NCBI GenBank assembly: GCA_015075225.1
Contig: JABTUQ010000006.1
Coordinates: 1-64,000 of the forward strand
Origin: Burkholderiales bacterium
GTDB lineage: Bacteria > Pseudomonadota > Gammaproteobacteria > Burkholderiales > Nitrosomonadaceae
Direction: 5' to 3'
DNA length: 64,000 nucleotides
Shown: positions 1 to 64,000 of the stretch, in pieces
How the letters are laid out: each line of letters starts with the position of its first letter
Numbering within the stretch: the stretch's first letter is position 1
Translations under genes and position numbers: made by a program
The notes under the pieces: model-generated
What the model was told of the DNA's origin: nothing
Seen by the model: the letters and a program-made list of their open reading frames with translations, nothing else
Databases searched by the model: none

Positions 1-1199
1 TACGGAACCTGTGCGCTCAGCATATCAACGAAATGAGGACGTTCAGGCCGCGGTCCGACGAAGCTCATTTCTCCCTTGAGCACATTGATGATCTGCGGTA
101 ATTCATCAATTCTTAACTTGCGGATGATTTTCCCCACCCGCGTTGAACGGGGGTCATCAGTAGTGGCCCATTGCGGCTTTCCGGCTTTCTCCGCATTGTT
201 GAACATGCTGCGGAATTTGATGACGTGGTAGGTTTTTCCTGCCAGCCCCACTCTTTCCTGACGATAAAATACTGGTCGCCCGTCTTCGATCATGATCAGT
301 AGTGCAGTTACCAGCATGATGGGCAACGTAGCAATCAACAATAACAGGCTGGCGAAGATATCAAAGGCGCGCTTAATGGTTGTTCGCAATGCTCCCTGGT
401 TAAAACCGCTACCAAATACCAGCCAGCTGGGATAGAGGGAATCCATTTGCAGGATTCCACTTTCTTTTTCAAAAAAACCAGCCAGATCGGTTATTTTTAT
501 ACCGTTTATTTTGCATTCCAACAACTCTTGAATGGGGAAGGTGCCTCCCCGCCTTTCCCGGGTTGCGACAATGATTTCACCAGCATCGTGCTGAATGGCC
601 AGCGAGATCAGTGAGCTGGCTTTCGGGATAATTCTGTCTACCGGAACCAATCGATTTTCTTTGTCAAACGGGATAAAGCCAATAATTTTCAAATTGGGCA
701 GGGTGGTGTTTTTTTCAATCAGTTCAAATAATTCTCCGGCGCTGGCTCCAGCACCCAATACAAGAGCGCGCGGACGCAAGTTATCCAGGCCCGACCATCT
801 GAAAAAAATCAGCCGGATAAATAATATGAGCAGCAAAGCTAGTAACATTACGATAGCCAGCAGCCCGCGGCCAAAATAAAGATCCGGGAACACATAAAAG
901 ATCAGCGCGATGACACTGAACCCCAGTGTCAGAGAGGGGAGTAATTGCAGCAGAATACCTTCGAAATCCTGTTTGATTTCCAGCTGATACATTCCCAGAG
1001 CGGCCATGCTGGCGATGATGACGAAAGTAAAGGTGATGGCACCGGGTAATTGGGTGATAAGTTGCTCGGGTGTGGCGCTATCCCATTGCATGAAACGAAT
1101 AACCGCACCAGCAAAAAAGACGCCCAGTAATACAATAGCCTCGATACCGGCCAGCAAAACCGAGAATTTGGATATGTAGTGGTTGGATACTTTGATCAA
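1..1199 (-). CDS. polyprenyl-phosphate sugar transferase, XrtA/EPS-associated (EpsB-like), 3' end cut by window
   Basis: Membrane enzyme expected to transfer the first sugar phosphate from a nucleotide sugar to undecaprenyl phosphate, starting the exopolysaccharide repeat unit. I chose the TTG at 1199 because it gives [10 protein letters not shown] followed by hydrophobic segments, the usual beginning of the PEP-CTERM-associated sugar transferases. The middle reads [20 protein letters not shown] and [10 protein letters not shown], typical of this subfamily. The end near the window edge contains [20 protein letters not shown] and VGPRPERP, the bacterial sugar transferase signature. About 399 residues are visible, so only the C-terminal end is missing. 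A TATAAT box on this strand at 1272-1277 could serve as its -10 element. It is transcribed away from the main EPS operon that begins at 9.7 kb, which is common for these loci. Family call is firm; sugar specificity is unknown. Confidence 0.88.
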
Positions 1200-1320
1200 A
1201 ATATATCTCAGCTGGCTTGATGTATAAACAACCGGACAGATAAAAGGAAGCCGTAAATCAGAATATGCGGAATTATAGCTGGTATTTTTTTATCATAAAA
1301 TCAGTTAAACCCCCCTTTTA

Positions 1321-2091
1321 TTATTTAATTAAATCAATAATATATTTCCCGGGGATAGCGTAACTTATTCCACTTGGGTCGCTTAGCAGGGATTCCTTCT
1401 TGCCTTTGACAGAAACCATATTCACTATGCCATAAACTTCTCCTGTATCCGGGTGATACAAGGGACTTCCGCTATTACCCGGATACGCTGTGCCATCCAG
1501 TTGAAAAACTTTGAAGGCTGATTTTTGAAGCTGCCGGATTTTTGCAGCATCAAGCTGCCTGGCATTTTGCGCCGGCAGAATGATAGGGGTAATTGAGGAA
1601 ACGGTTGCCCGATGAGTCACAGGGTAGAAACCAAGCACCATCCCGATTGGAAAGCCGGTGAACGCCAGCGATTCCCCTTCTCTTGTTTTGTCGGCATTTC
1701 CCAGTTTCATCGCGGGTAGCGCGGAGCCTTCGAAATGCAATAAAGCAAGATCATGTTCCTTATCCAGGGTAACAATACTTGCATTTCTTAATTCAGGCTT
1801 ATCACCGCTGCCCGTCATGATGATCAGTGAGTTTTTGCTGGCATCGTTGGCAATATCCTGGATGACATGTGCATTGGTGATGGCATGTGACCCATCTGTG
1901 ATCACAAAGCCGGTGCCGAGAAAATTGACCGGGGGAGACTGCAATTTCTGGAAAGTACCGATGCCCACAATGGCTGGTTTGATACGCTCGATTGTCTCCG
2001 CGAGATCTGCCTGACACAACGATGGGTGTGAGAGCACCAGGCATGCAAGAAGTAATAGTCGCAAAATTGGGTGATTGGCCAGGTTATGCAT
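1321..2091 (-). CDS. secreted trypsin-like serine protease (S1C, HtrA-like, no PDZ domain)
   Basis: A 256-residue protein with an N-terminal signal peptide (hydrophobic residues 10-25, likely cleavage after SLCQA). The trypsin fold is recognisable: TNAHV supplies the catalytic His near residue 74, KEHDLALLH the Asp near 113, and AYPGNSGSPLY the Ser near 208. There is no room for the PDZ domain found in DegP/DegQ, so this is a short protease-domain-only member, expected in the periplasm. The substrate cannot be told. It lies upstream of the sugar transferase gene on the same strand, with a gap of about 120 bases, so co-transcription is possible but unproven. Confidence 0.82.
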   Translation of the reverse strand: MHNLANHPILRLLLLACLVLSHPSLCQADLAETIERIKPAIVGIGTFQKLQSPPVNFLGTGFVITDGSHAITNAHVIQDIANDASKNSLIIMTGSGDKPELRNASIVTLDKEHDLALLHFEGSALPAMKLGNADKTREGESLAFTGFPIGMVLGFYPVTHRATVSSITPIILPAQNARQLDAAKIRQLQKSAFKVFQLDGTAYPGNSGSPLYHPDTGEVYGIVNMVSVKGKKESLLSDPSGISYAIPGKYIIDLIK

Positions 2092-2232
2092 TTTTCAGTA
2101 GGGGACGGAGTTGAATTAATCCAAGCTATAACTGCAATATTCAGTTCAGATTGTTCTTGCTATATCAAATAAATTCGCTTGAATATTTTTGGATGGTTTG
2201 TTTAGCTTGGGCTTTGTGTAGGATATAAAAAC

Positions 2233-2307
2233 TGGTAGGCGGTACTGGAATCGAACCAATGACTTTCACCGTGTGAAGGTGACACTCTACCGCTGAGTTA
2301 ACCGCCT
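2233..2307 (-). tRNA. tRNA-Val (anticodon CAC)
   Basis: Read on the minus strand, a full cloverleaf folds. The acceptor AGGCGGT pairs with ACCGCCT, the D arm is present, the anticodon stem TCACC/GGTGA carries loop TTCACAC with anticodon CAC, and the T arm contains GGTTCGATTCC. The 3' CCA is encoded at 2233-2235. Confidence 0.95.
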
Positions 2308-2495
2308 TTGTTGTTACTATACGACAAAATCAGGATATAGACGATTTATGCCGGTCAATTATTGTCGATTGGTATTTTTGTGCAGGTTAATTGCTTTTGT
2401 CTTCAAAGCATATTCGGCTAATCTGCTATACAATCCGTTGGTTATAGCCAATTACCCAGATCCGGCTCAGTTTTAACCACTATTAAATTTATTAC

Positions 2496-3881
2496 ATGTT
2501 TATCAGCGTACTTGATTTATTCAAAATTGGTATTGGACCATCCAGCTCACACACGATGGGGCCCATGACAGCGGCCAATGTTTTTCGTGAGCATATAGAT
2601 CGGTTGATATCACAGGCTCCAGGTGGCCTTGGTTATCGCGTCTACTGTGTACTCAAGGGGTCGCTGGCTTTTACAGGCAAAGGGCATGCAACAGACCGAG
2701 CTGTAGCTTTGGGATTGCATGGCCATAGCCCTGTGTCACTGGCTGGGCAGGATGTCAATGCGTTGACAGAAAAACTCTGGGCTACCAATACACTGCAACT
2801 GGCTAGCGGGAGAAGTATTGGTTTCAATCCCGAGGATGATATTGTTTTCGACAAATCGGATCCTTTGCCACAACACCCCAATGGGATGATTTTTTATCTG
2901 CTGGATGAAGAAGGTAAAAAAATCCTCTCGGAAACCTTTTTTTCCATCGGAGGGGGGTTTATCTGTACCTTGGCTGAAATTAACCAATTGAATGCGCCAC
3001 TTAAAATTGAATCTGCCGGAGTGTATCCGTATCCATTTGATTCGGCGATCAGTATGCTTGAGATGTCTCGACAGAGTGGTTTATCTGTTGCTGAAATGAA
3101 GCGCGCAAATGAATTGACCAGAATGTCGGCGCAGGAGCTTGATGCGGGATTGGATAACATCTGGCAAGCCATGTGTCACTGTGTTGAGCAGGGATTGGCG
3201 GAGGAGGGTCGCCTCCCGGGGGGGCTGAATATACGCAGACGTGCGAAAGATTTGTTCAAACAACTGCAAACGCAGCCAGGAAAGGCTACGCTGAACGATT
3301 GGCTGTGTGCCTACGCCATGGCTGTTAATGAAGAGAATGCAGCTGGGCACATGGTGGTTACGGCACCAACCAATGGAGCGGCAGGCGTGATTCCGGCTGT
3401 TATTTACTATCTGCTCAAGCATGAAGGCGGTACCACACAGCAGATACGGGATTTCTTGCTGACCGCTGCGGCAATTGGCGGGCTGATTAAACACCTTAGT
3501 TCTATTTCCGGCGCAGAAGTAGGTTGCCAGGGAGAGGTGGGGTCGGCAGCAGCAATGGCCGCTGCCGGGCTATGTGCTGTGCAGGGTGGGACAACAGCAC
3601 AGATCGAGAATGCTGCAGAAATTGCCCTGGAGCATCATCTCGGTATGACTTGTGATCCGGTAGGCGGCCTGGTTCAGGTGCCTTGCATTGAACGTAACGG
3701 TTTTGGAGCAATCAAGGCGCATACTGCTGCAGCACTTGCTTGTCGTGGTACTGGCGAACATTTCATACCGCTGGATAACTGTATTAATGCGATGAAGCAG
3801 ACTGGTCTGGAAATGTCGCACAAATACAAGGAAACTTCGCTCGGTGGATTGGCTGTCAGTGTCAGTATTACCGAGTGTTGA
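2496..3881 (+). CDS. sdaA: L-serine ammonia-lyase (L-serine dehydratase), iron-sulfur type
   Basis: Converts L-serine to pyruvate and ammonia with a [4Fe-4S] cluster. The 461-residue length equals the usual single-chain form. The N-terminal domain begins with [20 protein letters not shown] and the phosphate-type loop SSSHTMGP. The catalytic alpha domain has [32 protein letters not shown] and [20 protein letters not shown], which hold the cluster cysteines. The ATG at 2496 starts directly at the family N-terminus. The gene stands alone between two tRNA genes read on the other strand; no regulator is adjacent. No oddities seen. Confidence 0.95.
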
Positions 3882-3923
3882 GCGAGGGAATGGAAAATCT
3901 TTTTCCGGAATCGGGAGAATTGC

Positions 3924-4016
3924 TGGCGGAGAGGGTGGGATTCGAACCCACGTGCCAGGAAATCCTGACCATCTGATTTCGAGTCAGCGCCGTTATGGCC
4001 ACTTCGGTACCTCTCC
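3924..4016 (-). tRNA. tRNA-Ser (anticodon CGA)
   Basis: On the minus strand the acceptor GGAGAGG pairs with CCTCTCC. The anticodon stem CTGA/TCAG encloses anticodon CGA, and the long variable arm expected of a class II tRNA is present. The T arm carries GGGTTCGAATCCC. The CCA end is encoded at 3924-3926. Total length is 93 bases. Confidence 0.95.
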
Positions 4017-4178
4017 TATCTGACCTGCAGCGTTAAGGGCGCTATTTTATCAGCTTTTCAACCTTTTAATAGTAGCGCTGTTGTGAATTCGCTCACGCTT
4101 GAAAGCATGATTCCCGCTACGAAAATGCGCCATTTCCCTCTGTTGTGTAATCAGCAAATTTTCTTATCTGATTCATAG

Positions 4179-5528
4179 ATGACTAAGCTCAAGACACTTT
4201 ATGTCTGCAATTCTTGCGGTGGCCAGGCTTTGAAATGGCAGGGGCAATGCCCGCATTGTCACGAATGGAATACGCTGACTGAAACCGTGCAGGAAAAGAG
4301 CGTGCTGCGTTTTACCCCGGATTCAGCGCAGAAGCAGGTGATGAGCCTGAGCGAAGTCGAAGCTGAAGACATACCCCGTTTCCTGACAGGGATGGATGAG
4401 TTCGACAGGGTCCTGGGAGGCGGGTTGGTACAAGGTGGGGTTGTGTTATTGGGCGGTGATCCTGGTATCGGTAAATCGACATTACTGTTACAAGCGCTTT
4501 CCCGGATGTCTGCCCATCATCGGGTGTTGTATGTCAGCGGCGAAGAATCCATGCAACAGGTTGCGCTGCGTGCCAGGCGACTGTCTCTGGATGTGGCCGG
4601 AGTGGATTTGTTGACCGAGATCCGGCTGGAGGCGATTCAGTCGATTTTGGCTGGATATTGTCCGCGTATCGCGATTATTGATTCGATTCAGACCATTTAT
4701 TCCGAAGCCTTGCAATCGGCGCCCGGTTCGGTGGCGCAAGTGCGTGAATGTGCGGCGCGATTGACCCGTTTTGCCAAAACCAGCGGTACCTGCATCGTGC
4801 TGGTGGGGCATGTTACCAAGGACGGTGCATTGGCCGGGCCGCGCGTTCTGGAACACATGGTGGATACAGTGCTTTATTTCGAAGGGGATACACATTCGGC
4901 ATTTCGCCTGATTCGCGCATTCAAGAATCGCTTTGGGGCGGTGAACGAGCTGGGTGTTTTTGCCATGACCGAAAAGGGGTTGCGCGAAGTCGGCAATCCT
5001 TCTGCATTGTTTCTTTCGCATCATGGTGTGCGCGTGCCAGGCACTTGTGTGATGGTGACACAAGAAGGTACGCGCCCCTTGCTGGTAGAAATCCAGGCGC
5101 TGGTGGACGAGGCACATGCTCCCAGTCCCCGCAGGCTGTGTGTCGGGCTGGAACAAAACCGGCTGGCAATGTTGCTGGCTGTGTTGCATCGTCATGCCGG
5201 TATTCCCTGTTTTGATCAGGACATCTTTATCAATGCGGTGGGTGGAGTCAAAATTACCGAGCCGGGAGCGGATCTGGCTATCATGCTGGCGATTGTTTCA
5301 TCATTGAAAAACCGGGTTTTACCAGACAAAACAGTTATCTTCGGAGAAATTGGTTTGGCGGGTGAGGTGCGGCCGGTACAGCGTGGGCAGGAGCGGATCA
5401 GGGAGGCAGCCAAACTGGGCTTTACCCGTGCCGTTATTCCGAAGGCAAATCAAGCAAAGCAGGTTATGAAAGGAATTGAAATTATTGCAGTGGAGCGGGT
5501 GGAGGAGGCGGTCAGCGCACTTTTTTAA
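4179..5528 (+). CDS. radA: DNA repair protein RadA (Sms)
   Basis: A RecA-like ATPase that promotes branch migration of recombination intermediates. The 449-residue protein has an N-terminal zinc finger (YVCNSCGG ... GQCPHCHEW, residues 9-30) and Walker A GGDPGIGKST near residue 92. The RadA-specific KNRFG motif occurs at about residue 248, followed by a C-terminal Lon-protease-like domain without obvious catalytic function (SPRRLCVGLEQNRLAMLLAV and onward). Order and length are normal. It converges with the helicase gene across a hairpin at 5591-5623. Confidence 0.96.
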   Translation: MTKLKTLYVCNSCGGQALKWQGQCPHCHEWNTLTETVQEKSVLRFTPDSAQKQVMSLSEVEAEDIPRFLTGMDEFDRVLGGGLVQGGVVLLGGDPGIGKSTLLLQALSRMSAHHRVLYVSGEESMQQVALRARRLSLDVAGVDLLTEIRLEAIQSILAGYCPRIAIIDSIQTIYSEALQSAPGSVAQVRECAARLTRFAKTSGTCIVLVGHVTKDGALAGPRVLEHMVDTVLYFEGDTHSAFRLIRAFKNRFGAVNELGVFAMTEKGLREVGNPSALFLSHHGVRVPGTCVMVTQEGTRPLLVEIQALVDEAHAPSPRRLCVGLEQNRLAMLLAVLHRHAGIPCFDQDIFINAVGGVKITEPGADLAIMLAIVSSLKNRVLPDKTVIFGEIGLAGEVRPVQRGQERIREAAKLGFTRAVIPKANQAKQVMKGIEIIAVERVEEAVSALF

Positions 5529-5590
5529 GCACTGAGCAGAAAATCATATTCGCCACAGTCTGTGTGTATATCTTGCAGTGAATCAAATAA

Positions 5591-5623
5591 CCCGAGCGCC
5601 GGTCATGTTAACCAGCGCCCGGG
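5591..5623. terminator. hairpin between convergent radA and rhlE
   Basis: An inverted repeat (CCCGAGCGCCGGT / ACCAGCGCCCGGG, 11 of 13 pairs, 7-base loop) lies in the 108-base gap between the two convergent stop codons. It is followed on the minus strand by TTATTTGATT and on the plus strand by a TTTTATT tract about 12 bases away. It could terminate both transcripts. The T tracts are imperfect, so this is an inference from position and structure. Confidence 0.5.
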
Positions 5624-5636
5624 AAGTATTGTGGTT

Positions 5637-7003
5637 TTATTCCGGACGGGCAAAACGATCAGTGTTGCCGAATTTGTTGTTGCTGAATGACCGTTTCCGG
5701 TTTTCGCGGTTAAATGGCTGCCCAAACCCGGTTTCCCTGCCTCCTTTGTTCTCCTGGGAAGAAGAGCGTGGATTTGGGTTGTCCGACCATGAACGTCTGG
5801 TTTTGTGGGCAGTGGAAGATGGCCGTCTTCCTGGTTTATTGTCGTCACTGCGGCCAAATCTTGGTTTGGTGCGTGGCTCCATTCCTGGTATGACGTGAAA
5901 TTCAAAACGATTGCCGGTAAATCGTTCAATTTTTTTCAGGTGGGCTGCGTCTTTTCCGGAAGCAAACGAAACGGCAATACCCGAAGCGCCTGCCCGGCCG
6001 GTGCGCCCGATACGATGCACGTAATCTTCGGCAAATTTCGGCAGGTCGAAGTTAATGACATGAGTAATGTCGGCAATATCGATTCCACGTGCGGCCACAT
6101 CTGTTGCCACCAGAATCTTGAGTCGGCCTTGGCGCAGTCCTGTCAGGGTGCGTGTGCGTTCACGTTGTGTCATGTCGCCATGCATGGCAGCGGCTTTGTG
6201 TCCCTGGGAAGAAAGATTATCGGCCAGGGAATCGGCATCGCGTTTCGTTGCAGTAAATACGATTGCCTGTTTGATGGTGGCGTCGCGCAGCAGGTGATCA
6301 AGCAACCGGTTTTTGTGCATCAGATCATCCACATAATGCATGCGTTGCTCAATATGATCGAGCCTGGCGTGCTGGGTGGCTATCTGGATACGTTTCGGTG
6401 TTTTCAGTAAACGCGCGGCAATTTTCTCGATTGCACCATCCAATGTGGCCGAAAACAGTAGTGTCTGTCTTTCTGCCGGAGTTTTTGAGGCAATATGCTC
6501 GACATCCTGGATAAATCCCATATCCAGCATGCGATCGGCTTCATCCAGCACCAGCATTTCCAGCCGGGAAAAATCTATCCGGCCACGTTCGATGTGATCG
6601 ATCAAACGACCCGGTGTGGCAACCAGTACATCGACAGTTTGTGACAGGAGTTTGTTTTGCAGAGGGTAGGGCATACCGCCCAGAATGCTTACAACGTTGA
6701 TGCGCGGCAGGAATTTTCCATTTGCTGGTGGCATCGGATACCTGCAGCGCCAGTTCGCGTGTTGGCGTCAGAACATATGCGCGGACCACGACTGCGTACA
6801 GTTGATGGAGTGGCCAGCCGGTGCAGGGCAGGCAGCATGAAAGCAGCTGTTTTTCCGGTTCCCGTCTGAGCACTGGCCATGATGTCATGGCCGGCAATCA
6901 ATTCTGGAATGGCTTGCTGCTGTATTGGGGTGGGTGAGGTATAACCCGCTGCCAGTACGGCTTTTACAATGGCGGGATGTAAATTCAGATTTTCAAATGA
7001 CAC
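5637..7003 (-). pseudogene. rhlE: DEAD-box RNA helicase, RhlE type, reading frame broken twice
   Basis: ATP-dependent RNA helicase of the RhlE group. The GTG at 7003, preceded by AGGAAAA, gives the family start [16 protein letters not shown]. The Q motif ([13 protein letters not shown]) and Walker A ([11 protein letters not shown]) are in one frame. Motif Ia ([13 protein letters not shown]) is in a second frame. Everything from [15 protein letters not shown] through DEAD-type VLDEADRMLDMGF, SAT, ARGIDI and HRIGRTGRAG is in a third. The two breaks lie about 65 bases apart, near 6781 and 6719. Restoring one GC to CCGCGCAT and one AT to AAATGG gives a continuous 457-codon frame, and 1367 bases plus 4 is a multiple of three. 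The C-terminus is the usual basic, low-complexity tail. Sequence error or a recent mutation are both possible. Confidence 0.85.
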
Positions 7004-7177
7004 GTCGGTTTTCCTGATAATAAAAAACACAATGCGCAAACAGGAATGTACCGGAACAAAAATTGTTGGTACCGCTGGCGCATACATAAAAACACATCGC
7101 TGCTAACCAGGGATACTGAGCAATTTCGAAAAGAAACAGAGAAATCTGGAGAGGTCAGGAACGATGAAACTAGGTAA

Positions 7178-7199
7178 CCCTGCCTTACTTAAGGCAGGG
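7178..7199 (-). terminator. hairpin downstream of ettA
   Basis: A perfect 9-bp stem (CCCTGCCTT / AAGGCAGGG) with a 4-base loop lies 58 bases beyond the ettA stop codon, upstream of the helicase start on the same strand. No long T run follows, so termination strength is uncertain. Confidence 0.45.
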
Positions 7200-7256
7200 C
7201 GGCAAGTATACAGTAATTAAAATAAAAGTTAAATTTTTATGGCACTGACTGGTTAA

Positions 7257-8924
7257 TCAGCGTGTAATGGGCTTGTAGCGGATGCGTTTGGGTTTTGCTC
7301 CTTCCTCTCCAAGACGCTGGCGCTTGTCGGCTTCGTATTCCTGATAGTTTCCAGTAAAAAACATAACCTGGGAGTCGCCTTCAAAAGCTAGGATATGAGT
7401 GGCGATGCGATCCAGAAACCAGCGATCATGGGAAATTACCAGTACACAACCAGCAAATTCCAGCAAGGCGTTTTCCAGTGCCCTCAATGTTTCCACATCC
7501 AGATCATTAGAAGGCTCGTCCAGCAGCAGTACATTACCTCCGGATATGAGTGTCTTGGCAAGATGTAACCGGCCTCGTTCACCACCGGAGAGTGTGCCGG
7601 TGATTTTCTGCTGATCGGGGCCTTTAAAGTTAAAGCGCCCAAGATAAGCGCGCGCGGGCACTTCATATTTGCCAACGGTGAGCATGTCGTTCCCATTCGA
7701 AATAACCTGGAACACGGTCTCGCCATCGGGTAATGCGCCGCGAGACTGATCCACATAAGCAATTTTTACTGTTTCGCCTGTTTTGATTGTGCCCGCATCC
7801 GGCTGTTCTTTTCCCATGATCATGCGGAACAGGGTGGATTTTCCCGCACCATTGGGGCCGATGATCCCGACAATGGCACCAGGTGGTATTCTGAAATTCA
7901 GATTGTCAATCTCTAACCGATCTCCAAATCCTTTTGAAACATTAGTAAACTCAATGACTTCATTTCCCAGTCTATCTGCGACGGGGATGAAAATTTCCTG
8001 TGTTTCGTTACGTTTCTGATATTCCTGGGAGCTGAGTTCTTCAAATCTGGCCAGACGAGCCTTGGATTTTGCCTGTCTCCCCTTGGGGTTTTGCCGTACC
8101 CACTCCAGCTCTTGCTTGAGTGATTTTTGGCGTGCAGATTCAGCGCTTTCTTCCTGTTTCAAGCGGGTTTCTTTCTGTTCCAGCCAGCTTGAATAATTTC
8201 CTTTCCAGGGAATGCCATAGCCACGATCGAGTTCCAGAATCCACTCCGCTGCATTGTCCAGAAAATACCGGTCATGGGTGACTGCCACTACTGTACCCGG
8301 AAAGCGTGCAAGAAATTGTTCAAGCCACTCGACGGATTCGGCATCAAGATGGTTGGTGGGTTCATCCAGCAGCAACATATCCGGCTTGGATAAAAGTAAT
8401 CTGCATAGTGCGACACGACGTTTTTCTCCTCCCGAAAGCTGTTCGATCTGTGTATCCCATTCTGGAAGGCGTAATGCATCAGCGGCTATTTCCATTTGCT
8501 GAGACAGGTTGTCCCCGCTTTGTGTGGTCAGTATGGCTTCCAGTCGTGACTGTTCTGCTGCCAGAGCTTCGAAATCAGCATCGGGTTCAGCATAGGCAGC
8601 ATAAACAGCCTCTAGCTGTTGCTGTGCGCTAAATACTTCTCCCAATCCTTCCTGCACCGTTTCTCGAACGGTGAGTTTTGGGTCCAGCTGTGGTTCCTGT
8701 GGCAGATAACCAATTTTGAGATCCGGCATGGGCGTACATTCACCCTCAAAATCCTTATCCAGCCCGGCCATGATTTTTAAAAGCGTGGATTTGCCTGAGC
8801 CATTCAAGCCAAGCAGGCCAATTTTTGCGCCTGGAAAAAAACTGAGTGAAATATCTTTAAGAATAACGCGCTTGGGAGGAACAATTTTCCCGACGTGATT
8901 CATGGTTAAAACGTATTGAGCCAT
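7257..8924 (-). CDS. ettA: energy-dependent translational throttle protein EttA (ABC-F)
   Basis: Cytosolic ABC-F ATPase that binds the ribosomal E site and gates entry into elongation according to energy state. The protein has 555 residues, the same length as E. coli EttA. It has two ABC domains: Walker A GLNGSGKST (about 39) with signature LSGGEKRR and VLLLDEPTNHLDAESV-type Walker B, then Walker A GPNGAGKST (about 357) with signature LSGGERGR and LLLDEPSNDLD. The linker between them is rich in Arg and Lys (WVRQNPKGRQAKSKARLARF), as in EttA. There are no membrane segments. The ATG at 8924 begins with MAQYVLTMNHVGK, the normal start. It stands alone with its own apparent terminator. Confidence 0.96.
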   Translation of the reverse strand: MAQYVLTMNHVGKIVPPKRVILKDISLSFFPGAKIGLLGLNGSGKSTLLKIMAGLDKDFEGECTPMPDLKIGYLPQEPQLDPKLTVRETVQEGLGEVFSAQQQLEAVYAAYAEPDADFEALAAEQSRLEAILTTQSGDNLSQQMEIAADALRLPEWDTQIEQLSGGEKRRVALCRLLLSKPDMLLLDEPTNHLDAESVEWLEQFLARFPGTVVAVTHDRYFLDNAAEWILELDRGYGIPWKGNYSSWLEQKETRLKQEESAESARQKSLKQELEWVRQNPKGRQAKSKARLARFEELSSQEYQKRNETQEIFIPVADRLGNEVIEFTNVSKGFGDRLEIDNLNFRIPPGAIVGIIGPNGAGKSTLFRMIMGKEQPDAGTIKTGETVKIAYVDQSRGALPDGETVFQVISNGNDMLTVGKYEVPARAYLGRFNFKGPDQQKITGTLSGGERGRLHLAKTLISGGNVLLLDEPSNDLDVETLRALENALLEFAGCVLVISHDRWFLDRIATHILAFEGDSQVMFFTGNYQEYEADKRQRLGEEGAKPKRIRYKPITR

Positions 8925-9177
8925 AAATGCTTTACTAATCCTGAATTTGAATTGAACTGGACAATCTAGAATCTGGGAAGTTTGACCAGAATTGATTAAG
9001 AAAAAGTAGAAAAACTTTCAGCTTTGGCGCTGGGGTTGCGGGGCAAACGATTGATGCTTGCCTATATTAAAGGCCGGAATGTAAAAGGCAAATAGCGGGC
9101 ATCAGTGAAATAAATAGGGATGCAGGTTCTATAAAAATATTGTTTGTCCAAGTAGAAATAAACCAACGGGGAAAGGT

Positions 9178-9357
9178 ATGAAAATAACAGTTCAGTATAA
9201 ATCGGGGGTTTCGCAGATTTTTATTGTGCCGGCGGAAATACATGTTACTGAATTTCGAAAAATGGCTGAACAAGTGGGTGGAGAAGTGCTTAAAGTTGAG
9301 TTCGCCTCGTTCAATTCAAAGCCCGGCCATTACCAGGTTGGGGAAGGAAAGCTTTAA
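9178..9357 (+). CDS. small hypothetical protein, 59 residues
   Basis: ATG at 9178 follows a strong ribosome binding site (GGGGAAAGGT) and opens a 59-codon frame to TAA at 9355. The product starts MKITVQYKSGVSQIFIVPAE and ends HYQVGEGKL. It has no signal peptide or membrane segment and mixed alpha/beta character, and it is not a family I recognise. It sits alone between ettA (divergent) and the EPS operon, about 365 bases ahead of the latter. The good ribosome site and amino acid composition favour a real gene, but no homology could be assessed. Confidence 0.5.
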   Translation: MKITVQYKSGVSQIFIVPAEIHVTEFRKMAEQVGGEVLKVEFASFNSKPGHYQVGEGKL

Positions 9358-9722
9358 AAATGATTTATATAAAAAGGGTTAAAATGTTATCCCTCCATCT
9401 TGACTGTCGCGGTGATGTTCCAAATAAGCTATCTTCCGTTGCGCTGGGTAAGTGCTGCTACAAGTAACACAAATTAAAGATATTGGCTGTTCGAACGATA
9501 TAGACATGAATTGCCAGCATAGTTGTTTAATGGCAGAAGATATGCCCATTAGTCCATATTGGTGACATTAGTCATATCCGGTTTGTTTGAATGGTCGTAG
9601 AGTGGTGCATTAGGGAAAGTCGGCCGATAGTTGGATTTTAATGCCTGGTTGGTGTCTATGGCCTTTTTATAATGAAAGCTATAGCCAAGTATACATTTGA
9701 TTTTCTTAAGGACTCCGTGTGA
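9358..9722 (+). other. intergenic leader upstream of the EPS operon
   Basis: About 365 bases without a convincing gene. It holds the sigma-54-like site at 9531-9546 and a TATAAT box at 9668-9673 without a good -35 partner. AAGGA at 9709-9713 serves as ribosome binding site for the export gene. No riboswitch fold was recognised. Confidence 0.5.
9531..9546 (+). promoter_or_regulatory. candidate sigma-54 (RpoN) promoter of the EPS operon
   Basis: The stretch TGGCAGAAGATATGCC has GG and GC separated by exactly ten bases and matches the -24/-12 consensus TGGCAC-N5-TTGCA at most positions. It lies about 180 bases before the first EPS gene, on the correct strand. EPS/PEP-CTERM loci of this type are known to be tied to RpoN and the PrsK/PrsR two-component pair. 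The site is seen; its use is inferred. Confidence 0.5.
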
Positions 9723-10340
9723 ATGAATATTTTTATTAAAAATTGGGTAATCAATTTGTTGGCGATTTTTTATCTGTTTGCTCTCGGTGGTTGTTCAACC
9801 TACCCCCTTCTCTCGCAGCAAGGAGAGAAGGCGCCACATGATTATCTGATCGGTCCGGGTGACACGTTAAATATTATCGTTTGGCGCAATCCGGAAATCT
9901 CAATGAGTGTGCCGGTTCGTCCGGATGGCAAAATTACTACGCCACTGGTGGAAGATTTGCCTGCAAGTGGAAAAACTTCTACCGAACTTGCTCGCAATAT
10001 CGAGGAAACTCTTTCCAAATATCTGCAACAACCGGTGGTAACAGTTGTGATAACTGGTTTTGTCGGACCATTTAGTGAACAGATCAGGGTTGTTGGGGAG
10101 GCAGCTCAGCCGCAGGCACTACCCTACCGGGAAAATATGTCGTTGATGGATGTCATGATTGCTGTTGGGGGGTTGACAGATTTTGCAGCGGGGAATAGAG
10201 CACGGATTGTCCGGAGTATTAACGGAGAACAACAGCAGTTTCGGGTCAGGTTGGAAGATTTGATTCGTGATGGTGATATTTCAGCAAATGTGCCTGTTTA
10301 TCAGGGAGATGTATTGGTTATTCCGGAAAGCTTTTTTTGA
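9723..10340 (+). CDS. outer-membrane polysaccharide export lipoprotein (Wza/OPX family, XrtA-associated)
   Basis: Expected to form or gate the outer-membrane exit channel for the exopolysaccharide. The 205-residue product has a signal sequence ending in the lipobox ALGGC (Cys 24), a poly_export domain (DYLIGPGDTLNIIVWRNPEI, residues 42-60) and SLBB-like repeats (IRVVGEAAQPQALPY, DVMIAVGGLTDFA). The length is that of the short OPX form found with exosortase A. ATG at 9723 is preceded by AAGGA. It is the first gene of a long co-directional series and is separated by 40 bases from the chain-length gene. Confidence 0.92.
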   Translation: MNIFIKNWVINLLAIFYLFALGGCSTYPLLSQQGEKAPHDYLIGPGDTLNIIVWRNPEISMSVPVRPDGKITTPLVEDLPASGKTSTELARNIEETLSKYLQQPVVTVVITGFVGPFSEQIRVVGEAAQPQALPYRENMSLMDVMIAVGGLTDFAAGNRARIVRSINGEQQQFRVRLEDLIRDGDISANVPVYQGDVLVIPESFF

Positions 10341-10380
10341 TTGATTTGGTCACTGTAATAAATAAAGAGGTGGGCCCGAA

Positions 10381-11931
10381 ATGAGTGATTTGATTGCTCA
10401 GTTGCTGGTTTATATCAAGGGTATCTGGAAATATAGATGGATTTCAGTTGTAACCGCTTGGGTTGTTGCTGTGGCAGGCTGGTTTTTTGTTTATAAGCTT
10501 CCAGATAATTACCAGGCTTCAGCGCGTATTTATGTAGATACCCAGAGTATTTTGCGTCCACTAATGGCTGGGATGACTGTGTCACCCAACCCGGATCAGC
10601 AAATTACAATCATGAGCCGAACGCTTATCAGCAGGCCCAATGTTGAAAGGATTATCCGTATGGTTGATCTGGATATCAAAATTACAGACGATGGCGCCAG
10701 AGAAAAGCAGGTGACTGACTTAATGAAGGATATCAAGCTTGCAACAACTGGTAGCGATAATATTTTCATGATTTCGTATGCGAACAAGGATCCAAAACTG
10801 GCAAAGGAAATAGTTCAGTCGTTGTTGACTATTTTTGTTGAAGGTGGTCTTGAAGGTAAAAAACAGGATTCTGCTTCTGCGCTGCGTTTTATTGATCAGC
10901 AGATTGCTGCTTACGAAGAAAAACTGGTTGCAGCTGAAGCAGCTTTGACTGCATTCAAACAAAAAAACATCGGGTTTTTACCAGGACAAGGGGGAGATTA
11001 TTATAGTCAGCTCGTGTCTGCTGCTGAAGAACTGGAAAAAGCCAGACTCGGTTTGCTTGAGGCCGAGCAGGCGCGCGATGCTGTGAAAAGGCAGATCACG
11101 GGTGATGACCCATTACTGTTGCTGGAGGTGGGGGAAGTGTCTCCACAAAGCATCGTTAACCCGGAAATTGATTCGCGGATTCAGGCGTTAAATACCAACC
11201 TGGATAATCTAATGTTGAGTTTTACCGATCAGCACCCTGATGTGGTTTCTACAAAGCGACTTATTGCACAGCTTGAAGAGCGGAAGGTAGAAGAAGCCAA
11301 GCTTGCTGGTACGGTGAATAATCGTGGTAAAAATTATGATCCGATGATGCAGCAATTGAATATCGCAATGGCCGAGTCCGAAGCTCAAGTGGCTTCGATG
11401 AAAGCGCGGGCTGCAGAATATGAGGCTCGTTTCGAGCGTCTCAAGTCAATGAGTAACACTGTTCCTGCAGTGGAAGTGGAAATGCAGCAACTGAATCGTG
11501 ATTACAATGTAAATAAGGCTAATTACGAAAAATTACTGGAAAGAAGGGCATCTGCTGAGATTTCTGGTGAATTGACATCCACTTCAGGTTTGATGTCTTT
11601 CAGAATCGTTGATCCACCTACCGTTCCAGATACACCGTCTGGACCAGACCGTAAGAAGTTTTTTTCATTTGTCTTGATTGGAGCCTTGGCTGGGGGAGTT
11701 GGACTTGCTTTTATCATCAGCCAGATTCGACCTATTTTTCATAGTCAGGGCACTCTGAGAGAGTTGACCGGGCTCCCGATTCTGGGGGTGGTCCCAATGA
11801 TATGGACAGAGCAGGAAAAAATGAAAAATAAGAGGCAAATTTATATATTCGGTTTCGCGCTATTAATGCTGATAGCTTGTTACATGGTTCTTATGCTTTA
11901 TATAAAAACTGGTGTGGCACCAGCGATCTAG
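10381..11931 (+). CDS. polysaccharide chain-length determinant (Wzz/GNVR), XrtA-associated
   Basis: Inner-membrane copolymerase that sets polymer length and works with the tyrosine kinase and export lipoprotein. The 516-residue protein has an N-terminal Wzz domain with a membrane segment (WISVVTAWVVAVAGWFFVYK, near 20-40) and a long periplasmic coiled coil rich in Glu, Ala and Lys (about 170-400). A GNVR-like region ends in RIVDPPTVPDTPSGP. Two C-terminal hydrophobic stretches follow (FSFVLIGALAGGVGLAFI and IYIFGFALLMLIACYMVLML). ATG at 10381 follows AAAGAGGTG. There is no kinase domain; that is carried by the next gene. Confidence 0.92.
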   Translation: MSDLIAQLLVYIKGIWKYRWISVVTAWVVAVAGWFFVYKLPDNYQASARIYVDTQSILRPLMAGMTVSPNPDQQITIMSRTLISRPNVERIIRMVDLDIKITDDGAREKQVTDLMKDIKLATTGSDNIFMISYANKDPKLAKEIVQSLLTIFVEGGLEGKKQDSASALRFIDQQIAAYEEKLVAAEAALTAFKQKNIGFLPGQGGDYYSQLVSAAEELEKARLGLLEAEQARDAVKRQITGDDPLLLLEVGEVSPQSIVNPEIDSRIQALNTNLDNLMLSFTDQHPDVVSTKRLIAQLEERKVEEAKLAGTVNNRGKNYDPMMQQLNIAMAESEAQVASMKARAAEYEARFERLKSMSNTVPAVEVEMQQLNRDYNVNKANYEKLLERRASAEISGELTSTSGLMSFRIVDPPTVPDTPSGPDRKKFFSFVLIGALAGGVGLAFIISQIRPIFHSQGTLRELTGLPILGVVPMIWTEQEKMKNKRQIYIFGFALLMLIACYMVLMLYIKTGVAPAI

Positions 11932-12014
11932 GTAGTGACAATGGAAATATTGTTGGTTTATTGGTGAAACATGCTGGCTTGCCAAAACATAAACAGAGAA
12001 AAGGTGGAGCAAAT

Positions 12015-12953
12015 ATGAGCCTGATAGAACGCGCTGCTAGTAGGCTTGCAAAAAAGGATGCAAGTAATTTTATTCCAGATGGCGAATTGCAACAGGTTTC
12101 CCGCTCAAAATATGACTCGGATTCGTCATTTTTTGCGGGTGATTCCATGCATCCTGGTGCTGGAGAAGAGAAAGGTGTCAAGAATGATAGGAAGGAGATC
12201 GATTTAGCTCACGGGGAAAATTCCAGCAAAAGAACGGTCAAGAAGCTTGATATCGATCTGGAGCATCTTCATCGAAGAGGTATTGTTACCCTTGGTCATA
12301 CAAAATCCGAAATAGCTGAGCAGTTCCGGCTAATAAAACGGCCTGTACTGACTAATGCCTTCAATCCGGACAGTGGAATAAAGAACGGTAATTTAATTAT
12401 GGTTACCAGCTCTTTGTCGGGAGAGGGGAAAAGTTTTTGTTCTATCAATCTGGCAATGAGTATCGCAATGGAAATGGATCATAGAGTGTTGTTAGTTGAT
12501 GCTGACGTTGCCCGCCCCTCTATTCCAGCTAATTTGGGTTATAGCCCGGAAGAACCTGGATTGTTGGATCTTATCCGGGATCCGCAATGCCAAATTCCTG
12601 ACGTAATGATGAGAACGAATGTAAAAAAACTTACGTTAATTCCAGCAGGGAGAAGGCATACGCATGCCACTGAGTTACTGGCCAGTCAGAGCATGCGTTC
12701 CATTCTGGTTGAGCTTGCTCAACGCTACCACGATCGAGTGGTGATATTTGATTCTCCTCCTTTATTGTTAACCAGTGAATCACGTGTGCTGGCTAGTCAG
12801 ATGGGACAAATCATCCTGGTAGTTGAAGCAGAAAGGACAACACAGCAGACTGTGAAAGAGGCTTTGCAGCAGATCGAAGCGTGCGATGTGGTCAATCTCA
12901 TTTATAACAAAGCCAAGACACATGGCAGCTCCGGATACTACGGCTATTATTGA
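12015..12953 (+). CDS. BY-family tyrosine kinase, XrtA-associated
   Basis: Cytoplasmic autokinase that partners the chain-length protein. The start at 12015 (MSLIERAASRLAKK) has a strong ribosome site, AAGGTGGAG; an upstream in-frame start at 11877 would overlap the previous gene and is less likely. The 312-residue product has Walker A (SSLSGEGKSF, about residue 134), Walker A' (HRVLLVDADVARPS), Walker B (RVVIFDSPPLLL) and a C-terminal tyrosine cluster GYYGYY that would be the autophosphorylation site. Its stop overlaps the next start (ATGA), pointing to translational coupling. The phosphatase at 39.0-39.5 kb is a plausible counterpart. Confidence 0.93.
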   Translation: MSLIERAASRLAKKDASNFIPDGELQQVSRSKYDSDSSFFAGDSMHPGAGEEKGVKNDRKEIDLAHGENSSKRTVKKLDIDLEHLHRRGIVTLGHTKSEIAEQFRLIKRPVLTNAFNPDSGIKNGNLIMVTSSLSGEGKSFCSINLAMSIAMEMDHRVLLVDADVARPSIPANLGYSPEEPGLLDLIRDPQCQIPDVMMRTNVKKLTLIPAGRRHTHATELLASQSMRSILVELAQRYHDRVVIFDSPPLLLTSESRVLASQMGQIILVVEAERTTQQTVKEALQQIEACDVVNLIYNKAKTHGSSGYYGYY

Positions 12954-14530
12954 TGAAATTATTTGTATGCAGGAATGACAGTTCCTCTCGTTGGAGGGGG
13001 TATTTGAGAATTGTCTGCGTTGCCGGGTTAAGTAGCTGGATTTTTCAGGCAGATGCGGCGGAGTGGAGTATCCAGCCGCGATTAACAATTAGCGAGACTT
13101 ATACTGATAACGTAGGGTTGGGTGGAGGAGGCTTCGGGGGATTTGGAGGGTCGGGCAGAGGAGGTGGCGAATTTATTACACAAATCAATCCGGGGGTGAA
13201 TATAACGGGTGAGGGACGCCGTTTCAAATCCAGTTTGAACTACACTTTGAATAACCTTATATATGCAAAAAATCAGCGATTTGAATCACGGAACCAGCTA
13301 TCCGCCAATGCTACAGCTGAAATTATTAAACAGTATTTTTTTGTAGATGGCCGTGCATCAATCTCCCAGAAAAATGCTTTCTTATTTGCTCCTTTGGCAT
13401 TAGACAATACTAATCGGACTGGAAATCGAAGAAATATTTACACATGGAACATTAGCCCTTATGTGCGGCAACGTTTCAGCAATCTTGCTTCAGGTGAAGT
13501 TCGTTATACGCATGGCGAGGTGAGTTCGAGTGGTAACAGTTTTTCCAATAACAGCTCAGATACAGCAATTTTTTCACTAAACAGTGGCTCGGCTTTCAGG
13601 ACGCTTGGCTGGGGCATAAATTATAGCCACACAGAGATTAGTAGAAAATCAACTGGCTCTGGTTTTGGGTCGCCGGGAACAATTTCGTTGGAAAGAGCTA
13701 CTGGTTCGCTTAGGTATCTCGTGTCATCGCAATTTAGCCTGATTGGTACCGCCGGTTATGAGCGAAACAGTTTTCTTTCAATTAGAGGAAGAACCTCCAG
13801 TCCTTCTTGGACAGTCGGTTTTTCCTGGGCGCCTACCAAAAGGACAAAAATTGACGCATCGGGAGGAAAAAGATTTTTCGGTAATACTTACGCAGCATCA
13901 GTTGATCACCGTACCCGCAGTACAGTATGGAATCTGAGCTACGTAGAAGATATCTCAACTTTTGGTCAGCAATCTCTGGCTGGCGGCTCAATTCTGAACC
14001 CTTCCATGTTAGGACAGTTATTTTCCGGAGTTCAGGGAAGTGAGGCGTTGTTGAGTCAGGGACTCCCGCAATCATTTTCTGATCCAAATAATTTTTTGAC
14101 CAACCGTTTGTTTTTGCTGAGGAATCTGCAGGCTTCACTTACTTTGAATGGCAGGAAAAATTCCTTGGTGTTTCGTGCGTTCAATTATTCCAGAAAATCG
14201 TTCAGCCCGGATCAGGAGGATATGGATTTAGTTGGTATTGGTAATGCGGCTTTGACCAGGAATACTACTCAAACCGGGGGTAATGTATTGTGGAATCATC
14301 GACTGTCTCCGCGTGCAAATGCCAACATCAATTTTGGATACATCAGAACCAGTTATGATTTAACCAGCCAGAAAGATGACAGCATTATTATGTCGGCAGG
14401 TCTAAACAAACAATTTACTTCCAAAATTAACGGATCGGTTATGTACCATCATCTACGCCGTGAATCTGACCGGAATAATGGTGGCTATAGCTCTAATACG
14501 TTGACTGCAATGGTGAGTATGAATTTCTAG
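12953..14530 (+). CDS. XrtA/PEP-CTERM-associated outer-membrane beta-barrel-like protein
   Basis: About 525 residues with a signal peptide (cleavage likely after FQADA). The body is made of alternating aromatic and polar strands rich in Ser, Asn, Arg and Tyr, and the last residue is phenylalanine (VSMNF), typical of outer-membrane barrels. A glycine-rich stretch (GGGGFGGFGGSGRGGG) lies near residue 53. This matches the uncharacterised family that regularly accompanies exosortase A EPS loci. The function may be polymer passage or anchoring; this is not known. The start overlaps the kinase stop (ATGA). Confidence 0.85.
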   Translation: MKLFVCRNDSSSRWRGYLRIVCVAGLSSWIFQADAAEWSIQPRLTISETYTDNVGLGGGGFGGFGGSGRGGGEFITQINPGVNITGEGRRFKSSLNYTLNNLIYAKNQRFESRNQLSANATAEIIKQYFFVDGRASISQKNAFLFAPLALDNTNRTGNRRNIYTWNISPYVRQRFSNLASGEVRYTHGEVSSSGNSFSNNSSDTAIFSLNSGSAFRTLGWGINYSHTEISRKSTGSGFGSPGTISLERATGSLRYLVSSQFSLIGTAGYERNSFLSIRGRTSSPSWTVGFSWAPTKRTKIDASGGKRFFGNTYAASVDHRTRSTVWNLSYVEDISTFGQQSLAGGSILNPSMLGQLFSGVQGSEALLSQGLPQSFSDPNNFLTNRLFLLRNLQASLTLNGRKNSLVFRAFNYSRKSFSPDQEDMDLVGIGNAALTRNTTQTGGNVLWNHRLSPRANANINFGYIRTSYDLTSQKDDSIIMSAGLNKQFTSKINGSVMYHHLRRESDRNNGGYSSNTLTAMVSMNF

Positions 14531-14543
14531 AAAGAAAAAATTT

Positions 14544-15377
14544 ATGTATCTAACTTACTATGGTTTTACCGAGAAGCCGTTTCAGTTAAAACCTGATCCA
14601 AGTTTCTTTTTTGCCAGTCAAGGGCATAAGCGTGCTGCGGCTTACCTTGAGTATGGTCTTTCGCAAGAAGATGGGTTCATCATAATTACAGGGGAAGTTG
14701 GTGCTGGAAAAACCACACTAATGCGCCACCTTTTCCAGAAATTGAAACGGGAGCGCGTGGTAGCCGCACAATTAGTAAGCACGCGACTGGATCCGGATGA
14801 CGCACTGAGGATGGTGGCAGCTGCTTTTGGTCTCCCTTATGAGAACTTGTCCAAAGCTGCGTTATTACTGGAGCTTGAGAAATTTATGCGCAAATGCGAG
14901 TGTGAAGGAACGCGAGCATTGCTGGTGGTTGACGAAGCGCAGAATCTTCTTCCTCAGACACTCGAAGAATTGCGAATGCTATCGAATTTTCAATCAGAGA
15001 ATAGACCCTTATTACAAACTTTCCTGCTCGGTCAGCCAGAGTTCAGGAAAACATTACTTGGCAATCAGATGCAACAACTACGCCAGCGAGTGATTGCTAC
15101 TTATCATTTGGGCCCAATGGATCAGGCTGAGACACGGGCTTATATAGAGCATCGGTTACAAAAAGCGGGGTGGAGCGGAAATCCTGTATTACAGGATGAT
15201 ATTTTTGAAGTGATACATAATTTTTCTGCAGGAATTCCTCGTAAAATCAATCTGTTTTTTGACAGGTTGCTGATTATGGGGTGCTTGGAAGAATTGCAAT
15301 CATTGGGTAAAGCTGAAGCTAATGAGGTGATACTCGATATGCAAAAGGAATTCGATTTGGCGGTTTTCTCTGAGTAA
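14544..15377 (+). CDS. AAA ATPase, XrtA-associated (ExeA/GspA-like)
   Basis: A 277-residue ATPase with Walker A (GEVGAGKTTLMRH, about residue 50) and Walker B (ALLVVDEAQNL, about 125), followed by an arginine finger region. It begins MYLTYYGFTEKPFQLKPDPS, the hallmark start of the ExeA-like ATPases found in exosortase A loci. No membrane segment or peptidoglycan-binding domain is present. It may energise assembly of the export machinery; the exact role is unproven. It starts 14 bases after the barrel gene and ends 6 bases before the deacetylase gene, so it is clearly part of the operon. Confidence 0.9.
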   Translation: MYLTYYGFTEKPFQLKPDPSFFFASQGHKRAAAYLEYGLSQEDGFIIITGEVGAGKTTLMRHLFQKLKRERVVAAQLVSTRLDPDDALRMVAAAFGLPYENLSKAALLLELEKFMRKCECEGTRALLVVDEAQNLLPQTLEELRMLSNFQSENRPLLQTFLLGQPEFRKTLLGNQMQQLRQRVIATYHLGPMDQAETRAYIEHRLQKAGWSGNPVLQDDIFEVIHNFSAGIPRKINLFFDRLLIMGCLEELQSLGKAEANEVILDMQKEFDLAVFSE

Positions 15378-15382
15378 GGCTT

Positions 15383-16222
15383 ATGATCTGTAATGCGTTG
15401 ACGATCGATGTAGAAGATTATTTTCAGGTGTCGGCCTTTGCTCAACACATCCCACGTTCATCCTGGGATGGCCTGTCATGTAGAGTTGAGCGCAATATTG
15501 ATCGAATTCTCGTGCTGCTGGATGCACATGAAATCAAGGCAACCTTTTTTACACTAGGCTGGATAGCAGAGCGCTACCCGTCAATGGTAAAGAAAATTGT
15601 TGAAAATGGTCATGAATTGGCCAGTCATGGCTATGCTCATCATCGTGTTACCGAGCTGAGCCGTGAACAGTTTTATGATGACATTGCCCGTAGTAAATCT
15701 TTGCTGGAAGAAATTGGTGGGCAGTCCGTATTGGGATATCGTGCTCCAAGCTTTTCTATCAATGGAAATAATCTATGGGCTATGGAATGTCTGGAAGAGG
15801 CTGGTTATCGCTATAGCTCAAGCATTTATCCGGTAAAGCATGATCATTATGGTATGCCGGATGCGCCGCGATTTGCATTCAATCCTGAAAATACCCGGGG
15901 AATACTTGAGTTACCTGTGACTACCGTTCGCTTGTTCGGGCGTAATATTCCCGCTGGTGGTGGCGGTTATTTTCGCCTCTGGCCCTATGCAGTTTCGCGC
16001 TGGTTTTTGCAAAGAGTCAATAGGATTGATCAGCAGCCTGCGATTTTTTATTTCCATCCTTGGGAAATAGATCCGGATCAACCTCGTCAAGCCGGAATTA
16101 GCCTTAAAACACATTTTCGCCATTACCTTAACCTGGGCCGCATGGAAAAACGGCTTGGTACACTGGCCCGGCATTTCAAATGGGATCGTATGGATCGGGT
16201 CTTTTTGCAACGGACTGAATAA
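15383..16222 (+). CDS. polysaccharide deacetylase, XrtA-associated (NodB domain)
   Basis: Expected to remove acetyl groups from the polymer or its precursor. The 279-residue protein starts MICNALTIDVEDYFQVSAFA, with the DVED metal-binding aspartate. It has the His pair of motif 2 (LASHGYAHHRV), motif 3 (LGYRAPSFSI) and the C-terminal FYFHPWEIDPDQP typical of the exosortase-linked subfamily. No signal peptide is visible. Its stop lies 17 bases before the start of the FemAB-like gene. Confidence 0.93.
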   Translation: MICNALTIDVEDYFQVSAFAQHIPRSSWDGLSCRVERNIDRILVLLDAHEIKATFFTLGWIAERYPSMVKKIVENGHELASHGYAHHRVTELSREQFYDDIARSKSLLEEIGGQSVLGYRAPSFSINGNNLWAMECLEEAGYRYSSSIYPVKHDHYGMPDAPRFAFNPENTRGILELPVTTVRLFGRNIPAGGGGYFRLWPYAVSRWFLQRVNRIDQQPAIFYFHPWEIDPDQPRQAGISLKTHFRHYLNLGRMEKRLGTLARHFKWDRMDRVFLQRTE

Positions 16223-16238
16223 TTCTGGCGGTGTTATT

Positions 16239-17296
16239 GTGCAAAATTCAGATCAGCTTTTTCCACATGAATTACCCGGGATTTCTATTTTATCTCCAGA
16301 TAAATTCCGGATTTGGGATGAATTTGTCATGGCTTGTCCAGAAGCAACTTTTTTTCACCGTGCCGGCTGGAAGCAGGTGATAGAGCAGGCTTTTGGACAT
16401 AAAACATGGTTTTTATATATAGAAGAAGAGGGTGAGATCCAGGGAATTCTGCCTTTGGCAGAAATTAACAGCCTTTTATTTGGGCACAGCCTGAGTGCAT
16501 TACCATTTTGTGTATATGGTGGTATTGCTGCTACATCTGATAGCGCGCGAACGAGGCTGGATCAGGCAGCCCAGATGCTGGCTGCGCAATTGAGAGTGGA
16601 CTACCTGGAGTACCGTAATTTACATCCTCTTCACCAGGATTGGCCTACCAAGAGCTTGTACGTCACATTCCGAAAAGCTATGGATGCAGATGTAGAGCAG
16701 AATATGCTGGCTATTCCCCGTAAGCAGCGTGCAATGGTACGAAAAGGAATTAACCACGACCTGCAAAGTAGTTTGGATGTAACTACAGAGCGTTTCTTTC
16801 AGGCTTATTCGGCTAGCGTTCATCGCCTGGGTACGCCAGTGTTCTCCCGGAACTATTTCCAGCTATTAAAAGCCATTTTTGCGGAAGATTGTGAGCTGCT
16901 TGTTATTACCAAGGATGGCAAGGTAGTCAGCGCAGTCATGAGTTTCTATTTTCGGGATGAAGTATTGCCTTATTACGGTGGTGGACAGATGCCGCCAGAG
17001 ATCTGGCAGGTAATGATTTCATGTACTGGGAGTTGATGCGGCGTGCTTGTGAGCGAGGGTACCGGATTTTTGATTTTGGGCGTAGCAAGCAAGGTACCGG
17101 GTCGTATAGTTTCAAAAAAAACTGGGGATTTGAGCCCCAACCCTTATTTTATGAATATCAATTGCACCAGGCAAAAACAGTTCCAGAACATAATCCACTG
17201 AATCCAAAATATCGGTTGTTCATCCAGGCATGGCAAAAAATGCCATTAACGCTTGCCAATATGATAGGACCTCATATTGTCAGGAATTTGGGTTAA
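16239..17296 (+). pseudogene. FemAB-like (GNAT-fold) protein, XrtA-associated, single-base frameshift
   Basis: Family found only with exosortase A EPS loci and related to FemAB aminoacyltransferases; the substrate is unknown. The GTG at 16239 is the likely start. The first frame runs through KQRAMVRKGI and VLPYYGGG, then is lost near 16985. The second frame resumes with NDFMYWELMRRACERGYRIF and DFGRSKQGTGSYSFKKNW. Adding one base near the GGTGGTGGACAG run gives GGGTDAARDLAGNDF and a continuous 353-codon frame (1058 plus 1 is divisible by three). A mis-called homopolymer is the simplest explanation; otherwise the gene is a very young pseudogene. Confidence 0.82.
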
Positions 17297-17302
17297 AAAA
17301 GC

Positions 17303-18508
17303 ATGCAAGAGCTGCTTTATCTGACACACAGAATCCCTTATCCGCCTAACAAGGGAGACAAGATACGTTCTTTTCATCTCTTGCGGCATTTGAGTGAGCG
17401 CTATCGGGTGTATTTGGGGACTTTCATAGATACCGAAGAAGATTGGCAATATGAGGATGAAGTCAGGAAATACTGCCAGGAAGCTTGTTTTGTCAGACTA
17501 CATCCATTCTCTGCCAGGGTAAAAAGCCTGCTTGCATTATCAGGAAGAGATCCATTGACATTGTCCTATTATCGCAATGCAAAATTGATGCAATGGATAA
17601 GATCTGTGTGTGCACGGGAACCCATACGCGATATCGTGGTTTTTTCTTCTGCCATGGCACAGTATGTTGATCATTTGCCGGATTGTCGACGCATTATCGA
17701 TTTCGTTGATGTGGATTCGGATAAATGGCGACAGTATGCTTCCTCAAAATCCTGGCCACTGAGCTGGGTGTATCAGAGAGAAGCCCGGTATTTGCTAAAT
17801 TATGAAAAAGAGATAGCCAGAAAATTCAACTTTTCTACTTTCGTATCGGAAAAAGAGGCTGGGTTATTCCGGCAGATGGCTCCAGATTCAGCCGAGAAAA
17901 CAACATTTTTCAATAATGGTGTTGATACCAGTTATTTTTCACCTGGCCACAGTTATCCCAATCCGTACCCGACCGGGAAGCGCGTGCTGGTATTTACAGG
18001 AGCCATGGATTACTGGGCTAATGTTGATGCTGTAACCTGGTTTGCAAATTTAGTGTTTCCAGCTATACGCGCAAGCCAGCCTGATGTGGAATTTCATATT
18101 GTCGGTGCAAACCCCACGAAACAAGTGCAGGGACTGGCGAATTTGCCGGGTATTTGTGTGACTGGAGCGGTTAAGGACATCCGGCCCTATCTGATGCATG
18201 CGGCAGTGGCAGTAGCTCCCTTGCGGATCGCGAGAGGCATCCAGAACAAGGTGTTGGAAGCGATGGCAATGCTGAAACCAGTGGTTGTTTCTGATCAGGC
18301 AATGGAAGGGATTCATGCCATACCAGGCAGAGAACTGATTGTTGCAAAGGATGTTGATGCATTTATAGAGCAAATTTTGATATTGCTTGCATCTGACAAA
18401 CAGAGCTCCATCGGGCAGCAGGCTAGAGATCGTATTTTGCGAGACTACACCTGGTCAGGAAGCTTATCCCGTTTTGATGCTTTGCTTTCCACACCCTATA
18501 CTGGTTAA
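17303..18508 (+). CDS. glycosyltransferase (GT4-like), XrtA-associated type 1
   Basis: A 401-residue GT-B glycosyltransferase of the first exosortase-linked sugar transferase family. It begins MQELLYLTHRIPYPPNKGDK, the diagnostic start. The C-terminal nucleotide-sugar domain shows FTGAMDYWANVDAV, LMHAAVAVAPLRIARGIQNK and LEAMAMLKPVVVSDQAMEG. No membrane segment is visible. The TAA stop at 18506-18508 lies inside the terminal repeat of the adjacent MITE, so the native C-terminus may have been slightly altered by that insertion. Confidence 0.92.
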   Translation: MQELLYLTHRIPYPPNKGDKIRSFHLLRHLSERYRVYLGTFIDTEEDWQYEDEVRKYCQEACFVRLHPFSARVKSLLALSGRDPLTLSYYRNAKLMQWIRSVCAREPIRDIVVFSSAMAQYVDHLPDCRRIIDFVDVDSDKWRQYASSKSWPLSWVYQREARYLLNYEKEIARKFNFSTFVSEKEAGLFRQMAPDSAEKTTFFNNGVDTSYFSPGHSYPNPYPTGKRVLVFTGAMDYWANVDAVTWFANLVFPAIRASQPDVEFHIVGANPTKQVQGLANLPGICVTGAVKDIRPYLMHAAVAVAPLRIARGIQNKVLEAMAMLKPVVVSDQAMEGIHAIPGRELIVAKDVDAFIEQILILLASDKQSSIGQQARDRILRDYTWSGSLSRFDALLSTPYTG

Positions 18509-18785
18509 GGAGCCTCTGATCGAATCCTCCATAAGTTGCTTGCAGGAAAAATCATGATGATCGCAAGAAGCGCGACGAAGATCGTAGCTATTCTACGATG
18601 CCAAGGAGTGCGACATAGCGGGCGCATGATTTTTCCGTAACCCTTGGGGGCAATGGTTTTACGGATGGACTGCGTCGTTGAGTCCGTTGTGAAGGGGGCA
18701 GGCCATTTACTGCCTTGCCCGCCTTGCATTCATTCGCAAAACACAGCATGCGGCCATGTGGGATTTAATCAGAGGTTCCCTAAGG
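18505..18785. repeat. MITE-like element A (terminal inverted repeats, internal palindrome)
   Basis: A non-coding block of about 280 bases bounded by inverted repeats. The left end is GGAGCCTCTGATCGAATCC (18509-18527); the right end is GGATTTAATCAGAGGTTCC (18761-18779). They match at 16 of 19 positions, and similarity extends outward through TTAAGG / CCTAAGG. Inside, GGAAAAATCATG (18545-18556) pairs with CATGATTTTTCC (18625-18636) around a perfect ATCGTAG/CTACGAT hairpin at 18581-18599. It has no credible gene. The outermost 10-11 bases are shared with element B next door. Confidence 0.7.
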
Positions 18786-18828
18786 TTTTGCAAGAACAAG
18801 CCGATCCATATTTTTACTAAAATATTAT

Positions 18829-18979
18829 CCTAAGGGAACCTCTGAAAAACGTCAGCGAGGCAGTCAGTTCAAGGCAAAAATCGGCAAAAAAGCGGAGTTT
18901 ATATGTAATAAATGAGCATTTTGAGCCGATTTTTAACGCAGAAATAACAACGCAGGTAGTTTTTCAAAGGTTCCCAAGG
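18829..18979. repeat. MITE-like element B, copy 1
   Basis: A block of 151 bases with ends CCTAAGGGAACCTCTGAAAA and TTTTTCAAAGGTTCCCAAGG in inverted orientation. A second copy in opposite orientation lies at 44920-45133 and is nearly identical outside an internal insert, which establishes this as a dispersed repeat. It separates the upstream glycosyltransferase from xrtA, so the xrtA half of the EPS locus may not be read by simple operon extension. Confidence 0.78.
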
Positions 18980-19050
18980 TTGTTTTGATTGGTGATTCCC
19001 CAATGAATGTAATGACTCGATCACAGCCCAGGCTGGCAAAGGGCGAAATA

Positions 19051-20584
19051 ATGAACCAGCGAAATATAACGCTATCAATCACCTTGTTGGTAATCGTTGT
19101 CATCCTGGGCATTTATCACGCTACGATCGAATCAATGGTGGCTACATGGAACCGATCTGATACCTATGCTCATGGTTATCTGATTCTCCCGTTCAGCCTG
19201 TATATGATCTGGAAGCAGCGTGCGGCATTAATGACAGCCCAGTACCGTTTAGCCTATTTGCCATTGCTGGCTTTGGCCGGTTTAGGGATGGGGTGGTTGC
19301 TGGCTTCTGCTGCAAATATTCAGGTGGCCGAGCAGTATGCGCTGGTTGCGATGATTCCGGTGATTGTATGGGCTTTGCTGGGTTGGCACGCCTTCAGTAT
19401 CATTTCGTTTCCGCTTGCATATCTGCTCTTTGCCGTACCATTTGGAGAGGTGTTTATCCCTCCTCTCATTGATTTTACGGCCGATTTTACTGTTGGTGCA
19501 TTACAGGCAACTGGTATTCCAGTTTATCGTGAAGGAGTTTCTTCAGTATTCCCAGTGGTAACTGATCGGTTGTGGAAGCCTGCAGCGGTGCGCTACCTGA
19601 TTGCTTCGGTGACGCTGGGGACACTATGCCTACCTGACCTATCACAACTTTACTCGACGGCTGATATTCATCGCATTCTCGATCGTAGTGCCGATCATTG
19701 CCAACGGAATGCGTGCGTATCTGATCGTCATGACCGGCCATCTCAGTGACATGCAACTGGCTGTGGGTGTCGATCATCTGATTTATGGCTGGATCTTTTT
19801 CGGTTTGGTCATGTTGCTACTGTTCTGGATCGGCTCATTCTGGCGAGAAGATCATCTTGATGACACTGTATCCGTTAAAAATCTTTCCCAGATCAGTCCT
19901 GAGTCATCTTCTATATCGCTTAAATCAACGTTGGGTATGGCGGGATTGGTGGTAATGGTTGCCACGATCTGGCCGGTGTATCTGGGTTATTTGAACAGCA
20001 GCGTTGATGTACGCTCGATGCCGGAAATCAGTGTGGTGGATCCTTCGGGAAAATGGGAGGTGAATCCGACTCCCCTTACAAACTGGGTACCGAGCTATAG
20101 CGGCTCTCCCAGACAATTTTTCGGCCATTTTTATCGGGATAACAAGCATATTGGTTTGTATGTCACGTACTACCGGAACCAGAATCAGGATAACAAACTG
20201 GTCAGCTCCACTAATGTTTTGGTAAAAGATCACGATAATGAATGGCGCAATGTGGACAGCAGCAGGCAAAATCTGTTGCTGGGCACGGAAGAACTTACGG
20301 TCAATCAGAATCATCTGCAATCCCGGGCAAGAAAATTTCTGATCTGGAGGTGGTTCTGGCTGGCTGGTCATGAAACAGCAAGTCCTTATGTTGCCAAAAT
20401 GTTCCAGGCATGGAACCAGATCTTGGGTAAAGGCGACGATGGCGCTGAAGTTATTATCCTTGCCGATTTCGAGCATGATCCGGAAGAGGCAGTGTCAGTG
20501 CTGCACGAGTTTATTGCTGATATGAAGCCAGTGATTACCGGAGAGCTTCAGGCTGTTTACGGTGCGCATAACCAGACGAAGTGA
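19051..20584 (+). pseudogene. xrtA: exosortase A fused to EpsI-like domain, reading frame broken across the active site
   Basis: Inner-membrane cysteine transpeptidase that cleaves PEP-CTERM sorting signals, here with the C-terminal EpsI domain in one polypeptide. ATG at 19051 (MNQRNITLSITLLVIVVILG, after AAAGGG) is preferred over 19003. Multiple hydrophobic segments and SDTYAHGYLILPFSLYMIW are in the first frame. The EpsI part (SMPEISVVDPSGKWEVNPTP, then YRNQNQDNKLVSSTN) is in another. Between 19540 and 19630 four changes are inferred: one lost base before TTCTTCAG, TGG changed to TGA, GTGTG to GTG, and TATAT to TAT. Correcting them restores the catalytic EACSGVRYL and a 513-codon frame. Recognition is firm; whether the gene is truly broken is open. 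Confidence 0.88.
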
Positions 20585-20594
20585 ACCAGGGAAA

Positions 20595-21761
20595 ATGTCT
20601 TGTCCTCCATTGATCGCTCATGTGATTTTCCACTTTGGAGTGGGAGGAATGGAAAATGGTCTGGTAAATCTGATCAACCACATTCCGGCTGATCGTTACC
20701 GGCATGCCATTATTTGTCTCAAAGGATATTCGGAATTTCACAAACGTCTTAACCGAGATGATGTCGAGATCATCGCGCTGAACAAGCGTGAAGGGAATGA
20801 TTTCGGTATCTATGGCAAGCTTTACCGGATATTCAAGCAGCTTGATCCGGATATCGTGCATACGCGCAACCTTGCAGCCATGGAAGCTCAGCCGATTGCC
20901 GCTGCTGCAGGCATAAAGGCACGAGTGCATGGGGAACATGGACGGGATATTTTTGATTTGGATGGGAAAAACTGGAAATACAACTTGCTGCGTCAATCGA
21001 TTCGCCCGCTTGTACATCGTTACATTGCAGTCAGCAAGGATCTGGAAAAGTGGTTGATCAATACGATCGGGGTATCTTCTGCGAAGATGCACCAGATCTA
21101 TAACGGCGTGGAGTATTCTCGTTTCCATCCTGGCAACACTACCCCAGCCGGGATATTTCCCCCGGGCTTCCTTGATGGCAATCCATTCATCATAGGCAGC
21201 GTTGGCCGAATGGTGGAAGTCAAAAATTTTCCCTTGTTGATCCAGGCTTTTCTAAAACTTAGGAATGAGCTCTCTGTGGCAGGCAGGCCATTGCGGCTCA
21301 TCATTGCAGGCGATGGTGTTGCAAAGGCAGAGTGTGAAGCTATGCTGCGCTCAGCCGGATTAGAACAATATGCCTGGCTTCCCGGGGAACGTAACGATAT
21401 TCCCCGGTTGATGCAAGCAATGCATTTGTTTGTACTGCCTTCATTATCGGAGGGTATTTCCAACACCATACTGGAAGCCATGGCGAGCGGTTTGCCGGTG
21501 GTGGCAACGCGTGTGGGAGGAAATATCGAGCTGGTTCTGGAGGGTGAAACCGGATGTCTGGTGCCTTCCGGGGATCCTGTCGCAATGGCGGGCGCGATCC
21601 GTGAATACTATCAGGATGATGTAATGTCTCGCAGATACGGCCAACGTGCGCGCGAGATTATCGAGCAGCGATTCAGCATGCATGCAATGACAAATAGTTA
21701 TCTGGCCGTCTATGACAAGGTGTTGGGCCTGAATACTGAACAACCTACAACAATTAACTGA
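20595..21761 (+). CDS. glycosyltransferase (GT4-like), XrtA-associated type 2
   Basis: A GT-B enzyme of the second exosortase-linked sugar transferase family. The start at 20595 (MSCPPLIAHVIFHFGVGGME) has CCAGGGAAA ahead of it and begins at the conserved hairpin VIFHFGVGGMENGLVNLIN. The in-frame ATG at 20562 would overlap xrtA. The C-terminal half has IGSVGRMVEVKNFPLLIQAF and LPSLSEGISNTILEAMASGL, the usual donor-binding region with ExxxG-like spacing. The product is about 388 residues and cytosolic. It starts 10 bases after the xrtA stop and is followed 11 bases later by the amidotransferase gene. Confidence 0.92.
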   Translation: MSCPPLIAHVIFHFGVGGMENGLVNLINHIPADRYRHAIICLKGYSEFHKRLNRDDVEIIALNKREGNDFGIYGKLYRIFKQLDPDIVHTRNLAAMEAQPIAAAAGIKARVHGEHGRDIFDLDGKNWKYNLLRQSIRPLVHRYIAVSKDLEKWLINTIGVSSAKMHQIYNGVEYSRFHPGNTTPAGIFPPGFLDGNPFIIGSVGRMVEVKNFPLLIQAFLKLRNELSVAGRPLRLIIAGDGVAKAECEAMLRSAGLEQYAWLPGERNDIPRLMQAMHLFVLPSLSEGISNTILEAMASGLPVVATRVGGNIELVLEGETGCLVPSGDPVAMAGAIREYYQDDVMSRRYGQRAREIIEQRFSMHAMTNSYLAVYDKVLGLNTEQPTTIN

Positions 21762-21772
21762 TCAGACAAGAT

Positions 21773-23674
21773 ATGTGTGGCATAACAGGCATATTCGACA
21801 CGCGCAGCACAAAGGAAACCGATCGCCATCTGCTGCATCGCATGAACCAGACGCTGACGCACCGTGGTCCGGACGAAGGAGAAGTCTATATTGAACCGGG
21901 ATTAGGGTTGGGGCACCGGCGTTTGTCGATCATGGATGTGTCCAGCGGCCAGCAGCCATTGTTTAATGAAGATGGCAGTGTGGTCGTCGTGTTCAATGGT
22001 GAAATTTATAATTTTCAGAAGCTGGCAAAGGAACTGACAGCATTGGGGCATCAGTTCCGTACGCATTGTGATACCGAGGTGATCGTACACGCCTGGGAAG
22101 AATGGGGTGAACGCTGCGTTGAACGTTTCAGTGGGATGTTTGCTTTTGCAGTGTGGGATCGCAACCGGCAGACGTTATTCATGGCGCGGGACCGGATGGG
22201 CATCAAGCCGTTTCACTATACCTTGCTGGATAACGGGTTATTTCTGTTTGGCTCTGAGCTTAAGGCGCTGGTGGCGCATCCCGGTTTTGACAAGACACTG
22301 GATCACCGGGCGGTCGAGGATTATTTTGCCTATGGCTATGTTCCTGAACCCAAAACCATTTTCAAACATGCCTTCAAACTAAATCCGGGGTATGTATTGC
22401 TAATGCAGCGCGGACAACAGGTTGTACAGCCACGCGAATACTGGGATATACCATTCAAACCGCACAATCCTTTGAGCGATCAGGAAGCGGCAGAGGAGCT
22501 GGCTGTCAGACTGCGTAATGCGGTGGATAGCCATCTGATGAGCGAGGTGCCGCTAGGTGCTTTTCTCTCGGGAGGAGTGGATTCCAGCGCGGTAGTCGCA
22601 ATGATGGCGGGTCTGATGAAAGAGCCAGTCAATACCTGTTCGATTTCATTTGCTGATCCTGCTTTTGATGAATCCGGTTATGCCCGGATGGTGTCGGATC
22701 GTTATCAGACCAGGCATTTTGTCGAACAGGTCGAGCAGGATGATTTTGACCTCATAGATCGGCTTGCTGCACTATACGATGAGCCTTTTGCGGACAGCTC
22801 TGCCATCCCGACTTATCGTGTGTGTGAACTTGCCAGAAAGCGGGTAACAGTAGCGCTTTCCGGGGATGGGGGGGATGAGAACTTTGCTGGCTACCGCCGC
22901 TATCGCTGGCACATGATCGAAGAACAATTGCGTTCGAAGTTGCCGTTGGGGTTGCGGAAACCCCTGTTTGGTTTGCTGGGTAACATTTATCCCAAGGCTG
23001 ACTGGGCCCCGAAATTTTTACGTGCCAAAACTACTTTTGAGTCTTTGGCGCGTGATTCGGTGGAAGGTTATTTCCATGGTGTATCCATTCTGGATAACAA
23101 ATTGCGTATGCAGTTGTTTACCCCGGATTTTCGCCAAAGCTTGCAGGGTTATCACGCAATTGAAGTATTGCGTGATTATGCCGATAAAAGTCCAACCAAA
23201 GATGCGCTGTCACTGATCCAGTATCTGGATATGAAGACCTATCTGGCGGGCGATATTCTGACCAAGGTGGATCGTGCCAGTATGGCTCATTCGCTGGAAG
23301 TGCGTGTGCCCTTGCTGGATCATGAACTGGTTGAATGGGTGTCAGGCCTGCCAGCTTCATTGAAGCTGCGTAACCAGGAAGGGAAGTACATTCTCAAGAA
23401 ATCGCTGGAGCCGCACTTGCCACATGACGTGCTCTATCGTCGCAAAATGGGTTTTGCGGTACCCCTGGCAAGCTGGTTCCGTGGCCCCCTGCGTGAGCGT
23501 GTCAGTACTGCATTGCTTGGTAATACGCTGGCAGATACAGGGATTTTCGATATGGAGTTCATCAAAAAAATGCTGGATCAGCATCAATCCGGCAGACGGG
23601 ACTATAGTGCATCTATCTGGACACTGTTGATGTTTGAGGCTTTTATGCGGAATATTTATTCCGGAGCAGCTTGA
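21773..23674 (+). CDS. asparagine synthase-like amidotransferase, XrtA-associated
   Basis: Glutamine-dependent amidotransferase of the asparagine synthetase B type found in exosortase A EPS clusters; it probably amidates a sugar or peptide rather than serving basic asparagine supply. The 633-residue protein starts MCGITGIF with the nucleophile Cys 2 of the class II glutaminase domain (LTHRGPDEG, FNGEIYN, HCDTEV). It continues with the ATP-pyrophosphatase domain AFLSGGVDSSAVVAMM (about residue 262) and SGDGGDENFAGYRRY. Length and motifs are complete. Confidence 0.92.
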   Translation: MCGITGIFDTRSTKETDRHLLHRMNQTLTHRGPDEGEVYIEPGLGLGHRRLSIMDVSSGQQPLFNEDGSVVVVFNGEIYNFQKLAKELTALGHQFRTHCDTEVIVHAWEEWGERCVERFSGMFAFAVWDRNRQTLFMARDRMGIKPFHYTLLDNGLFLFGSELKALVAHPGFDKTLDHRAVEDYFAYGYVPEPKTIFKHAFKLNPGYVLLMQRGQQVVQPREYWDIPFKPHNPLSDQEAAEELAVRLRNAVDSHLMSEVPLGAFLSGGVDSSAVVAMMAGLMKEPVNTCSISFADPAFDESGYARMVSDRYQTRHFVEQVEQDDFDLIDRLAALYDEPFADSSAIPTYRVCELARKRVTVALSGDGGDENFAGYRRYRWHMIEEQLRSKLPLGLRKPLFGLLGNIYPKADWAPKFLRAKTTFESLARDSVEGYFHGVSILDNKLRMQLFTPDFRQSLQGYHAIEVLRDYADKSPTKDALSLIQYLDMKTYLAGDILTKVDRASMAHSLEVRVPLLDHELVEWVSGLPASLKLRNQEGKYILKKSLEPHLPHDVLYRRKMGFAVPLASWFRGPLRERVSTALLGNTLADTGIFDMEFIKKMLDQHQSGRRDYSASIWTLLMFEAFMRNIYSGAA

Positions 23675-23758
23675 CCAAAGTCAGATGATCGTGCGAATGG
23701 ATTCCAGATTTTCATGGCTATCTGATTCGAAGATCCAGCTGGCAAATCTATTTGACAA

Positions 23759-25225
23759 ATGACCTCTATCAGAAAAGCTGTACTCATCTCTTTTGCCGAA
23801 AACTATTCAACAATGTTTATCGGTTTTATCGGCATCATGCTGATCGCTCGATTGTTAACCCCAGAAGAGATAGGTATTTATTCGGTTGCTTCGGCTGTAA
23901 CCGGTATTGCACACATGATGCGTGATTTTGGAGTCGGCTCTTATTTGGTCCAGGAACAAGAGCTTACCAGGGAAAGAATTCAGACGGCATTGACAGTTGC
24001 TATTATGACCAGCTGGGCTGCGGGGGGGATTTTGTATCTTTCCAGTCCATGGGCGGCTGTTTTTTATAATGAGCCTGGGCTCATGGATTTAATCAGAATC
24101 CAATGTGTCAACTTTTTGATTATGCCATTTACTGCTCCTGTATTGTCTTTATTGCACAGAGATATGCAGTTTTCGGTGCTTTACCGGATCAATGTCCTGC
24201 TCGGTTATTCAGACGATTGTTTCTGTGAGTCTTGCAGTGTTGGGATATGGCTATATGAGTCTTGCCTGGGCTCAGTAGCCAATGTTATGTGTTTGATGTT
24301 GCTGGTAAATGCTGTCCGTCCGCACGATGCTTGGATAATGCCGGGATTAAAAGAGTGGCGGCGTATCGCCAATTTTGGAGTCCAAACAAGCGTTGCTGCT
24401 ATTGTGACTGAAATCGCCATGAATATGAATGACCTGATACTTGGGCGACTTTTAGGATTTCAGGCGGTGGCTCTTTATAGTCGGGCGCAAGGATTAATCT
24501 ACCTGTTTCATCGCGACATGATGAACGCAGTACGTAAAGTAGCTTTTCCAGCTTTTGCACAGGCTGTTCGTGAAAACAGGGATTTGCTGAAAGCTTACCT
24601 ATTATCAGTCAACTATATTACTGTTTTTGCGTGGCCGTTCTATGCTTTTTTAGGTCTGTACGCCGATTCAATCGTTCGGTTGATGTTTGGTGATCAGTGG
24701 GATGCATCAATTCCGTTGGTAAGAATTCTGGTGTTCGCCGGCGCTGTCGGCGCTTTCTGGAATTTATGGAGTAGTGCTTTGCTGGCGATGGGGCATGTTA
24801 ATAAAACCATGCGCAGTGAACTGATTATTCAACCGATTCGTATCGTACTGATTTTTTTTGCTGCTTCTATCAGCATGGAAATGACCTGCTACGCACTGAT
24901 TATCATCTATATACTTCAACTTTTGATCAGCACACATTACCTTAAGCAATCTATTGGATTGAATCTGAAAATTTTATTGCTTAACAATATAAACAGCTTT
25001 GCCGTTACATTAATCAGTATGGTTATTCCTGTTTTATGTTACACATATCTGTCGACACAATTCTCGCCAATCCAATCTCTTTTGATTGGTGCTATTACCT
25101 GTATTCCGAGCTGGTTGCTGGGTATTTTTATCGTTCGTCACCCTATATGTGTGGAATTAACTCGCTTGTTAGGTAATAGGCCAGAGCTTCAATCTTGTAA
25201 TTCTAATACTCGGGAAAAATTATGA
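23759..25225 (+). CDS. polysaccharide flippase (Wzx/MOP superfamily) with a swapped internal frame
   Basis: A 488-residue protein with about a dozen hydrophobic segments, starting MTSIRKAVLISFAENYSTMF; it should flip the lipid-linked repeat unit across the inner membrane. Between about 24197 and 24275 the encoded segment (GYSDDCFCESCSVGIWLYES) is unlike the family. The next frame there reads SVIQTIVSVSLAVLGYGYMS, a normal membrane helix. Two compensating indels, one lost TC near CTGCTCGG and one lost G in GCCTGGGCTC, explain it. The frame stays open overall, so it is listed as coding, but this helix would be wrong if the sequence is correct. The ATGA overlap at 25222 couples it to the next gene. 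Confidence 0.85.
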   Translation: MTSIRKAVLISFAENYSTMFIGFIGIMLIARLLTPEEIGIYSVASAVTGIAHMMRDFGVGSYLVQEQELTRERIQTALTVAIMTSWAAGGILYLSSPWAAVFYNEPGLMDLIRIQCVNFLIMPFTAPVLSLLHRDMQFSVLYRINVLLGYSDDCFCESCSVGIWLYESCLGSVANVMCLMLLVNAVRPHDAWIMPGLKEWRRIANFGVQTSVAAIVTEIAMNMNDLILGRLLGFQAVALYSRAQGLIYLFHRDMMNAVRKVAFPAFAQAVRENRDLLKAYLLSVNYITVFAWPFYAFLGLYADSIVRLMFGDQWDASIPLVRILVFAGAVGAFWNLWSSALLAMGHVNKTMRSELIIQPIRIVLIFFAASISMEMTCYALIIIYILQLLISTHYLKQSIGLNLKILLLNNINSFAVTLISMVIPVLCYTYLSTQFSPIQSLLIGAITCIPSWLLGIFIVRHPICVELTRLLGNRPELQSCNSNTREKL

Positions 25226-26004
25226 TCAGCATAGATCCGCTGGTAATACTGTTTTTGTTGATCATTATACTATTTGGACTATGTTTTCTTATTTTGCACA
25301 AGGTCAGGCGAATTCATTTAATGCAATATGCCTTGCGGCAACAATTGGAGCAGAATCTCCCGGAACATTTGCATCATACATACCAGCAAATTCAGGCTTT
25401 TATTGATTTAAATCGTCTGTTGCAATTAACTTATCCTCTGCCGCCATTGAGAGGATGGGCGGCATCTCCAGATTTTTTATTATTATTGGCCGAACATGCA
25501 TTTCAGAAAAAACCAAAATTTATAGTCGAATGCAGTTCTGGTGCATCAACTGTTGTGCTCGCTCAATGTGCAAAGATAAACGGATACGGGCATGTTTTAA
25601 GTTTGGAACATGATGCGCATTATGCCGAGAAAACAAGACAACAGCTGATAAAACAGGGATTGGAAGATTGGGCAACAGTAATTGATGCGCCATTAATAAA
25701 TTACGAATTTAATGGACAAAATTATCAGTGGTACAAGTTAAATGCGCAAATTGAAAATACATGCATAGATATGTTAGTGATAGATGGGCCTCCAGCCAGT
25801 TTAAATCATTGTGCCAGGTATCCTGCTGGACCTTTACTATTGCCATTACTGAATAAAGAAGGTGTGGTTTTTCTGGATGATGCGGATCGATCGGATGAAC
25901 AGGAGATTGTTCAAAGGTGGGTGGTTGAGTTTACTGGATTTGTTTATCAGAAATATGATTGTGAGAAAGGAATGGTAGGGTTGATTCGTGGAGCGATGGG
26001 TTGA
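25222..26004 (+). CDS. membrane-anchored class I SAM-dependent methyltransferase-like protein
   Basis: 260 residues with one N-terminal membrane segment (LVILFLLIIILFGLCFLIL, residues 7-25), then a Rossmann-type domain. It shows FIVECSSGASTVVLAQCAK (motif I-like), HVLSLEHDAHYAEKTRQQL (acidic residue after strand 2) and CIDMLVIDGPPASL. The fold resembles the methyltransferases placed in polysaccharide loci, but the substrate is not evident. It overlaps the flippase stop by four bases. Only 58 bases separate its stop from an IS3 copy, which marks the edge of the intact operon. Confidence 0.72.
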   Translation: MISIDPLVILFLLIIILFGLCFLILHKVRRIHLMQYALRQQLEQNLPEHLHHTYQQIQAFIDLNRLLQLTYPLPPLRGWAASPDFLLLLAEHAFQKKPKFIVECSSGASTVVLAQCAKINGYGHVLSLEHDAHYAEKTRQQLIKQGLEDWATVIDAPLINYEFNGQNYQWYKLNAQIENTCIDMLVIDGPPASLNHCARYPAGPLLLPLLNKEGVVFLDDADRSDEQEIVQRWVVEFTGFVYQKYDCEKGMVGLIRGAMG

Positions 26005-26062
26005 TTACCGTAATTTTTTCTTCCCGTAATGGTGAAAAGACCTTGCCGATTATGCTTGAAGC

Positions 26063-27040
<978 letters not shown>

Positions 27041-27159
27041 GAATAGAGTTGCCTTATTTTGTGCTTCGTGGGAGATATCGTTTATTTTAGGGTATTTTTC
27101 GGAGTCAAGGCGTTAATTTTTCCATTGGTATTGTGTAGCGAAATATAGTTGAAATAGAG

Positions 27160-28341
27160 ATGAAAATAGCCATACTCTGCTCCGGTCTAGGTCATATCAA
27201 CCGAGGTCACGAAGTATTTGCTCGAGGCTTATTCGATATGCTTCGTGATCATTTAGATATTTACTTGTTTAAAGGTGGTGGTGAAGAAACTAAACGTGAG
27301 ATAGTAATTCCCAATTTATCGCGTATTTCGCCTTGTCTGAAATATATTCACACTATTGGCTCACCTCGTTGGGCTGAGTCTATCCGTGAGCATGAACGTT
27401 GCCATATCGAAGCCGTAACTTTTGCCTATGCAGCACTTAAACCTTTACTGAATGAGGGATTCGATATCATTCATTGCCTGGAACGTGAGGTGTGTGAAGT
27501 AATTTATCAGCATCGTCACCTGTTCCGCTACGCACCGCGTATTATATTTTCTAATGGTGGAGCAATACCGGCGCAGAACCTACCTCCTTGTGATTTTGTA
27601 CAGGAGCATTCCACCTATAATCAACAGAGGAGTGTGCGTGGTAAAGCTTTCATGATTCCTCATGGCGTAGATTTAAATTATTTTTATCCAGCTGTAGATG
27701 GTGACTTTCGTGCCCGTCATGGTATCCCTCAAGATGCTTTTGTAGCAATCAGTGTGGGTACCATCGGTTATTGGCACAAGCGTATGGATTATGTAATTCG
27801 CGAACTTTCACAGCTACCGCACATATATTTATTAATTGTTGGTCAGGAAAACTCAGATAGCCCTGCAATCAAAGCGTTGGGGCAGGAGTTAATGGGAGGA
27901 AGAATTACTTTTCTTACGCTACCGCACAAGGAATTGCCACAAGCTTATGCGGCTGCTGATGTATTTGTACTTGGTTCTTTAGCTGAGGCGTTTGGTATCG
28001 TTTATATTGAAGCTATGGCAATGGGTTTGCCAGTATTTTGCACGCATCACCCAAATCAGCGTTCAATCGTACAAGAAGGTATTTTTGTTAATATGTCCTG
28101 TCCAGGCGCTCTTGCTGCTGCTTTGCGTGATACATCGGCAGAGCGCCTCGCCGGGTTACGTCATCTTGGACCTGAGATTGTACGGCGAGATTATGATCTA
28201 CATACATTGCGTGAGCGTTATCTTGCTGAATATCAGCGTATTGCTACTACCTCGGTTCAATTGCCTGCTTGGACATTACGCAGACGTATTAACGCTAATT
28301 TAAAAAATGTAACACGCTCGATAGGTAAGTTGTTTGGCTGA
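27160..28341 (+). CDS. glycosyltransferase family 4 protein
   Basis: 393 residues, GT-B fold. It begins MKIAILCSGLGHINRGHEVF and has the acceptor-side helix after a Gly-rich turn. The donor side shows VAISVGTIGYWHKRMDYVIR, LPHKELPQAYAAADVFVLGS and EAFGIVYIEAMAMGLPVFCT, a classical GT4 signature. It is cytosolic with no membrane segment, and the sugar is not predictable. The AT-rich flanks and neighbouring IS copies suggest that this and the next two glycosyltransferases are an acquired or rearranged accessory set. Confidence 0.88.
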   Translation: MKIAILCSGLGHINRGHEVFARGLFDMLRDHLDIYLFKGGGEETKREIVIPNLSRISPCLKYIHTIGSPRWAESIREHERCHIEAVTFAYAALKPLLNEGFDIIHCLEREVCEVIYQHRHLFRYAPRIIFSNGGAIPAQNLPPCDFVQEHSTYNQQRSVRGKAFMIPHGVDLNYFYPAVDGDFRARHGIPQDAFVAISVGTIGYWHKRMDYVIRELSQLPHIYLLIVGQENSDSPAIKALGQELMGGRITFLTLPHKELPQAYAAADVFVLGSLAEAFGIVYIEAMAMGLPVFCTHHPNQRSIVQEGIFVNMSCPGALAAALRDTSAERLAGLRHLGPEIVRRDYDLHTLRERYLAEYQRIATTSVQLPAWTLRRRINANLKNVTRSIGKLFG

Positions 28342-28521
28342 TTATTCAATCGCTGATAAGTGGTAACTTTGATAAGTTGTAAAAGAGAATTATATTTTTA
28401 CTGACCTCAAGTTGTTGAGATTATTGACGTAAGAAATAGAAAGAATACGAACTATTTAGAACTTGAAGATATTATGGCGATAGAAGAGCTGGCTTATGGC
28501 CGATCAACAAAATATTTCTTA

Positions 28522-29368
28522 GGGCCCGTTTACAATCTTTTCTCCATCGCTGACAATACGGGGATGAAGAGAACGAAATATGCCAGCGATATCAGCAGAG
28601 AACAATTTGCCGGGATAGAGCCACTTCTGCGCAGTGTTCGACGCAGCACCAAGCCCACGACGGTGGATCTATACGAGGTATTCTGTGCGGTGCTGTATCT
28701 GCTGCGCACCGGTTGCCAATGGAGGTTCCTGCCTGGCGAATTTCCCAAATGACAGAGTGTGTACGCCTATTGGCGTAAATGGAGTGAGCCCGACCAGCAC
28801 GGTGTAAGCGTGCTGGAGCGGGCATTAAAAGAATCAGGTTCGCGGCCCGCGAGAAACAGGGGCGCAACGCTTGCAGCACGTTCTTGATCGTGGACGCGCA
28901 GAGCGTGAAGAACACGGACACGGCGGGCCAGAAGGGCTATGACGCTGGCAAGAAGGTATCGGGCATCAAACGCCATATCGCGGTCGATACGCAAGGGTTG
29001 CCGCATGCCATTGCGGTGACGACGGCGGAGGTAACCGATCGCAAAGGCGCATTGCAAGCGCTGGAGCACTGCAGGTCGAGCTTGGGGAAAGTACAAAGTC
29101 TGCTGTGCGACAGCGGCTACACCGGAAAACCATTTACCGAAGGCGTGCGGAAAATCCTGAGAGAGCCCGTCACAGTGCAGATTGCCAAGCGGAGTGAGCT
29201 GCATACCTTCAAGGTCATGCCCAAACGCTGGATTGTTGAGCGTAGCTTTGCCTGGCTGCAGAAAAATCGGCGGCTGTGGAAAAACTGCGAGCGTAAACTC
29301 AATACCAGCTTGCAATTCATTCATCTGGCATTCCTGGCTCTGCTACTCAAGAGATTGTAAACAGGCTC
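28522..29368 (+). mobile_element. IS5-like element, copy 1 (847 bp)
   Basis: Terminal inverted repeats GGGCCCGTTTACAATCT (28522) and AGATTGTAAACAGGCTC (to 29368) bound the element. TTA is present on both sides, consistent with a target duplication. A second copy in opposite orientation lies at 32176-33007. It encodes one transposase that is broken in at least two places. Confidence 0.9.
28564..29360 (+). pseudogene. IS5-like transposase, nonsense and frameshift
   Basis: ATG at 28564 starts MKRTKYASDISREQFAGIEP. After GCQWRFLPGEFPK a TGA at 28750 replaces the TGG seen in copy 2. The frame then continues in the expected phase (SVYAYWRKWSEPDQHGVSVL) until it shifts near 28830-28840. The catalytic part follows: FLIVDAQSVKNTD (first Asp), KVSGIKRHIAVDTQGL, LLCDSGYTGKPF (second Asp) and RWIVERSFAWLQKNRRLW (Glu). 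All DDE residues are visible, but not in one frame. Confidence 0.87.
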
Positions 29369-29625
29369 TTAGAAGAGTAAAGATATATTCATTTTCTGCA
29401 AAATATTCTTTGTTGTGGGACAGTATGATTTCTATAAGCCTGTGGGACTAAACTACTGCTTGTTGAGAGTAAGTAGGGTGGCTCAGTTTGTGGGCAAACG
29501 ACCAAAATCATCTATCTACATGGGCTAAAAAATGTGCGTGAGTTAATATATTTACCGTATTTTATTCTATGAAGTTGTATGAAGCAGAGTTCAGAGATTT
29601 ATACACATCTTAGTTTAGGAGTCGT

Positions 29626-30597
29626 TTGATGGAATTTTCTGTTATCATCCCGACCTATAATCGTAAGAGCAAGATTCATTCGGCCATTGAGTCTGTGCTT
29701 AAGCAAAACATAACTAAAACTAGTATTGAAATTCTCGTTATTGATGATCATTCTACTGATGGGACGGTAGATTGGTTGAAGCAACGCTACAAAACGGATT
29801 TTCGTGTTCGAGTTATCATGAATGAGCGGGCAAAAGGTCCTGCTGGGGCTCGTAATACCGGTATCTTGGCAGCCCGCGGGAAGTTGATCGCGTTTCTCGA
29901 TTCTGACGACATATATCTTCCTAGGCATCTTGCATCTGTTAATCGCCTTCTTATACAGCATCCTGAAGTTTCGGTGGTATTTGGTCGAGCATGCTACGAA
30001 CAAAACGGCGTCAAGGTAGATTATATGGGGCCTAATTTTAATAGTAAAGTTGCCCTGGCTCCATGTCTTTTCGAGGATGCCGAAGTATATGTTTTCGGGG
30101 ATGCTTTTTTTAAGCATATACTTGAACAGGGTTGTTATTTCAATTTATCTACCGTAGTTATGCGTACATCTGCTGCCCGAATTTTGATGAACGAAACACT
30201 ACGTATCGCAGAAGATTTTGAGTTCTGGGCTCGGCTCGCTCGGAATAGTCGTTTTGCGTGTTTGAAACATCCTCAGATTCGGTATCAGCTTCACAACCAG
30301 AATATCTCATTCGATGAAGCAATCAATCATGCTCCAATACTTTTGCGAGCGTATGACATAATGCTTACATATAAGCAGCTTACTTTGGATGAGCAGGAAA
30401 TTATTAATCGCAAACAGGCTGAAGTTTTATTCAACTGGGCTTATCGTTGTTCTCTTCGTGGATATTTGCTGGACGCAGCAAAGCTGCATTGGCGCTCGGC
30501 CACGCTTGGATTGCGTCAACGTAATTTCCTTGCTATGTTGAAGCTACCATTAATAGGCTTTCGTAATAGACTATTTCCTTATGAGAGCAGTCGATAA
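29626..30597 (+). CDS. glycosyltransferase family 2 protein
   Basis: 323 residues, GT-A fold. The start MEFSVIIPTYNRKSKIHSAI is standard, followed by ILVIDDHSTDGTVDWLK, the GARNTGILAARGKLIAFLDS donor region and the DSDD metal-binding motif. IAEDFEFWARLAR is the acceptor-side ED motif. The C-terminus is cytosolic with no membrane segment. The 257 bases before it, following the IS5 copy, are AT-rich and hold no recognisable gene. GTTTAGGAG acts as its ribosome site. Confidence 0.88.
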   Translation: MMEFSVIIPTYNRKSKIHSAIESVLKQNITKTSIEILVIDDHSTDGTVDWLKQRYKTDFRVRVIMNERAKGPAGARNTGILAARGKLIAFLDSDDIYLPRHLASVNRLLIQHPEVSVVFGRACYEQNGVKVDYMGPNFNSKVALAPCLFEDAEVYVFGDAFFKHILEQGCYFNLSTVVMRTSAARILMNETLRIAEDFEFWARLARNSRFACLKHPQIRYQLHNQNISFDEAINHAPILLRAYDIMLTYKQLTLDEQEIINRKQAEVLFNWAYRCSLRGYLLDAAKLHWRSATLGLRQRNFLAMLKLPLIGFRNRLFPYESSR

Positions 30598-30631
30598 TAC
30601 AACCTTTTATTTGCTTGATTGAAGTAAAAAA

Positions 30632-31582
30632 ATGGCTCAACCTAGTGATAATCTGGTTTCTGTAATTATTCCAGCATATAACGCGGAAAGTTATGTATTA
30701 GAAGCTGTCAGAAGTGCCCTAGCGCAGAATTATACACCAATAGAAATTCTGTTGGTAGACGATGGGTCAACGGATAGAACTGTTGAGCGTGTACAAATTG
30801 CTGCTCCAAAGGTGAGGATTATTCGGCAGAAAAATGCTGGCGTTGCAGCAGCTAGAAATACAGGATTGCGGGAAGCTCAAGGCAGTTACATTACTTTTTT
30901 GGATGCGGATGATGGATGGTTCTCCGGGAAACTCTCAGCTCAGGTTCGTTATCTTCAATCTCATCCAGAAGTTGGTTTGGTATTTCACCACTGGAAAGTA
31001 TGGAAACCTGATTTTGATGGAGTATATCGTTTGCCACAGGTTGACTCGATCAAACCTAAAGTGGAACAATCTGTTGAGCCAGATCTGACGGGTTGGTTAT
31101 ATTTATCTTTGTTGCTGGATTGCAAAGTGCATACATCAACAGTAATGATTAGACGGGAAGTTATTGATAAAGTTGGTTTCTTCGATGCGGATTTAGTCAG
31201 TGGAGAAGACTATGATTACTGGCTACGCATTTCTAGAGTATGTGAAATGCATAAATTGCCGGAAACTTATTCTTTTTACAGAAGAGTTGAGGGTAGTCTT
31301 AGTAATAAACCAAAATCAATTAATTATGAATATGAGGTTATTAGCCGCGCATTGCTCAAGTGGGGCCCGGCTTCTCCTGACGGTCGAATTATGCCATATA
31401 GGCATATTGCACGCCGGTTGGCAGGATTGGCGTTTAGCTACGGTTATCATCATTATTATCAGGGAATGCCTGTATTAGCCCTTTCTGCTTTTGCCCGAGT
31501 ACTGCATCATGATCCACTCAGTTGGCGTGCGATTATTTACTGGATACTCTCGTGGCTTAGGTGTTTTCGTAAGAATCCATGA
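30632..31582 (+). CDS. glycosyltransferase family 2 protein
   Basis: 316 residues of the same fold as the preceding gene but clearly not a duplicate. The start MAQPSDNLVSVIIPAYNAES is followed by ILLVDDGSTDRTVERVQ, GVAAARNTGLREAQGSYITF and LDADDGW (metal-binding DAD). VSGEDYDYWLRIS is the acceptor ED motif. It starts 34 bases after the upstream gene, so the two are probably co-transcribed. The 318 bases between it and galU hold only a TTGACA box (31621-31626) with a weak -10, possibly the galU promoter. Confidence 0.88.
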   Translation: MAQPSDNLVSVIIPAYNAESYVLEAVRSALAQNYTPIEILLVDDGSTDRTVERVQIAAPKVRIIRQKNAGVAAARNTGLREAQGSYITFLDADDGWFSGKLSAQVRYLQSHPEVGLVFHHWKVWKPDFDGVYRLPQVDSIKPKVEQSVEPDLTGWLYLSLLLDCKVHTSTVMIRREVIDKVGFFDADLVSGEDYDYWLRISRVCEMHKLPETYSFYRRVEGSLSNKPKSINYEYEVISRALLKWGPASPDGRIMPYRHIARRLAGLAFSYGYHHYYQGMPVLALSAFARVLHHDPLSWRAIIYWILSWLRCFRKNP

Positions 31583-32175
31583 TAGATGAGATATTTTGAT
31601 CAACAGTAAATTCGACTACATTGACAAAGCGGTACGCGCTTAAATTATCCGTAAGTAATCCATTATCTTCATTCTCTTTTACCATATACCAGGTTCAATC
31701 ATAGCCCCGAATCATTTTATGCGACGTAAGCTACAATTATGAACAGATTAGATTGCTAATTATCCAGGTTTTGACTAATCCAGTTTCTTCAAATCAGTGC
31801 AGGAATGCTGTGTTCCACCTAAATTGGGATAATATGGCACAAGATCTGTCGGACATATACAGGGCGCTAATCAGATAAAAATTTTTTGACGAGGGTATTT
31901 ATGTCCATAATTCGTAAAGCTGTTTTTCCAGTAACAGGCTTAGGTACACGTTTTTTGCCTGCTACCAAGGCAAATCCCAAGGAAATGCTGCCGGTAGTAG
32001 ATAAGCCACTGATTCAATATGCGGTTGAAGAAGCAGTTGAAGTAGGTATTACTGAAATGATTTTTGTGACCAACAGCGCCAAGCGTGCGATTGAAGATCA
32101 TTTTGATAAAAATTATGAGTTGGAAAGGAAGAAAAAATATGACTTGCTCGCCGAGTTGCGTGCTGTCGTTCCTAA

Positions 32176-33007
32176 GAGTCTGTTTACGATCTTCTGAGTA
32201 GCAGAGCCAGGAATGCCAGATGAATGAATTGCAAGTGGTATTGAGTTTACGCTCGCAGTTTTCCACAGCCGCCGATTCTTCTGCAGCCAGGCAAAGCTGC
32301 GCTCAACAATCCAGCGTTTGGGCATGACCTTGAAGGTATGCAGCTCACTCCGCTTGGCAATCTGCACTGTGACGGGCCTTCCAGGATTTTCCGCACGCCT
32401 TCGGTAAATGGTTTTCCGGTAGCCGCTGTCGCACAGCAGACTTTGTACTTTCCCCAAGCTCGACCTGCAGTGCTCCAGCGCTTGCAATGCGCCTTGCGAT
32501 CGGTTACCTCCGCCGTCGTCACCGCAATGGCATGCGGCAACCCTTGCGTATCGACCGCGATATGGCGTTTGATGCCCGATACTTTCTTGCCAGCGTCATA
32601 ACCCTTCTGACCCGCCGTGTCCGTGTTCTTCACGCTCTGCGCGTCCACGATCAAGAACGTGCTGAAGCGTTGCGCCCTGTTTCGCGGGCCGCGCCAACCT
32701 GATTTTTATCGCCCGCTCAGCACGCTTACACCGTGCTGGTCGGGTCCTACTCCATTACGCCAATAGGCGTACACTCTGCCATTTGGGAAATTCGCCAGGC
32801 AGGAACCTCCATTGGCAACCGGTGCGCAGAGATACAGCACCGCACAGAATACCTCGTATAGATCCACCGTCGTGGGCTTGGTGCTGCGTCGAACACTGCG
32901 CAGAAGTGGCTCTATCCCGGCAAATTGTTCTCTGCTGATATCGCTGGCATATTTCGTTCTCTTCATCCCCGTATTGTCAGCGATGGAGAAAGATTGTAAA
33001 CGGATCC
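32176..33007 (-). mobile_element. IS5-like element, copy 2, inserted in galU
   Basis: Same element as at 28522-29368 in reverse orientation. Ends are GAGTCTGTTTACGATCT and AGATTGTAAACGGATCC. The left flank reads CCTAA and the right flank AAGAG, compatible with a TAA duplication that has lost one T. Against copy 1 it is shorter by about 15 bases, through many one- and two-base losses at short repeats. Confidence 0.9.
32184..32966 (-). pseudogene. IS5-like transposase, multiple frameshifts
   Basis: ATG at 32966 gives the same start MKRTKYASDISREQFAGIEP. Breaks follow at CTGCTG reduced to CTCTG, GTGTG reduced to GTG (after FPKW), AAATGG reduced to AATGG, and several places in the catalytic half. 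Fragments with the DDE surroundings (LIVDAQSVKNTD, RWIVERSFAWLQKNRRLW) remain. Unlike copy 1 it keeps the Trp codon after FPK. Confidence 0.85.
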
Positions 33008-33272
33008 AAGAGTATCTTGTGTCTATATCCGTCAGCCTGAGGTGCTTGGCCACACAGTGCTGTGTGCAAAACCAATTGTAGGAAATGAGCCTTTTGCAGT
33101 ATTACTGGCTGATAATCTGATCAATGGCTACTGTGGCGGTGCTATAGATCAAATGGTAAATCTATTTCAAGAATATCAATCAAGCATTCTTTGCGTTGAG
33201 CAAGTGCCATTATCTGAAACTGGTAGGTACGATTGTCCAGATCAATACAGCTGATGGTGGCTGGAAAATGTA

Positions 33273-34375
33273 ACTAGTGTTTAATTGCGTTAATAAGGTT
33301 AATTATTTATACTAGGCATTATGCCTAGAAAAGCGATAGAAATCACTCTTACGGAAGAGCAAAGAAACCATCTGGAGAAGATCGTGCACATAGCGCGGAG
33401 CGCAGGATGGTTGAGCGAGCGGATCATTTAGCCTGCGCTGCAGGCAAGCAGAACCAGACGGTTGCTGCAGAGTGTGAAACCACAGAATTTCGTGTCAGTA
33501 AATGGCGCAAACGGTATGCAAAGCATGGTATTGCCGGACTTAAAGATGAGCGACGACCCGGCAAACCTGAGGCATATGGAAAGCATTCAGGGACAAACTG
33601 TTATCCAGGTTGGATAGCGAACCACCTCAAGGCCTGGCCAGATGGGATTGTCCAACTTGGCAAAGCAACTGGGTCAAGTACTCATGCAGTTTGGCGAGCA
33701 TTAAAGAAAGAAGGATTTATCCGCATAGAGCACGTAGCTGGTGCATCAGTACTGATCCTGAGTTTGCAGAGAAATCGGCAAATTATCGGGCTATATTTGA
33801 ATCCGCCTCTTAATGCGTTAGTTTTAAGATTGATGAGAAACCCAGTATCCAGGCTTTGGAACGAGAAACCGGCTATATCGAAACGCGCGACCAAAGCTTG
33901 TGCGTGCCTAAAGCGCATACAAGCGTCATGGCACGCTCAATCTGTTTGCCGCATTAAATGTGGCCACGGGCCACATCAAAGCTCAAACCACTCAAAGCAA
34001 AACACGAAGATTTTCAGAATTTTATGGATCTTGTAATACAGGATTTGCCTGAAAACAAAGAGGTGCACGTTATTTTGATAACTACTGCACACACAAAAGG
34101 AACGATGAGTGGCTGAACAGATATTCAGGCCGAGTACATTTCACTTTACGCCCACTTCGGCAAGCTGGTTAAATCAAATTGAAATATGGTTCGGTATCTT
34201 ATCCCGTAAGACATTAAAGGAGCAAGCTTCAGTAATGTCACAGAATTAAAGAAGCAATCGAAGCATTTATTACTCGTCACAACCAGAATGCTCAGCCATT
34301 TAAGTGGCGCCGTCCTGAAGTTAAAGGCAGTCAAATAAAAAATACAATAGCTAATTTACGCAATTAGACACTAGT
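33273..34375 (+). mobile_element. IS630-like element inserted in galU
   Basis: Inverted ends ACTAGTGTTTAATTGCG (33273) and CGCAATTAGACACTAGT (to 34375) match at 16 of 17 positions. The left flank is TA, as expected for IS630, but the right flank reads AT, perhaps because bases were lost. Size is about 1.1 kb with one transposase gene in several frames. Confidence 0.82.
33321..34367 (+). pseudogene. IS630-family transposase, multiple frameshifts
   Basis: It starts MPRKAIEITLTEEQRNHLEK. Later pieces include an HTH part (TTEFRVSKWRKRYAKHGIAG), THAVWRALKKEG, the second catalytic Asp in VILDNYCTHK (one G missing in the DNA), and SASWLNQIEIWFGILSRKTL with the catalytic Glu. It ends KNTIANLRN. At least six frame changes are needed to read it through. 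Family assignment is firm; the product is non-functional as read. Confidence 0.83.
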
Positions 34376-34612
34376 ATTGTTGAGAAACCCTGTCCTGATC
34401 AAACCCCTTCCAACTTGGCCGTTATCTGTTAACGCCACGAATCTTTACTTTTTGAGTATACCAGTTCGGACCGGGTGAAATACAGCTTACCGATGCTATT
34501 GCCCAATTGCTTGGTGAAGAAAAGTGCTGGCTTACCGTTTTAAAGGCAAGCGTTACGTGGAGATAAGCTCGGCTACTCACAAGCTACAGTGGAATTTGCG
34601 CTTAGACACACT

Positions 34613-35837
<1,225 letters not shown>

Positions 35838-35888
35838 ACTGAATTAAAAGAGGGATTTAGGGCTTTTTTGCAGAATAATAAATGGTAA

Positions 35889-36120
35889 TTTGCCAAAATA
35901 AGGGCCAATTTTGCTCTTGTATTTATTTCTGGCTTGATGATAAGACTGGATAATGCTGACGAGTTGTGATTTTTGCGAATTGTTTTGCCTTGTTGCTTAA
36001 ATGACTGTTTGATTATCCGTTTTTTTATTGTTATTTATTTCTGTGCAGTTTTTTTCTAATGTTTGTAGCTGATCGTAGTTTCGATTAGATGCGGACAATA
36101 ACTAACTACAGGTTCCTGTT
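35889..36120 (+). other. AT-rich intergenic region before the ligase gene
   Basis: 232 bases between the galU stop and the ligase start. They are T-rich, with no open frame of note and no clear promoter hexamers. Confidence 0.4.
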
Positions 36121-37389
36121 TTGTCTTTACGCGATATTGTTATAGCTCTTATTGTTCTGGTTGCTGGGCTATATGCATTACGTCGTCCATGGTATGGGGT
36201 ATTACTTTGGACTTGGCTCAGCACCATGAATCCGCATCGTTATGCTTGGGGAATGCTTAATTCAGCTCCGGTTGCGGCTTTTGCTGCTGGAGTAACGTTA
36301 TTAGGACTGGTTTCTACCAAAGAAAAGCGTTCTCCGTTTCTTGGACTACCTGTAACAGTTTTTGCATTTTTTATCGCGTGGATCACGTTATCTTGGCTAA
36401 TGGGGCATGATGTATCCGGGGATTACTGGCAATGGAATAAATGCATAAAAGTTTTTCTGATGATATTTGTTACCTTGGCCTTGCTTCAAACCAAGCAGCA
36501 TATCATGGCGTTTGCTTGGGTTTTAATTGGTTCGTTGGCAATATTGGGTGCGAAGGGTGGTTTTTTTACACTTGCAACCTTGGGTAATTACAAGGTGTGG
36601 GGACCTCCAGGATCCTTTGTTGAAGATAATAATGAGTTTGCGCTGGCGCTCATTATGACTATTCCTTTGGTATATTTTTTGCAACTACAGGTAGCCCAAA
36701 AAGTTTGGCGTAATGCTCTCAGTGTGATTATGTTGTTGTGCGCAATCTCTGCTTTTGGATCATATTCTCGGGGGGCGTTGCTCGCTATTATTGGTATGGG
36801 TGGGATGCTTTGGTGGCGCAGCCCCAAAAAAATCGAAATGGCTGTGTTTGTTCTTATCATTGCGATTGCAATGATCCCGATGCTCCCAGAACAATGGTGG
36901 GTGCGCATGAATACTATTTCAGAGTATCAAGCGGATGAATCCGCCATGGGGAGAATCCACGCTTGGAGTGTGGCGTGGGAGGTAGCCTTGCATCATTTCT
37001 TCGGTGGTGGAATGAGCTATCAGTATCCCGATTTTTTTTTACTTTATGGAAAATATGCAACCTTCGTAATTGCCGCACACAGCGTATATTTTCAGATTTT
37101 AGGCAATCATGGATTTATAGGGCTATTTCTTTTTCTGCTTTTATGGATAACCACTTACCGTGAAGCCGGATGGTTAATGAGGAATGCGGGTAGTAACCCA
37201 AATACCCTATGGGCAGCCCAGCTGGGGGCTATGGCGCAAGTTAGTCTCGTGGGGTACGCGACCGGTGGAGCTTTTTTAAGCCTGGGCTATTTTGATTTAC
37301 CGTACAACATTATGGTGCTGGTTGTGTTGGCCAAAAAGTGGGTAACATCTGAAATGTGGCGAAACGCAGAGCTAGAGAAAGAATATTGA
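36121..37389 (+). CDS. O-antigen ligase/Wzy-like protein, exosortase A-associated
   Basis: 422 residues with about ten membrane segments and a large periplasmic loop between the last helices (about 240-310: MNTISEYQADESAMGRIHAW). It begins MSLRDIVIALIVLVAGLYAL and has RPWYGVLLWTWLSTMNPHRY, the typical opening of the putative O-glycosylation ligase family that accompanies exosortase A. The start is TTG at 36121. It may polymerise the repeat unit or ligate it to protein. It is separated from the rest of the EPS operon by the IS-rich segment. Confidence 0.86.
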   Translation: MSLRDIVIALIVLVAGLYALRRPWYGVLLWTWLSTMNPHRYAWGMLNSAPVAAFAAGVTLLGLVSTKEKRSPFLGLPVTVFAFFIAWITLSWLMGHDVSGDYWQWNKCIKVFLMIFVTLALLQTKQHIMAFAWVLIGSLAILGAKGGFFTLATLGNYKVWGPPGSFVEDNNEFALALIMTIPLVYFLQLQVAQKVWRNALSVIMLLCAISAFGSYSRGALLAIIGMGGMLWWRSPKKIEMAVFVLIIAIAMIPMLPEQWWVRMNTISEYQADESAMGRIHAWSVAWEVALHHFFGGGMSYQYPDFFLLYGKYATFVIAAHSVYFQILGNHGFIGLFLFLLLWITTYREAGWLMRNAGSNPNTLWAAQLGAMAQVSLVGYATGGAFLSLGYFDLPYNIMVLVVLAKKWVTSEMWRNAELEKEY

Positions 37390-37399
37390 GTTTTTCTTT

Positions 37400-38299
37400 T
37401 TATCTTCCAGAGCTTGAGGGAAGTTTGCGTATATTATGGATTTGTGTGATTGCCCAGCGATCAAAGAAGTAATGTTTTAGTGAGCGTCTCGGTATAAGTT
37501 CTTTATCTTCGGCTTCAAGATAAAGAGAGTTAATGTGATATGGCAGTACTGACAAACCCAGTTCTTTTATGCGGAATTTAATCAGTTGATTCTGGAAATG
37601 TCTCAGGCTATATCGTTTGAGGCGGCGAATGTAAAATGCTGGGTCATAAAGAGATGCTCGCAGGATTGATTCGTATCTGAAAGTTGCGGAAGGTACTACT
37701 TGGATAAGGTCGAGATTCCATTGGGCACTTGGGTCGAGATTCCATAGAGCAAGAGCTCCAATCAGGCTGTCATCCCCGATCAATCCGTGCGGGAGTCGTA
37801 TCTGTTTTATGCGTATCCTGGTGACGAAATCCTGTGAGAGTGCGTATAGATTACCTGCAAAACCACCTTTTGAAGTAATGATTGATCTGAAAATTCCCAG
37901 TGATAGGTTTCGGGAACTCGGAACACCTGAAACCGCGTTAATATCCGGATTGGATAGCAGGCGTTCTTCCAGGTGCTGCAGTGCCCCACTTTCAATCTGG
38001 CAATCTCCATCTGTAAAAAAATAAATTCCAGCTTCAGCAGCTACTTCATGCACAAAATACCACGCATTTGCTTTGTCGCCAATTTTGAGATCAATAACTT
38101 TAACCCATGATGCCCTCTGGGCATACTCAGTTGCACGTATAACGGTATCGTCAGTACAACCATTTGCAATAACATAGCACGTAGTGCCGTCAGGCAAAGG
38201 AGAAAGGCGCAACGCCTCAAGACAAGCGATTATTCTGCGAGATTCGTTGTGTGCAAAAATTGCCACGACGCGTTTTAGGGGGTTATTTATCTGTACCAT
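37400..38299 (-). CDS. glycosyltransferase family 2 protein
   Basis: About 299 residues. The ATG at 38299 (MVQINNPLKRVVAIFAHNES) is preferred because longer starts would overlap the upstream gene. The GT-A core shows VIANGCTDDTVIRATEYAQR, then YFFTDGDCQIESGALQHLEE (metal-binding DGD) and GLIGDDSLIGALALW. Opposite strand to the ligase, converging with it at a distance of 10 bases. The sugar is unknown. Confidence 0.83.
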   Translation of the reverse strand: MVQINNPLKRVVAIFAHNESRRIIACLEALRLSPLPDGTTCYVIANGCTDDTVIRATEYAQRASWVKVIDLKIGDKANAWYFVHEVAAEAGIYFFTDGDCQIESGALQHLEERLLSNPDINAVSGVPSSRNLSLGIFRSIITSKGGFAGNLYALSQDFVTRIRIKQIRLPHGLIGDDSLIGALALWNLDPSAQWNLDLIQVVPSATFRYESILRASLYDPAFYIRRLKRYSLRHFQNQLIKFRIKELGLSVLPYHINSLYLEAEDKELIPRRSLKHYFFDRWAITQIHNIRKLPSSSGR

Positions 38300-38331
38300 G
38301 TCAATGTAAAAACAAAGTATTGGCTTATTTC

Positions 38332-38955
38332 CTATAATTTTTGAGCCAGTGCCCATACTGTCACAGGGAAATTTGGCTCGTTTTTTAGTGAGCCAAACCA
38401 GCCTCTTCTTGCCCAATGACTAAAATTAGCCTTTACACAAGCACGGTTCCCCCATGAGCCAGTAATTATTTTTTCAAGCGGAAAGCCACTTTCTGCTAGG
38501 AAATATTTGATCCCCGTTTCTGTCCACCGCGTACAATCGTAAGGTATGGGGTGATATTTTATTAAAAAGGGAGTGGAAACCAGAAAATATCCACCAGGTT
38601 GCAGCATGGAGTAAACATTCCTAGCCGCCTGATAAGGCCTGAGAAGATGCTCGAATACCTGGTCCGCAATAATGAGATAGAATTGATTACCCAGAATATC
38701 CTTACATATGTCGTACTCTGGAAAGTTCATTTCCTGATAGCTTCGAAAAGGTAATGTACGCCAATATTCACCTGAAGAAATTTCCAGCACATCAAAATTT
38801 TCTATTCCCCTGTCAGTGAGTAACTGTGTACAGACTTGGTGCATCACAGGCCTTGTCCAGTGGCGATAGTCGTACCCGATATGAGTTAGAAATTTTTTGA
38901 TGAGTTGATCAGAGATATTTTTTGATAAAAAACGACTATAAATGTATTCAAGCAT
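38332..38955 (-). CDS. class I SAM-dependent methyltransferase
   Basis: 207 residues with a Methyltransf_11-like core: FDVLEISSGEYWRTLPF in place of a canonical GxGxG motif I, then LIIADQVFEHLLRPYQAARN (motif around strand 4) and MLQPGGYFLVSTPF (post-motif). This arrangement is common in polysaccharide-linked methyltransferases. It lies 32 bases upstream of the glycosyltransferase on the same strand and is probably co-transcribed with it. Confidence 0.8.
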   Translation of the reverse strand: MLEYIYSRFLSKNISDQLIKKFLTHIGYDYRHWTRPVMHQVCTQLLTDRGIENFDVLEISSGEYWRTLPFRSYQEMNFPEYDICKDILGNQFYLIIADQVFEHLLRPYQAARNVYSMLQPGGYFLVSTPFLIKYHPIPYDCTRWTETGIKYFLAESGFPLEKIITGSWGNRACVKANFSHWARRGWFGSLKNEPNFPVTVWALAQKL

Positions 38956-39011
38956 GTCGATTCAATTTTAAAAGGATATTTTTCCAGCTACATTCTTGGA
39001 AAGATGATACG

Positions 39012-39506
39012 TCAATTACTGCTCAAAATGTGTTTTAGCAACCCCTGGCTAGCATTCTCTACCAGATCCAGCACTCTTTCAAATCCGTGGTTGCCGCCAT
39101 AATATGGGTCTGGTACTTCTTGGTGGATTTTCCATTGATCACTATATTGCAGTAACAATCCCAGTCGATCGGTATATTGTGGCGGGCAGCTTTGCCGTAA
39201 CTCTTCCAGGTTATGGTGGTCCATAGCCAGGACGTACTGAAAATGTGAAAAATCTTCTTGTGCAACTCTCCTGGCGCGTAAACTTTGTAAATTGTAGCCT
39301 CGTTTGAGCGCAGCTTGCTGTGAACGCCGATCTGGTGGTTCACCGATGTGGTAAGCATGTGTTCCGGCAGAATCTATATAAAAAAGGTGTTCCAGTCCGG
39401 CGGATCTGACATGGTGGTTGAAAACTGCATCTGCGGTGGGTGATCGACAAATGTTTCCCATGCAAACAAACAATACTCCAATTTTTCTTACTCCAGAGTC
39501 TTTCAT
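39012..39506 (-). CDS. low-molecular-weight protein tyrosine phosphatase
   Basis: 164 residues. The P-loop CMGNICRSP (C-X5-R) follows the N-terminal strand IGVLFV, and the general acid Asp sits in VPDPYYGG near residue 130. This is the family that dephosphorylates BY-type tyrosine kinases in capsule and EPS systems. The kinase gene at 12.0 kb is a likely partner, although the two are 26 kb apart. It precedes the methyltransferase/glycosyltransferase pair on the same strand. Confidence 0.93.
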   Translation of the reverse strand: MKDSGVRKIGVLFVCMGNICRSPTADAVFNHHVRSAGLEHLFYIDSAGTHAYHIGEPPDRRSQQAALKRGYNLQSLRARRVAQEDFSHFQYVLAMDHHNLEELRQSCPPQYTDRLGLLLQYSDQWKIHQEVPDPYYGGNHGFERVLDLVENASQGLLKHILSSN

Positions 39507-39643
39507 TTATCCAGTTGTTATAAACGATCAAAACCTTTTAATTATATCGCTGATCGTCAATGTTAATGGCCATTGACAGTCAAAATTCAGAATTTCTGTT
39601 TCTTTTTCTGTCTGGTTCGAGATTTCCCCGGGATATATTCATA

Positions 39644-41389
39644 ATGAGCTATCGTTGGCAGGCTGTTTTAAAAATAGCCACCTTCCTCAAACCTTATAAG
39701 TTATTGATAACCTGTAGTCTGGTGGCGCTATGCCTGACTGCTGGCATTACGCTGTCGCTTGGGCAGGGAATACGGCTGATGGTGGATCGTGGTTTAGCTG
39801 GGCATTCATCAGAACTGCTCGCTCAGTATGTGCTGATTTTTTTGTTGATGGTGGTATTGCTCGCGATAGGCACATTTGCGCGTTATTACTGGGTAACCTG
39901 GCTGGGGGAGCGGGTGATTGCGGATATTCGCCGTAAGGTTTTTGCACATTTGATCGAATTGCATCCGGGTTTCTTTGAAGCCAATCGCAGTCTTGAAATC
40001 CAATCTCGCCTGACTGCGGATATGACTCTGTTGCAATCTGTGGTGGGATCGTCCATTTCAGTAGCACTACGTAACCTGATTATGTTGGTCGGTGGCGTTA
40101 TCTGGTTGTTTATCACCAATATCAAGCTGACAGTGATTGTCATGCTCAGTATCCCGCTGGTTATCGCTCCCATCTTATTGTTCGGCCGACGTGTACGTGT
40201 ACTGTCGCGGCAAAGTCAGGATCGGGTGGCCGCCGTCGGTGCTTATGTCGGAGAAATGCTCGGGCAGATCAAGACAGTGCAAGCATACAATCATCAGCCA
40301 GTGGATAAAATGCGTTTCGATCAGCATGTGGAGGATGCATTCCATATCGCCCGTCAGCGAACATTACAGCGTGCCTGGCTGGTTGCGGTGGTGATCGTCC
40401 TGGTATTTGGCGCGATTGGCATGATGCTCTGGGTTGGTGGCATGGATGTGATTGAAGGTAAAATCAGTGGGGGAGAGCTGGCAGCATTTGTTTTTTACAG
40501 CATCATCATCGGTTCGGCGGTGGGATCGGTATCCGAAGTGCTGGGAGAATTACAGCGCGCTGCGGGAGCTGCCGAGCGCACCATGGAACTGCTGGAAGAG
40601 CCAAGTCTCATTTGTTCACCCGCCAATCCTTGCCGACTGGCGGCGATAACAGGAAATATTGCATTCCAGCATATTGGTTTCACCTATCCATCCCGACCGG
40701 AAGTACAAATCATCCATGATTTTTCATTAGCGATACAGCCGGGGGAGACTCTGGCGCTGGTCGGTCATTCGGGTTCAGGCAAGTCAACCCTGTTTGATTT
40801 GTTGTTGCGTTTTTATGATGTGCAGTCTGGTTGTATTACATTGGAAGAGACCGATATACGTGATCTGGGTTTATCAGATCTCCGGCGTTATTTTGCGTTA
40901 GTCTCCCAGAATCCCGCGCTGTTTCACGGCACCATTGCCGAGAATTTGCGCTACGCTCGTCCGGATGCAGCAGATGTTGATGTTGAAATGGCGGCCAAGG
41001 CGGCTTTCATCCATGATTTTATTATTTCCTTGCCGCAGGGTTACCAGACACACTTGGGTGATACCGGGCTGGGATTATCCGGTGGCCAGAAGCAACGGTT
41101 GGCCATTGCCCGGGCGATACTGGCAGATGCTCCGGTTTTATTGCTGGACGAGGCTACCAGTGCGTTGGATAGCCAGAGTGAACATTGGGTGCAGCAGGCA
41201 ATTGCCAAATTGAGTGCTGGCCGGACAACAATTGTCATAGCCCATCGCTTGAGCACGATTATCTCTGTTGATCGCATAGCCCTTATCCATCATGGCCGCT
41301 TGGAAGCGTTGGGGACCCATGCAGAATTGATGAAATCCAGTGATCTTTACGCGCGCCTGGTGATATCACAATTTCAGAATCCAGCTTGA
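39644..41389 (+). CDS. ABC exporter, fused permease and ATPase (MsbA-like)
   Basis: Half-transporter with six membrane segments (about residues 20-300) and a C-terminal ATPase: Walker A LVGHSGSGKSTLFDLL, signature LGLSGGQKQRLAIARA, Walker B PVLLLDEATSALDS and H-loop IVIAHRLSTI. The start at 39644 (MSYRWQAVLKIATFLKPYKL) fits family N-termini; an in-frame ATG at 39560 would add 28 residues. The substrate could be lipid A, another glycolipid or a drug; it is not decided by the sequence. The 3' end overlaps moeB on the other strand by 16 bases. Confidence 0.9.
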   Translation: MSYRWQAVLKIATFLKPYKLLITCSLVALCLTAGITLSLGQGIRLMVDRGLAGHSSELLAQYVLIFLLMVVLLAIGTFARYYWVTWLGERVIADIRRKVFAHLIELHPGFFEANRSLEIQSRLTADMTLLQSVVGSSISVALRNLIMLVGGVIWLFITNIKLTVIVMLSIPLVIAPILLFGRRVRVLSRQSQDRVAAVGAYVGEMLGQIKTVQAYNHQPVDKMRFDQHVEDAFHIARQRTLQRAWLVAVVIVLVFGAIGMMLWVGGMDVIEGKISGGELAAFVFYSIIIGSAVGSVSEVLGELQRAAGAAERTMELLEEPSLICSPANPCRLAAITGNIAFQHIGFTYPSRPEVQIIHDFSLAIQPGETLALVGHSGSGKSTLFDLLLRFYDVQSGCITLEETDIRDLGLSDLRRYFALVSQNPALFHGTIAENLRYARPDAADVDVEMAAKAAFIHDFIISLPQGYQTHLGDTGLGLSGGQKQRLAIARAILADAPVLLLDEATSALDSQSEHWVQQAIAKLSAGRTTIVIAHRLSTIISVDRIALIHHGRLEALGTHAELMKSSDLYARLVISQFQNPA

Positions 41390-42168
41390 GTACTATAGGT
41401 TTTGGCTGGAGTTTCTGGTGAAGTTGTGCCGCATGTCGGGCAATGCGGATCTTTACTTAACTTGAGTGATCGCCAGCGCATGGTTAATCCATCTAGGAGC
41501 AATAAACGGCCATGGAGAGTTTCGCCGATTCCCAGCAATACCTTGATGGTTTCAGCTGCCTGAATACAACCGATAATGCCGGTTAGTGGAGAAAATACGC
41601 CCATTACTGCACATGCAGGATCATCGCTTTCTCCCGAATCCGGAAACAAGCAGTGGTAGCAGGGGCTGTCGTGATGGCGCAGATCAAATACAGTAACTTG
41701 TCCGTTAAACCGGACGGCAGCTCCAGAAATTAATGGTTTGCGATGAATGAGGCAGGCCTGATTAAGCAGATGGCGCGTTAGGAAATTATCACTGGCATCC
41801 ACTACAGCATCAATCTTGCTAATTTCTTTGTGTAATAGATCAGCAGTCGCTCGCTCCGGCAAGGAGATGATTTCTATCTCTGGGTTGATACGTAACAAGG
41901 AGTCTTTGGCGGAATTGGCCTTAAATTTACCAATTGAGGCAGTTTCGTGCAGAATCTGGCGTTGCAGGTTGGTCAGATCAACCTGATCGTGGTCGCAAAC
42001 AACCAGTTTTCCCACACCGCTGGCAGCAAGGTAAAGTGCGGCAGGGGAACCCAAGCCACCTGCTCCCAAAATAAAAACACTGGATTGCGTTAAATTTTTC
42101 TGGCCGGAAATGTCAATTTCCGGTAGTAAAAGGTGGCGGCTGTAACGTAACAGCTGTTGATCATCCAC
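41374..42168 (-). CDS. moeB: molybdopterin-synthase adenylyltransferase-like protein (MoeB/ThiF family)
   Basis: Activates the C-terminal glycine of a ubiquitin-like sulfur carrier by adenylation. The 264-residue product has the nucleotide-binding loop GAGGLGSPAALYLA (about 36), the conserved RQILHETASIGKFKA region, DASDNFLTRHLLNQAC, and a C-terminal zinc-type CPTCG. It lacks a rhodanese domain. No molybdopterin or thiamin gene is next to it, so MoeB versus ThiF is judged by similarity only. Confidence 0.88.
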   Translation of the reverse strand: MDDQQLLRYSRHLLLPEIDISGQKNLTQSSVFILGAGGLGSPAALYLAASGVGKLVVCDHDQVDLTNLQRQILHETASIGKFKANSAKDSLLRINPEIEIISLPERATADLLHKEISKIDAVVDASDNFLTRHLLNQACLIHRKPLISGAAVRFNGQVTVFDLRHHDSPCYHCLFPDSGESDDPACAVMGVFSPLTGIIGCIQAAETIKVLLGIGETLHGRLLLLDGLTMRWRSLKLSKDPHCPTCGTTSPETPAKTYSTQAGF

Positions 42169-42198
42169 GTTGCCTCGCCGCCACCCATCCAGAAAGAA

Positions 42199-43629
42199 TC
42201 AGCCTTGGGTTGCTTTGGCCGTTTTCTGTTTGGGTTTCTGTGCCATGGATTTCAAATGACTGACTGCCTTGGCCAGAAGTACATCATCTTTGGATCCAAA
42301 TTCCATGGGCTCATGTTTTTTTTGTTTTTTATCCACCTTGTTTTTTGATTCCTTGGAAGATTGCGTAGCTTTTTTATCGGAACCTGGTTTTTGTTCAGCT
42401 TTTTCTTCCTGGCTATTGCTGAGATGGCGATTAAGATCGGCTTCCCTTAACAGGCGTGAGTTGTTATCAGTTTCTTCATCCAGTATGTCCGGTGTGATGC
42501 CTTTCGCCTGTATCGACTGACCATTGGGAGTGAAGTAACGTGCTGTTGTCAGCTTGATGGCTGTATTGTTACTGAGAGGCAGGATGGTTTGTACGGATCC
42601 TTTGCCAAAGGTTTGCGATCCCATAACAATGGAGCGTTTGTGATCCTGCAGGGCACCTGCCACAATTTCCGAAGCGGAGGCCGAGCCGCCGTTGACCAGC
42701 GTCACCATGGGTATGGTTTTGATACTTTGAGGAAGGTTGGCCAGGAAGTCACGACTTGAACCGCGGAGGTAATATTCTGCGTTGGCACGTAGCTGCATCT
42801 TGGCGTCACTGGTACGGCCTTCGGTATAAACCACTAATGCATTATTTGGCAGGAAAGCAGCCGAGACAGCGACCGCACTGTTCAGTAACCCGCCGGGATC
42901 ATTACGCAAATCCAGAACAAGACCCTTCATGGGAACCTTGCTTTCACTGTAAAGTTTGGTGATGGCTTCCGCCAGATTTTCGCCAGTGCGTTCCTGGAAC
43001 TGGGTAATGCGAATATAGGCATAACCTGGTTCAACAAGTTTAGACTTGACACTGTCAATTTTAATAACGGCTCGAACAAGTGTGAAGGTAAGTGGTTCCG
43101 CTTCCCCTTCACGGACAACGGTCAGTGTGATCGGTGTATCCGGTTTTCCTCGCATTCGTTTGATGGCATCGTTAAGAGTCATGCCTTTAACTGCAGTGTC
43201 ATCAATTTTAATGATTAAATCGCCAGTTTTAATACCTGCGTGGAAGGCTGGAGTGTCTTCAATGGGGGAAATGACTTTCACCAGACCATCTTCCATTGTC
43301 ACCTGGATGCCTAATCCGCCAAATTCTCCTTGTGTGCCAATCTGTAGTTCTTTGTATTCCTCGCTATCGAGAAAGGCCGAATGTGGATCCAGTCCAACCA
43401 GCATTCCGTTAATTGCTTCTGTAATCAGTTTTTTATCTTCAACGGGCTCAACATAATCGCTTTTGATGCGACCAAAAACCTGTGAGAACGTACGCAATTC
43501 CTCTATTGGAAGGGTTTGCAATTCCTCCTTGATTTCCTTGTCGGCGATGGCGGAGAAATTCAGGCTGACCATAATTCCGGCAATGATGCCGATAAAAACC
43601 AGCCCCGTTTTTTTCATAAAATTACGCAT
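42199..43629 (-). CDS. ctpA: C-terminal processing peptidase, S41 family (CtpA)
   Basis: Periplasmic serine protease. The ATG at 43629 (MRNFMKKTGLVFIGIIAGIM) has GGAG ten bases ahead; a GTG at 43647 is less likely. The order is signal anchor, PDZ domain (GLGIQVTMEDGLVKVISPIE), then catalytic core with the Ser in GGSASASEIVAGAL and the Lys in GSQTFGKGSVQT. The C-terminal 90 residues are rich in Lys, Glu, Ser and Gln and probably disordered. It lies downstream of the envC-like gene on the same strand, a pairing common in proteobacteria. Confidence 0.93.
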   Translation of the reverse strand: MRNFMKKTGLVFIGIIAGIMVSLNFSAIADKEIKEELQTLPIEELRTFSQVFGRIKSDYVEPVEDKKLITEAINGMLVGLDPHSAFLDSEEYKELQIGTQGEFGGLGIQVTMEDGLVKVISPIEDTPAFHAGIKTGDLIIKIDDTAVKGMTLNDAIKRMRGKPDTPITLTVVREGEAEPLTFTLVRAVIKIDSVKSKLVEPGYAYIRITQFQERTGENLAEAITKLYSESKVPMKGLVLDLRNDPGGLLNSAVAVSAAFLPNNALVVYTEGRTSDAKMQLRANAEYYLRGSSRDFLANLPQSIKTIPMVTLVNGGSASASEIVAGALQDHKRSIVMGSQTFGKGSVQTILPLSNNTAIKLTTARYFTPNGQSIQAKGITPDILDEETDNNSRLLREADLNRHLSNSQEEKAEQKPGSDKKATQSSKESKNKVDKKQKKHEPMEFGSKDDVLLAKAVSHLKSMAQKPKQKTAKATQG

Positions 43630-43719
43630 GATATATTTGCTCCGCACTTGTCTTTTCGGAAGATTTTGTAAATAACAATTTGAAATTTAACTGTGTGATT
43701 ATAAGAAATGTTTGTGACG

Positions 43720-44970
43720 TTACTTTAAGTTTACCCAACCCAGCGGATCAAATGGCTTACTCTGATATCTGAGTTCAAAATACAAACCAGTTTCAGCATT
43801 TCCGCCACTGTTGCCGACGGTTGCTATCGTATCACCACTTTTCACCTTACTGCCTATACGTTTGTGGATGGATTCATTGTTTCCATACAGGCTCATGTAA
43901 TAGTTTCCATGATCCAGAATTATTAAATTTCCAAATCCACGCAACCAATCAGCAAATATGACTTCTCCATTTGCAATGGCTTTAACTTCATTTCCACCAG
44001 CAGAGCGGATAAATAACCCCTGCCACTTGATGCTTCCGCTTTCACGTGGACTGCCAAAGCGGTTAGTGAGTTCCCCTTTTATAGGCAATCGTAATTTACC
44101 TTTTAATGCCGCAAAAGAACCTTTATATGCCGTTGTGTCAGGTAGCTGGTCATTATGTAGCGAGGGCTTGCCATTTATTTTGGCTGGAATGTTTTTTTTC
44201 TGAGCAAGTTGTTTATTAAGTTTCTCAATCAACTGTGAAAGATGTTGCTCATCTTGCCTTAGATTATCAATTTTCTTTTGCTGGCGAGTTACTTCTTCGG
44301 AAAGATGCGTCAGAAATTCAATTTGTCGGTTTTTTTCTTTCTCAAGCAACTGTTTTTGAAGAGTTTGTTCGCTGTGGATTTGTTTCAAAGATTCGCTTTG
44401 TATCCGGCTTTCGTGGATCAGGGTGTCCAAAGCTATTTGTTGATTGTGTAAGTGATCTATATTTTTTGAACGAGCTTGAGCAATATAACTGTAATAATGA
44501 AAATTTCGTTCGAGTTGGCTAGGATTTTTTTGACCGAATAGTAATGGAAGATAATGATCGTGCTTTGCCAGATGCTGATGATAAATCAGATTACCAAGTT
44601 GTATTCGCGTGGATCTGATGTCTTCCTGAAGCAAAATAGATTTGTTCCGTAGTTGATCCAGCTTTGATTCCGCATCTTTTTTCTGTTGTGCAAGCTGGGA
44701 GAGATTGTTGTAGAGATTATTTATCGAACGTTCGGAATCGCGCAACACATCAGCTGCTTTGGTCTTGGATGATTTTTTATTTGCTAAATCTTTTTGTAAA
44801 ACATCTATGCGATTACGCAATTCCTGTAATTGTTTATGATTATCCCGGTGTGCTTGCTGAGGAATAGCATGCGATAAGGGAGATGCAAAAATACTAACCA
44901 GGGAAAACAGGTGAGTTAACCTAAGGAACCTCTGAAAAACTACCTGCGTTGTCATTTTTGCATTAAACAT
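43720..44970 (-). CDS. envC: murein hydrolase activator, EnvC-like, with a MITE-derived 5' end
   Basis: 416 residues as read: a signal-like segment (THLFSLVSIFASPLSHA), a long coiled coil (about 45-270) and a C-terminal LytM domain. The zinc-ligand positions of active M23 enzymes are replaced (RESGSIKWQGLFIRS and ELRYQSKPFDPLGWV), as in EnvC, which activates amidases instead of cutting peptidoglycan. The first 17 codons, both ATGs included, lie inside the repeat at 44920-45133. No start codon occurs between the repeat edge and the signal-like segment. The original start was therefore displaced or replaced by the insertion. Confidence 0.87.
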   Translation of the reverse strand: MFNAKMTTQVVFQRFLRLTHLFSLVSIFASPLSHAIPQQAHRDNHKQLQELRNRIDVLQKDLANKKSSKTKAADVLRDSERSINNLYNNLSQLAQQKKDAESKLDQLRNKSILLQEDIRSTRIQLGNLIYHQHLAKHDHYLPLLFGQKNPSQLERNFHYYSYIAQARSKNIDHLHNQQIALDTLIHESRIQSESLKQIHSEQTLQKQLLEKEKNRQIEFLTHLSEEVTRQQKKIDNLRQDEQHLSQLIEKLNKQLAQKKNIPAKINGKPSLHNDQLPDTTAYKGSFAALKGKLRLPIKGELTNRFGSPRESGSIKWQGLFIRSAGGNEVKAIANGEVIFADWLRGFGNLIILDHGNYYMSLYGNNESIHKRIGSKVKSGDTIATVGNSGGNAETGLYFELRYQSKPFDPLGWVNLK

Positions 44971-45133
44971 CGGCTCAAGATGCTCATTTATTACGTATAA
45001 ATTCCGCTTTTTACCCGGCGCGAGCGCCTCTCCCTGCGGGCTAACCTTACGGCTGTTCGCTGCGTTTTACTTGCATCACCGATTTTTACCTTGAATTGAC
45101 TACCTCGCTGACGTTTTTCAGAGATTCCCTAAG
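44920..45133. repeat. MITE-like element B, copy 2, with internal insert
   Basis: Reverse-orientation copy of the 18829-18979 repeat. The outer parts correspond closely. The middle (45013-45078) carries about 66 extra bases with a GC-rich hairpin (CCCGGCGCGAGCGCC and flanks). Ends are CCTAAGGAACCTCTGAAAA and TTTTTCAGAGATTCCCTAAG. It overlaps the 5' end of the envC-like gene. Confidence 0.8.
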
Positions 45134-45201
45134 CAAATCCCTTATTTTCCGAGATAGGTGTTGATATGCTGATTTCAGATTGGCAATTGGTGAGACAGTT
45201 A

Positions 45202-45951
45202 TCAAGCTCCGGATTTGCCTTGACTGGCAACAGCTGAAATTGCTTCATCAATCTGACTGCTATCGCCCAGATAATAGCGGTTAAGGGGTTTCAGGTTGTC
45301 ATCCAATTCATAAACCAATGGAATTCCTGTGGGTATGTTGTAGTTCAAAATATCTTGATCAGAGATGTTGTCGAGATGTTTGACCAATGCACGTAGTGAA
45401 TTTCCATGTGCCGCGATAATAACCTTCCTGTCTGCCAGAATTTGCGGTGCAATTGATTGGTTCCAGTAAGGAAGAAATCTTGCCACAGTATCCCTGAGGC
45501 TCTCGGTCAGGGGGATATCGCTAGCTGGTAGGTGTTTGTAGCGAAGGTCAAGACCGGGGTAACGTTCGTCATCTGCTTTGATGGACGGCGGACGAATATC
45601 GTAACTTCGCCGCCAGATGAGTACTTGGTCATCTCCATATTGTTTCGCTGTTTCTGCTTTGTTTAATCCCTGTAGTGCACCGTAATGGCGTTCATTAAGT
45701 CGCCAATTGAGCTCGATAGGGATCCACATCTGATCCATTTCATCCAAAGCTATCCATAAAGTGCGAATTGCGCGTTTGAGAAGAGAAGTATGCGCTATAT
45801 CGAAGATAAATCCGTTTTCTCGGAGTAGTTGGCCAGCTTTTCTGGCTTCCTTTAAACCCTTGGGCGTTAAGTCAACATCGGTCCAGCCGGTGAAGCGATT
45901 TTCTTGATTCCAGATGCTTTCTCCATGTCGCAGGAGAACGAGTTTTTTCAT
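45202..45951 (-). CDS. gpmA: 2,3-bisphosphoglycerate-dependent phosphoglycerate mutase
   Basis: Interconverts 3- and 2-phosphoglycerate. The start at 45951 ([20 protein letters not shown]) is preceded by AAGGTTGAC, and an upstream in-frame start would add 12 non-conserved residues. The phospho-His motif [35 protein letters not shown] and the second His in [16 protein letters not shown] are all present. Length is 249 residues, standard for this family. It is divergent from tpiA, another glycolytic gene. Confidence 0.95.
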
Positions 45952-46157
45952 GTCAACCTTAATTAAACGAACGAGGAAGCTAGGCAAAATAAAGGGTTAG
46001 CATTTTAGTATAATTTGACGATAAACGCAGCAAATCGGAGTGGTTTTTACCATGGCGAAACCTGCCTGATTGTGTTGGCATTGACGCATCTTGGTTTCGC
46101 AGGTAGCATCCCGGGGTTTTATAAGTCCGTGATCGGGATAGGCAAGGGAGGGTGATA

Positions 46158-46916
46158 GTGGGGCGTACAAAGATTGTAGCCGGTAACTGGAAAATGCATG
46201 GCAGCTTGAATCAGAATCAGGCATTGCTTGAAGTGGTTGTTTCAGAAACCCGGTCAATGCAGAATGCTTCATGTGTAGTATGTGTGCCTTATCCCTACAT
46301 ACCGCAAGCCAAATCGTTACTCCAGGATTCTCATGTAGCATGGGGCGCGCAGAACATTAGTCAGTACCATCAGGGAGCTTATACGGGAGAGGTTTCGGCA
46401 GAAATGCTGGCGGAATTTGGGTGTCAATATGCGATAGTAGGACATTCCGAACGGAGATTGCTGTTTGGCGAGGGGAATAAGGTTGTAGCCGAAAAATTTA
46501 AAGCGGCGCAGCAGTGCTTGATAATACCCATACTTTGTCTGGGTGAGACATTGGAGCAGCGTGAATCAGGTGAAGCTGAGCAAGTGATTGCCGGGCAGCT
46601 TGATGCTGTAATAGATTTGCTGGGTGTTGAGGCTCTGGAGAGATCGGTGATAGCCTATGAGCCGGTGTGGGCAATCGGGACGGGTAAAACTGCAACACCG
46701 CAACAGGCGCAAGATGTTCATAAATTTATAAGAAACCGGATTGCTATGCAAAACGAAAGGGTAGCCGAAGATATCCGGATACTTTATGGTGGGAGTGTAA
46801 AAGCAAGTAATGCAGTTGAATTAATCGCGATGCCGGATATTGATGGTGGATTGATCGGTGGTGCTTCATTAGTTGCGGCAGAATTCATATCAATTTGTAT
46901 GGCAACACAGAATTAA
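46158..46916 (+). CDS. tpiA: triosephosphate isomerase
   Basis: Interconverts dihydroxyacetone phosphate and glyceraldehyde 3-phosphate. I prefer the GTG at 46158 because the AAGGGAGG ribosome site ends at 46151, leaving proper spacing; a GTG at 46152 would abut it. Catalytic residues are visible: Asn and Lys in VAGNWKMHG, His in AIVGHSERR, Glu in VIAYEPVWAIGTGKT, and the phosphate loops YGGSVKASN and GGLIGGASL. It is followed 16 bases later by secG, a usual arrangement in Betaproteobacteria. Confidence 0.95.
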   Translation: MGRTKIVAGNWKMHGSLNQNQALLEVVVSETRSMQNASCVVCVPYPYIPQAKSLLQDSHVAWGAQNISQYHQGAYTGEVSAEMLAEFGCQYAIVGHSERRLLFGEGNKVVAEKFKAAQQCLIIPILCLGETLEQRESGEAEQVIAGQLDAVIDLLGVEALERSVIAYEPVWAIGTGKTATPQQAQDVHKFIRNRIAMQNERVAEDIRILYGGSVKASNAVELIAMPDIDGGLIGGASLVAAEFISICMATQN

Positions 46917-46932
46917 TTAAGGGTGGCGTATC

Positions 46933-47307
46933 GTGGAAACATTGATTTGGTCAGTGCATGTACTTTCTGCTGTTGTAATTATTACTCTAATTTTATTGCA
47001 GCAGGGTAAAGGTGCGGATATGGGTGCTGCTTTTGGAAGTGGGGCTTCCGGAAGTTTGTTTGGTGCAAGTGGGTCAGCTAACTTCTTGAGCAGGATGACA
47101 GCTTTGGCTACGGCAATTTTTTTTATTACTAGCCTGACGTTAACTTATTTTTCCAGTGAAAATAACATTGGTAGTGAGAGTGTTATGCAAAAAATGGATA
47201 TAAAGTCAGGTGGGGGGGGGGAGCATCCTGAAAATAAAAGCAAAGCTAAAGCTGCTGATAATGGGGAAATAGGATCATCTTCGAAAGCGAGCGAGATACC
47301 CGAATAA
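46933..47307 (+). CDS. secG: preprotein translocase subunit SecG
   Basis: Small inner-membrane component of SecYEG. 124 residues with two membrane helices (residues 4-22 and 52-70) around the conserved loop GADMGAAFGSGASGSLFGAS. The C-terminal 50 residues are polar, Lys/Ser/Gly-rich and variable. GTG start after AAGGGTGG. It lies immediately ahead of tRNA-Leu and the nuo operon. Confidence 0.94.
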   Translation: METLIWSVHVLSAVVIITLILLQQGKGADMGAAFGSGASGSLFGASGSANFLSRMTALATAIFFITSLTLTYFSSENNIGSESVMQKMDIKSGGGGEHPENKSKAKAADNGEIGSSSKASEIPE

Positions 47308-47336
47308 TATTAAGGCTGAAATAGATAAATTAGTTG

Positions 47337-47421
47337 GCCGACGTGGTGGAATTGGTAGACACGCCGTCTTGAGGGGGCGGTGGCGAAAGCTGTGCGAGTT
47401 CGAGTCTCGCCGTCGGCACCA
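47337..47421 (+). tRNA. tRNA-Leu (anticodon GAG)
   Basis: The acceptor GCCGACG pairs with CGTCGGC. D arm with TGGTAGACACG, anticodon loop CTTGAGG with GAG, long variable arm and T arm GAGTTCGAGTCTC are present. CCA is encoded at 47419-47421. Class II tRNA, 85 bases. Its place between secG and nuoA is conserved in related Betaproteobacteria. Confidence 0.96.
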
Positions 47422-47473
47422 CAAAAAACATCAAAATAAACCAAGATTGCTACTTCTGGTAAAGGCGTAAAAA

Positions 47474-47842
47474 ATGCTAAGCAGTATGCTTGGGAATTAT
47501 TTCCCAATTTTGTTATTTATATTGGTTGGTCTGGCAATTGGTATCCTGTGTATGGTGGCAGGTTGGTTTCTTGCTCCAAACAAGCCGGATGTTGAAAAAT
47601 TATCACCTTATGAATGTGGGTTTGGTGCGTTTGAAGATGCGCGTATAAAATTTGACGTACGTTACTATTTGATCGCAATCTTGTTCATATTATTCGACTT
47701 GGAGATTGCATTCCTATTTCCGTGGGCTGTGGTCTTGAAAGAAGTGGGATTGTTTGGCTTTGTTGCCATGTTGGTGTTTCTTGGTCTGCTTGTGGTCGGA
47801 TTCGTTTATGAATGGGTTAAAGGCGCTCTGGAATGGGATTGA
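47474..47842 (+). CDS. nuoA: NADH-quinone oxidoreductase subunit A
   Basis: Membrane subunit of respiratory complex I near the quinone channel. 122 residues with three helices. The conserved loop [20 protein letters not shown] carries the Cys that lies near the quinone site. [13 protein letters not shown] is the family motif in helix 2. The start at 47474 gives [15 protein letters not shown]; the second ATG at 47486 is also possible. First gene of a complete 14-gene operon in canonical order. Confidence 0.95.
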
Positions 47843-47845
47843 AAA

Positions 47846-48322
47846 ATGGGTATTGAGGGGGCATTAGACAAAGGGTTTGTAACTACAAATCTTGATTCTT
47901 TGATCAATTGGGGGCGCACTGGCTCAATGTGGCCTATGACCTTTGGGTTGGCGTGCTGTGCTGTCGAGATGATGCAAACAGGTGCATCCCGTTACGATCT
48001 GGACCGGTTTGGAATTGTTTTTCGTCCTAGCCCACGTCAATCTGATGTCATGATTGTTGCTGGAACCCTGTGTAACAAGATGGCCCCAGCTTTGCGTAAA
48101 GTTTATGATCAAATGGCCGAACCTCGTTGGGTTATCTCGATGGGATCTTGTGCAAATGGTGGCGGATACTACCACTACTCTTATTCAGTTGTACGTGGTT
48201 GTGACCGGATAGTACCAGTTGATATTTATGTGCCTGGATGTCCACCTACAGCCGAAGCATTGTTGTACGGAATTATCCAGTTACAAAATAAAATCAAGCG
48301 AACCAATACAATCGCGCGTTAA
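47846..48322 (+). CDS. nuoB: NADH-quinone oxidoreductase subunit B
   Basis: Carries the terminal iron-sulfur cluster N2 that reduces quinone. 158 residues. The ligands are visible: the adjacent Cys pair in [20 protein letters not shown], and the others in [20 protein letters not shown] and [17 protein letters not shown]. It starts 4 bases after nuoA. Intact. Confidence 0.97.
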
Positions 48323-48331
48323 GGGACTGAA

Positions 48332-48952
48332 ATGACAGACAGCCGCCTTGAAAAGCTTGCAAAGCATTTAGAAAAAATATTAGAAGATCAAGAAATTGAT
48401 ATAAGTCGCGCGTTTGGAGAAATCACGGTATTAGTGCATTCCCGTGATTTGCTTGGGGTAATCGAAATATTGAAAACTCATGAGGATTTGGGGTTTGATA
48501 CGCTAATTGATTTGTGTGGCGTGGACTACAGCGAATATTCAACTGAAACATATGCGGGATATAAAAGGGGAGGTAGGCGATTTGCTGTTGTGTATCACCT
48601 GCTTTCAGTTAAGCATAATTACAGATTGCGTGTGCGTGTCTTTGTGGAGGATAACGAATTTCCTGCGATTGATTCAGTAATGTCAATATGGCCATCAGCT
48701 AACTGGTTTGAGCGGGAGGCGTTTGATTTATTTGGAATTATATTTAACAACCATCCTGATCTTCGAAGAATTCTTACAGATTATGGATTTATCGGAAATC
48801 CGTTTCGTAAAGATTTTCCATTATCTGGGCATGTGGAAATGAAGTATGATCCAGATCAAAAACGTGTCATTTATCAACCTGTTACAATAGACCCCCGTGA
48901 AATTACACCTTACATTATCCGCGAAGAACAATATGGCAGGGAAAAGGTGTGA
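48332..48952 (+). CDS. nuoC: NADH-quinone oxidoreductase subunit C
   Basis: Peripheral 30-kDa subunit that packs against NuoD. 206 residues. The conserved block [16 protein letters not shown]-type motif is present as [20 protein letters not shown], followed by [20 protein letters not shown] and [12 protein letters not shown]. It is separate from nuoD, not fused as in Enterobacteriaceae. Intact. Confidence 0.96.
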
Positions 48953-49007
48953 GCAAATTGCGAGTGGTTGTCGGCATAAGTGAAATTTCTAAAAAGGTAT
49001 TTAAGTA

Positions 49008-50261
49008 ATGGCTGAGATTCGTAATTACACCATGAATTTTGGGCCGCAGCATCCTGCAGCACATGGTGTTTTGCGCTTGGTAATGGAGCTGGATGGGGAA
49101 GTGATTCGGCGTGCTGATCCTCATATAGGATTGCTTCATAGAGCCACTGAGAAGCTGGCGGAAAATAAAACCTACCTACAGTCAGTGCCATACATGGATC
49201 GTCTGGATTATGTGTCCATGATGGTGAATGAGCATGCATATGTGATGGCCATCGAAAAGTTGCTTCAAATTGAAGTGCCAATCAGGGCTCAATATATTCG
49301 TGTTATGTTTGACGAAATAACGCGAATTCTTAATCACTTACTATGGTTGGGTGCTCATGCATTAGACGTTGGTGCCATGACAGTCTTTCTATACGCTTTT
49401 CGTGAAAGAGAAGATTTGATGGATTGTTACGAAGCGGTGTCAGGAGCCCGGTTGCACGCGGCATATTATAGACCGGGTGGAGTTTATCGCGACTTGCCTG
49501 ACAGCATGCCGCAGTACCAATCGTCAGCAATACATGATGAAAAAGATACTCGGGCGCGTAATGAAAATAGGCAGGGATCATTACTTGATTTTATTGAGGA
49601 TTTTACGCATCGATTTCCAAGTTACATTGATGATTATGAAACATTATTAACTGATAATCGAATTTGGAAACAACGTTTAGTTGATATTGGCGTTGTTTCT
49701 CCTGATCGAGCCAAAGCACTGGGTTTTAGCGGTCCGATGTTGCGAGGATCTGGTGTGGAATGGGATTTACGCAAGAAACAGCCGTATGAAGTTTATGATC
49801 AAGTAGATTTCGATATTCCTGTTGGGGTCAATGGCGATTGTTATGATCGATATTTGGTGCGTATTGAGGAAATGCGACAATCAAACAGGATAATCAAGCA
49901 ATGTATTGACTGGCTAAGGGAAAATACAGGTCCTGTCATTACAGATAATTTAAAGGTAGCTCCTCCTTCCAGGTTAGCTATGAAGCAGAATATGGAGGAG
50001 ATGATCCATCATTTCAAATTGTTTACAGAGGGTATGCATGTTCCTCGTGGAGAGGCTTATGCTGCTGTGGAGCATCCTAAAGGTGAGTTTGGTATTTATA
50101 TTATCTCGGATGGAGCCAATAAGCCTTATCGTTTAAAAATTCGTGCTCCTGGATTTGCACATTTAGCAGCATTGGATGAAATGACTCGGGGGCATATGAT
50201 TGCCGATCTCGTGGCTATTATTGGCACCCAAGACATTGTATTCGGTGAAATAGACAGATGA
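49008..50261 (+). CDS. nuoD: NADH-quinone oxidoreductase subunit D
   Basis: 49-kDa subunit forming the quinone cavity with NuoB. 417 residues. The family start [20 protein letters not shown] with the quinone-contacting His is clear. [31 protein letters not shown]-type sequence and the C-terminal DIVFGEIDR are in place. The start at 49008 follows a 55-base gap after nuoC. The stop overlaps the nuoE start by four bases. Confidence 0.97.
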
Positions 50262-50746
50262 GTCAACCAATGTTAAGTGCAGAAGCTCTAAAAAAAATTG
50301 ATCGGGAAATTGCCAAATATCCTGCCGATCAAAAACAATCGGCTGTGATGTCGGCGCTAGCTATAGCACAGAGTGAGAAGGGTTGGTTAGCAACTGAGAC
50401 AATGGATTTCATTGCTGATTACCTTGGGATGCCTTCAATTGCAGTCTATGAGGTTGCGACGTTTTACAACATGTATAACTTGAAACCGGTCGGGAGGTAT
50501 AAGCTGACAGTTTGTACAAATCTGCCGTGTGCGTTATCCGGCGGGAATCAGGCAGCTGACTATATCAAACAAAGATTGGGTATAGGTTTCAATGAAACTA
50601 CTGCTGACGGATTATTCACCCTTAAAGAAGGTGAATGTATGGGTGCTTGTGGCGACGCTCCCGTACTTTTGGTTAACAACAAGCGTATGTGCAGTTTTAT
50701 GACAGAAAGCCAGATTGATCAATTACTAGAAGAGTTAGGGGAATGA
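50258..50746 (+). CDS. nuoE: NADH-quinone oxidoreductase subunit E
   Basis: 24-kDa subunit with the off-path [2Fe-2S] cluster N1a. 162 residues, thioredoxin-like fold. Cluster cysteines appear in [12 protein letters not shown] and [17 protein letters not shown]. Overlaps nuoD upstream and nuoF downstream by four bases each (ATGA), so translation is coupled. Intact. Confidence 0.97.
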
Positions 50747-52020
50747 ATCAACCAACTCAGGTTATCATGGCGGGTGTGGATACTGCCGACTCAGAAAATT
50801 GGCGACTAAAAAACTATCTAAAGCGTGACGGTTATACGGCACTTAAAAAAATTCTTTCACAGAAAATTTCTCCGGAAACCGTAATTGAAGAAGTCAAGAA
50901 ATCAGCATTGCGGGGCAGAGGGGGGGCTGGTTTCCCTACCGGATTAAAATGGAGTTTTATGCCAAAACAGTATACGGGCGAGAAATACCTTGTCTGTAAT
51001 TCTGATGAAGGTGAGCCAGGTACATTTAAGGATAGAGATATCATGCGCTACAATCCTCATATCCTGATTGAAGGTATGTTGATTGCTGCTTATGCAATGG
51101 GTATTCGAACGGGATATAACTATGTGCATGGTGAAATATGGGATGTGTATGAACGCATGGAAGAAGCTGTTGAGGAAGCCAATGCTGCCGGCTATTTGGG
51201 AGATAATATTCTAGGATCTGGTTTCAGTTTTCAGCTTTATAACCATCATGGGTATGGTGCGTATATATGCGGAGAAGAGACTGCACTGCTTGAATCAATA
51301 GAAGGTAAAAAGGGCCAGCCGCGTTTTAAACCTCCATTTCCGGCAAACTTTGGTTTGTATGGTAAACCTACAACAATTAACAATACAGAGACGTTTGCTT
51401 CCGTACCTTGGATTATCCGAAACGGAGGGGAACAGTATCTGCAGTTAGGTAAGCCTAATAATGGCGGAACCAAGATATTTTCAGTCTCTGGACATGTAAA
51501 TAAGCCAGGTAACTACGAAGTCCCAATGGGGACTCCTTTTGTAAAATTGCTTGAGCTTGCTGGTGGCATGCGAGGTGGTAGAAATCTGAAAGGGTGTATT
51601 CCTGGCGGATCATCAATGCCAATTCTTCCGGGTGATGTCATGATGGAAGTCGATATGGATTACGATTCAATAGCGAAAGCAGGTTCGATGTTAGGGTCAG
51701 GTGCAGTGATAATCATGGACGACACAACTTGTATGGTTCGTGCATTGGAACGACTATCTTATTTTTATTACGAAGAATCATGTGGACAATGCACTCCCTG
51801 CCGGGAGGGAACTGGATGGCTATACAGGATTATTAACCGGATTGAGCATGGGAAAGGGCGCGCAGAAGATCTGGATTTACTAAATAATCTTGCAGATAAC
51901 ATCCAAGGTAGAACAATATGCGCACTAGGCGATGCTGCTGCGATGCCAGTAAGAGCGATGTTGCAACATTTTTGGGATGAATTTGTTTTTCATATTGAGC
52001 ATAAAAAATGTATGGTATAG
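50743..52020 (+). CDS. nuoF: NADH-quinone oxidoreductase subunit F
   Basis: 51-kDa subunit that oxidises NADH with FMN and holds cluster N3. 425 residues. The NADH-binding loop [20 protein letters not shown], the FMN region [20 protein letters not shown] and the [4Fe-4S] motif [14 protein letters not shown] with the distal Cys in [12 protein letters not shown] are complete. Intact. Confidence 0.97.
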
Positions 52021-52080
52021 CAGAGTCGTGACTTTTGATCGAATTTGTTTGACTCATAATGATTCCGGAATTGATTGCTA

Positions 52081-54485
52081 ATGGTTAATATTGAAATTGA
52101 TGGCAAACAGGTAACTGTTGAAAAGGGCAGTACTGTAATGGATGCTGCCAAACAGATTGGAATTTATATTCCTCATTTTTGTTATCACAAAAAATTATCA
52201 ATAGCAGCAAATTGCAGAATGTGTCTTGTGGAGGTTGAGAAAGCGCCAAAGCCATTACCTGCTTGCGCAACCCCGGTTATGGAAGGAATGAAAGTAGCGA
52301 CGCATTCCCAGCAGGCTGTAACAGCGCAAAAAGGTGTGATGGAGTTTTTGCTGATCAACCATCCGCTGGATTGCCCAATATGTGACCAAGGTGGTGAATG
52401 CCAATTACAAGATCTGGCAGTTGGGTACGGTTCAAGTGGTTCACGGTATCAGGAACCCAAGAGAGCGATAACCAACAAGAACCTTGGATCCCCTTATATC
52501 GACTGATATGACCCGTTGTATTCATTGTACGGTGTGTACGTTTCGGTCAGGAAATTGCGGGCATTATGGAGCTTGGAATGGCTGGTCGAGGCGAGCATTC
52601 CGAAATTCTTACTTTCGTCGGTAAAACTGTTGATTCGGAACTTTCTGGTAATGTTATAGATTTGTGTCCGGTAGGGGCATTAGTTAGTAAGCCGTTTCGT
52701 TATTCAGCTCGAACTTGGGAGTTATCGCGTAGGAAATCAATCAGTCCGCATTGTGGGTTAGGCAGTAACTTGGTGGTGCAAGTGAAAAAAAATCGCGTTA
52801 TGCGCGTATTGCCTCGTGAAAATGATGCTATAAACGAGTGTTGGCTATCTGACAAAGATCGTTTTTCATATGAAGGATTAAATTCGGAAGATCGTATAAC
52901 GGTTCCGATGATCAAAAAATCCGGACAATGGCAATCCTGTGATTGGCAAGAGGCTTTGAACTTTGCGGTTGAAGGTATCAACAATGTTATAACAAAACAG
53001 GGTGCACAAAGTTTGGGTGCGTTGGGATCTCCCCATAGCACATTGGAAGAGCTCTATTTATTACAGAAATTGATGCGTGGACTAGGTAGTCATAATGTCG
53101 ATCATCGGGTACGTCAGTCAGATTTTCGTGCAGATGCTGTTTTACGGGGAACGCCATGGTTAGGCATGAAGATTGCTGAGATATCACAGTTAAAAGCAAT
53201 ATTGATCATCGGCAGTACATTGCGAAAAGACCATCCCTTACTTGCCCAGCGTGTGCGACAAGCGGTAAAGCAGGGTGCGGAGTTGAATTTAATTAATCCG
53301 ATTGGTGATGAGTTATTAACCAGGGTTTCCCATAATGCTGTAGTTGCACCTTCTGCCATGTTGGACATGGCATTACAGGTGCTTAAAGCTACAGCAGATA
53401 TTAAGGGTGTTTCCATACCTGGGCATATTAAATCTGTAGCAAGTAAAGTTGAAATTTCAGAAGTCGCACGAGGAATTGCAAATAGTCTTATTAATCAATC
53501 GCCTGCGGCCATTTTCTTGGGGAATATCGCACAGCATCATCCTCATTATGCTGATTTGCATTGTGTTGCACAGGCTATATCCAAAATAACAGACGCCCAT
53601 TTTGGCCTTCTGGGTGAATCTGCTAACAGTGTAGGAGCATATTCTGCAGGTGCATTGCCATGGAATGCCGGAGTTAATATGGTAAACAAAACCATTTCCG
53701 ATAAGGTCGGGTTAAATGCTGGGCAGATGTTGGGCTTGTGTACGACTGATGGTGATGCAGCCTGTAGTGCTTATATATTGTTGAATCTTGAGCCCGAGTT
53801 GGATTGCTACGATACAGGCCGGGCGGTTCAGGTATTGAAGAATGCAGGATTTGTAATTTCACTAAGCAGCTATAAGGGTAATATTGCCGAGTATGCTGAT
53901 GTCATCTTGCCCGTGGCTCCTTTTACCGAAACTTCCGGAACTTTTATTAATACGGAAGGCAGAATCCAGAGCTTTAATGGAGTGGTGCCGTCGGCAGGAG
54001 AAACACGTCCTGCTTGGAAAGTATTACGAGTATTGGCAAATTTGATGCAACTGAACGGTTTTGAATATGATTCATCAGAACAGATTCGTGCCGAAATAAT
54101 ATCGGCTGATACTGAATTTGCTAGTGGTCTAAATAATGTTTTGGAAACCTACTCAATATCTGATACCAGCCAAAAAAATATTGGTATTGAAAGAATTGGG
54201 GAGGTAACAATTTATCAGGCAGATCCCATTGTAAGGCGTGCTGGATCACTTCAGAAAACACACGACTCAGCGCTTCCCATTGCTTTTGCTTCACCGATTT
54301 TACTTAACAAATCCGGAATAAAAACTGGAGAAACAGTTAAAGTTAAGCAACAAAGTAAAGAAATTCAAGTGGAGATTTCTTCAGATGCAAATTTGCCAGA
54401 TAATTGTGTTCGACTAGCATGTGCCCATACACAGACATCCGAATTGGGTGGGATGTTTGATGAAATCAGGCTGGAAAAGTTATAA
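52081..54485 (+). pseudogene. nuoG: NADH-quinone oxidoreductase subunit G, frame disrupted near an iron-sulfur motif
   Basis: 75-kDa iron-sulfur subunit. ATG at 52081 (MVNIEIDGKQVTVEKGSTVM). The [2Fe-2S] ligands (HFCYHKKLSIAANCRMCLVE) and LDCPICDQGGECQLQDLA are in the first frame, which stops at 52506. The frame resumes at MELGMAGRGEHSEILTFVGK. In between, the DNA still encodes ISTDMTRCIHC and RCVRFGQEIAGI in other phases. Restoring TC near GGATCCCC (about 52490) and CG in TGTACGG (about 52530) gives a continuous 803-codon frame. The lost stretch contains ligands of another [4Fe-4S] cluster, so the gene as written would not work. Confidence 0.88.
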
Positions 54486-54509
54486 AAATCTAGATTTGGG
54501 ATTCGATTA

Positions 54510-55610
54510 ATGGATAACCTGCAACCGATATTTGAGCAATTGTTTGGCAATGAGTGGGGGGGGCCTCTCTTCTTGTTAGTAAAGAATCTACTGCTGATTT
54601 TTGCAATTATTGTTCCATTACTTTTGGCTGTTGCTTACCTCACCTTTGCCGAAAGGAAAATTATTGCTTATATGCAAGTCAGGGTAGGCCCAAATAGAGT
54701 TACCTTTTTTAGCATACCTTGGTTACGTGGTTGGGGGCAGCCGATAGCGGACGCTGTTAAGGCTGTCATGAAGGAAATTATTATTCCAACAGGTGCCAAT
54801 AAATTTCTATTTCTAATTGCACCTGTACTATCTATCGGGCCTGCATTAGCTGCCTGGGCTGTGGTCCCGTTTTCACCGGAACTGGTATTGGCTGATATTA
54901 ATGCAGGTTTACTTTATATATTAGCTATGACATCACTTGGTGTTTATGGAGTTATCATCGCTGGTTGGGCATCAAACTCTAAATATGCCTTTTTGGGCGC
55001 AATGCGTTCTGCTGCACAAGTTGTTTCATATGAATTGGCGATGGGATTTGCTCTGGTATGTGTTTTGATGATGTCTTCCAGTCTTAATCTAGGGGATATA
55101 GTAACAGGCCAAAAGGGAGATAGTTTCCTTAACTGGTATTTAATACCATTGTTTCCAATGTTTTTAATTTATTTTATTTCTGGAGTGGCGGAAACAAATA
55201 GGGCACCTTTTGATGTAGCAGAAGGTGAATCTGAAATTGTTGCGGGTTTTCATGTAGATTATTCAGGAATGGCCTTCACGGTGTTTTTTCTTGCTGAATA
55301 TGCCAATATGATTCTGGTTGCAACTCTGACAAGTATTATGTTTCTTGGTGGTTGGTTGCCTCTTGTTGACATTGCACCTTTGAATCTTATTCCAGGCATG
55401 GTGTGGTTACTAATGAAAATAGCCTTCATGCTGTTCTTTTTTCTTTGGTTTCGTGCCACTTTCCCGCGTTATCGATATGACCAGATTATGAGGTTGGGCT
55501 GGAAAATTTTTATTCCGATTACACTTGTCTGGATTGTTTTACTGGGTATTGTGATGCAGCTGCCGGAATCAGTTCTGCAGAGTTTTCCTCTTAATCTCTG
55601 GTTTAACTGA
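54510..55610 (+). CDS. nuoH: NADH-quinone oxidoreductase subunit H
   Basis: Membrane subunit that seals the quinone chamber. 366 residues with eight or nine helices. [20 protein letters not shown] is the signature, followed by [20 protein letters not shown] and the acidic loop [40 protein letters not shown] is also conserved. Starts 24 bases after nuoG. Intact. Confidence 0.97.
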
Positions 55611-55624
55611 GGGGGATTAGTAAA

Positions 55625-56113
55625 ATGGATCGTATCAAGCAGTTTTTTAAATCCTTACTATTGTTTGAGTTGTTGAAAGGAATGAAAGTAACTGGGCGCT
55701 ATATGTTTGCTCCCAAAATTACAGTTCATTACCCAGAAGAAAAAACTCCACAATCACCTCGTTTTAGGGGGTTGCATGCTTTACGGCGATATCCTAATGG
55801 CGAAGAGCGATGTATAGCATGTAAGTTATGCGAGGCAGTTTGTCCTGCTATGGCGATTACAATTGAATCAGAACAGCGTGATGATAGTACACGGCGCACA
55901 ACGCGTTACGATATTGATTTAATTAAATGTATTTTTTGTGGATTTTGTGAAGAAGCCTGTCCGGTAGACGCAATCGTTGAAACTCGTGTTCTGGAATATC
56001 ATGGCGAGGTTCGTGGAGATTTAACCTATACAAAAGAAATGTTACTAGCAGTGGGTGATCGTTACGAAGATCAAATTGCCAAAGACAGAGCTGCTGATGC
56101 TCCTTATCGCTAA
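55625..56113 (+). CDS. nuoI: NADH-quinone oxidoreductase subunit I
   Basis: 23-kDa subunit with clusters N6a and N6b. 162 residues. Two 4Fe-4S motifs are visible: [12 protein letters not shown] (about 60-71) and [12 protein letters not shown] (about 99-110). The N-terminal amphipathic helix and [17 protein letters not shown] are normal. Intact. Confidence 0.97.
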
Positions 56114-56130
56114 ACAAAAACTTTTAAGTT

Positions 56131-56736
56131 ATGAATTTTCAAGATTTCGTGTTTTATAGCTTGGCTTGTGTGGTAGTGATAGCCGCTTTGGGTGTAATTA
56201 CACTTCGTAATCCGGTTCATTCAGCATTATTACTAGTGCTCGCATTTGTGACTTCTTCAGGGTTATGGCTATTACTGGAAGCGGAATTTCTAGCGATAGC
56301 TTTAGTATTGGTATATGTGGGCGCTGTAATGGTGTTATTTTTGTTCGTTGTCATGATGTTGGATATTAATTTGGATCGTATGCGTGAAGGTTTCTGGAAA
56401 TGGTTCTCATTTGGTGCGATTCTAGCTTTAATTATGACAAGTGAAATGGGTATGGTCTTGATGAGCAAGCAATTTGGATCTGATAATTTGGAAATTCCAG
56501 TACCAAAATCAGTTGATTACAGCAATACCAGAGAACTTGGTCGCCTGCTCTATACCGATTATGTTTATGCTTTTGAACTTGCAGCAGTGATTCTTTTGGT
56601 AGCAATGGTTGCGGCTATTGCCATAACACTGCGTTATCGTACCGATAAAAAATCTTCCAATGCTTCAAAACAAGTAGCTGTTACTCGAGAAAGCCGCCTA
56701 AAAGTTTTATCCATGCCAGCAGAAAGGAAAGAATAA
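56131..56736 (+). CDS. nuoJ: NADH-quinone oxidoreductase subunit J
   Basis: Membrane subunit with five helices. 201 residues. The conserved region LLLVLAFVTSSGLWLLLEAE followed by AIALVLVYVGAVMVLFLFVV covers the third helix with its pi-bulge. A short polar tail (TDKKSSNASKQVAVTRESRL) follows the last helix. Intact, 17 bases after nuoI. Confidence 0.96.
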   Translation: MNFQDFVFYSLACVVVIAALGVITLRNPVHSALLLVLAFVTSSGLWLLLEAEFLAIALVLVYVGAVMVLFLFVVMMLDINLDRMREGFWKWFSFGAILALIMTSEMGMVLMSKQFGSDNLEIPVPKSVDYSNTRELGRLLYTDYVYAFELAAVILLVAMVAAIAITLRYRTDKKSSNASKQVAVTRESRLKVLSMPAERKE

Positions 56737-56790
56737 TTTTCTCATAATCTTATTTATTTCCTTATTTCTTTCATCTAAAAGGTAATTATC

Positions 56791-57096
56791 TTGGTATCAC
56801 TATCACATTATCTTGTGTTGGGTGCGATTCTGTTTGCCATTGGGGTCGTTGGTATTTTTCTTAATAGGAAAAATGTCATTATCCTGTTGATGTCAATAGA
56901 GTTAATGCTATTGGCTGTTAACATGAATTTTATTGCTTTTTCATACTATTTGCAGGATATAGCAGGTCAGATTTTTGTGTTTTTTATACTGACAGTTGCT
57001 GCTGCTGAAGCTGCTATTGGATTGGCAATTTTAGTTGCGTTATTTAGAAATCTGCGAACCATTAATGTAGATGATTTAGATAAGTTAAGAGGTTGA
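56791..57096 (+). CDS. nuoK: NADH-quinone oxidoreductase subunit K
   Basis: Small membrane subunit, 101 residues, three helices. The buried glutamates of the proton path are in [20 protein letters not shown] and [20 protein letters not shown]. The start is TTG at 56791, giving [20 protein letters not shown] after AAAGGTAATT. Intact. Confidence 0.96.
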
Positions 57097-57157
57097 ACTT
57101 CACTCTTTTCTTTGGAAAAGTAGTTTGATAACCCGATTCTGGTATTTGATGGCTTAA

Positions 57158-59103
57158 ATGGAAAATCTTTATTTATTGATTCCGATGGCACCTTTATTAG
57201 GAGCCATGATTGCTGGTCTTTTTGGTCGGCATATAGGTTTGGTATGGAGTCATCGTGCAACCATTACCTTGGTAGCATTGTCGCTCATTTCATCTATTCT
57301 TGTTTTTATTGATGTGTTACAGGGGAATACCTATAACGGTAGTGTTTATACTTGGATGACATCAGGCGAAACAATCTTTGAAGTTGGTTTTCTGATCGAC
57401 ACATTATCAGCCACGATGATGGTTGTTGTTACTAGCGTATCACTCATGGTACACATTTATACGATTGGGTATATGTATGGTGATCCGGGTTATCAACGAT
57501 TTTTTAGCTATATCTCTCTTTTTACGTTTTCGATGTTGATGTTGGTCATGTCCAATAATTTCCTGCAATTGTTTTTTGGCTGGGAAGCCGTTGGGCTGGT
57601 TCTTTTATCTATTAATTGGGTTCTGGTACGCGATCAGCGGCTGGTATGCGGCACTTGAAAGCATTTCTTGTCAATAGGGTAGGTGATTTTGGCTTTTTGC
57701 TTGGTATCGGCTTGGTTTTAATGTACTTTGGAACATTGGATTATGAGCTGGTATTTACTCATGCTGAACATATGGCATCTCGTTCGGTGGAGATAGTGCC
57801 TGACCAGCCTTGGATGTTAATGACAGTAATTTGTTTATTGTTGTTTGTAGGAGCAATGGGTAAATCAGCACAATTTCCGTTGCATGTTTGGCTGCCAGAT
57901 TCGATGGAGGGTCCAACACCTATTTCAGCTCTTATACATGCAGCTACCATGGTGACGGCTGGTATTTTTATGGTGGCTCGTATGTCACCTTTGTTTGAAC
58001 ATTCTGAAACTGCATTGTCCGTTGTTCTGATTATCGGAGGAATTACGACTCTGTTTATGGCATTGGTTGCAGTAGTACAGAATGACATCAAACGAGTTGT
58101 TGCATTTTCTACGTTGTCCCAGTTAGGTTATATGACAGTTGCCTTGGGTGCATCGGCTTACTCAGCGGCTGTTTTTCATTTGATGACACATGCCTTTTTT
58201 AAGGCAGTTCTTTTTCTTGGAGCCGGTTCAGTTATTATCGCCATGCACCATGAGCAGGACATGCGGAAAATGGGCGGACTTAGAAGATATATGCCCATAA
58301 CTTTTGTGACCATGTTTATTGCTGCTTTGGCCAGTGCGGGTGTTCCTGGTTTTTCGGGATTTTTTTCAAAAGATGCAATTATTGAGGCGGTGCAGTTATC
58401 TCAAATTAGCGGATCGGGGTTCGCCTATTTTTGTGTTCTAACAACAGTTTTTGTGACTGCGCTATACACGTTTAGACTGATGTTCATGACTTTTTATGGG
58501 AAGCCACGCATGGATGAGCATACCCGGGAGCATTTGCATGAATCACCTTGGGTTGTGACGGTCCCGTTGACTGTGTTGGCAATTCCTACGATTGCTTCAG
58601 GGTGGCTAATTGGCGTGATACTTTTTGGGGATTATTTTTCTGGTGTAATAGAAGTGCAGGCTCAACATGATGTGGTTGCTGCCATGGGTGAACATTACAC
58701 AGGAATCATGGGTATGATCATTCATTCCTTTTCAACCATTCCATTCTGGCTAGCAATGGCTGGGATCTTTACAGCTTGGTTTCTATATCAGTATAAGGTT
58801 GAGCTTCCAGGAAAAATCAAGAGTATTGCAGGACCTGTTTATACTCTTCTGGATCGTAAATATTACATCGACGAATTTTATTCGTGGTTATTTGCCGGTG
58901 GATTGCGTTCATTAAGTAATTTTCTCTGGAAGTATGGAGATATCAAGGTTATTGATGGTTTGATGGTAAATGGTTCAGCCAAGTTTGTAGCCTGGTTTTC
59001 TGCTTTGGCGCGCCGTTTCCAATCTGGCTATATTTATCATTATGCGTTTAGCATGATTGTGGGTGTTTTTATATTGATGAGTTTGTGGCTCTATCAGTTC
59101 TAG
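57158..59103 (+). pseudogene. nuoL: NADH-quinone oxidoreductase subunit L, frame disrupted
   Basis: Distal antiporter-like proton-pumping subunit. ATG at 57158 (MENLYLLIPMAPLLGAMIAG). The first frame holds up to FGWEAVGLV, then fails at about 57601 and ends at 57658. Sequence between gives YLLIGFWY in another phase. The third phase begins with TRSAAGMRHLKAFLVNRVGD and continues through PLHVWLPDSMEGPTPISALI and HAATMVTAGIF (the key His/Lys region) to the C-terminal lateral helix at 59103. TACGCG reads as TACACGCG with one AC removed; the other change is in a CTTTTAT run. Total about 649 codons if corrected. Confidence 0.88.
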
Positions 59104-59181
59104 GATTCAGAGACGAAGTAGTTTTTTAGTCTATCTGAGATAAATAAAACGCATAGATATGCAATTCGAGACGAAAAAATC

Positions 59182-60652
59182 ATGTTGTTTGGATTTCCAC
59201 TGTTAAGTCTGATTATCTGGCTGCCAATCATTTTTGGTTTGGTCGTGTTAGTAATGGGTGATCGGAATATAAGATCTACGCTGGCTTTCTAACCGGGGCT
59301 ATAGTCGGGTTTTTTAGCACTTCCGGCTATATAGCGATTTGGATCCATCAACGAGCGCAATACAATTTACCGAGAGCATACTGCTTGGTTTGAGCGGATC
59401 ACGTTTATTACTCTTGGGAGTGGACGGTATATCAATGCCGTTGATCATCTAATTGCTTTATAACCCCACCAATCATTGCTGTCAGTTATCTGAGAGCGTA
59501 TCCCAGTATATGGGTGCATTTTTGATAATGTCTGGCGTTGTTAATGGTGTATTTTCATCCCTGGATGCTATTTTATTCTATTCCTTTTGGGAAGCTTCAC
59601 TCATCCCAATGTTTATTATTATCGGTGTATGGGGAGGGCCGAACAGGATTTACGCGGCCATTAAGTTCTTTCTTTATACCTTATTAGGATCTTTACTAAT
59701 GCTCGTTGCCCTGATTTATCTTTACCAGGTTTCGGGTGGTAGCTTCTCAATTCTCGACTATCATCAGCTGCAACTGCCGATGACAGCACAAACTTTGATT
59801 TTCATTGCATTTGCGCTTGCATTTGCAGTCAAAGTTCCAATGTGGCCAGTACATACGTGGTTACCTGATGCGCATGTTGAAGCGCCTACAGGGGGTTCTG
59901 TTGTACTTGCTGCTATTTTGTTAAAGCTTGGTGGATATGGATTTCTCAGATTTTCTCTGCCGATTACTCCAGATGCAAGTCATGAGCTTTCAGGTGTCAT
60001 GATTGCTTTGTCTCTCATTGCAGTTGTGTATATTGGAATAGTTGCACTGATGCAGCAGGATATGAAAAAACTGATTGCTTATTCATCTGTTTCTCATATG
60101 GGATTTGTAACCCTGGGTTTTTTTCTGTTCAATGCTTACGGAATTGAAGGGGCAATGGTGCAGATGATCTCTCATGGATTCATATCAGGAGCGATGTTTC
60201 TTTGTGTAGGAGTTTTATATGATCGTTTGCATTCTCGGCAAATTGCAGATTACGGTGGTGTTGTGAACAAAATGCCGATCTTTGCTGCACTCTTTATGCT
60301 ATTTGCCATGGCTAATTCCGGTTTGCCTGGTACTAGTGGTTTTGTCGGTGAGTTTATGGTCATTATGGGGTCTATTGAAGTTAACTTCTGGTATGGTTTC
60401 TTCGCTGCACTTACTTTAATACTTGGCGCTTCCTATACTTTGTGGATGTATAAGAGAGTTATTTTTGGTGAAATCACCAATAGTAATGTGGCGGAATTAA
60501 AGGATATTTCTTCTCGTGAATTCTTAATCCTGGCTATTTTGGCCGTTCTAGTACTGGGTTTTGGCATTTATCCATTACCTCTTACTGAAGTTATGCATGT
60601 CACTGTAGATAATTTGCTTGAGCATGTAGCGCAAACGAAGCTACCCGAATAA
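59182..60652 (+). pseudogene. nuoM: NADH-quinone oxidoreductase subunit M, several indels in the 5' quarter
   Basis: Antiporter-like subunit. ATG at 59182 (MLFGFPLLSLIIWLPIIFGL) stays open only to about 59292. From 59500 on, SQYMGAFLIMSGVVNGVFSS and all later motifs are normal, among them FWEASLIPMFIIIGVWGGPN, PVHTWLPDAHVEAPTGGSVV and the end at 60652. Between 59270 and 59490 recognisable pieces occur in all three phases (LTGAIVGF, DPSTSAIQFTESIL, GVDGISMPLII). At least five small indels are therefore present, including ACGCGC reduced to ACGC and TCTCT reduced to TCT. This is the most damaged stretch of the nuo operon. Confidence 0.86.
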
Positions 60653-60702
60653 CATTTTTAGATGATATAGGTTTTTTCCTGACAGGAAATTAAGGATTTT
60701 TC

Positions 60703-62144
60703 ATGGATTTTTTGTTACCTGACTTTACACCAGCCTACCCTGAAATTTTCCTGTTGTTCATGGTTTGTGTGGTGATGCTTGCTGATTTATTTGCCGGTGA
60801 AAAAAATCGTTATCTGGCATTCTATTTATCTCTCTTGACGCTTGCTGGAGCAGCACTGGTCACCTGTGGAGTGGCATCATCTGATATTAGATATACATTT
60901 TTCGGTATGTTTGTCGGTGATGCGATGTCGGATACACTGAAACTGTTGATCTATCCAACAGTTGCAGCAGTTTTGATTTATTCACGTTCTTATATTAGTG
61001 CCCGCGGTTTGTTGAGAGGTGAATTTTTTAGTCTTTCACTTTTTGCTACTTTGGGCATGATGGTGATGGTTTCTGCTAATCATCTAATTACGCTTTATCT
61101 GGGGCTTGAACTTCTCGCGCTCTCACTTTATGCAATGGTAGCGTTACAACGTGAATCAGCCATCGCTACAGAGGCCGCTATTAAATTTTTCGTTTTGGGT
61201 GCATTGGCTTCCTGATTTTTACTTTATGGCATGTCAATGTTATATGACAACCAGATACTACAGTTACCAAGTTGGCGAAGGTCATTCAATCGGGTAAAGC
61301 AGACCATGAAATCTTTATTATTGGTTTGGTTTTTGTTGTGGCAGGCATCAGTTTTAAGTTGAGTGCTGTTCCTTTTCATATGTGGGCGCCTGATGTTTAT
61401 GAGGGCGCCCCTACCGCAGTTACCTTATTCATTCGTTCAGCACCCAAGTTTGCTGCATTTGGTTTCGTTATGCGATTGTTGGTTGAAGGGCTGGGTGATC
61501 TTGTAGCAGATTGGCAGGGAATGCTTGTGATACTGGCTGTGGCTTCCATGGCTGTCGGAAATATCGTGGCGATTGCGCAACAAAATATCAAACGGATGCT
61601 GGCATACTCCACGATTTCACATATGGGCTTTGTGCTGCTTGGCTTTATTGCAGCTGGTGAAAATGGTTACAGCGCTTCCATGTTTTATGTAATTGCTTAC
61701 GTGCTGATGACCCTGGGGGCTTTTGGCGTCATTCTGCTAATTTCCCGTGAAGGATTCGAAGCTGACAAGATTAGCGATTTCAAGGGGCTTAATCAACGTA
61801 GCCCATGGCTTGCTTTTATGATGTTGCTGGTGATGTTTTCGATGGCTGGGATTCCACCAATGATAGGTTTCTATGCAAAACTATCTGTTTTACAGGCTGC
61901 CTTAGAGGCTGGTTATATTTGGCTCGTAGTTGTGGCCGTTGTACTTTCACTGATCGGTGCGTTTTACTATTTGCGAATTATCAAATTCATGTATTTCGAC
62001 ATACCAGAGGAAGTTCAGCCGATATTATTCAGGCCAGATGTAAAGGTTCTTATTAGTTTGAATGGGCTGGCTATAGTTCTGTTGGGTATGTTTCCTCAAA
62101 TGCTGATGGGGTTAAGTTTATCTGCCATCCAGCATTCGATGTGA
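60703..62144 (+). pseudogene. nuoN: NADH-quinone oxidoreductase subunit N, stop codon and frameshift in the middle
   Basis: Antiporter-like subunit. ATG at 60703 (MDFLLPDFTPAYPEIFLLFM). The first part ends at TGA (61213-61215) directly after FFVLGALAS, where the family has Gly. The same phase continues [11 protein letters not shown] for a short way. The next phase starts near 61262 with [14 protein letters not shown] and runs through [20 protein letters not shown] to the normal C-terminus. The length is one base short of a multiple of three. Last gene of the nuo operon; it converges with the dehydrogenase gene 30 bases later. Confidence 0.87.
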
Positions 62145-62174
62145 TTCAGGATTTTTGGATGGCAGGTGAATATT

Positions 62175-63278
62175 TTATGGTTTGTCGTAGCTGATACGAT
62201 AGATCACGCCTGCCATCTCATCCGAGATTAGCAAGGCACCATCCGGCATTACTAAAACATCCACTGGCTTGCCCCAGGCTTCATTTTCCTGTAGCCAACC
62301 TTCTGCAAAGATTTCTTTCTTTGCAATCTTGCTTGCGTTATCAAGCTGTACCCGTTCAATACGATAACCAATCTTCTTGCTGCGATTCCATGAGCCGTGT
62401 TCTGCAATAAAGATATTGTTGCGGTATTCGGATGGAAACATTTCGCCTGTATAAAACCGTATTCCCATGGGAGCTACGTGAGGATCTAGTTCTGCGGCGG
62501 GAGGTATGAATTTATTACAATCATGCTTGGCTCCGAGTTTTGGATCGGCAACTTCTTTCCCATGGCAATATGGAAAGCCAAAATGTAAATCTTGTTTGGG
62601 AGCATGGTTTAGTTCATCTGGTGGTAAATTGTCTCCCATCCATTCCCGGCTGATATCGGTAAACCAAAGTTCCTTAGTAACCGGATGCCAATCAAAACCT
62701 TCAGTATTACGCACACCTTTGGCAACTATTTCGTAGTTTGAGCCATCGGGCCGGATGCGTGTAATAAGCGCTTGCTGATCAAGATTCAATTCACAAGCGT
62801 TGCAAGTCGAGCCTATCGGGACATAGAGCCAGCCATCCGGTCCAAACCCGATAAAGCGTCGGCCATGATAGGTTTCCTTGGGATAATCGGCCGTTATAAT
62901 GTGCGGCTGTGCGGGTTGATCAAGTTGATTCTCGATATTTTCGAATCGAAGAATTTTGTTCACTGAAGAAACAAACAGGGCTCCATCGTGAAAAGCAACT
63001 CCGGCCGGCATTTTCAGTTTGCTGGCTATGATGCGGATTTGGCGTTTTCCTTCATTCTCAGTAATGGCGTAAACGTTACCGGCCGATTTAGAACCGACAA
63101 ATACCGTACCTTTATCGCCTAGCGCCATTGCATGCGCATCCGGTACATTAGCCCATATGCTGATAGAAAAACCGGAGGGCAAGTTGATATTTCCAATAGG
63201 CAGCTCCGGCGTCTGAGCATTGTTTTGAAAACTAAGCGCACATAGTGACGCCATTAAAATAAAAGATGAAAATTTCAT
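62175..63278 (-). CDS. periplasmic sorbosone-dehydrogenase-like protein (PQQ-type beta-propeller)
   Basis: 367 residues with a signal peptide (MKFSSFILMASLCALSFQNN, cleavage after NNA). The body is a six-bladed propeller of the glucose/sorbosone dehydrogenase family: LPSGFSISIWANVPDAHAMA, then PAGVAFHDGALFVSSVNKIL, FIGFGPDGWLYVPIGSTCNA and IFIAEHGSWNRSKKIGYRIE. The substrate is uncertain; many members have no proven activity. No PQQ synthesis gene is visible in the window. ATG at 63278 is the natural start. Confidence 0.85.
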   Translation of the reverse strand: MKFSSFILMASLCALSFQNNAQTPELPIGNINLPSGFSISIWANVPDAHAMALGDKGTVFVGSKSAGNVYAITENEGKRQIRIIASKLKMPAGVAFHDGALFVSSVNKILRFENIENQLDQPAQPHIITADYPKETYHGRRFIGFGPDGWLYVPIGSTCNACELNLDQQALITRIRPDGSNYEIVAKGVRNTEGFDWHPVTKELWFTDISREWMGDNLPPDELNHAPKQDLHFGFPYCHGKEVADPKLGAKHDCNKFIPPAAELDPHVAPMGIRFYTGEMFPSEYRNNIFIAEHGSWNRSKKIGYRIERVQLDNASKIAKKEIFAEGWLQENEAWGKPVDVLVMPDGALLISDEMAGVIYRISYDKP

Positions 63279-63533
63279 ACAATTGAAAAAGTGAAAAATT
63301 ACAGAACTAGGACTTCAATGTTGAAGTAACTCGGATCCAAATAAAGTTTCGGGCAGTGCCTGAAATCTATGCGTGCGATGGTTTACGGCTATCCTTCCTG
63401 CTTGATGATCTTCCAGGCGCTAAATAAATAATTTTGTAACCCAGCCACTACTACACGCATCCTGTTGGTTTATTTGGCTTGAAATCAGTAAACCTGATCA
63501 CACAATGGTAGCGTATTTTTTAAGGAGAAAAGC
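63279..63533. other. divergent intergenic region upstream of htpG
   Basis: 255 bases between the divergent dehydrogenase and htpG genes. It contains the heat-shock promoter candidate at 63478-63506 and the ribosome site AAGGAGAAA at 63522-63530. No gene was found. Confidence 0.5.
63478..63506 (+). promoter_or_regulatory. candidate sigma-32 heat-shock promoter of htpG
   Basis: CTTGAAA, a perfect match to the heat-shock -35 element, is followed after 16 bases by CACAAT, a partial match to CCCCAT. It lies about 30 bases before the htpG start. Position and partner gene support it; the spacing and -10 are not ideal. Confidence 0.5.
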
Positions 63534-64000
63534 ATGCAAACTGCGGAAAACATCGAACATCTTAACTTCCAGGCTGAATCAAACCAGCTTTTGAAGCTGA
63601 TGATCCATTCTTTATACAGTAATAAGGAAATATTCCTGCGGGAATTGATTTCTAATGCTTCCGATGCTGCCGATAAACTTCGATTTGAAGGATTGTCTGA
63701 TGCAGCACTCTACGAATCGGATCCTGATCTCAAGATTCGAATTTCTTATGACAAAGAGGCGCGCACTCTCACGATTGCCGATAATGGCATCGGTATGTCC
63801 CGGCAGGAAGTGATCAATCATATCGGGACTATTGCTAAATCGGGGACGCGTGAATTTTTTAATTCGCTGACAGGTGATCAGGCCAAGGATGCAAATCTGA
63901 TTGGGCAGTTTGGCGTGGGTTTTTATTCGGCATTTATTGTGGCCGATAAAGTCACACTTATTACGCGCCGTGCGGGATTGACAGCTGAACATGGCGTGCG
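63534..64000 (+). CDS. htpG: chaperone protein HtpG (Hsp90), 5' part only
   Basis: Bacterial Hsp90. ATG at 63534 after AAGGAGAAA. The visible 155 residues are the ATPase domain: [20 protein letters not shown], then [20 protein letters not shown] with the catalytic Glu and nucleotide-binding Asn. [20 protein letters not shown] contains the Asp/Gly loop, and [20 protein letters not shown] the glycine-rich lid. The gene continues beyond the right edge. Confidence 0.96.

Follow-up and report, generated by a model that had tools for sequence, protein, structure and literature searches.

Frame breaks in a Nitrosomonas-like genome assembly are very probably residual long-read errors

The window, by which we mean the whole 64,000-nucleotide stretch of DNA analysed here, comprises bases 1–64000 of contig 16 in an assembly of 2,483,958 bases and 19 contigs that is 95.5% complete. 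It contains genes for subunits of respiratory complex I (nuo genes), the exosortase gene xrtA, a DEAD-box RNA helicase and copies of three families of insertion sequences (IS). Based on the NuoH protein of the window, whose identity is supported by family assignment, the closest genomes belong to Nitrosomonas (SJ624 with 93% identity, N. nitrosa and N. mobilis with 89%), and the assembly is Nitrosomonas-like. A plasmid origin was considered for the region at 52–60 kb and dropped, as a megablast search of this region found no plasmid match.

When we compared 37 genes of the window to their relatives, seven were found to be broken. In these, the proteins of the relatives fall into pieces in different frames when aligned to the window. 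Length differences were located by DNA alignment, and breaks were scored with a purpose-written frame-aware aligner. DNA alignments used four relatives for the nuo genes and a single relative, genome G001, for the helicase, xrtA and the FemAB-type gene (16.2–17.3 kb). The broken genes and the positions of their breaks are:

6720..6775, minus strand: DEAD-box RNA helicase (rhlE of the initial annotation); two net two-base losses, compared to G001 only
16980..17005, plus strand: FemAB-type XrtA-associated gene; one one-base loss with adjoining substitutions, scored as a single shift at 16987, compared to G001 only
19538..19626, plus strand: xrtA; a one-base loss, a stop and two two-base losses within about 90 bp, compared to G001 only
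52489..52531, plus strand: nuoG; a one-base gain and a two-base loss, four relatives by DNA and two by frame-aware alignment
57602..57630, plus strand: nuoL; a one-base gain and a two-base loss, four relatives by DNA and two by frame-aware alignment
59275..59490, plus strand: nuoM; frame events of both signs within 215 bp, four relatives by DNA and three by frame-aware alignment
61213..61271, plus strand: nuoN; an in-frame stop and a net length change at 61247–61271, four relatives by DNA and two by frame-aware alignment

In six of the seven genes, the events are bunched within about 30–215 bp and mix losses, gains and stops, with added bases lying beside losses in nuoG, nuoL and nuoM. For nuoM, the frame-aware aligner reports eight frame events against one reference and nine against each of two others. 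All four nuo genes are broken in patches, and the remainder of each shows normal conservation. Family names were taken from the unbroken proteins of relatives, where NuoG, NuoL, NuoM, NuoN, exosortase A and the FemAB-type XrtA-associated protein pass the NCBIfam cut-offs. The helicase passes no single cut-off, and the name rhlE is thus that of the initial annotation only; the family is known, whereas the subfamily is not settled. Complex I is expected to be necessary to an ammonia oxidiser for reverse electron flow, and four of its subunits are among the broken genes.

Together with 35 genes from outside the window, 72 genes of this assembly were surveyed; the loci L105, L106 and L109 yielded no comparable genes. 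Of these 72, 13 were flagged initially. After dropping calls at gene edges and one shadow frame, seven of 37 genes are broken in the window and one of 35 outside (L103:9455–9496). The survey script ignores the outermost 12 residues of each alignment, which also removes an event at 7028. The dropped calls are 16217, 45991 and 46872 in the window, which lie at or upstream of the gene start judging by other references, L103:1591 and L104:11755 outside the window, which are gene edges, and L107:19322, where the reference resembles a shadow frame. With the same script, the control genome G001 has five flagged genes out of 86 and the control genome G012 seven out of 78. Three of the flags in G001 mirror genes broken in the window, one is at a gene start and one is L101:16202; in G012, one flag mirrors the L103 gene and the others are mostly near gene ends.

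Two loci of this survey deserve a separate description. The L103 break lies just past the window and consists of two one-base losses close together; the gene is a long one (the frame of the relative exceeds 970 aa). At L101:16202, the G001 homologue of the open window frame 12950–14530 is split by a frame change, which looks like a break in G001.

It had been proposed in the initial annotation that the breaks in rhlE, xrtA, nuoG, nuoL, nuoM and a flippase gene arose by the loss of one unit from short two-base repeats. Comparison to unbroken homologues bears out the breaks in all of these but the flippase, and adds nuoN and the FemAB-type gene. The sole flippase-like frame that we identified (23759–25225) is open, and its 488 aa span almost all of the Pfam profile; it has no homologue on the fetched contigs of relatives. 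Among the seven sites named as contracted repeats, three (19606, 19627 and 57628) have a net two-base loss that is consistent with a contracted two-base repeat. At two further sites (52530 and 6719), two bases are indeed missing, and the relatives are too distant to decide whether a repeat was there. For 6781, the alignment places the two-base loss a few bases off the named GC repeat, and 59280 falls within the nuoM patch of eight to nine shifts. Furthermore, the initial annotation missed events of other kinds. One base is gained at 52489 and at 57602, and two bases are gained near 59372 and at 59484–59490; there are also one-base losses and two in-frame stops (19563 and 61213). That the frame returns when a repeat unit is added cannot separate contraction from other losses, because after a net loss of two bases the frame returns with any two bases that are added.

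IS elements offer a comparison within the assembly itself. The copies in the window are:

26080..27019, plus strand: IS3-type copy 1, without its 3' end; over 940 bp, six substitutions and no gap compared to a clean copy
28526..29372, minus strand: second IS5-type copy of the window; 26 substitutions, four deletion and two insertion events compared to the majority of 13 copies
32162..33003, plus strand: IS5-type element; seven substitutions, 16 deletion and four insertion events compared to the majority of 13 copies
33389..34374, plus strand: third IS (helix-turn-helix transposase); seven substitutions, 15 deletion events and no insertion compared to L183
34630..35817, plus strand: IS3-type copy 2; 12 substitutions, 22 deletion events and one insertion event compared to a clean copy, right end computed from the alignment

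The spacing between the two IS3-type copies drifts by 18 bases along their length. This element of 1,213 bp has 28 matches in the assembly, namely copy 1, six clean copies, 15 noisy near-full copies that include copy 2 (L129 aligned only to position 1028), and six fragments that were left out (L133–L138). The six full clean copies differ from each other at a single column out of 1,216 and have no indel over about 7.3 kb summed, whereas the noisy copies contain about 1–8% errors. In total, the noisy copies have 317 deletion, 84 insertion and 247 substitution events (9–40, 0–18 and 5–37 per copy), so that deletions exceed insertions by about 4 to 1. With the frame-aware aligner, the 15 noisy copies yield 224 frame events, whereas the six clean copies have none. 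The error density in the noisy copies is even right to the ends of the element.

Most deletion events remove one base (228/317), and 64 of the 317 remove two. The one-base deletion rate increases with run length, from 0.6% per base in runs of one to 1.0, 3.0, 4.8 and 8.0% in runs of two to five; runs of at least six have 4.8%, a value from seven positions only. Transitions account for 201 of the 247 substitutions and transversions for 46. With this element, for which the source sequence is known, we assessed a base-calling or assembly step that specifically collapses two-base repeats. Whole repeat units were removed in 21 of the 64 two-base deletions. Of the 64, 14 are losses of homopolymer units compared to 4.95% expected (P = 2e-6), whereas losses at dinucleotide repeats are not enriched, with seven cases (11%) compared to 8.2% expected by position (P = 0.27). 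Thus, there is a homopolymer effect and no detectable effect of two-base repeats. Although a lost repeat unit would fit three of the seven named sites, a collapse of two-base repeats is very unlikely given this result, the predominance of one-base deletions and the frequent insertions and substitutions. We conclude that the repeat-contraction rule is not supported. The more general suggestion of a base-calling or assembly artefact holds up, since clean and noisy copies of one IS coexist and the error profile is nanopore-like.

The excess of transitions and of deletions in homopolymers in the noisy IS3-type copies would also be expected if the strain were a slippage mutator through loss of mismatch repair, as had been suggested as the other option. 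Our check of this option covered mutS and mutL. Both genes are open (891 aa and 626 aa) and full length: the proteins align nearly end to end with their homologues in G001 and G012 at 80–85% identity, and they pass the NCBIfam cut-offs across the whole profile. Indels were not seen at all comparable loci, with none in the six clean IS3-type copies and no accepted break in 30 of the 37 window genes, and deletions in the noisy copies also occur outside runs. A loss of mismatch repair is therefore not supported, and we give a mutator strain almost no credence.

Could the breaks reflect genuine decay, with pseudogenes and old degenerate IS insertions? Some of the sequence does look like real change, such as the nucleotidyltransferase gene that IS elements interrupt at 32.2–35.8 kb. 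Some of the differences among the IS3-type copies are real inherited variants: L122 and L128 have many substitutions in common, and four of the six substitutions in copy 1 occur in both, which makes copy 1 a member of a real sub-lineage of the element. Several IS5-type copies differ mostly by substitutions. Nevertheless, 14 of the 15 noisy IS3-type copies have more indel events than substitutions, ties and near-ties set apart, with substitutions more numerous or about equal in L122 and L128. Identical deletions turn up in different copies in a pattern that is not tree-like, and 537 of the 584 overlapping pairs of shared deletions are incompatible with inheritance. In addition, nuoG, nuoL, nuoM and nuoN are broken in patches and otherwise normally conserved. 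We thus regard genuine decay as highly improbable. It is extremely unlikely that part of the indels is real; this would imply that the strain mutates in patches with a bias to deletions, so that some IS copies stay intact while other copies, and also complex I subunits, accumulate many changes.

Indels exceed substitutions in the window copy of the third IS (15 to 7). Of the five other copies of this IS, three were retrieved for comparison, and L183 is the one among these three that has a long open frame. They also do so in the IS5-type copy at 32162 (20 to 7) and in L143, L149 and L151, i.e. in four of the 13 IS5-type copies. Two IS5-type copies, L140 and L141, have no gap. In the others, including the copy at 28526, substitutions exceed indels, and several copies are intermediate, with few gaps. 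The IS5-type reference is the majority of divergent copies. Most of these copies are dominated by substitutions, so that real divergence is mixed in and the picture is less clear than for the IS3-type element.

We consider it very probable that the breaks are residual long-read errors, most likely from Oxford Nanopore reads, in an otherwise corrected assembly. The broken genes then most likely reflect a familiar and ordinary data-quality artefact rather than unusual mutation in the bacterium. The spectrum in the IS3-type copies is that of partly corrected nanopore reads, with more deletions than insertions, a dependence on homopolymers and more transitions than transversions. In two published studies, deletions are the commonest nanopore error and about half of all errors lie in homopolymers or short repeats, with transitions also prominent (PMC8486125), and nanopore errors are rich in transitions (PMC7671305), which resembles our data. 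According to PMC8486125, dinucleotide runs of 4–6 bases are mostly sized correctly in nanopore reads. PacBio reads are described in PMC7671305 as rich in insertions with raised transversions. Our ratio of deletions to insertions is higher than in raw nanopore reads; the same source reports that corrected nanopore reads keep mostly deletions as consensus-corrected leftovers.

Long-read errors would thus remain in short patches and in repeated mobile elements, while the remainder of the assembly was corrected. For the IS repeats, correcting reads may have been placed on copies that were already clean, leaving some copies perfect and others with errors at the level of a draft. This is similar to nanopore drafts after short-read polishing, for which Wick and Holt 2022 (PMC8812927) describe that short reads prefer the error-free instance of a repeat, so that errors stay in another instance. 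Polishing that assigns each read to a single place yields such a mix of clean and noisy copies of one repeat. Unlike in that study, the noisy IS3-type copies here contain about 1–8% errors, and short patches are also found in single-copy genes, for which repeats by themselves cannot account. In these genes, errors may have persisted in short dense patches where correction failed; alternatively, gaps between accurate contigs may have been filled from long reads. The even error density to the ends of the IS3-type copies agrees with gap filling no less than with failed polishing.

Some points run against residual long-read errors. Part of the IS differences are real inherited variants, as in L122 and L128, and the picture of the IS5-type copies is less clear. 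The share of two-base losses in single-copy genes is also somewhat above the IS baseline. The single-copy genes of the window and L103 contain nine two-base losses, eight one-base losses, two one-base gains and two two-base gains, plus two stops; two-base losses are thus 9 of 21 frame events, compared to 59 of 224 in the noisy IS copies with the same aligner (P = 0.075).

These results caution against using this assembly to infer pseudogenes, a mutator phenotype or the absence of complex I. They also illustrate that uncorrected long-read errors can be diagnosed without access to reads, by setting the copies of a single IS from the same assembly side by side.

Lastly, we describe two arrangements of IS elements. 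In the region 31880–35817, the interrupted nucleotidyltransferase frame (Pfam NTP_transferase, presumably galU-like) is disrupted by the IS5-type element at about 32162–33003. The third IS and an IS3-type copy follow directly after this insertion, so that three IS families form one nest. The noisiest IS3-type copies, L131 and L132, have 90 and 95 events and are neighbours on contig 14 (152047–154370) in opposite orientation; this region is perhaps a stretch of low read depth.
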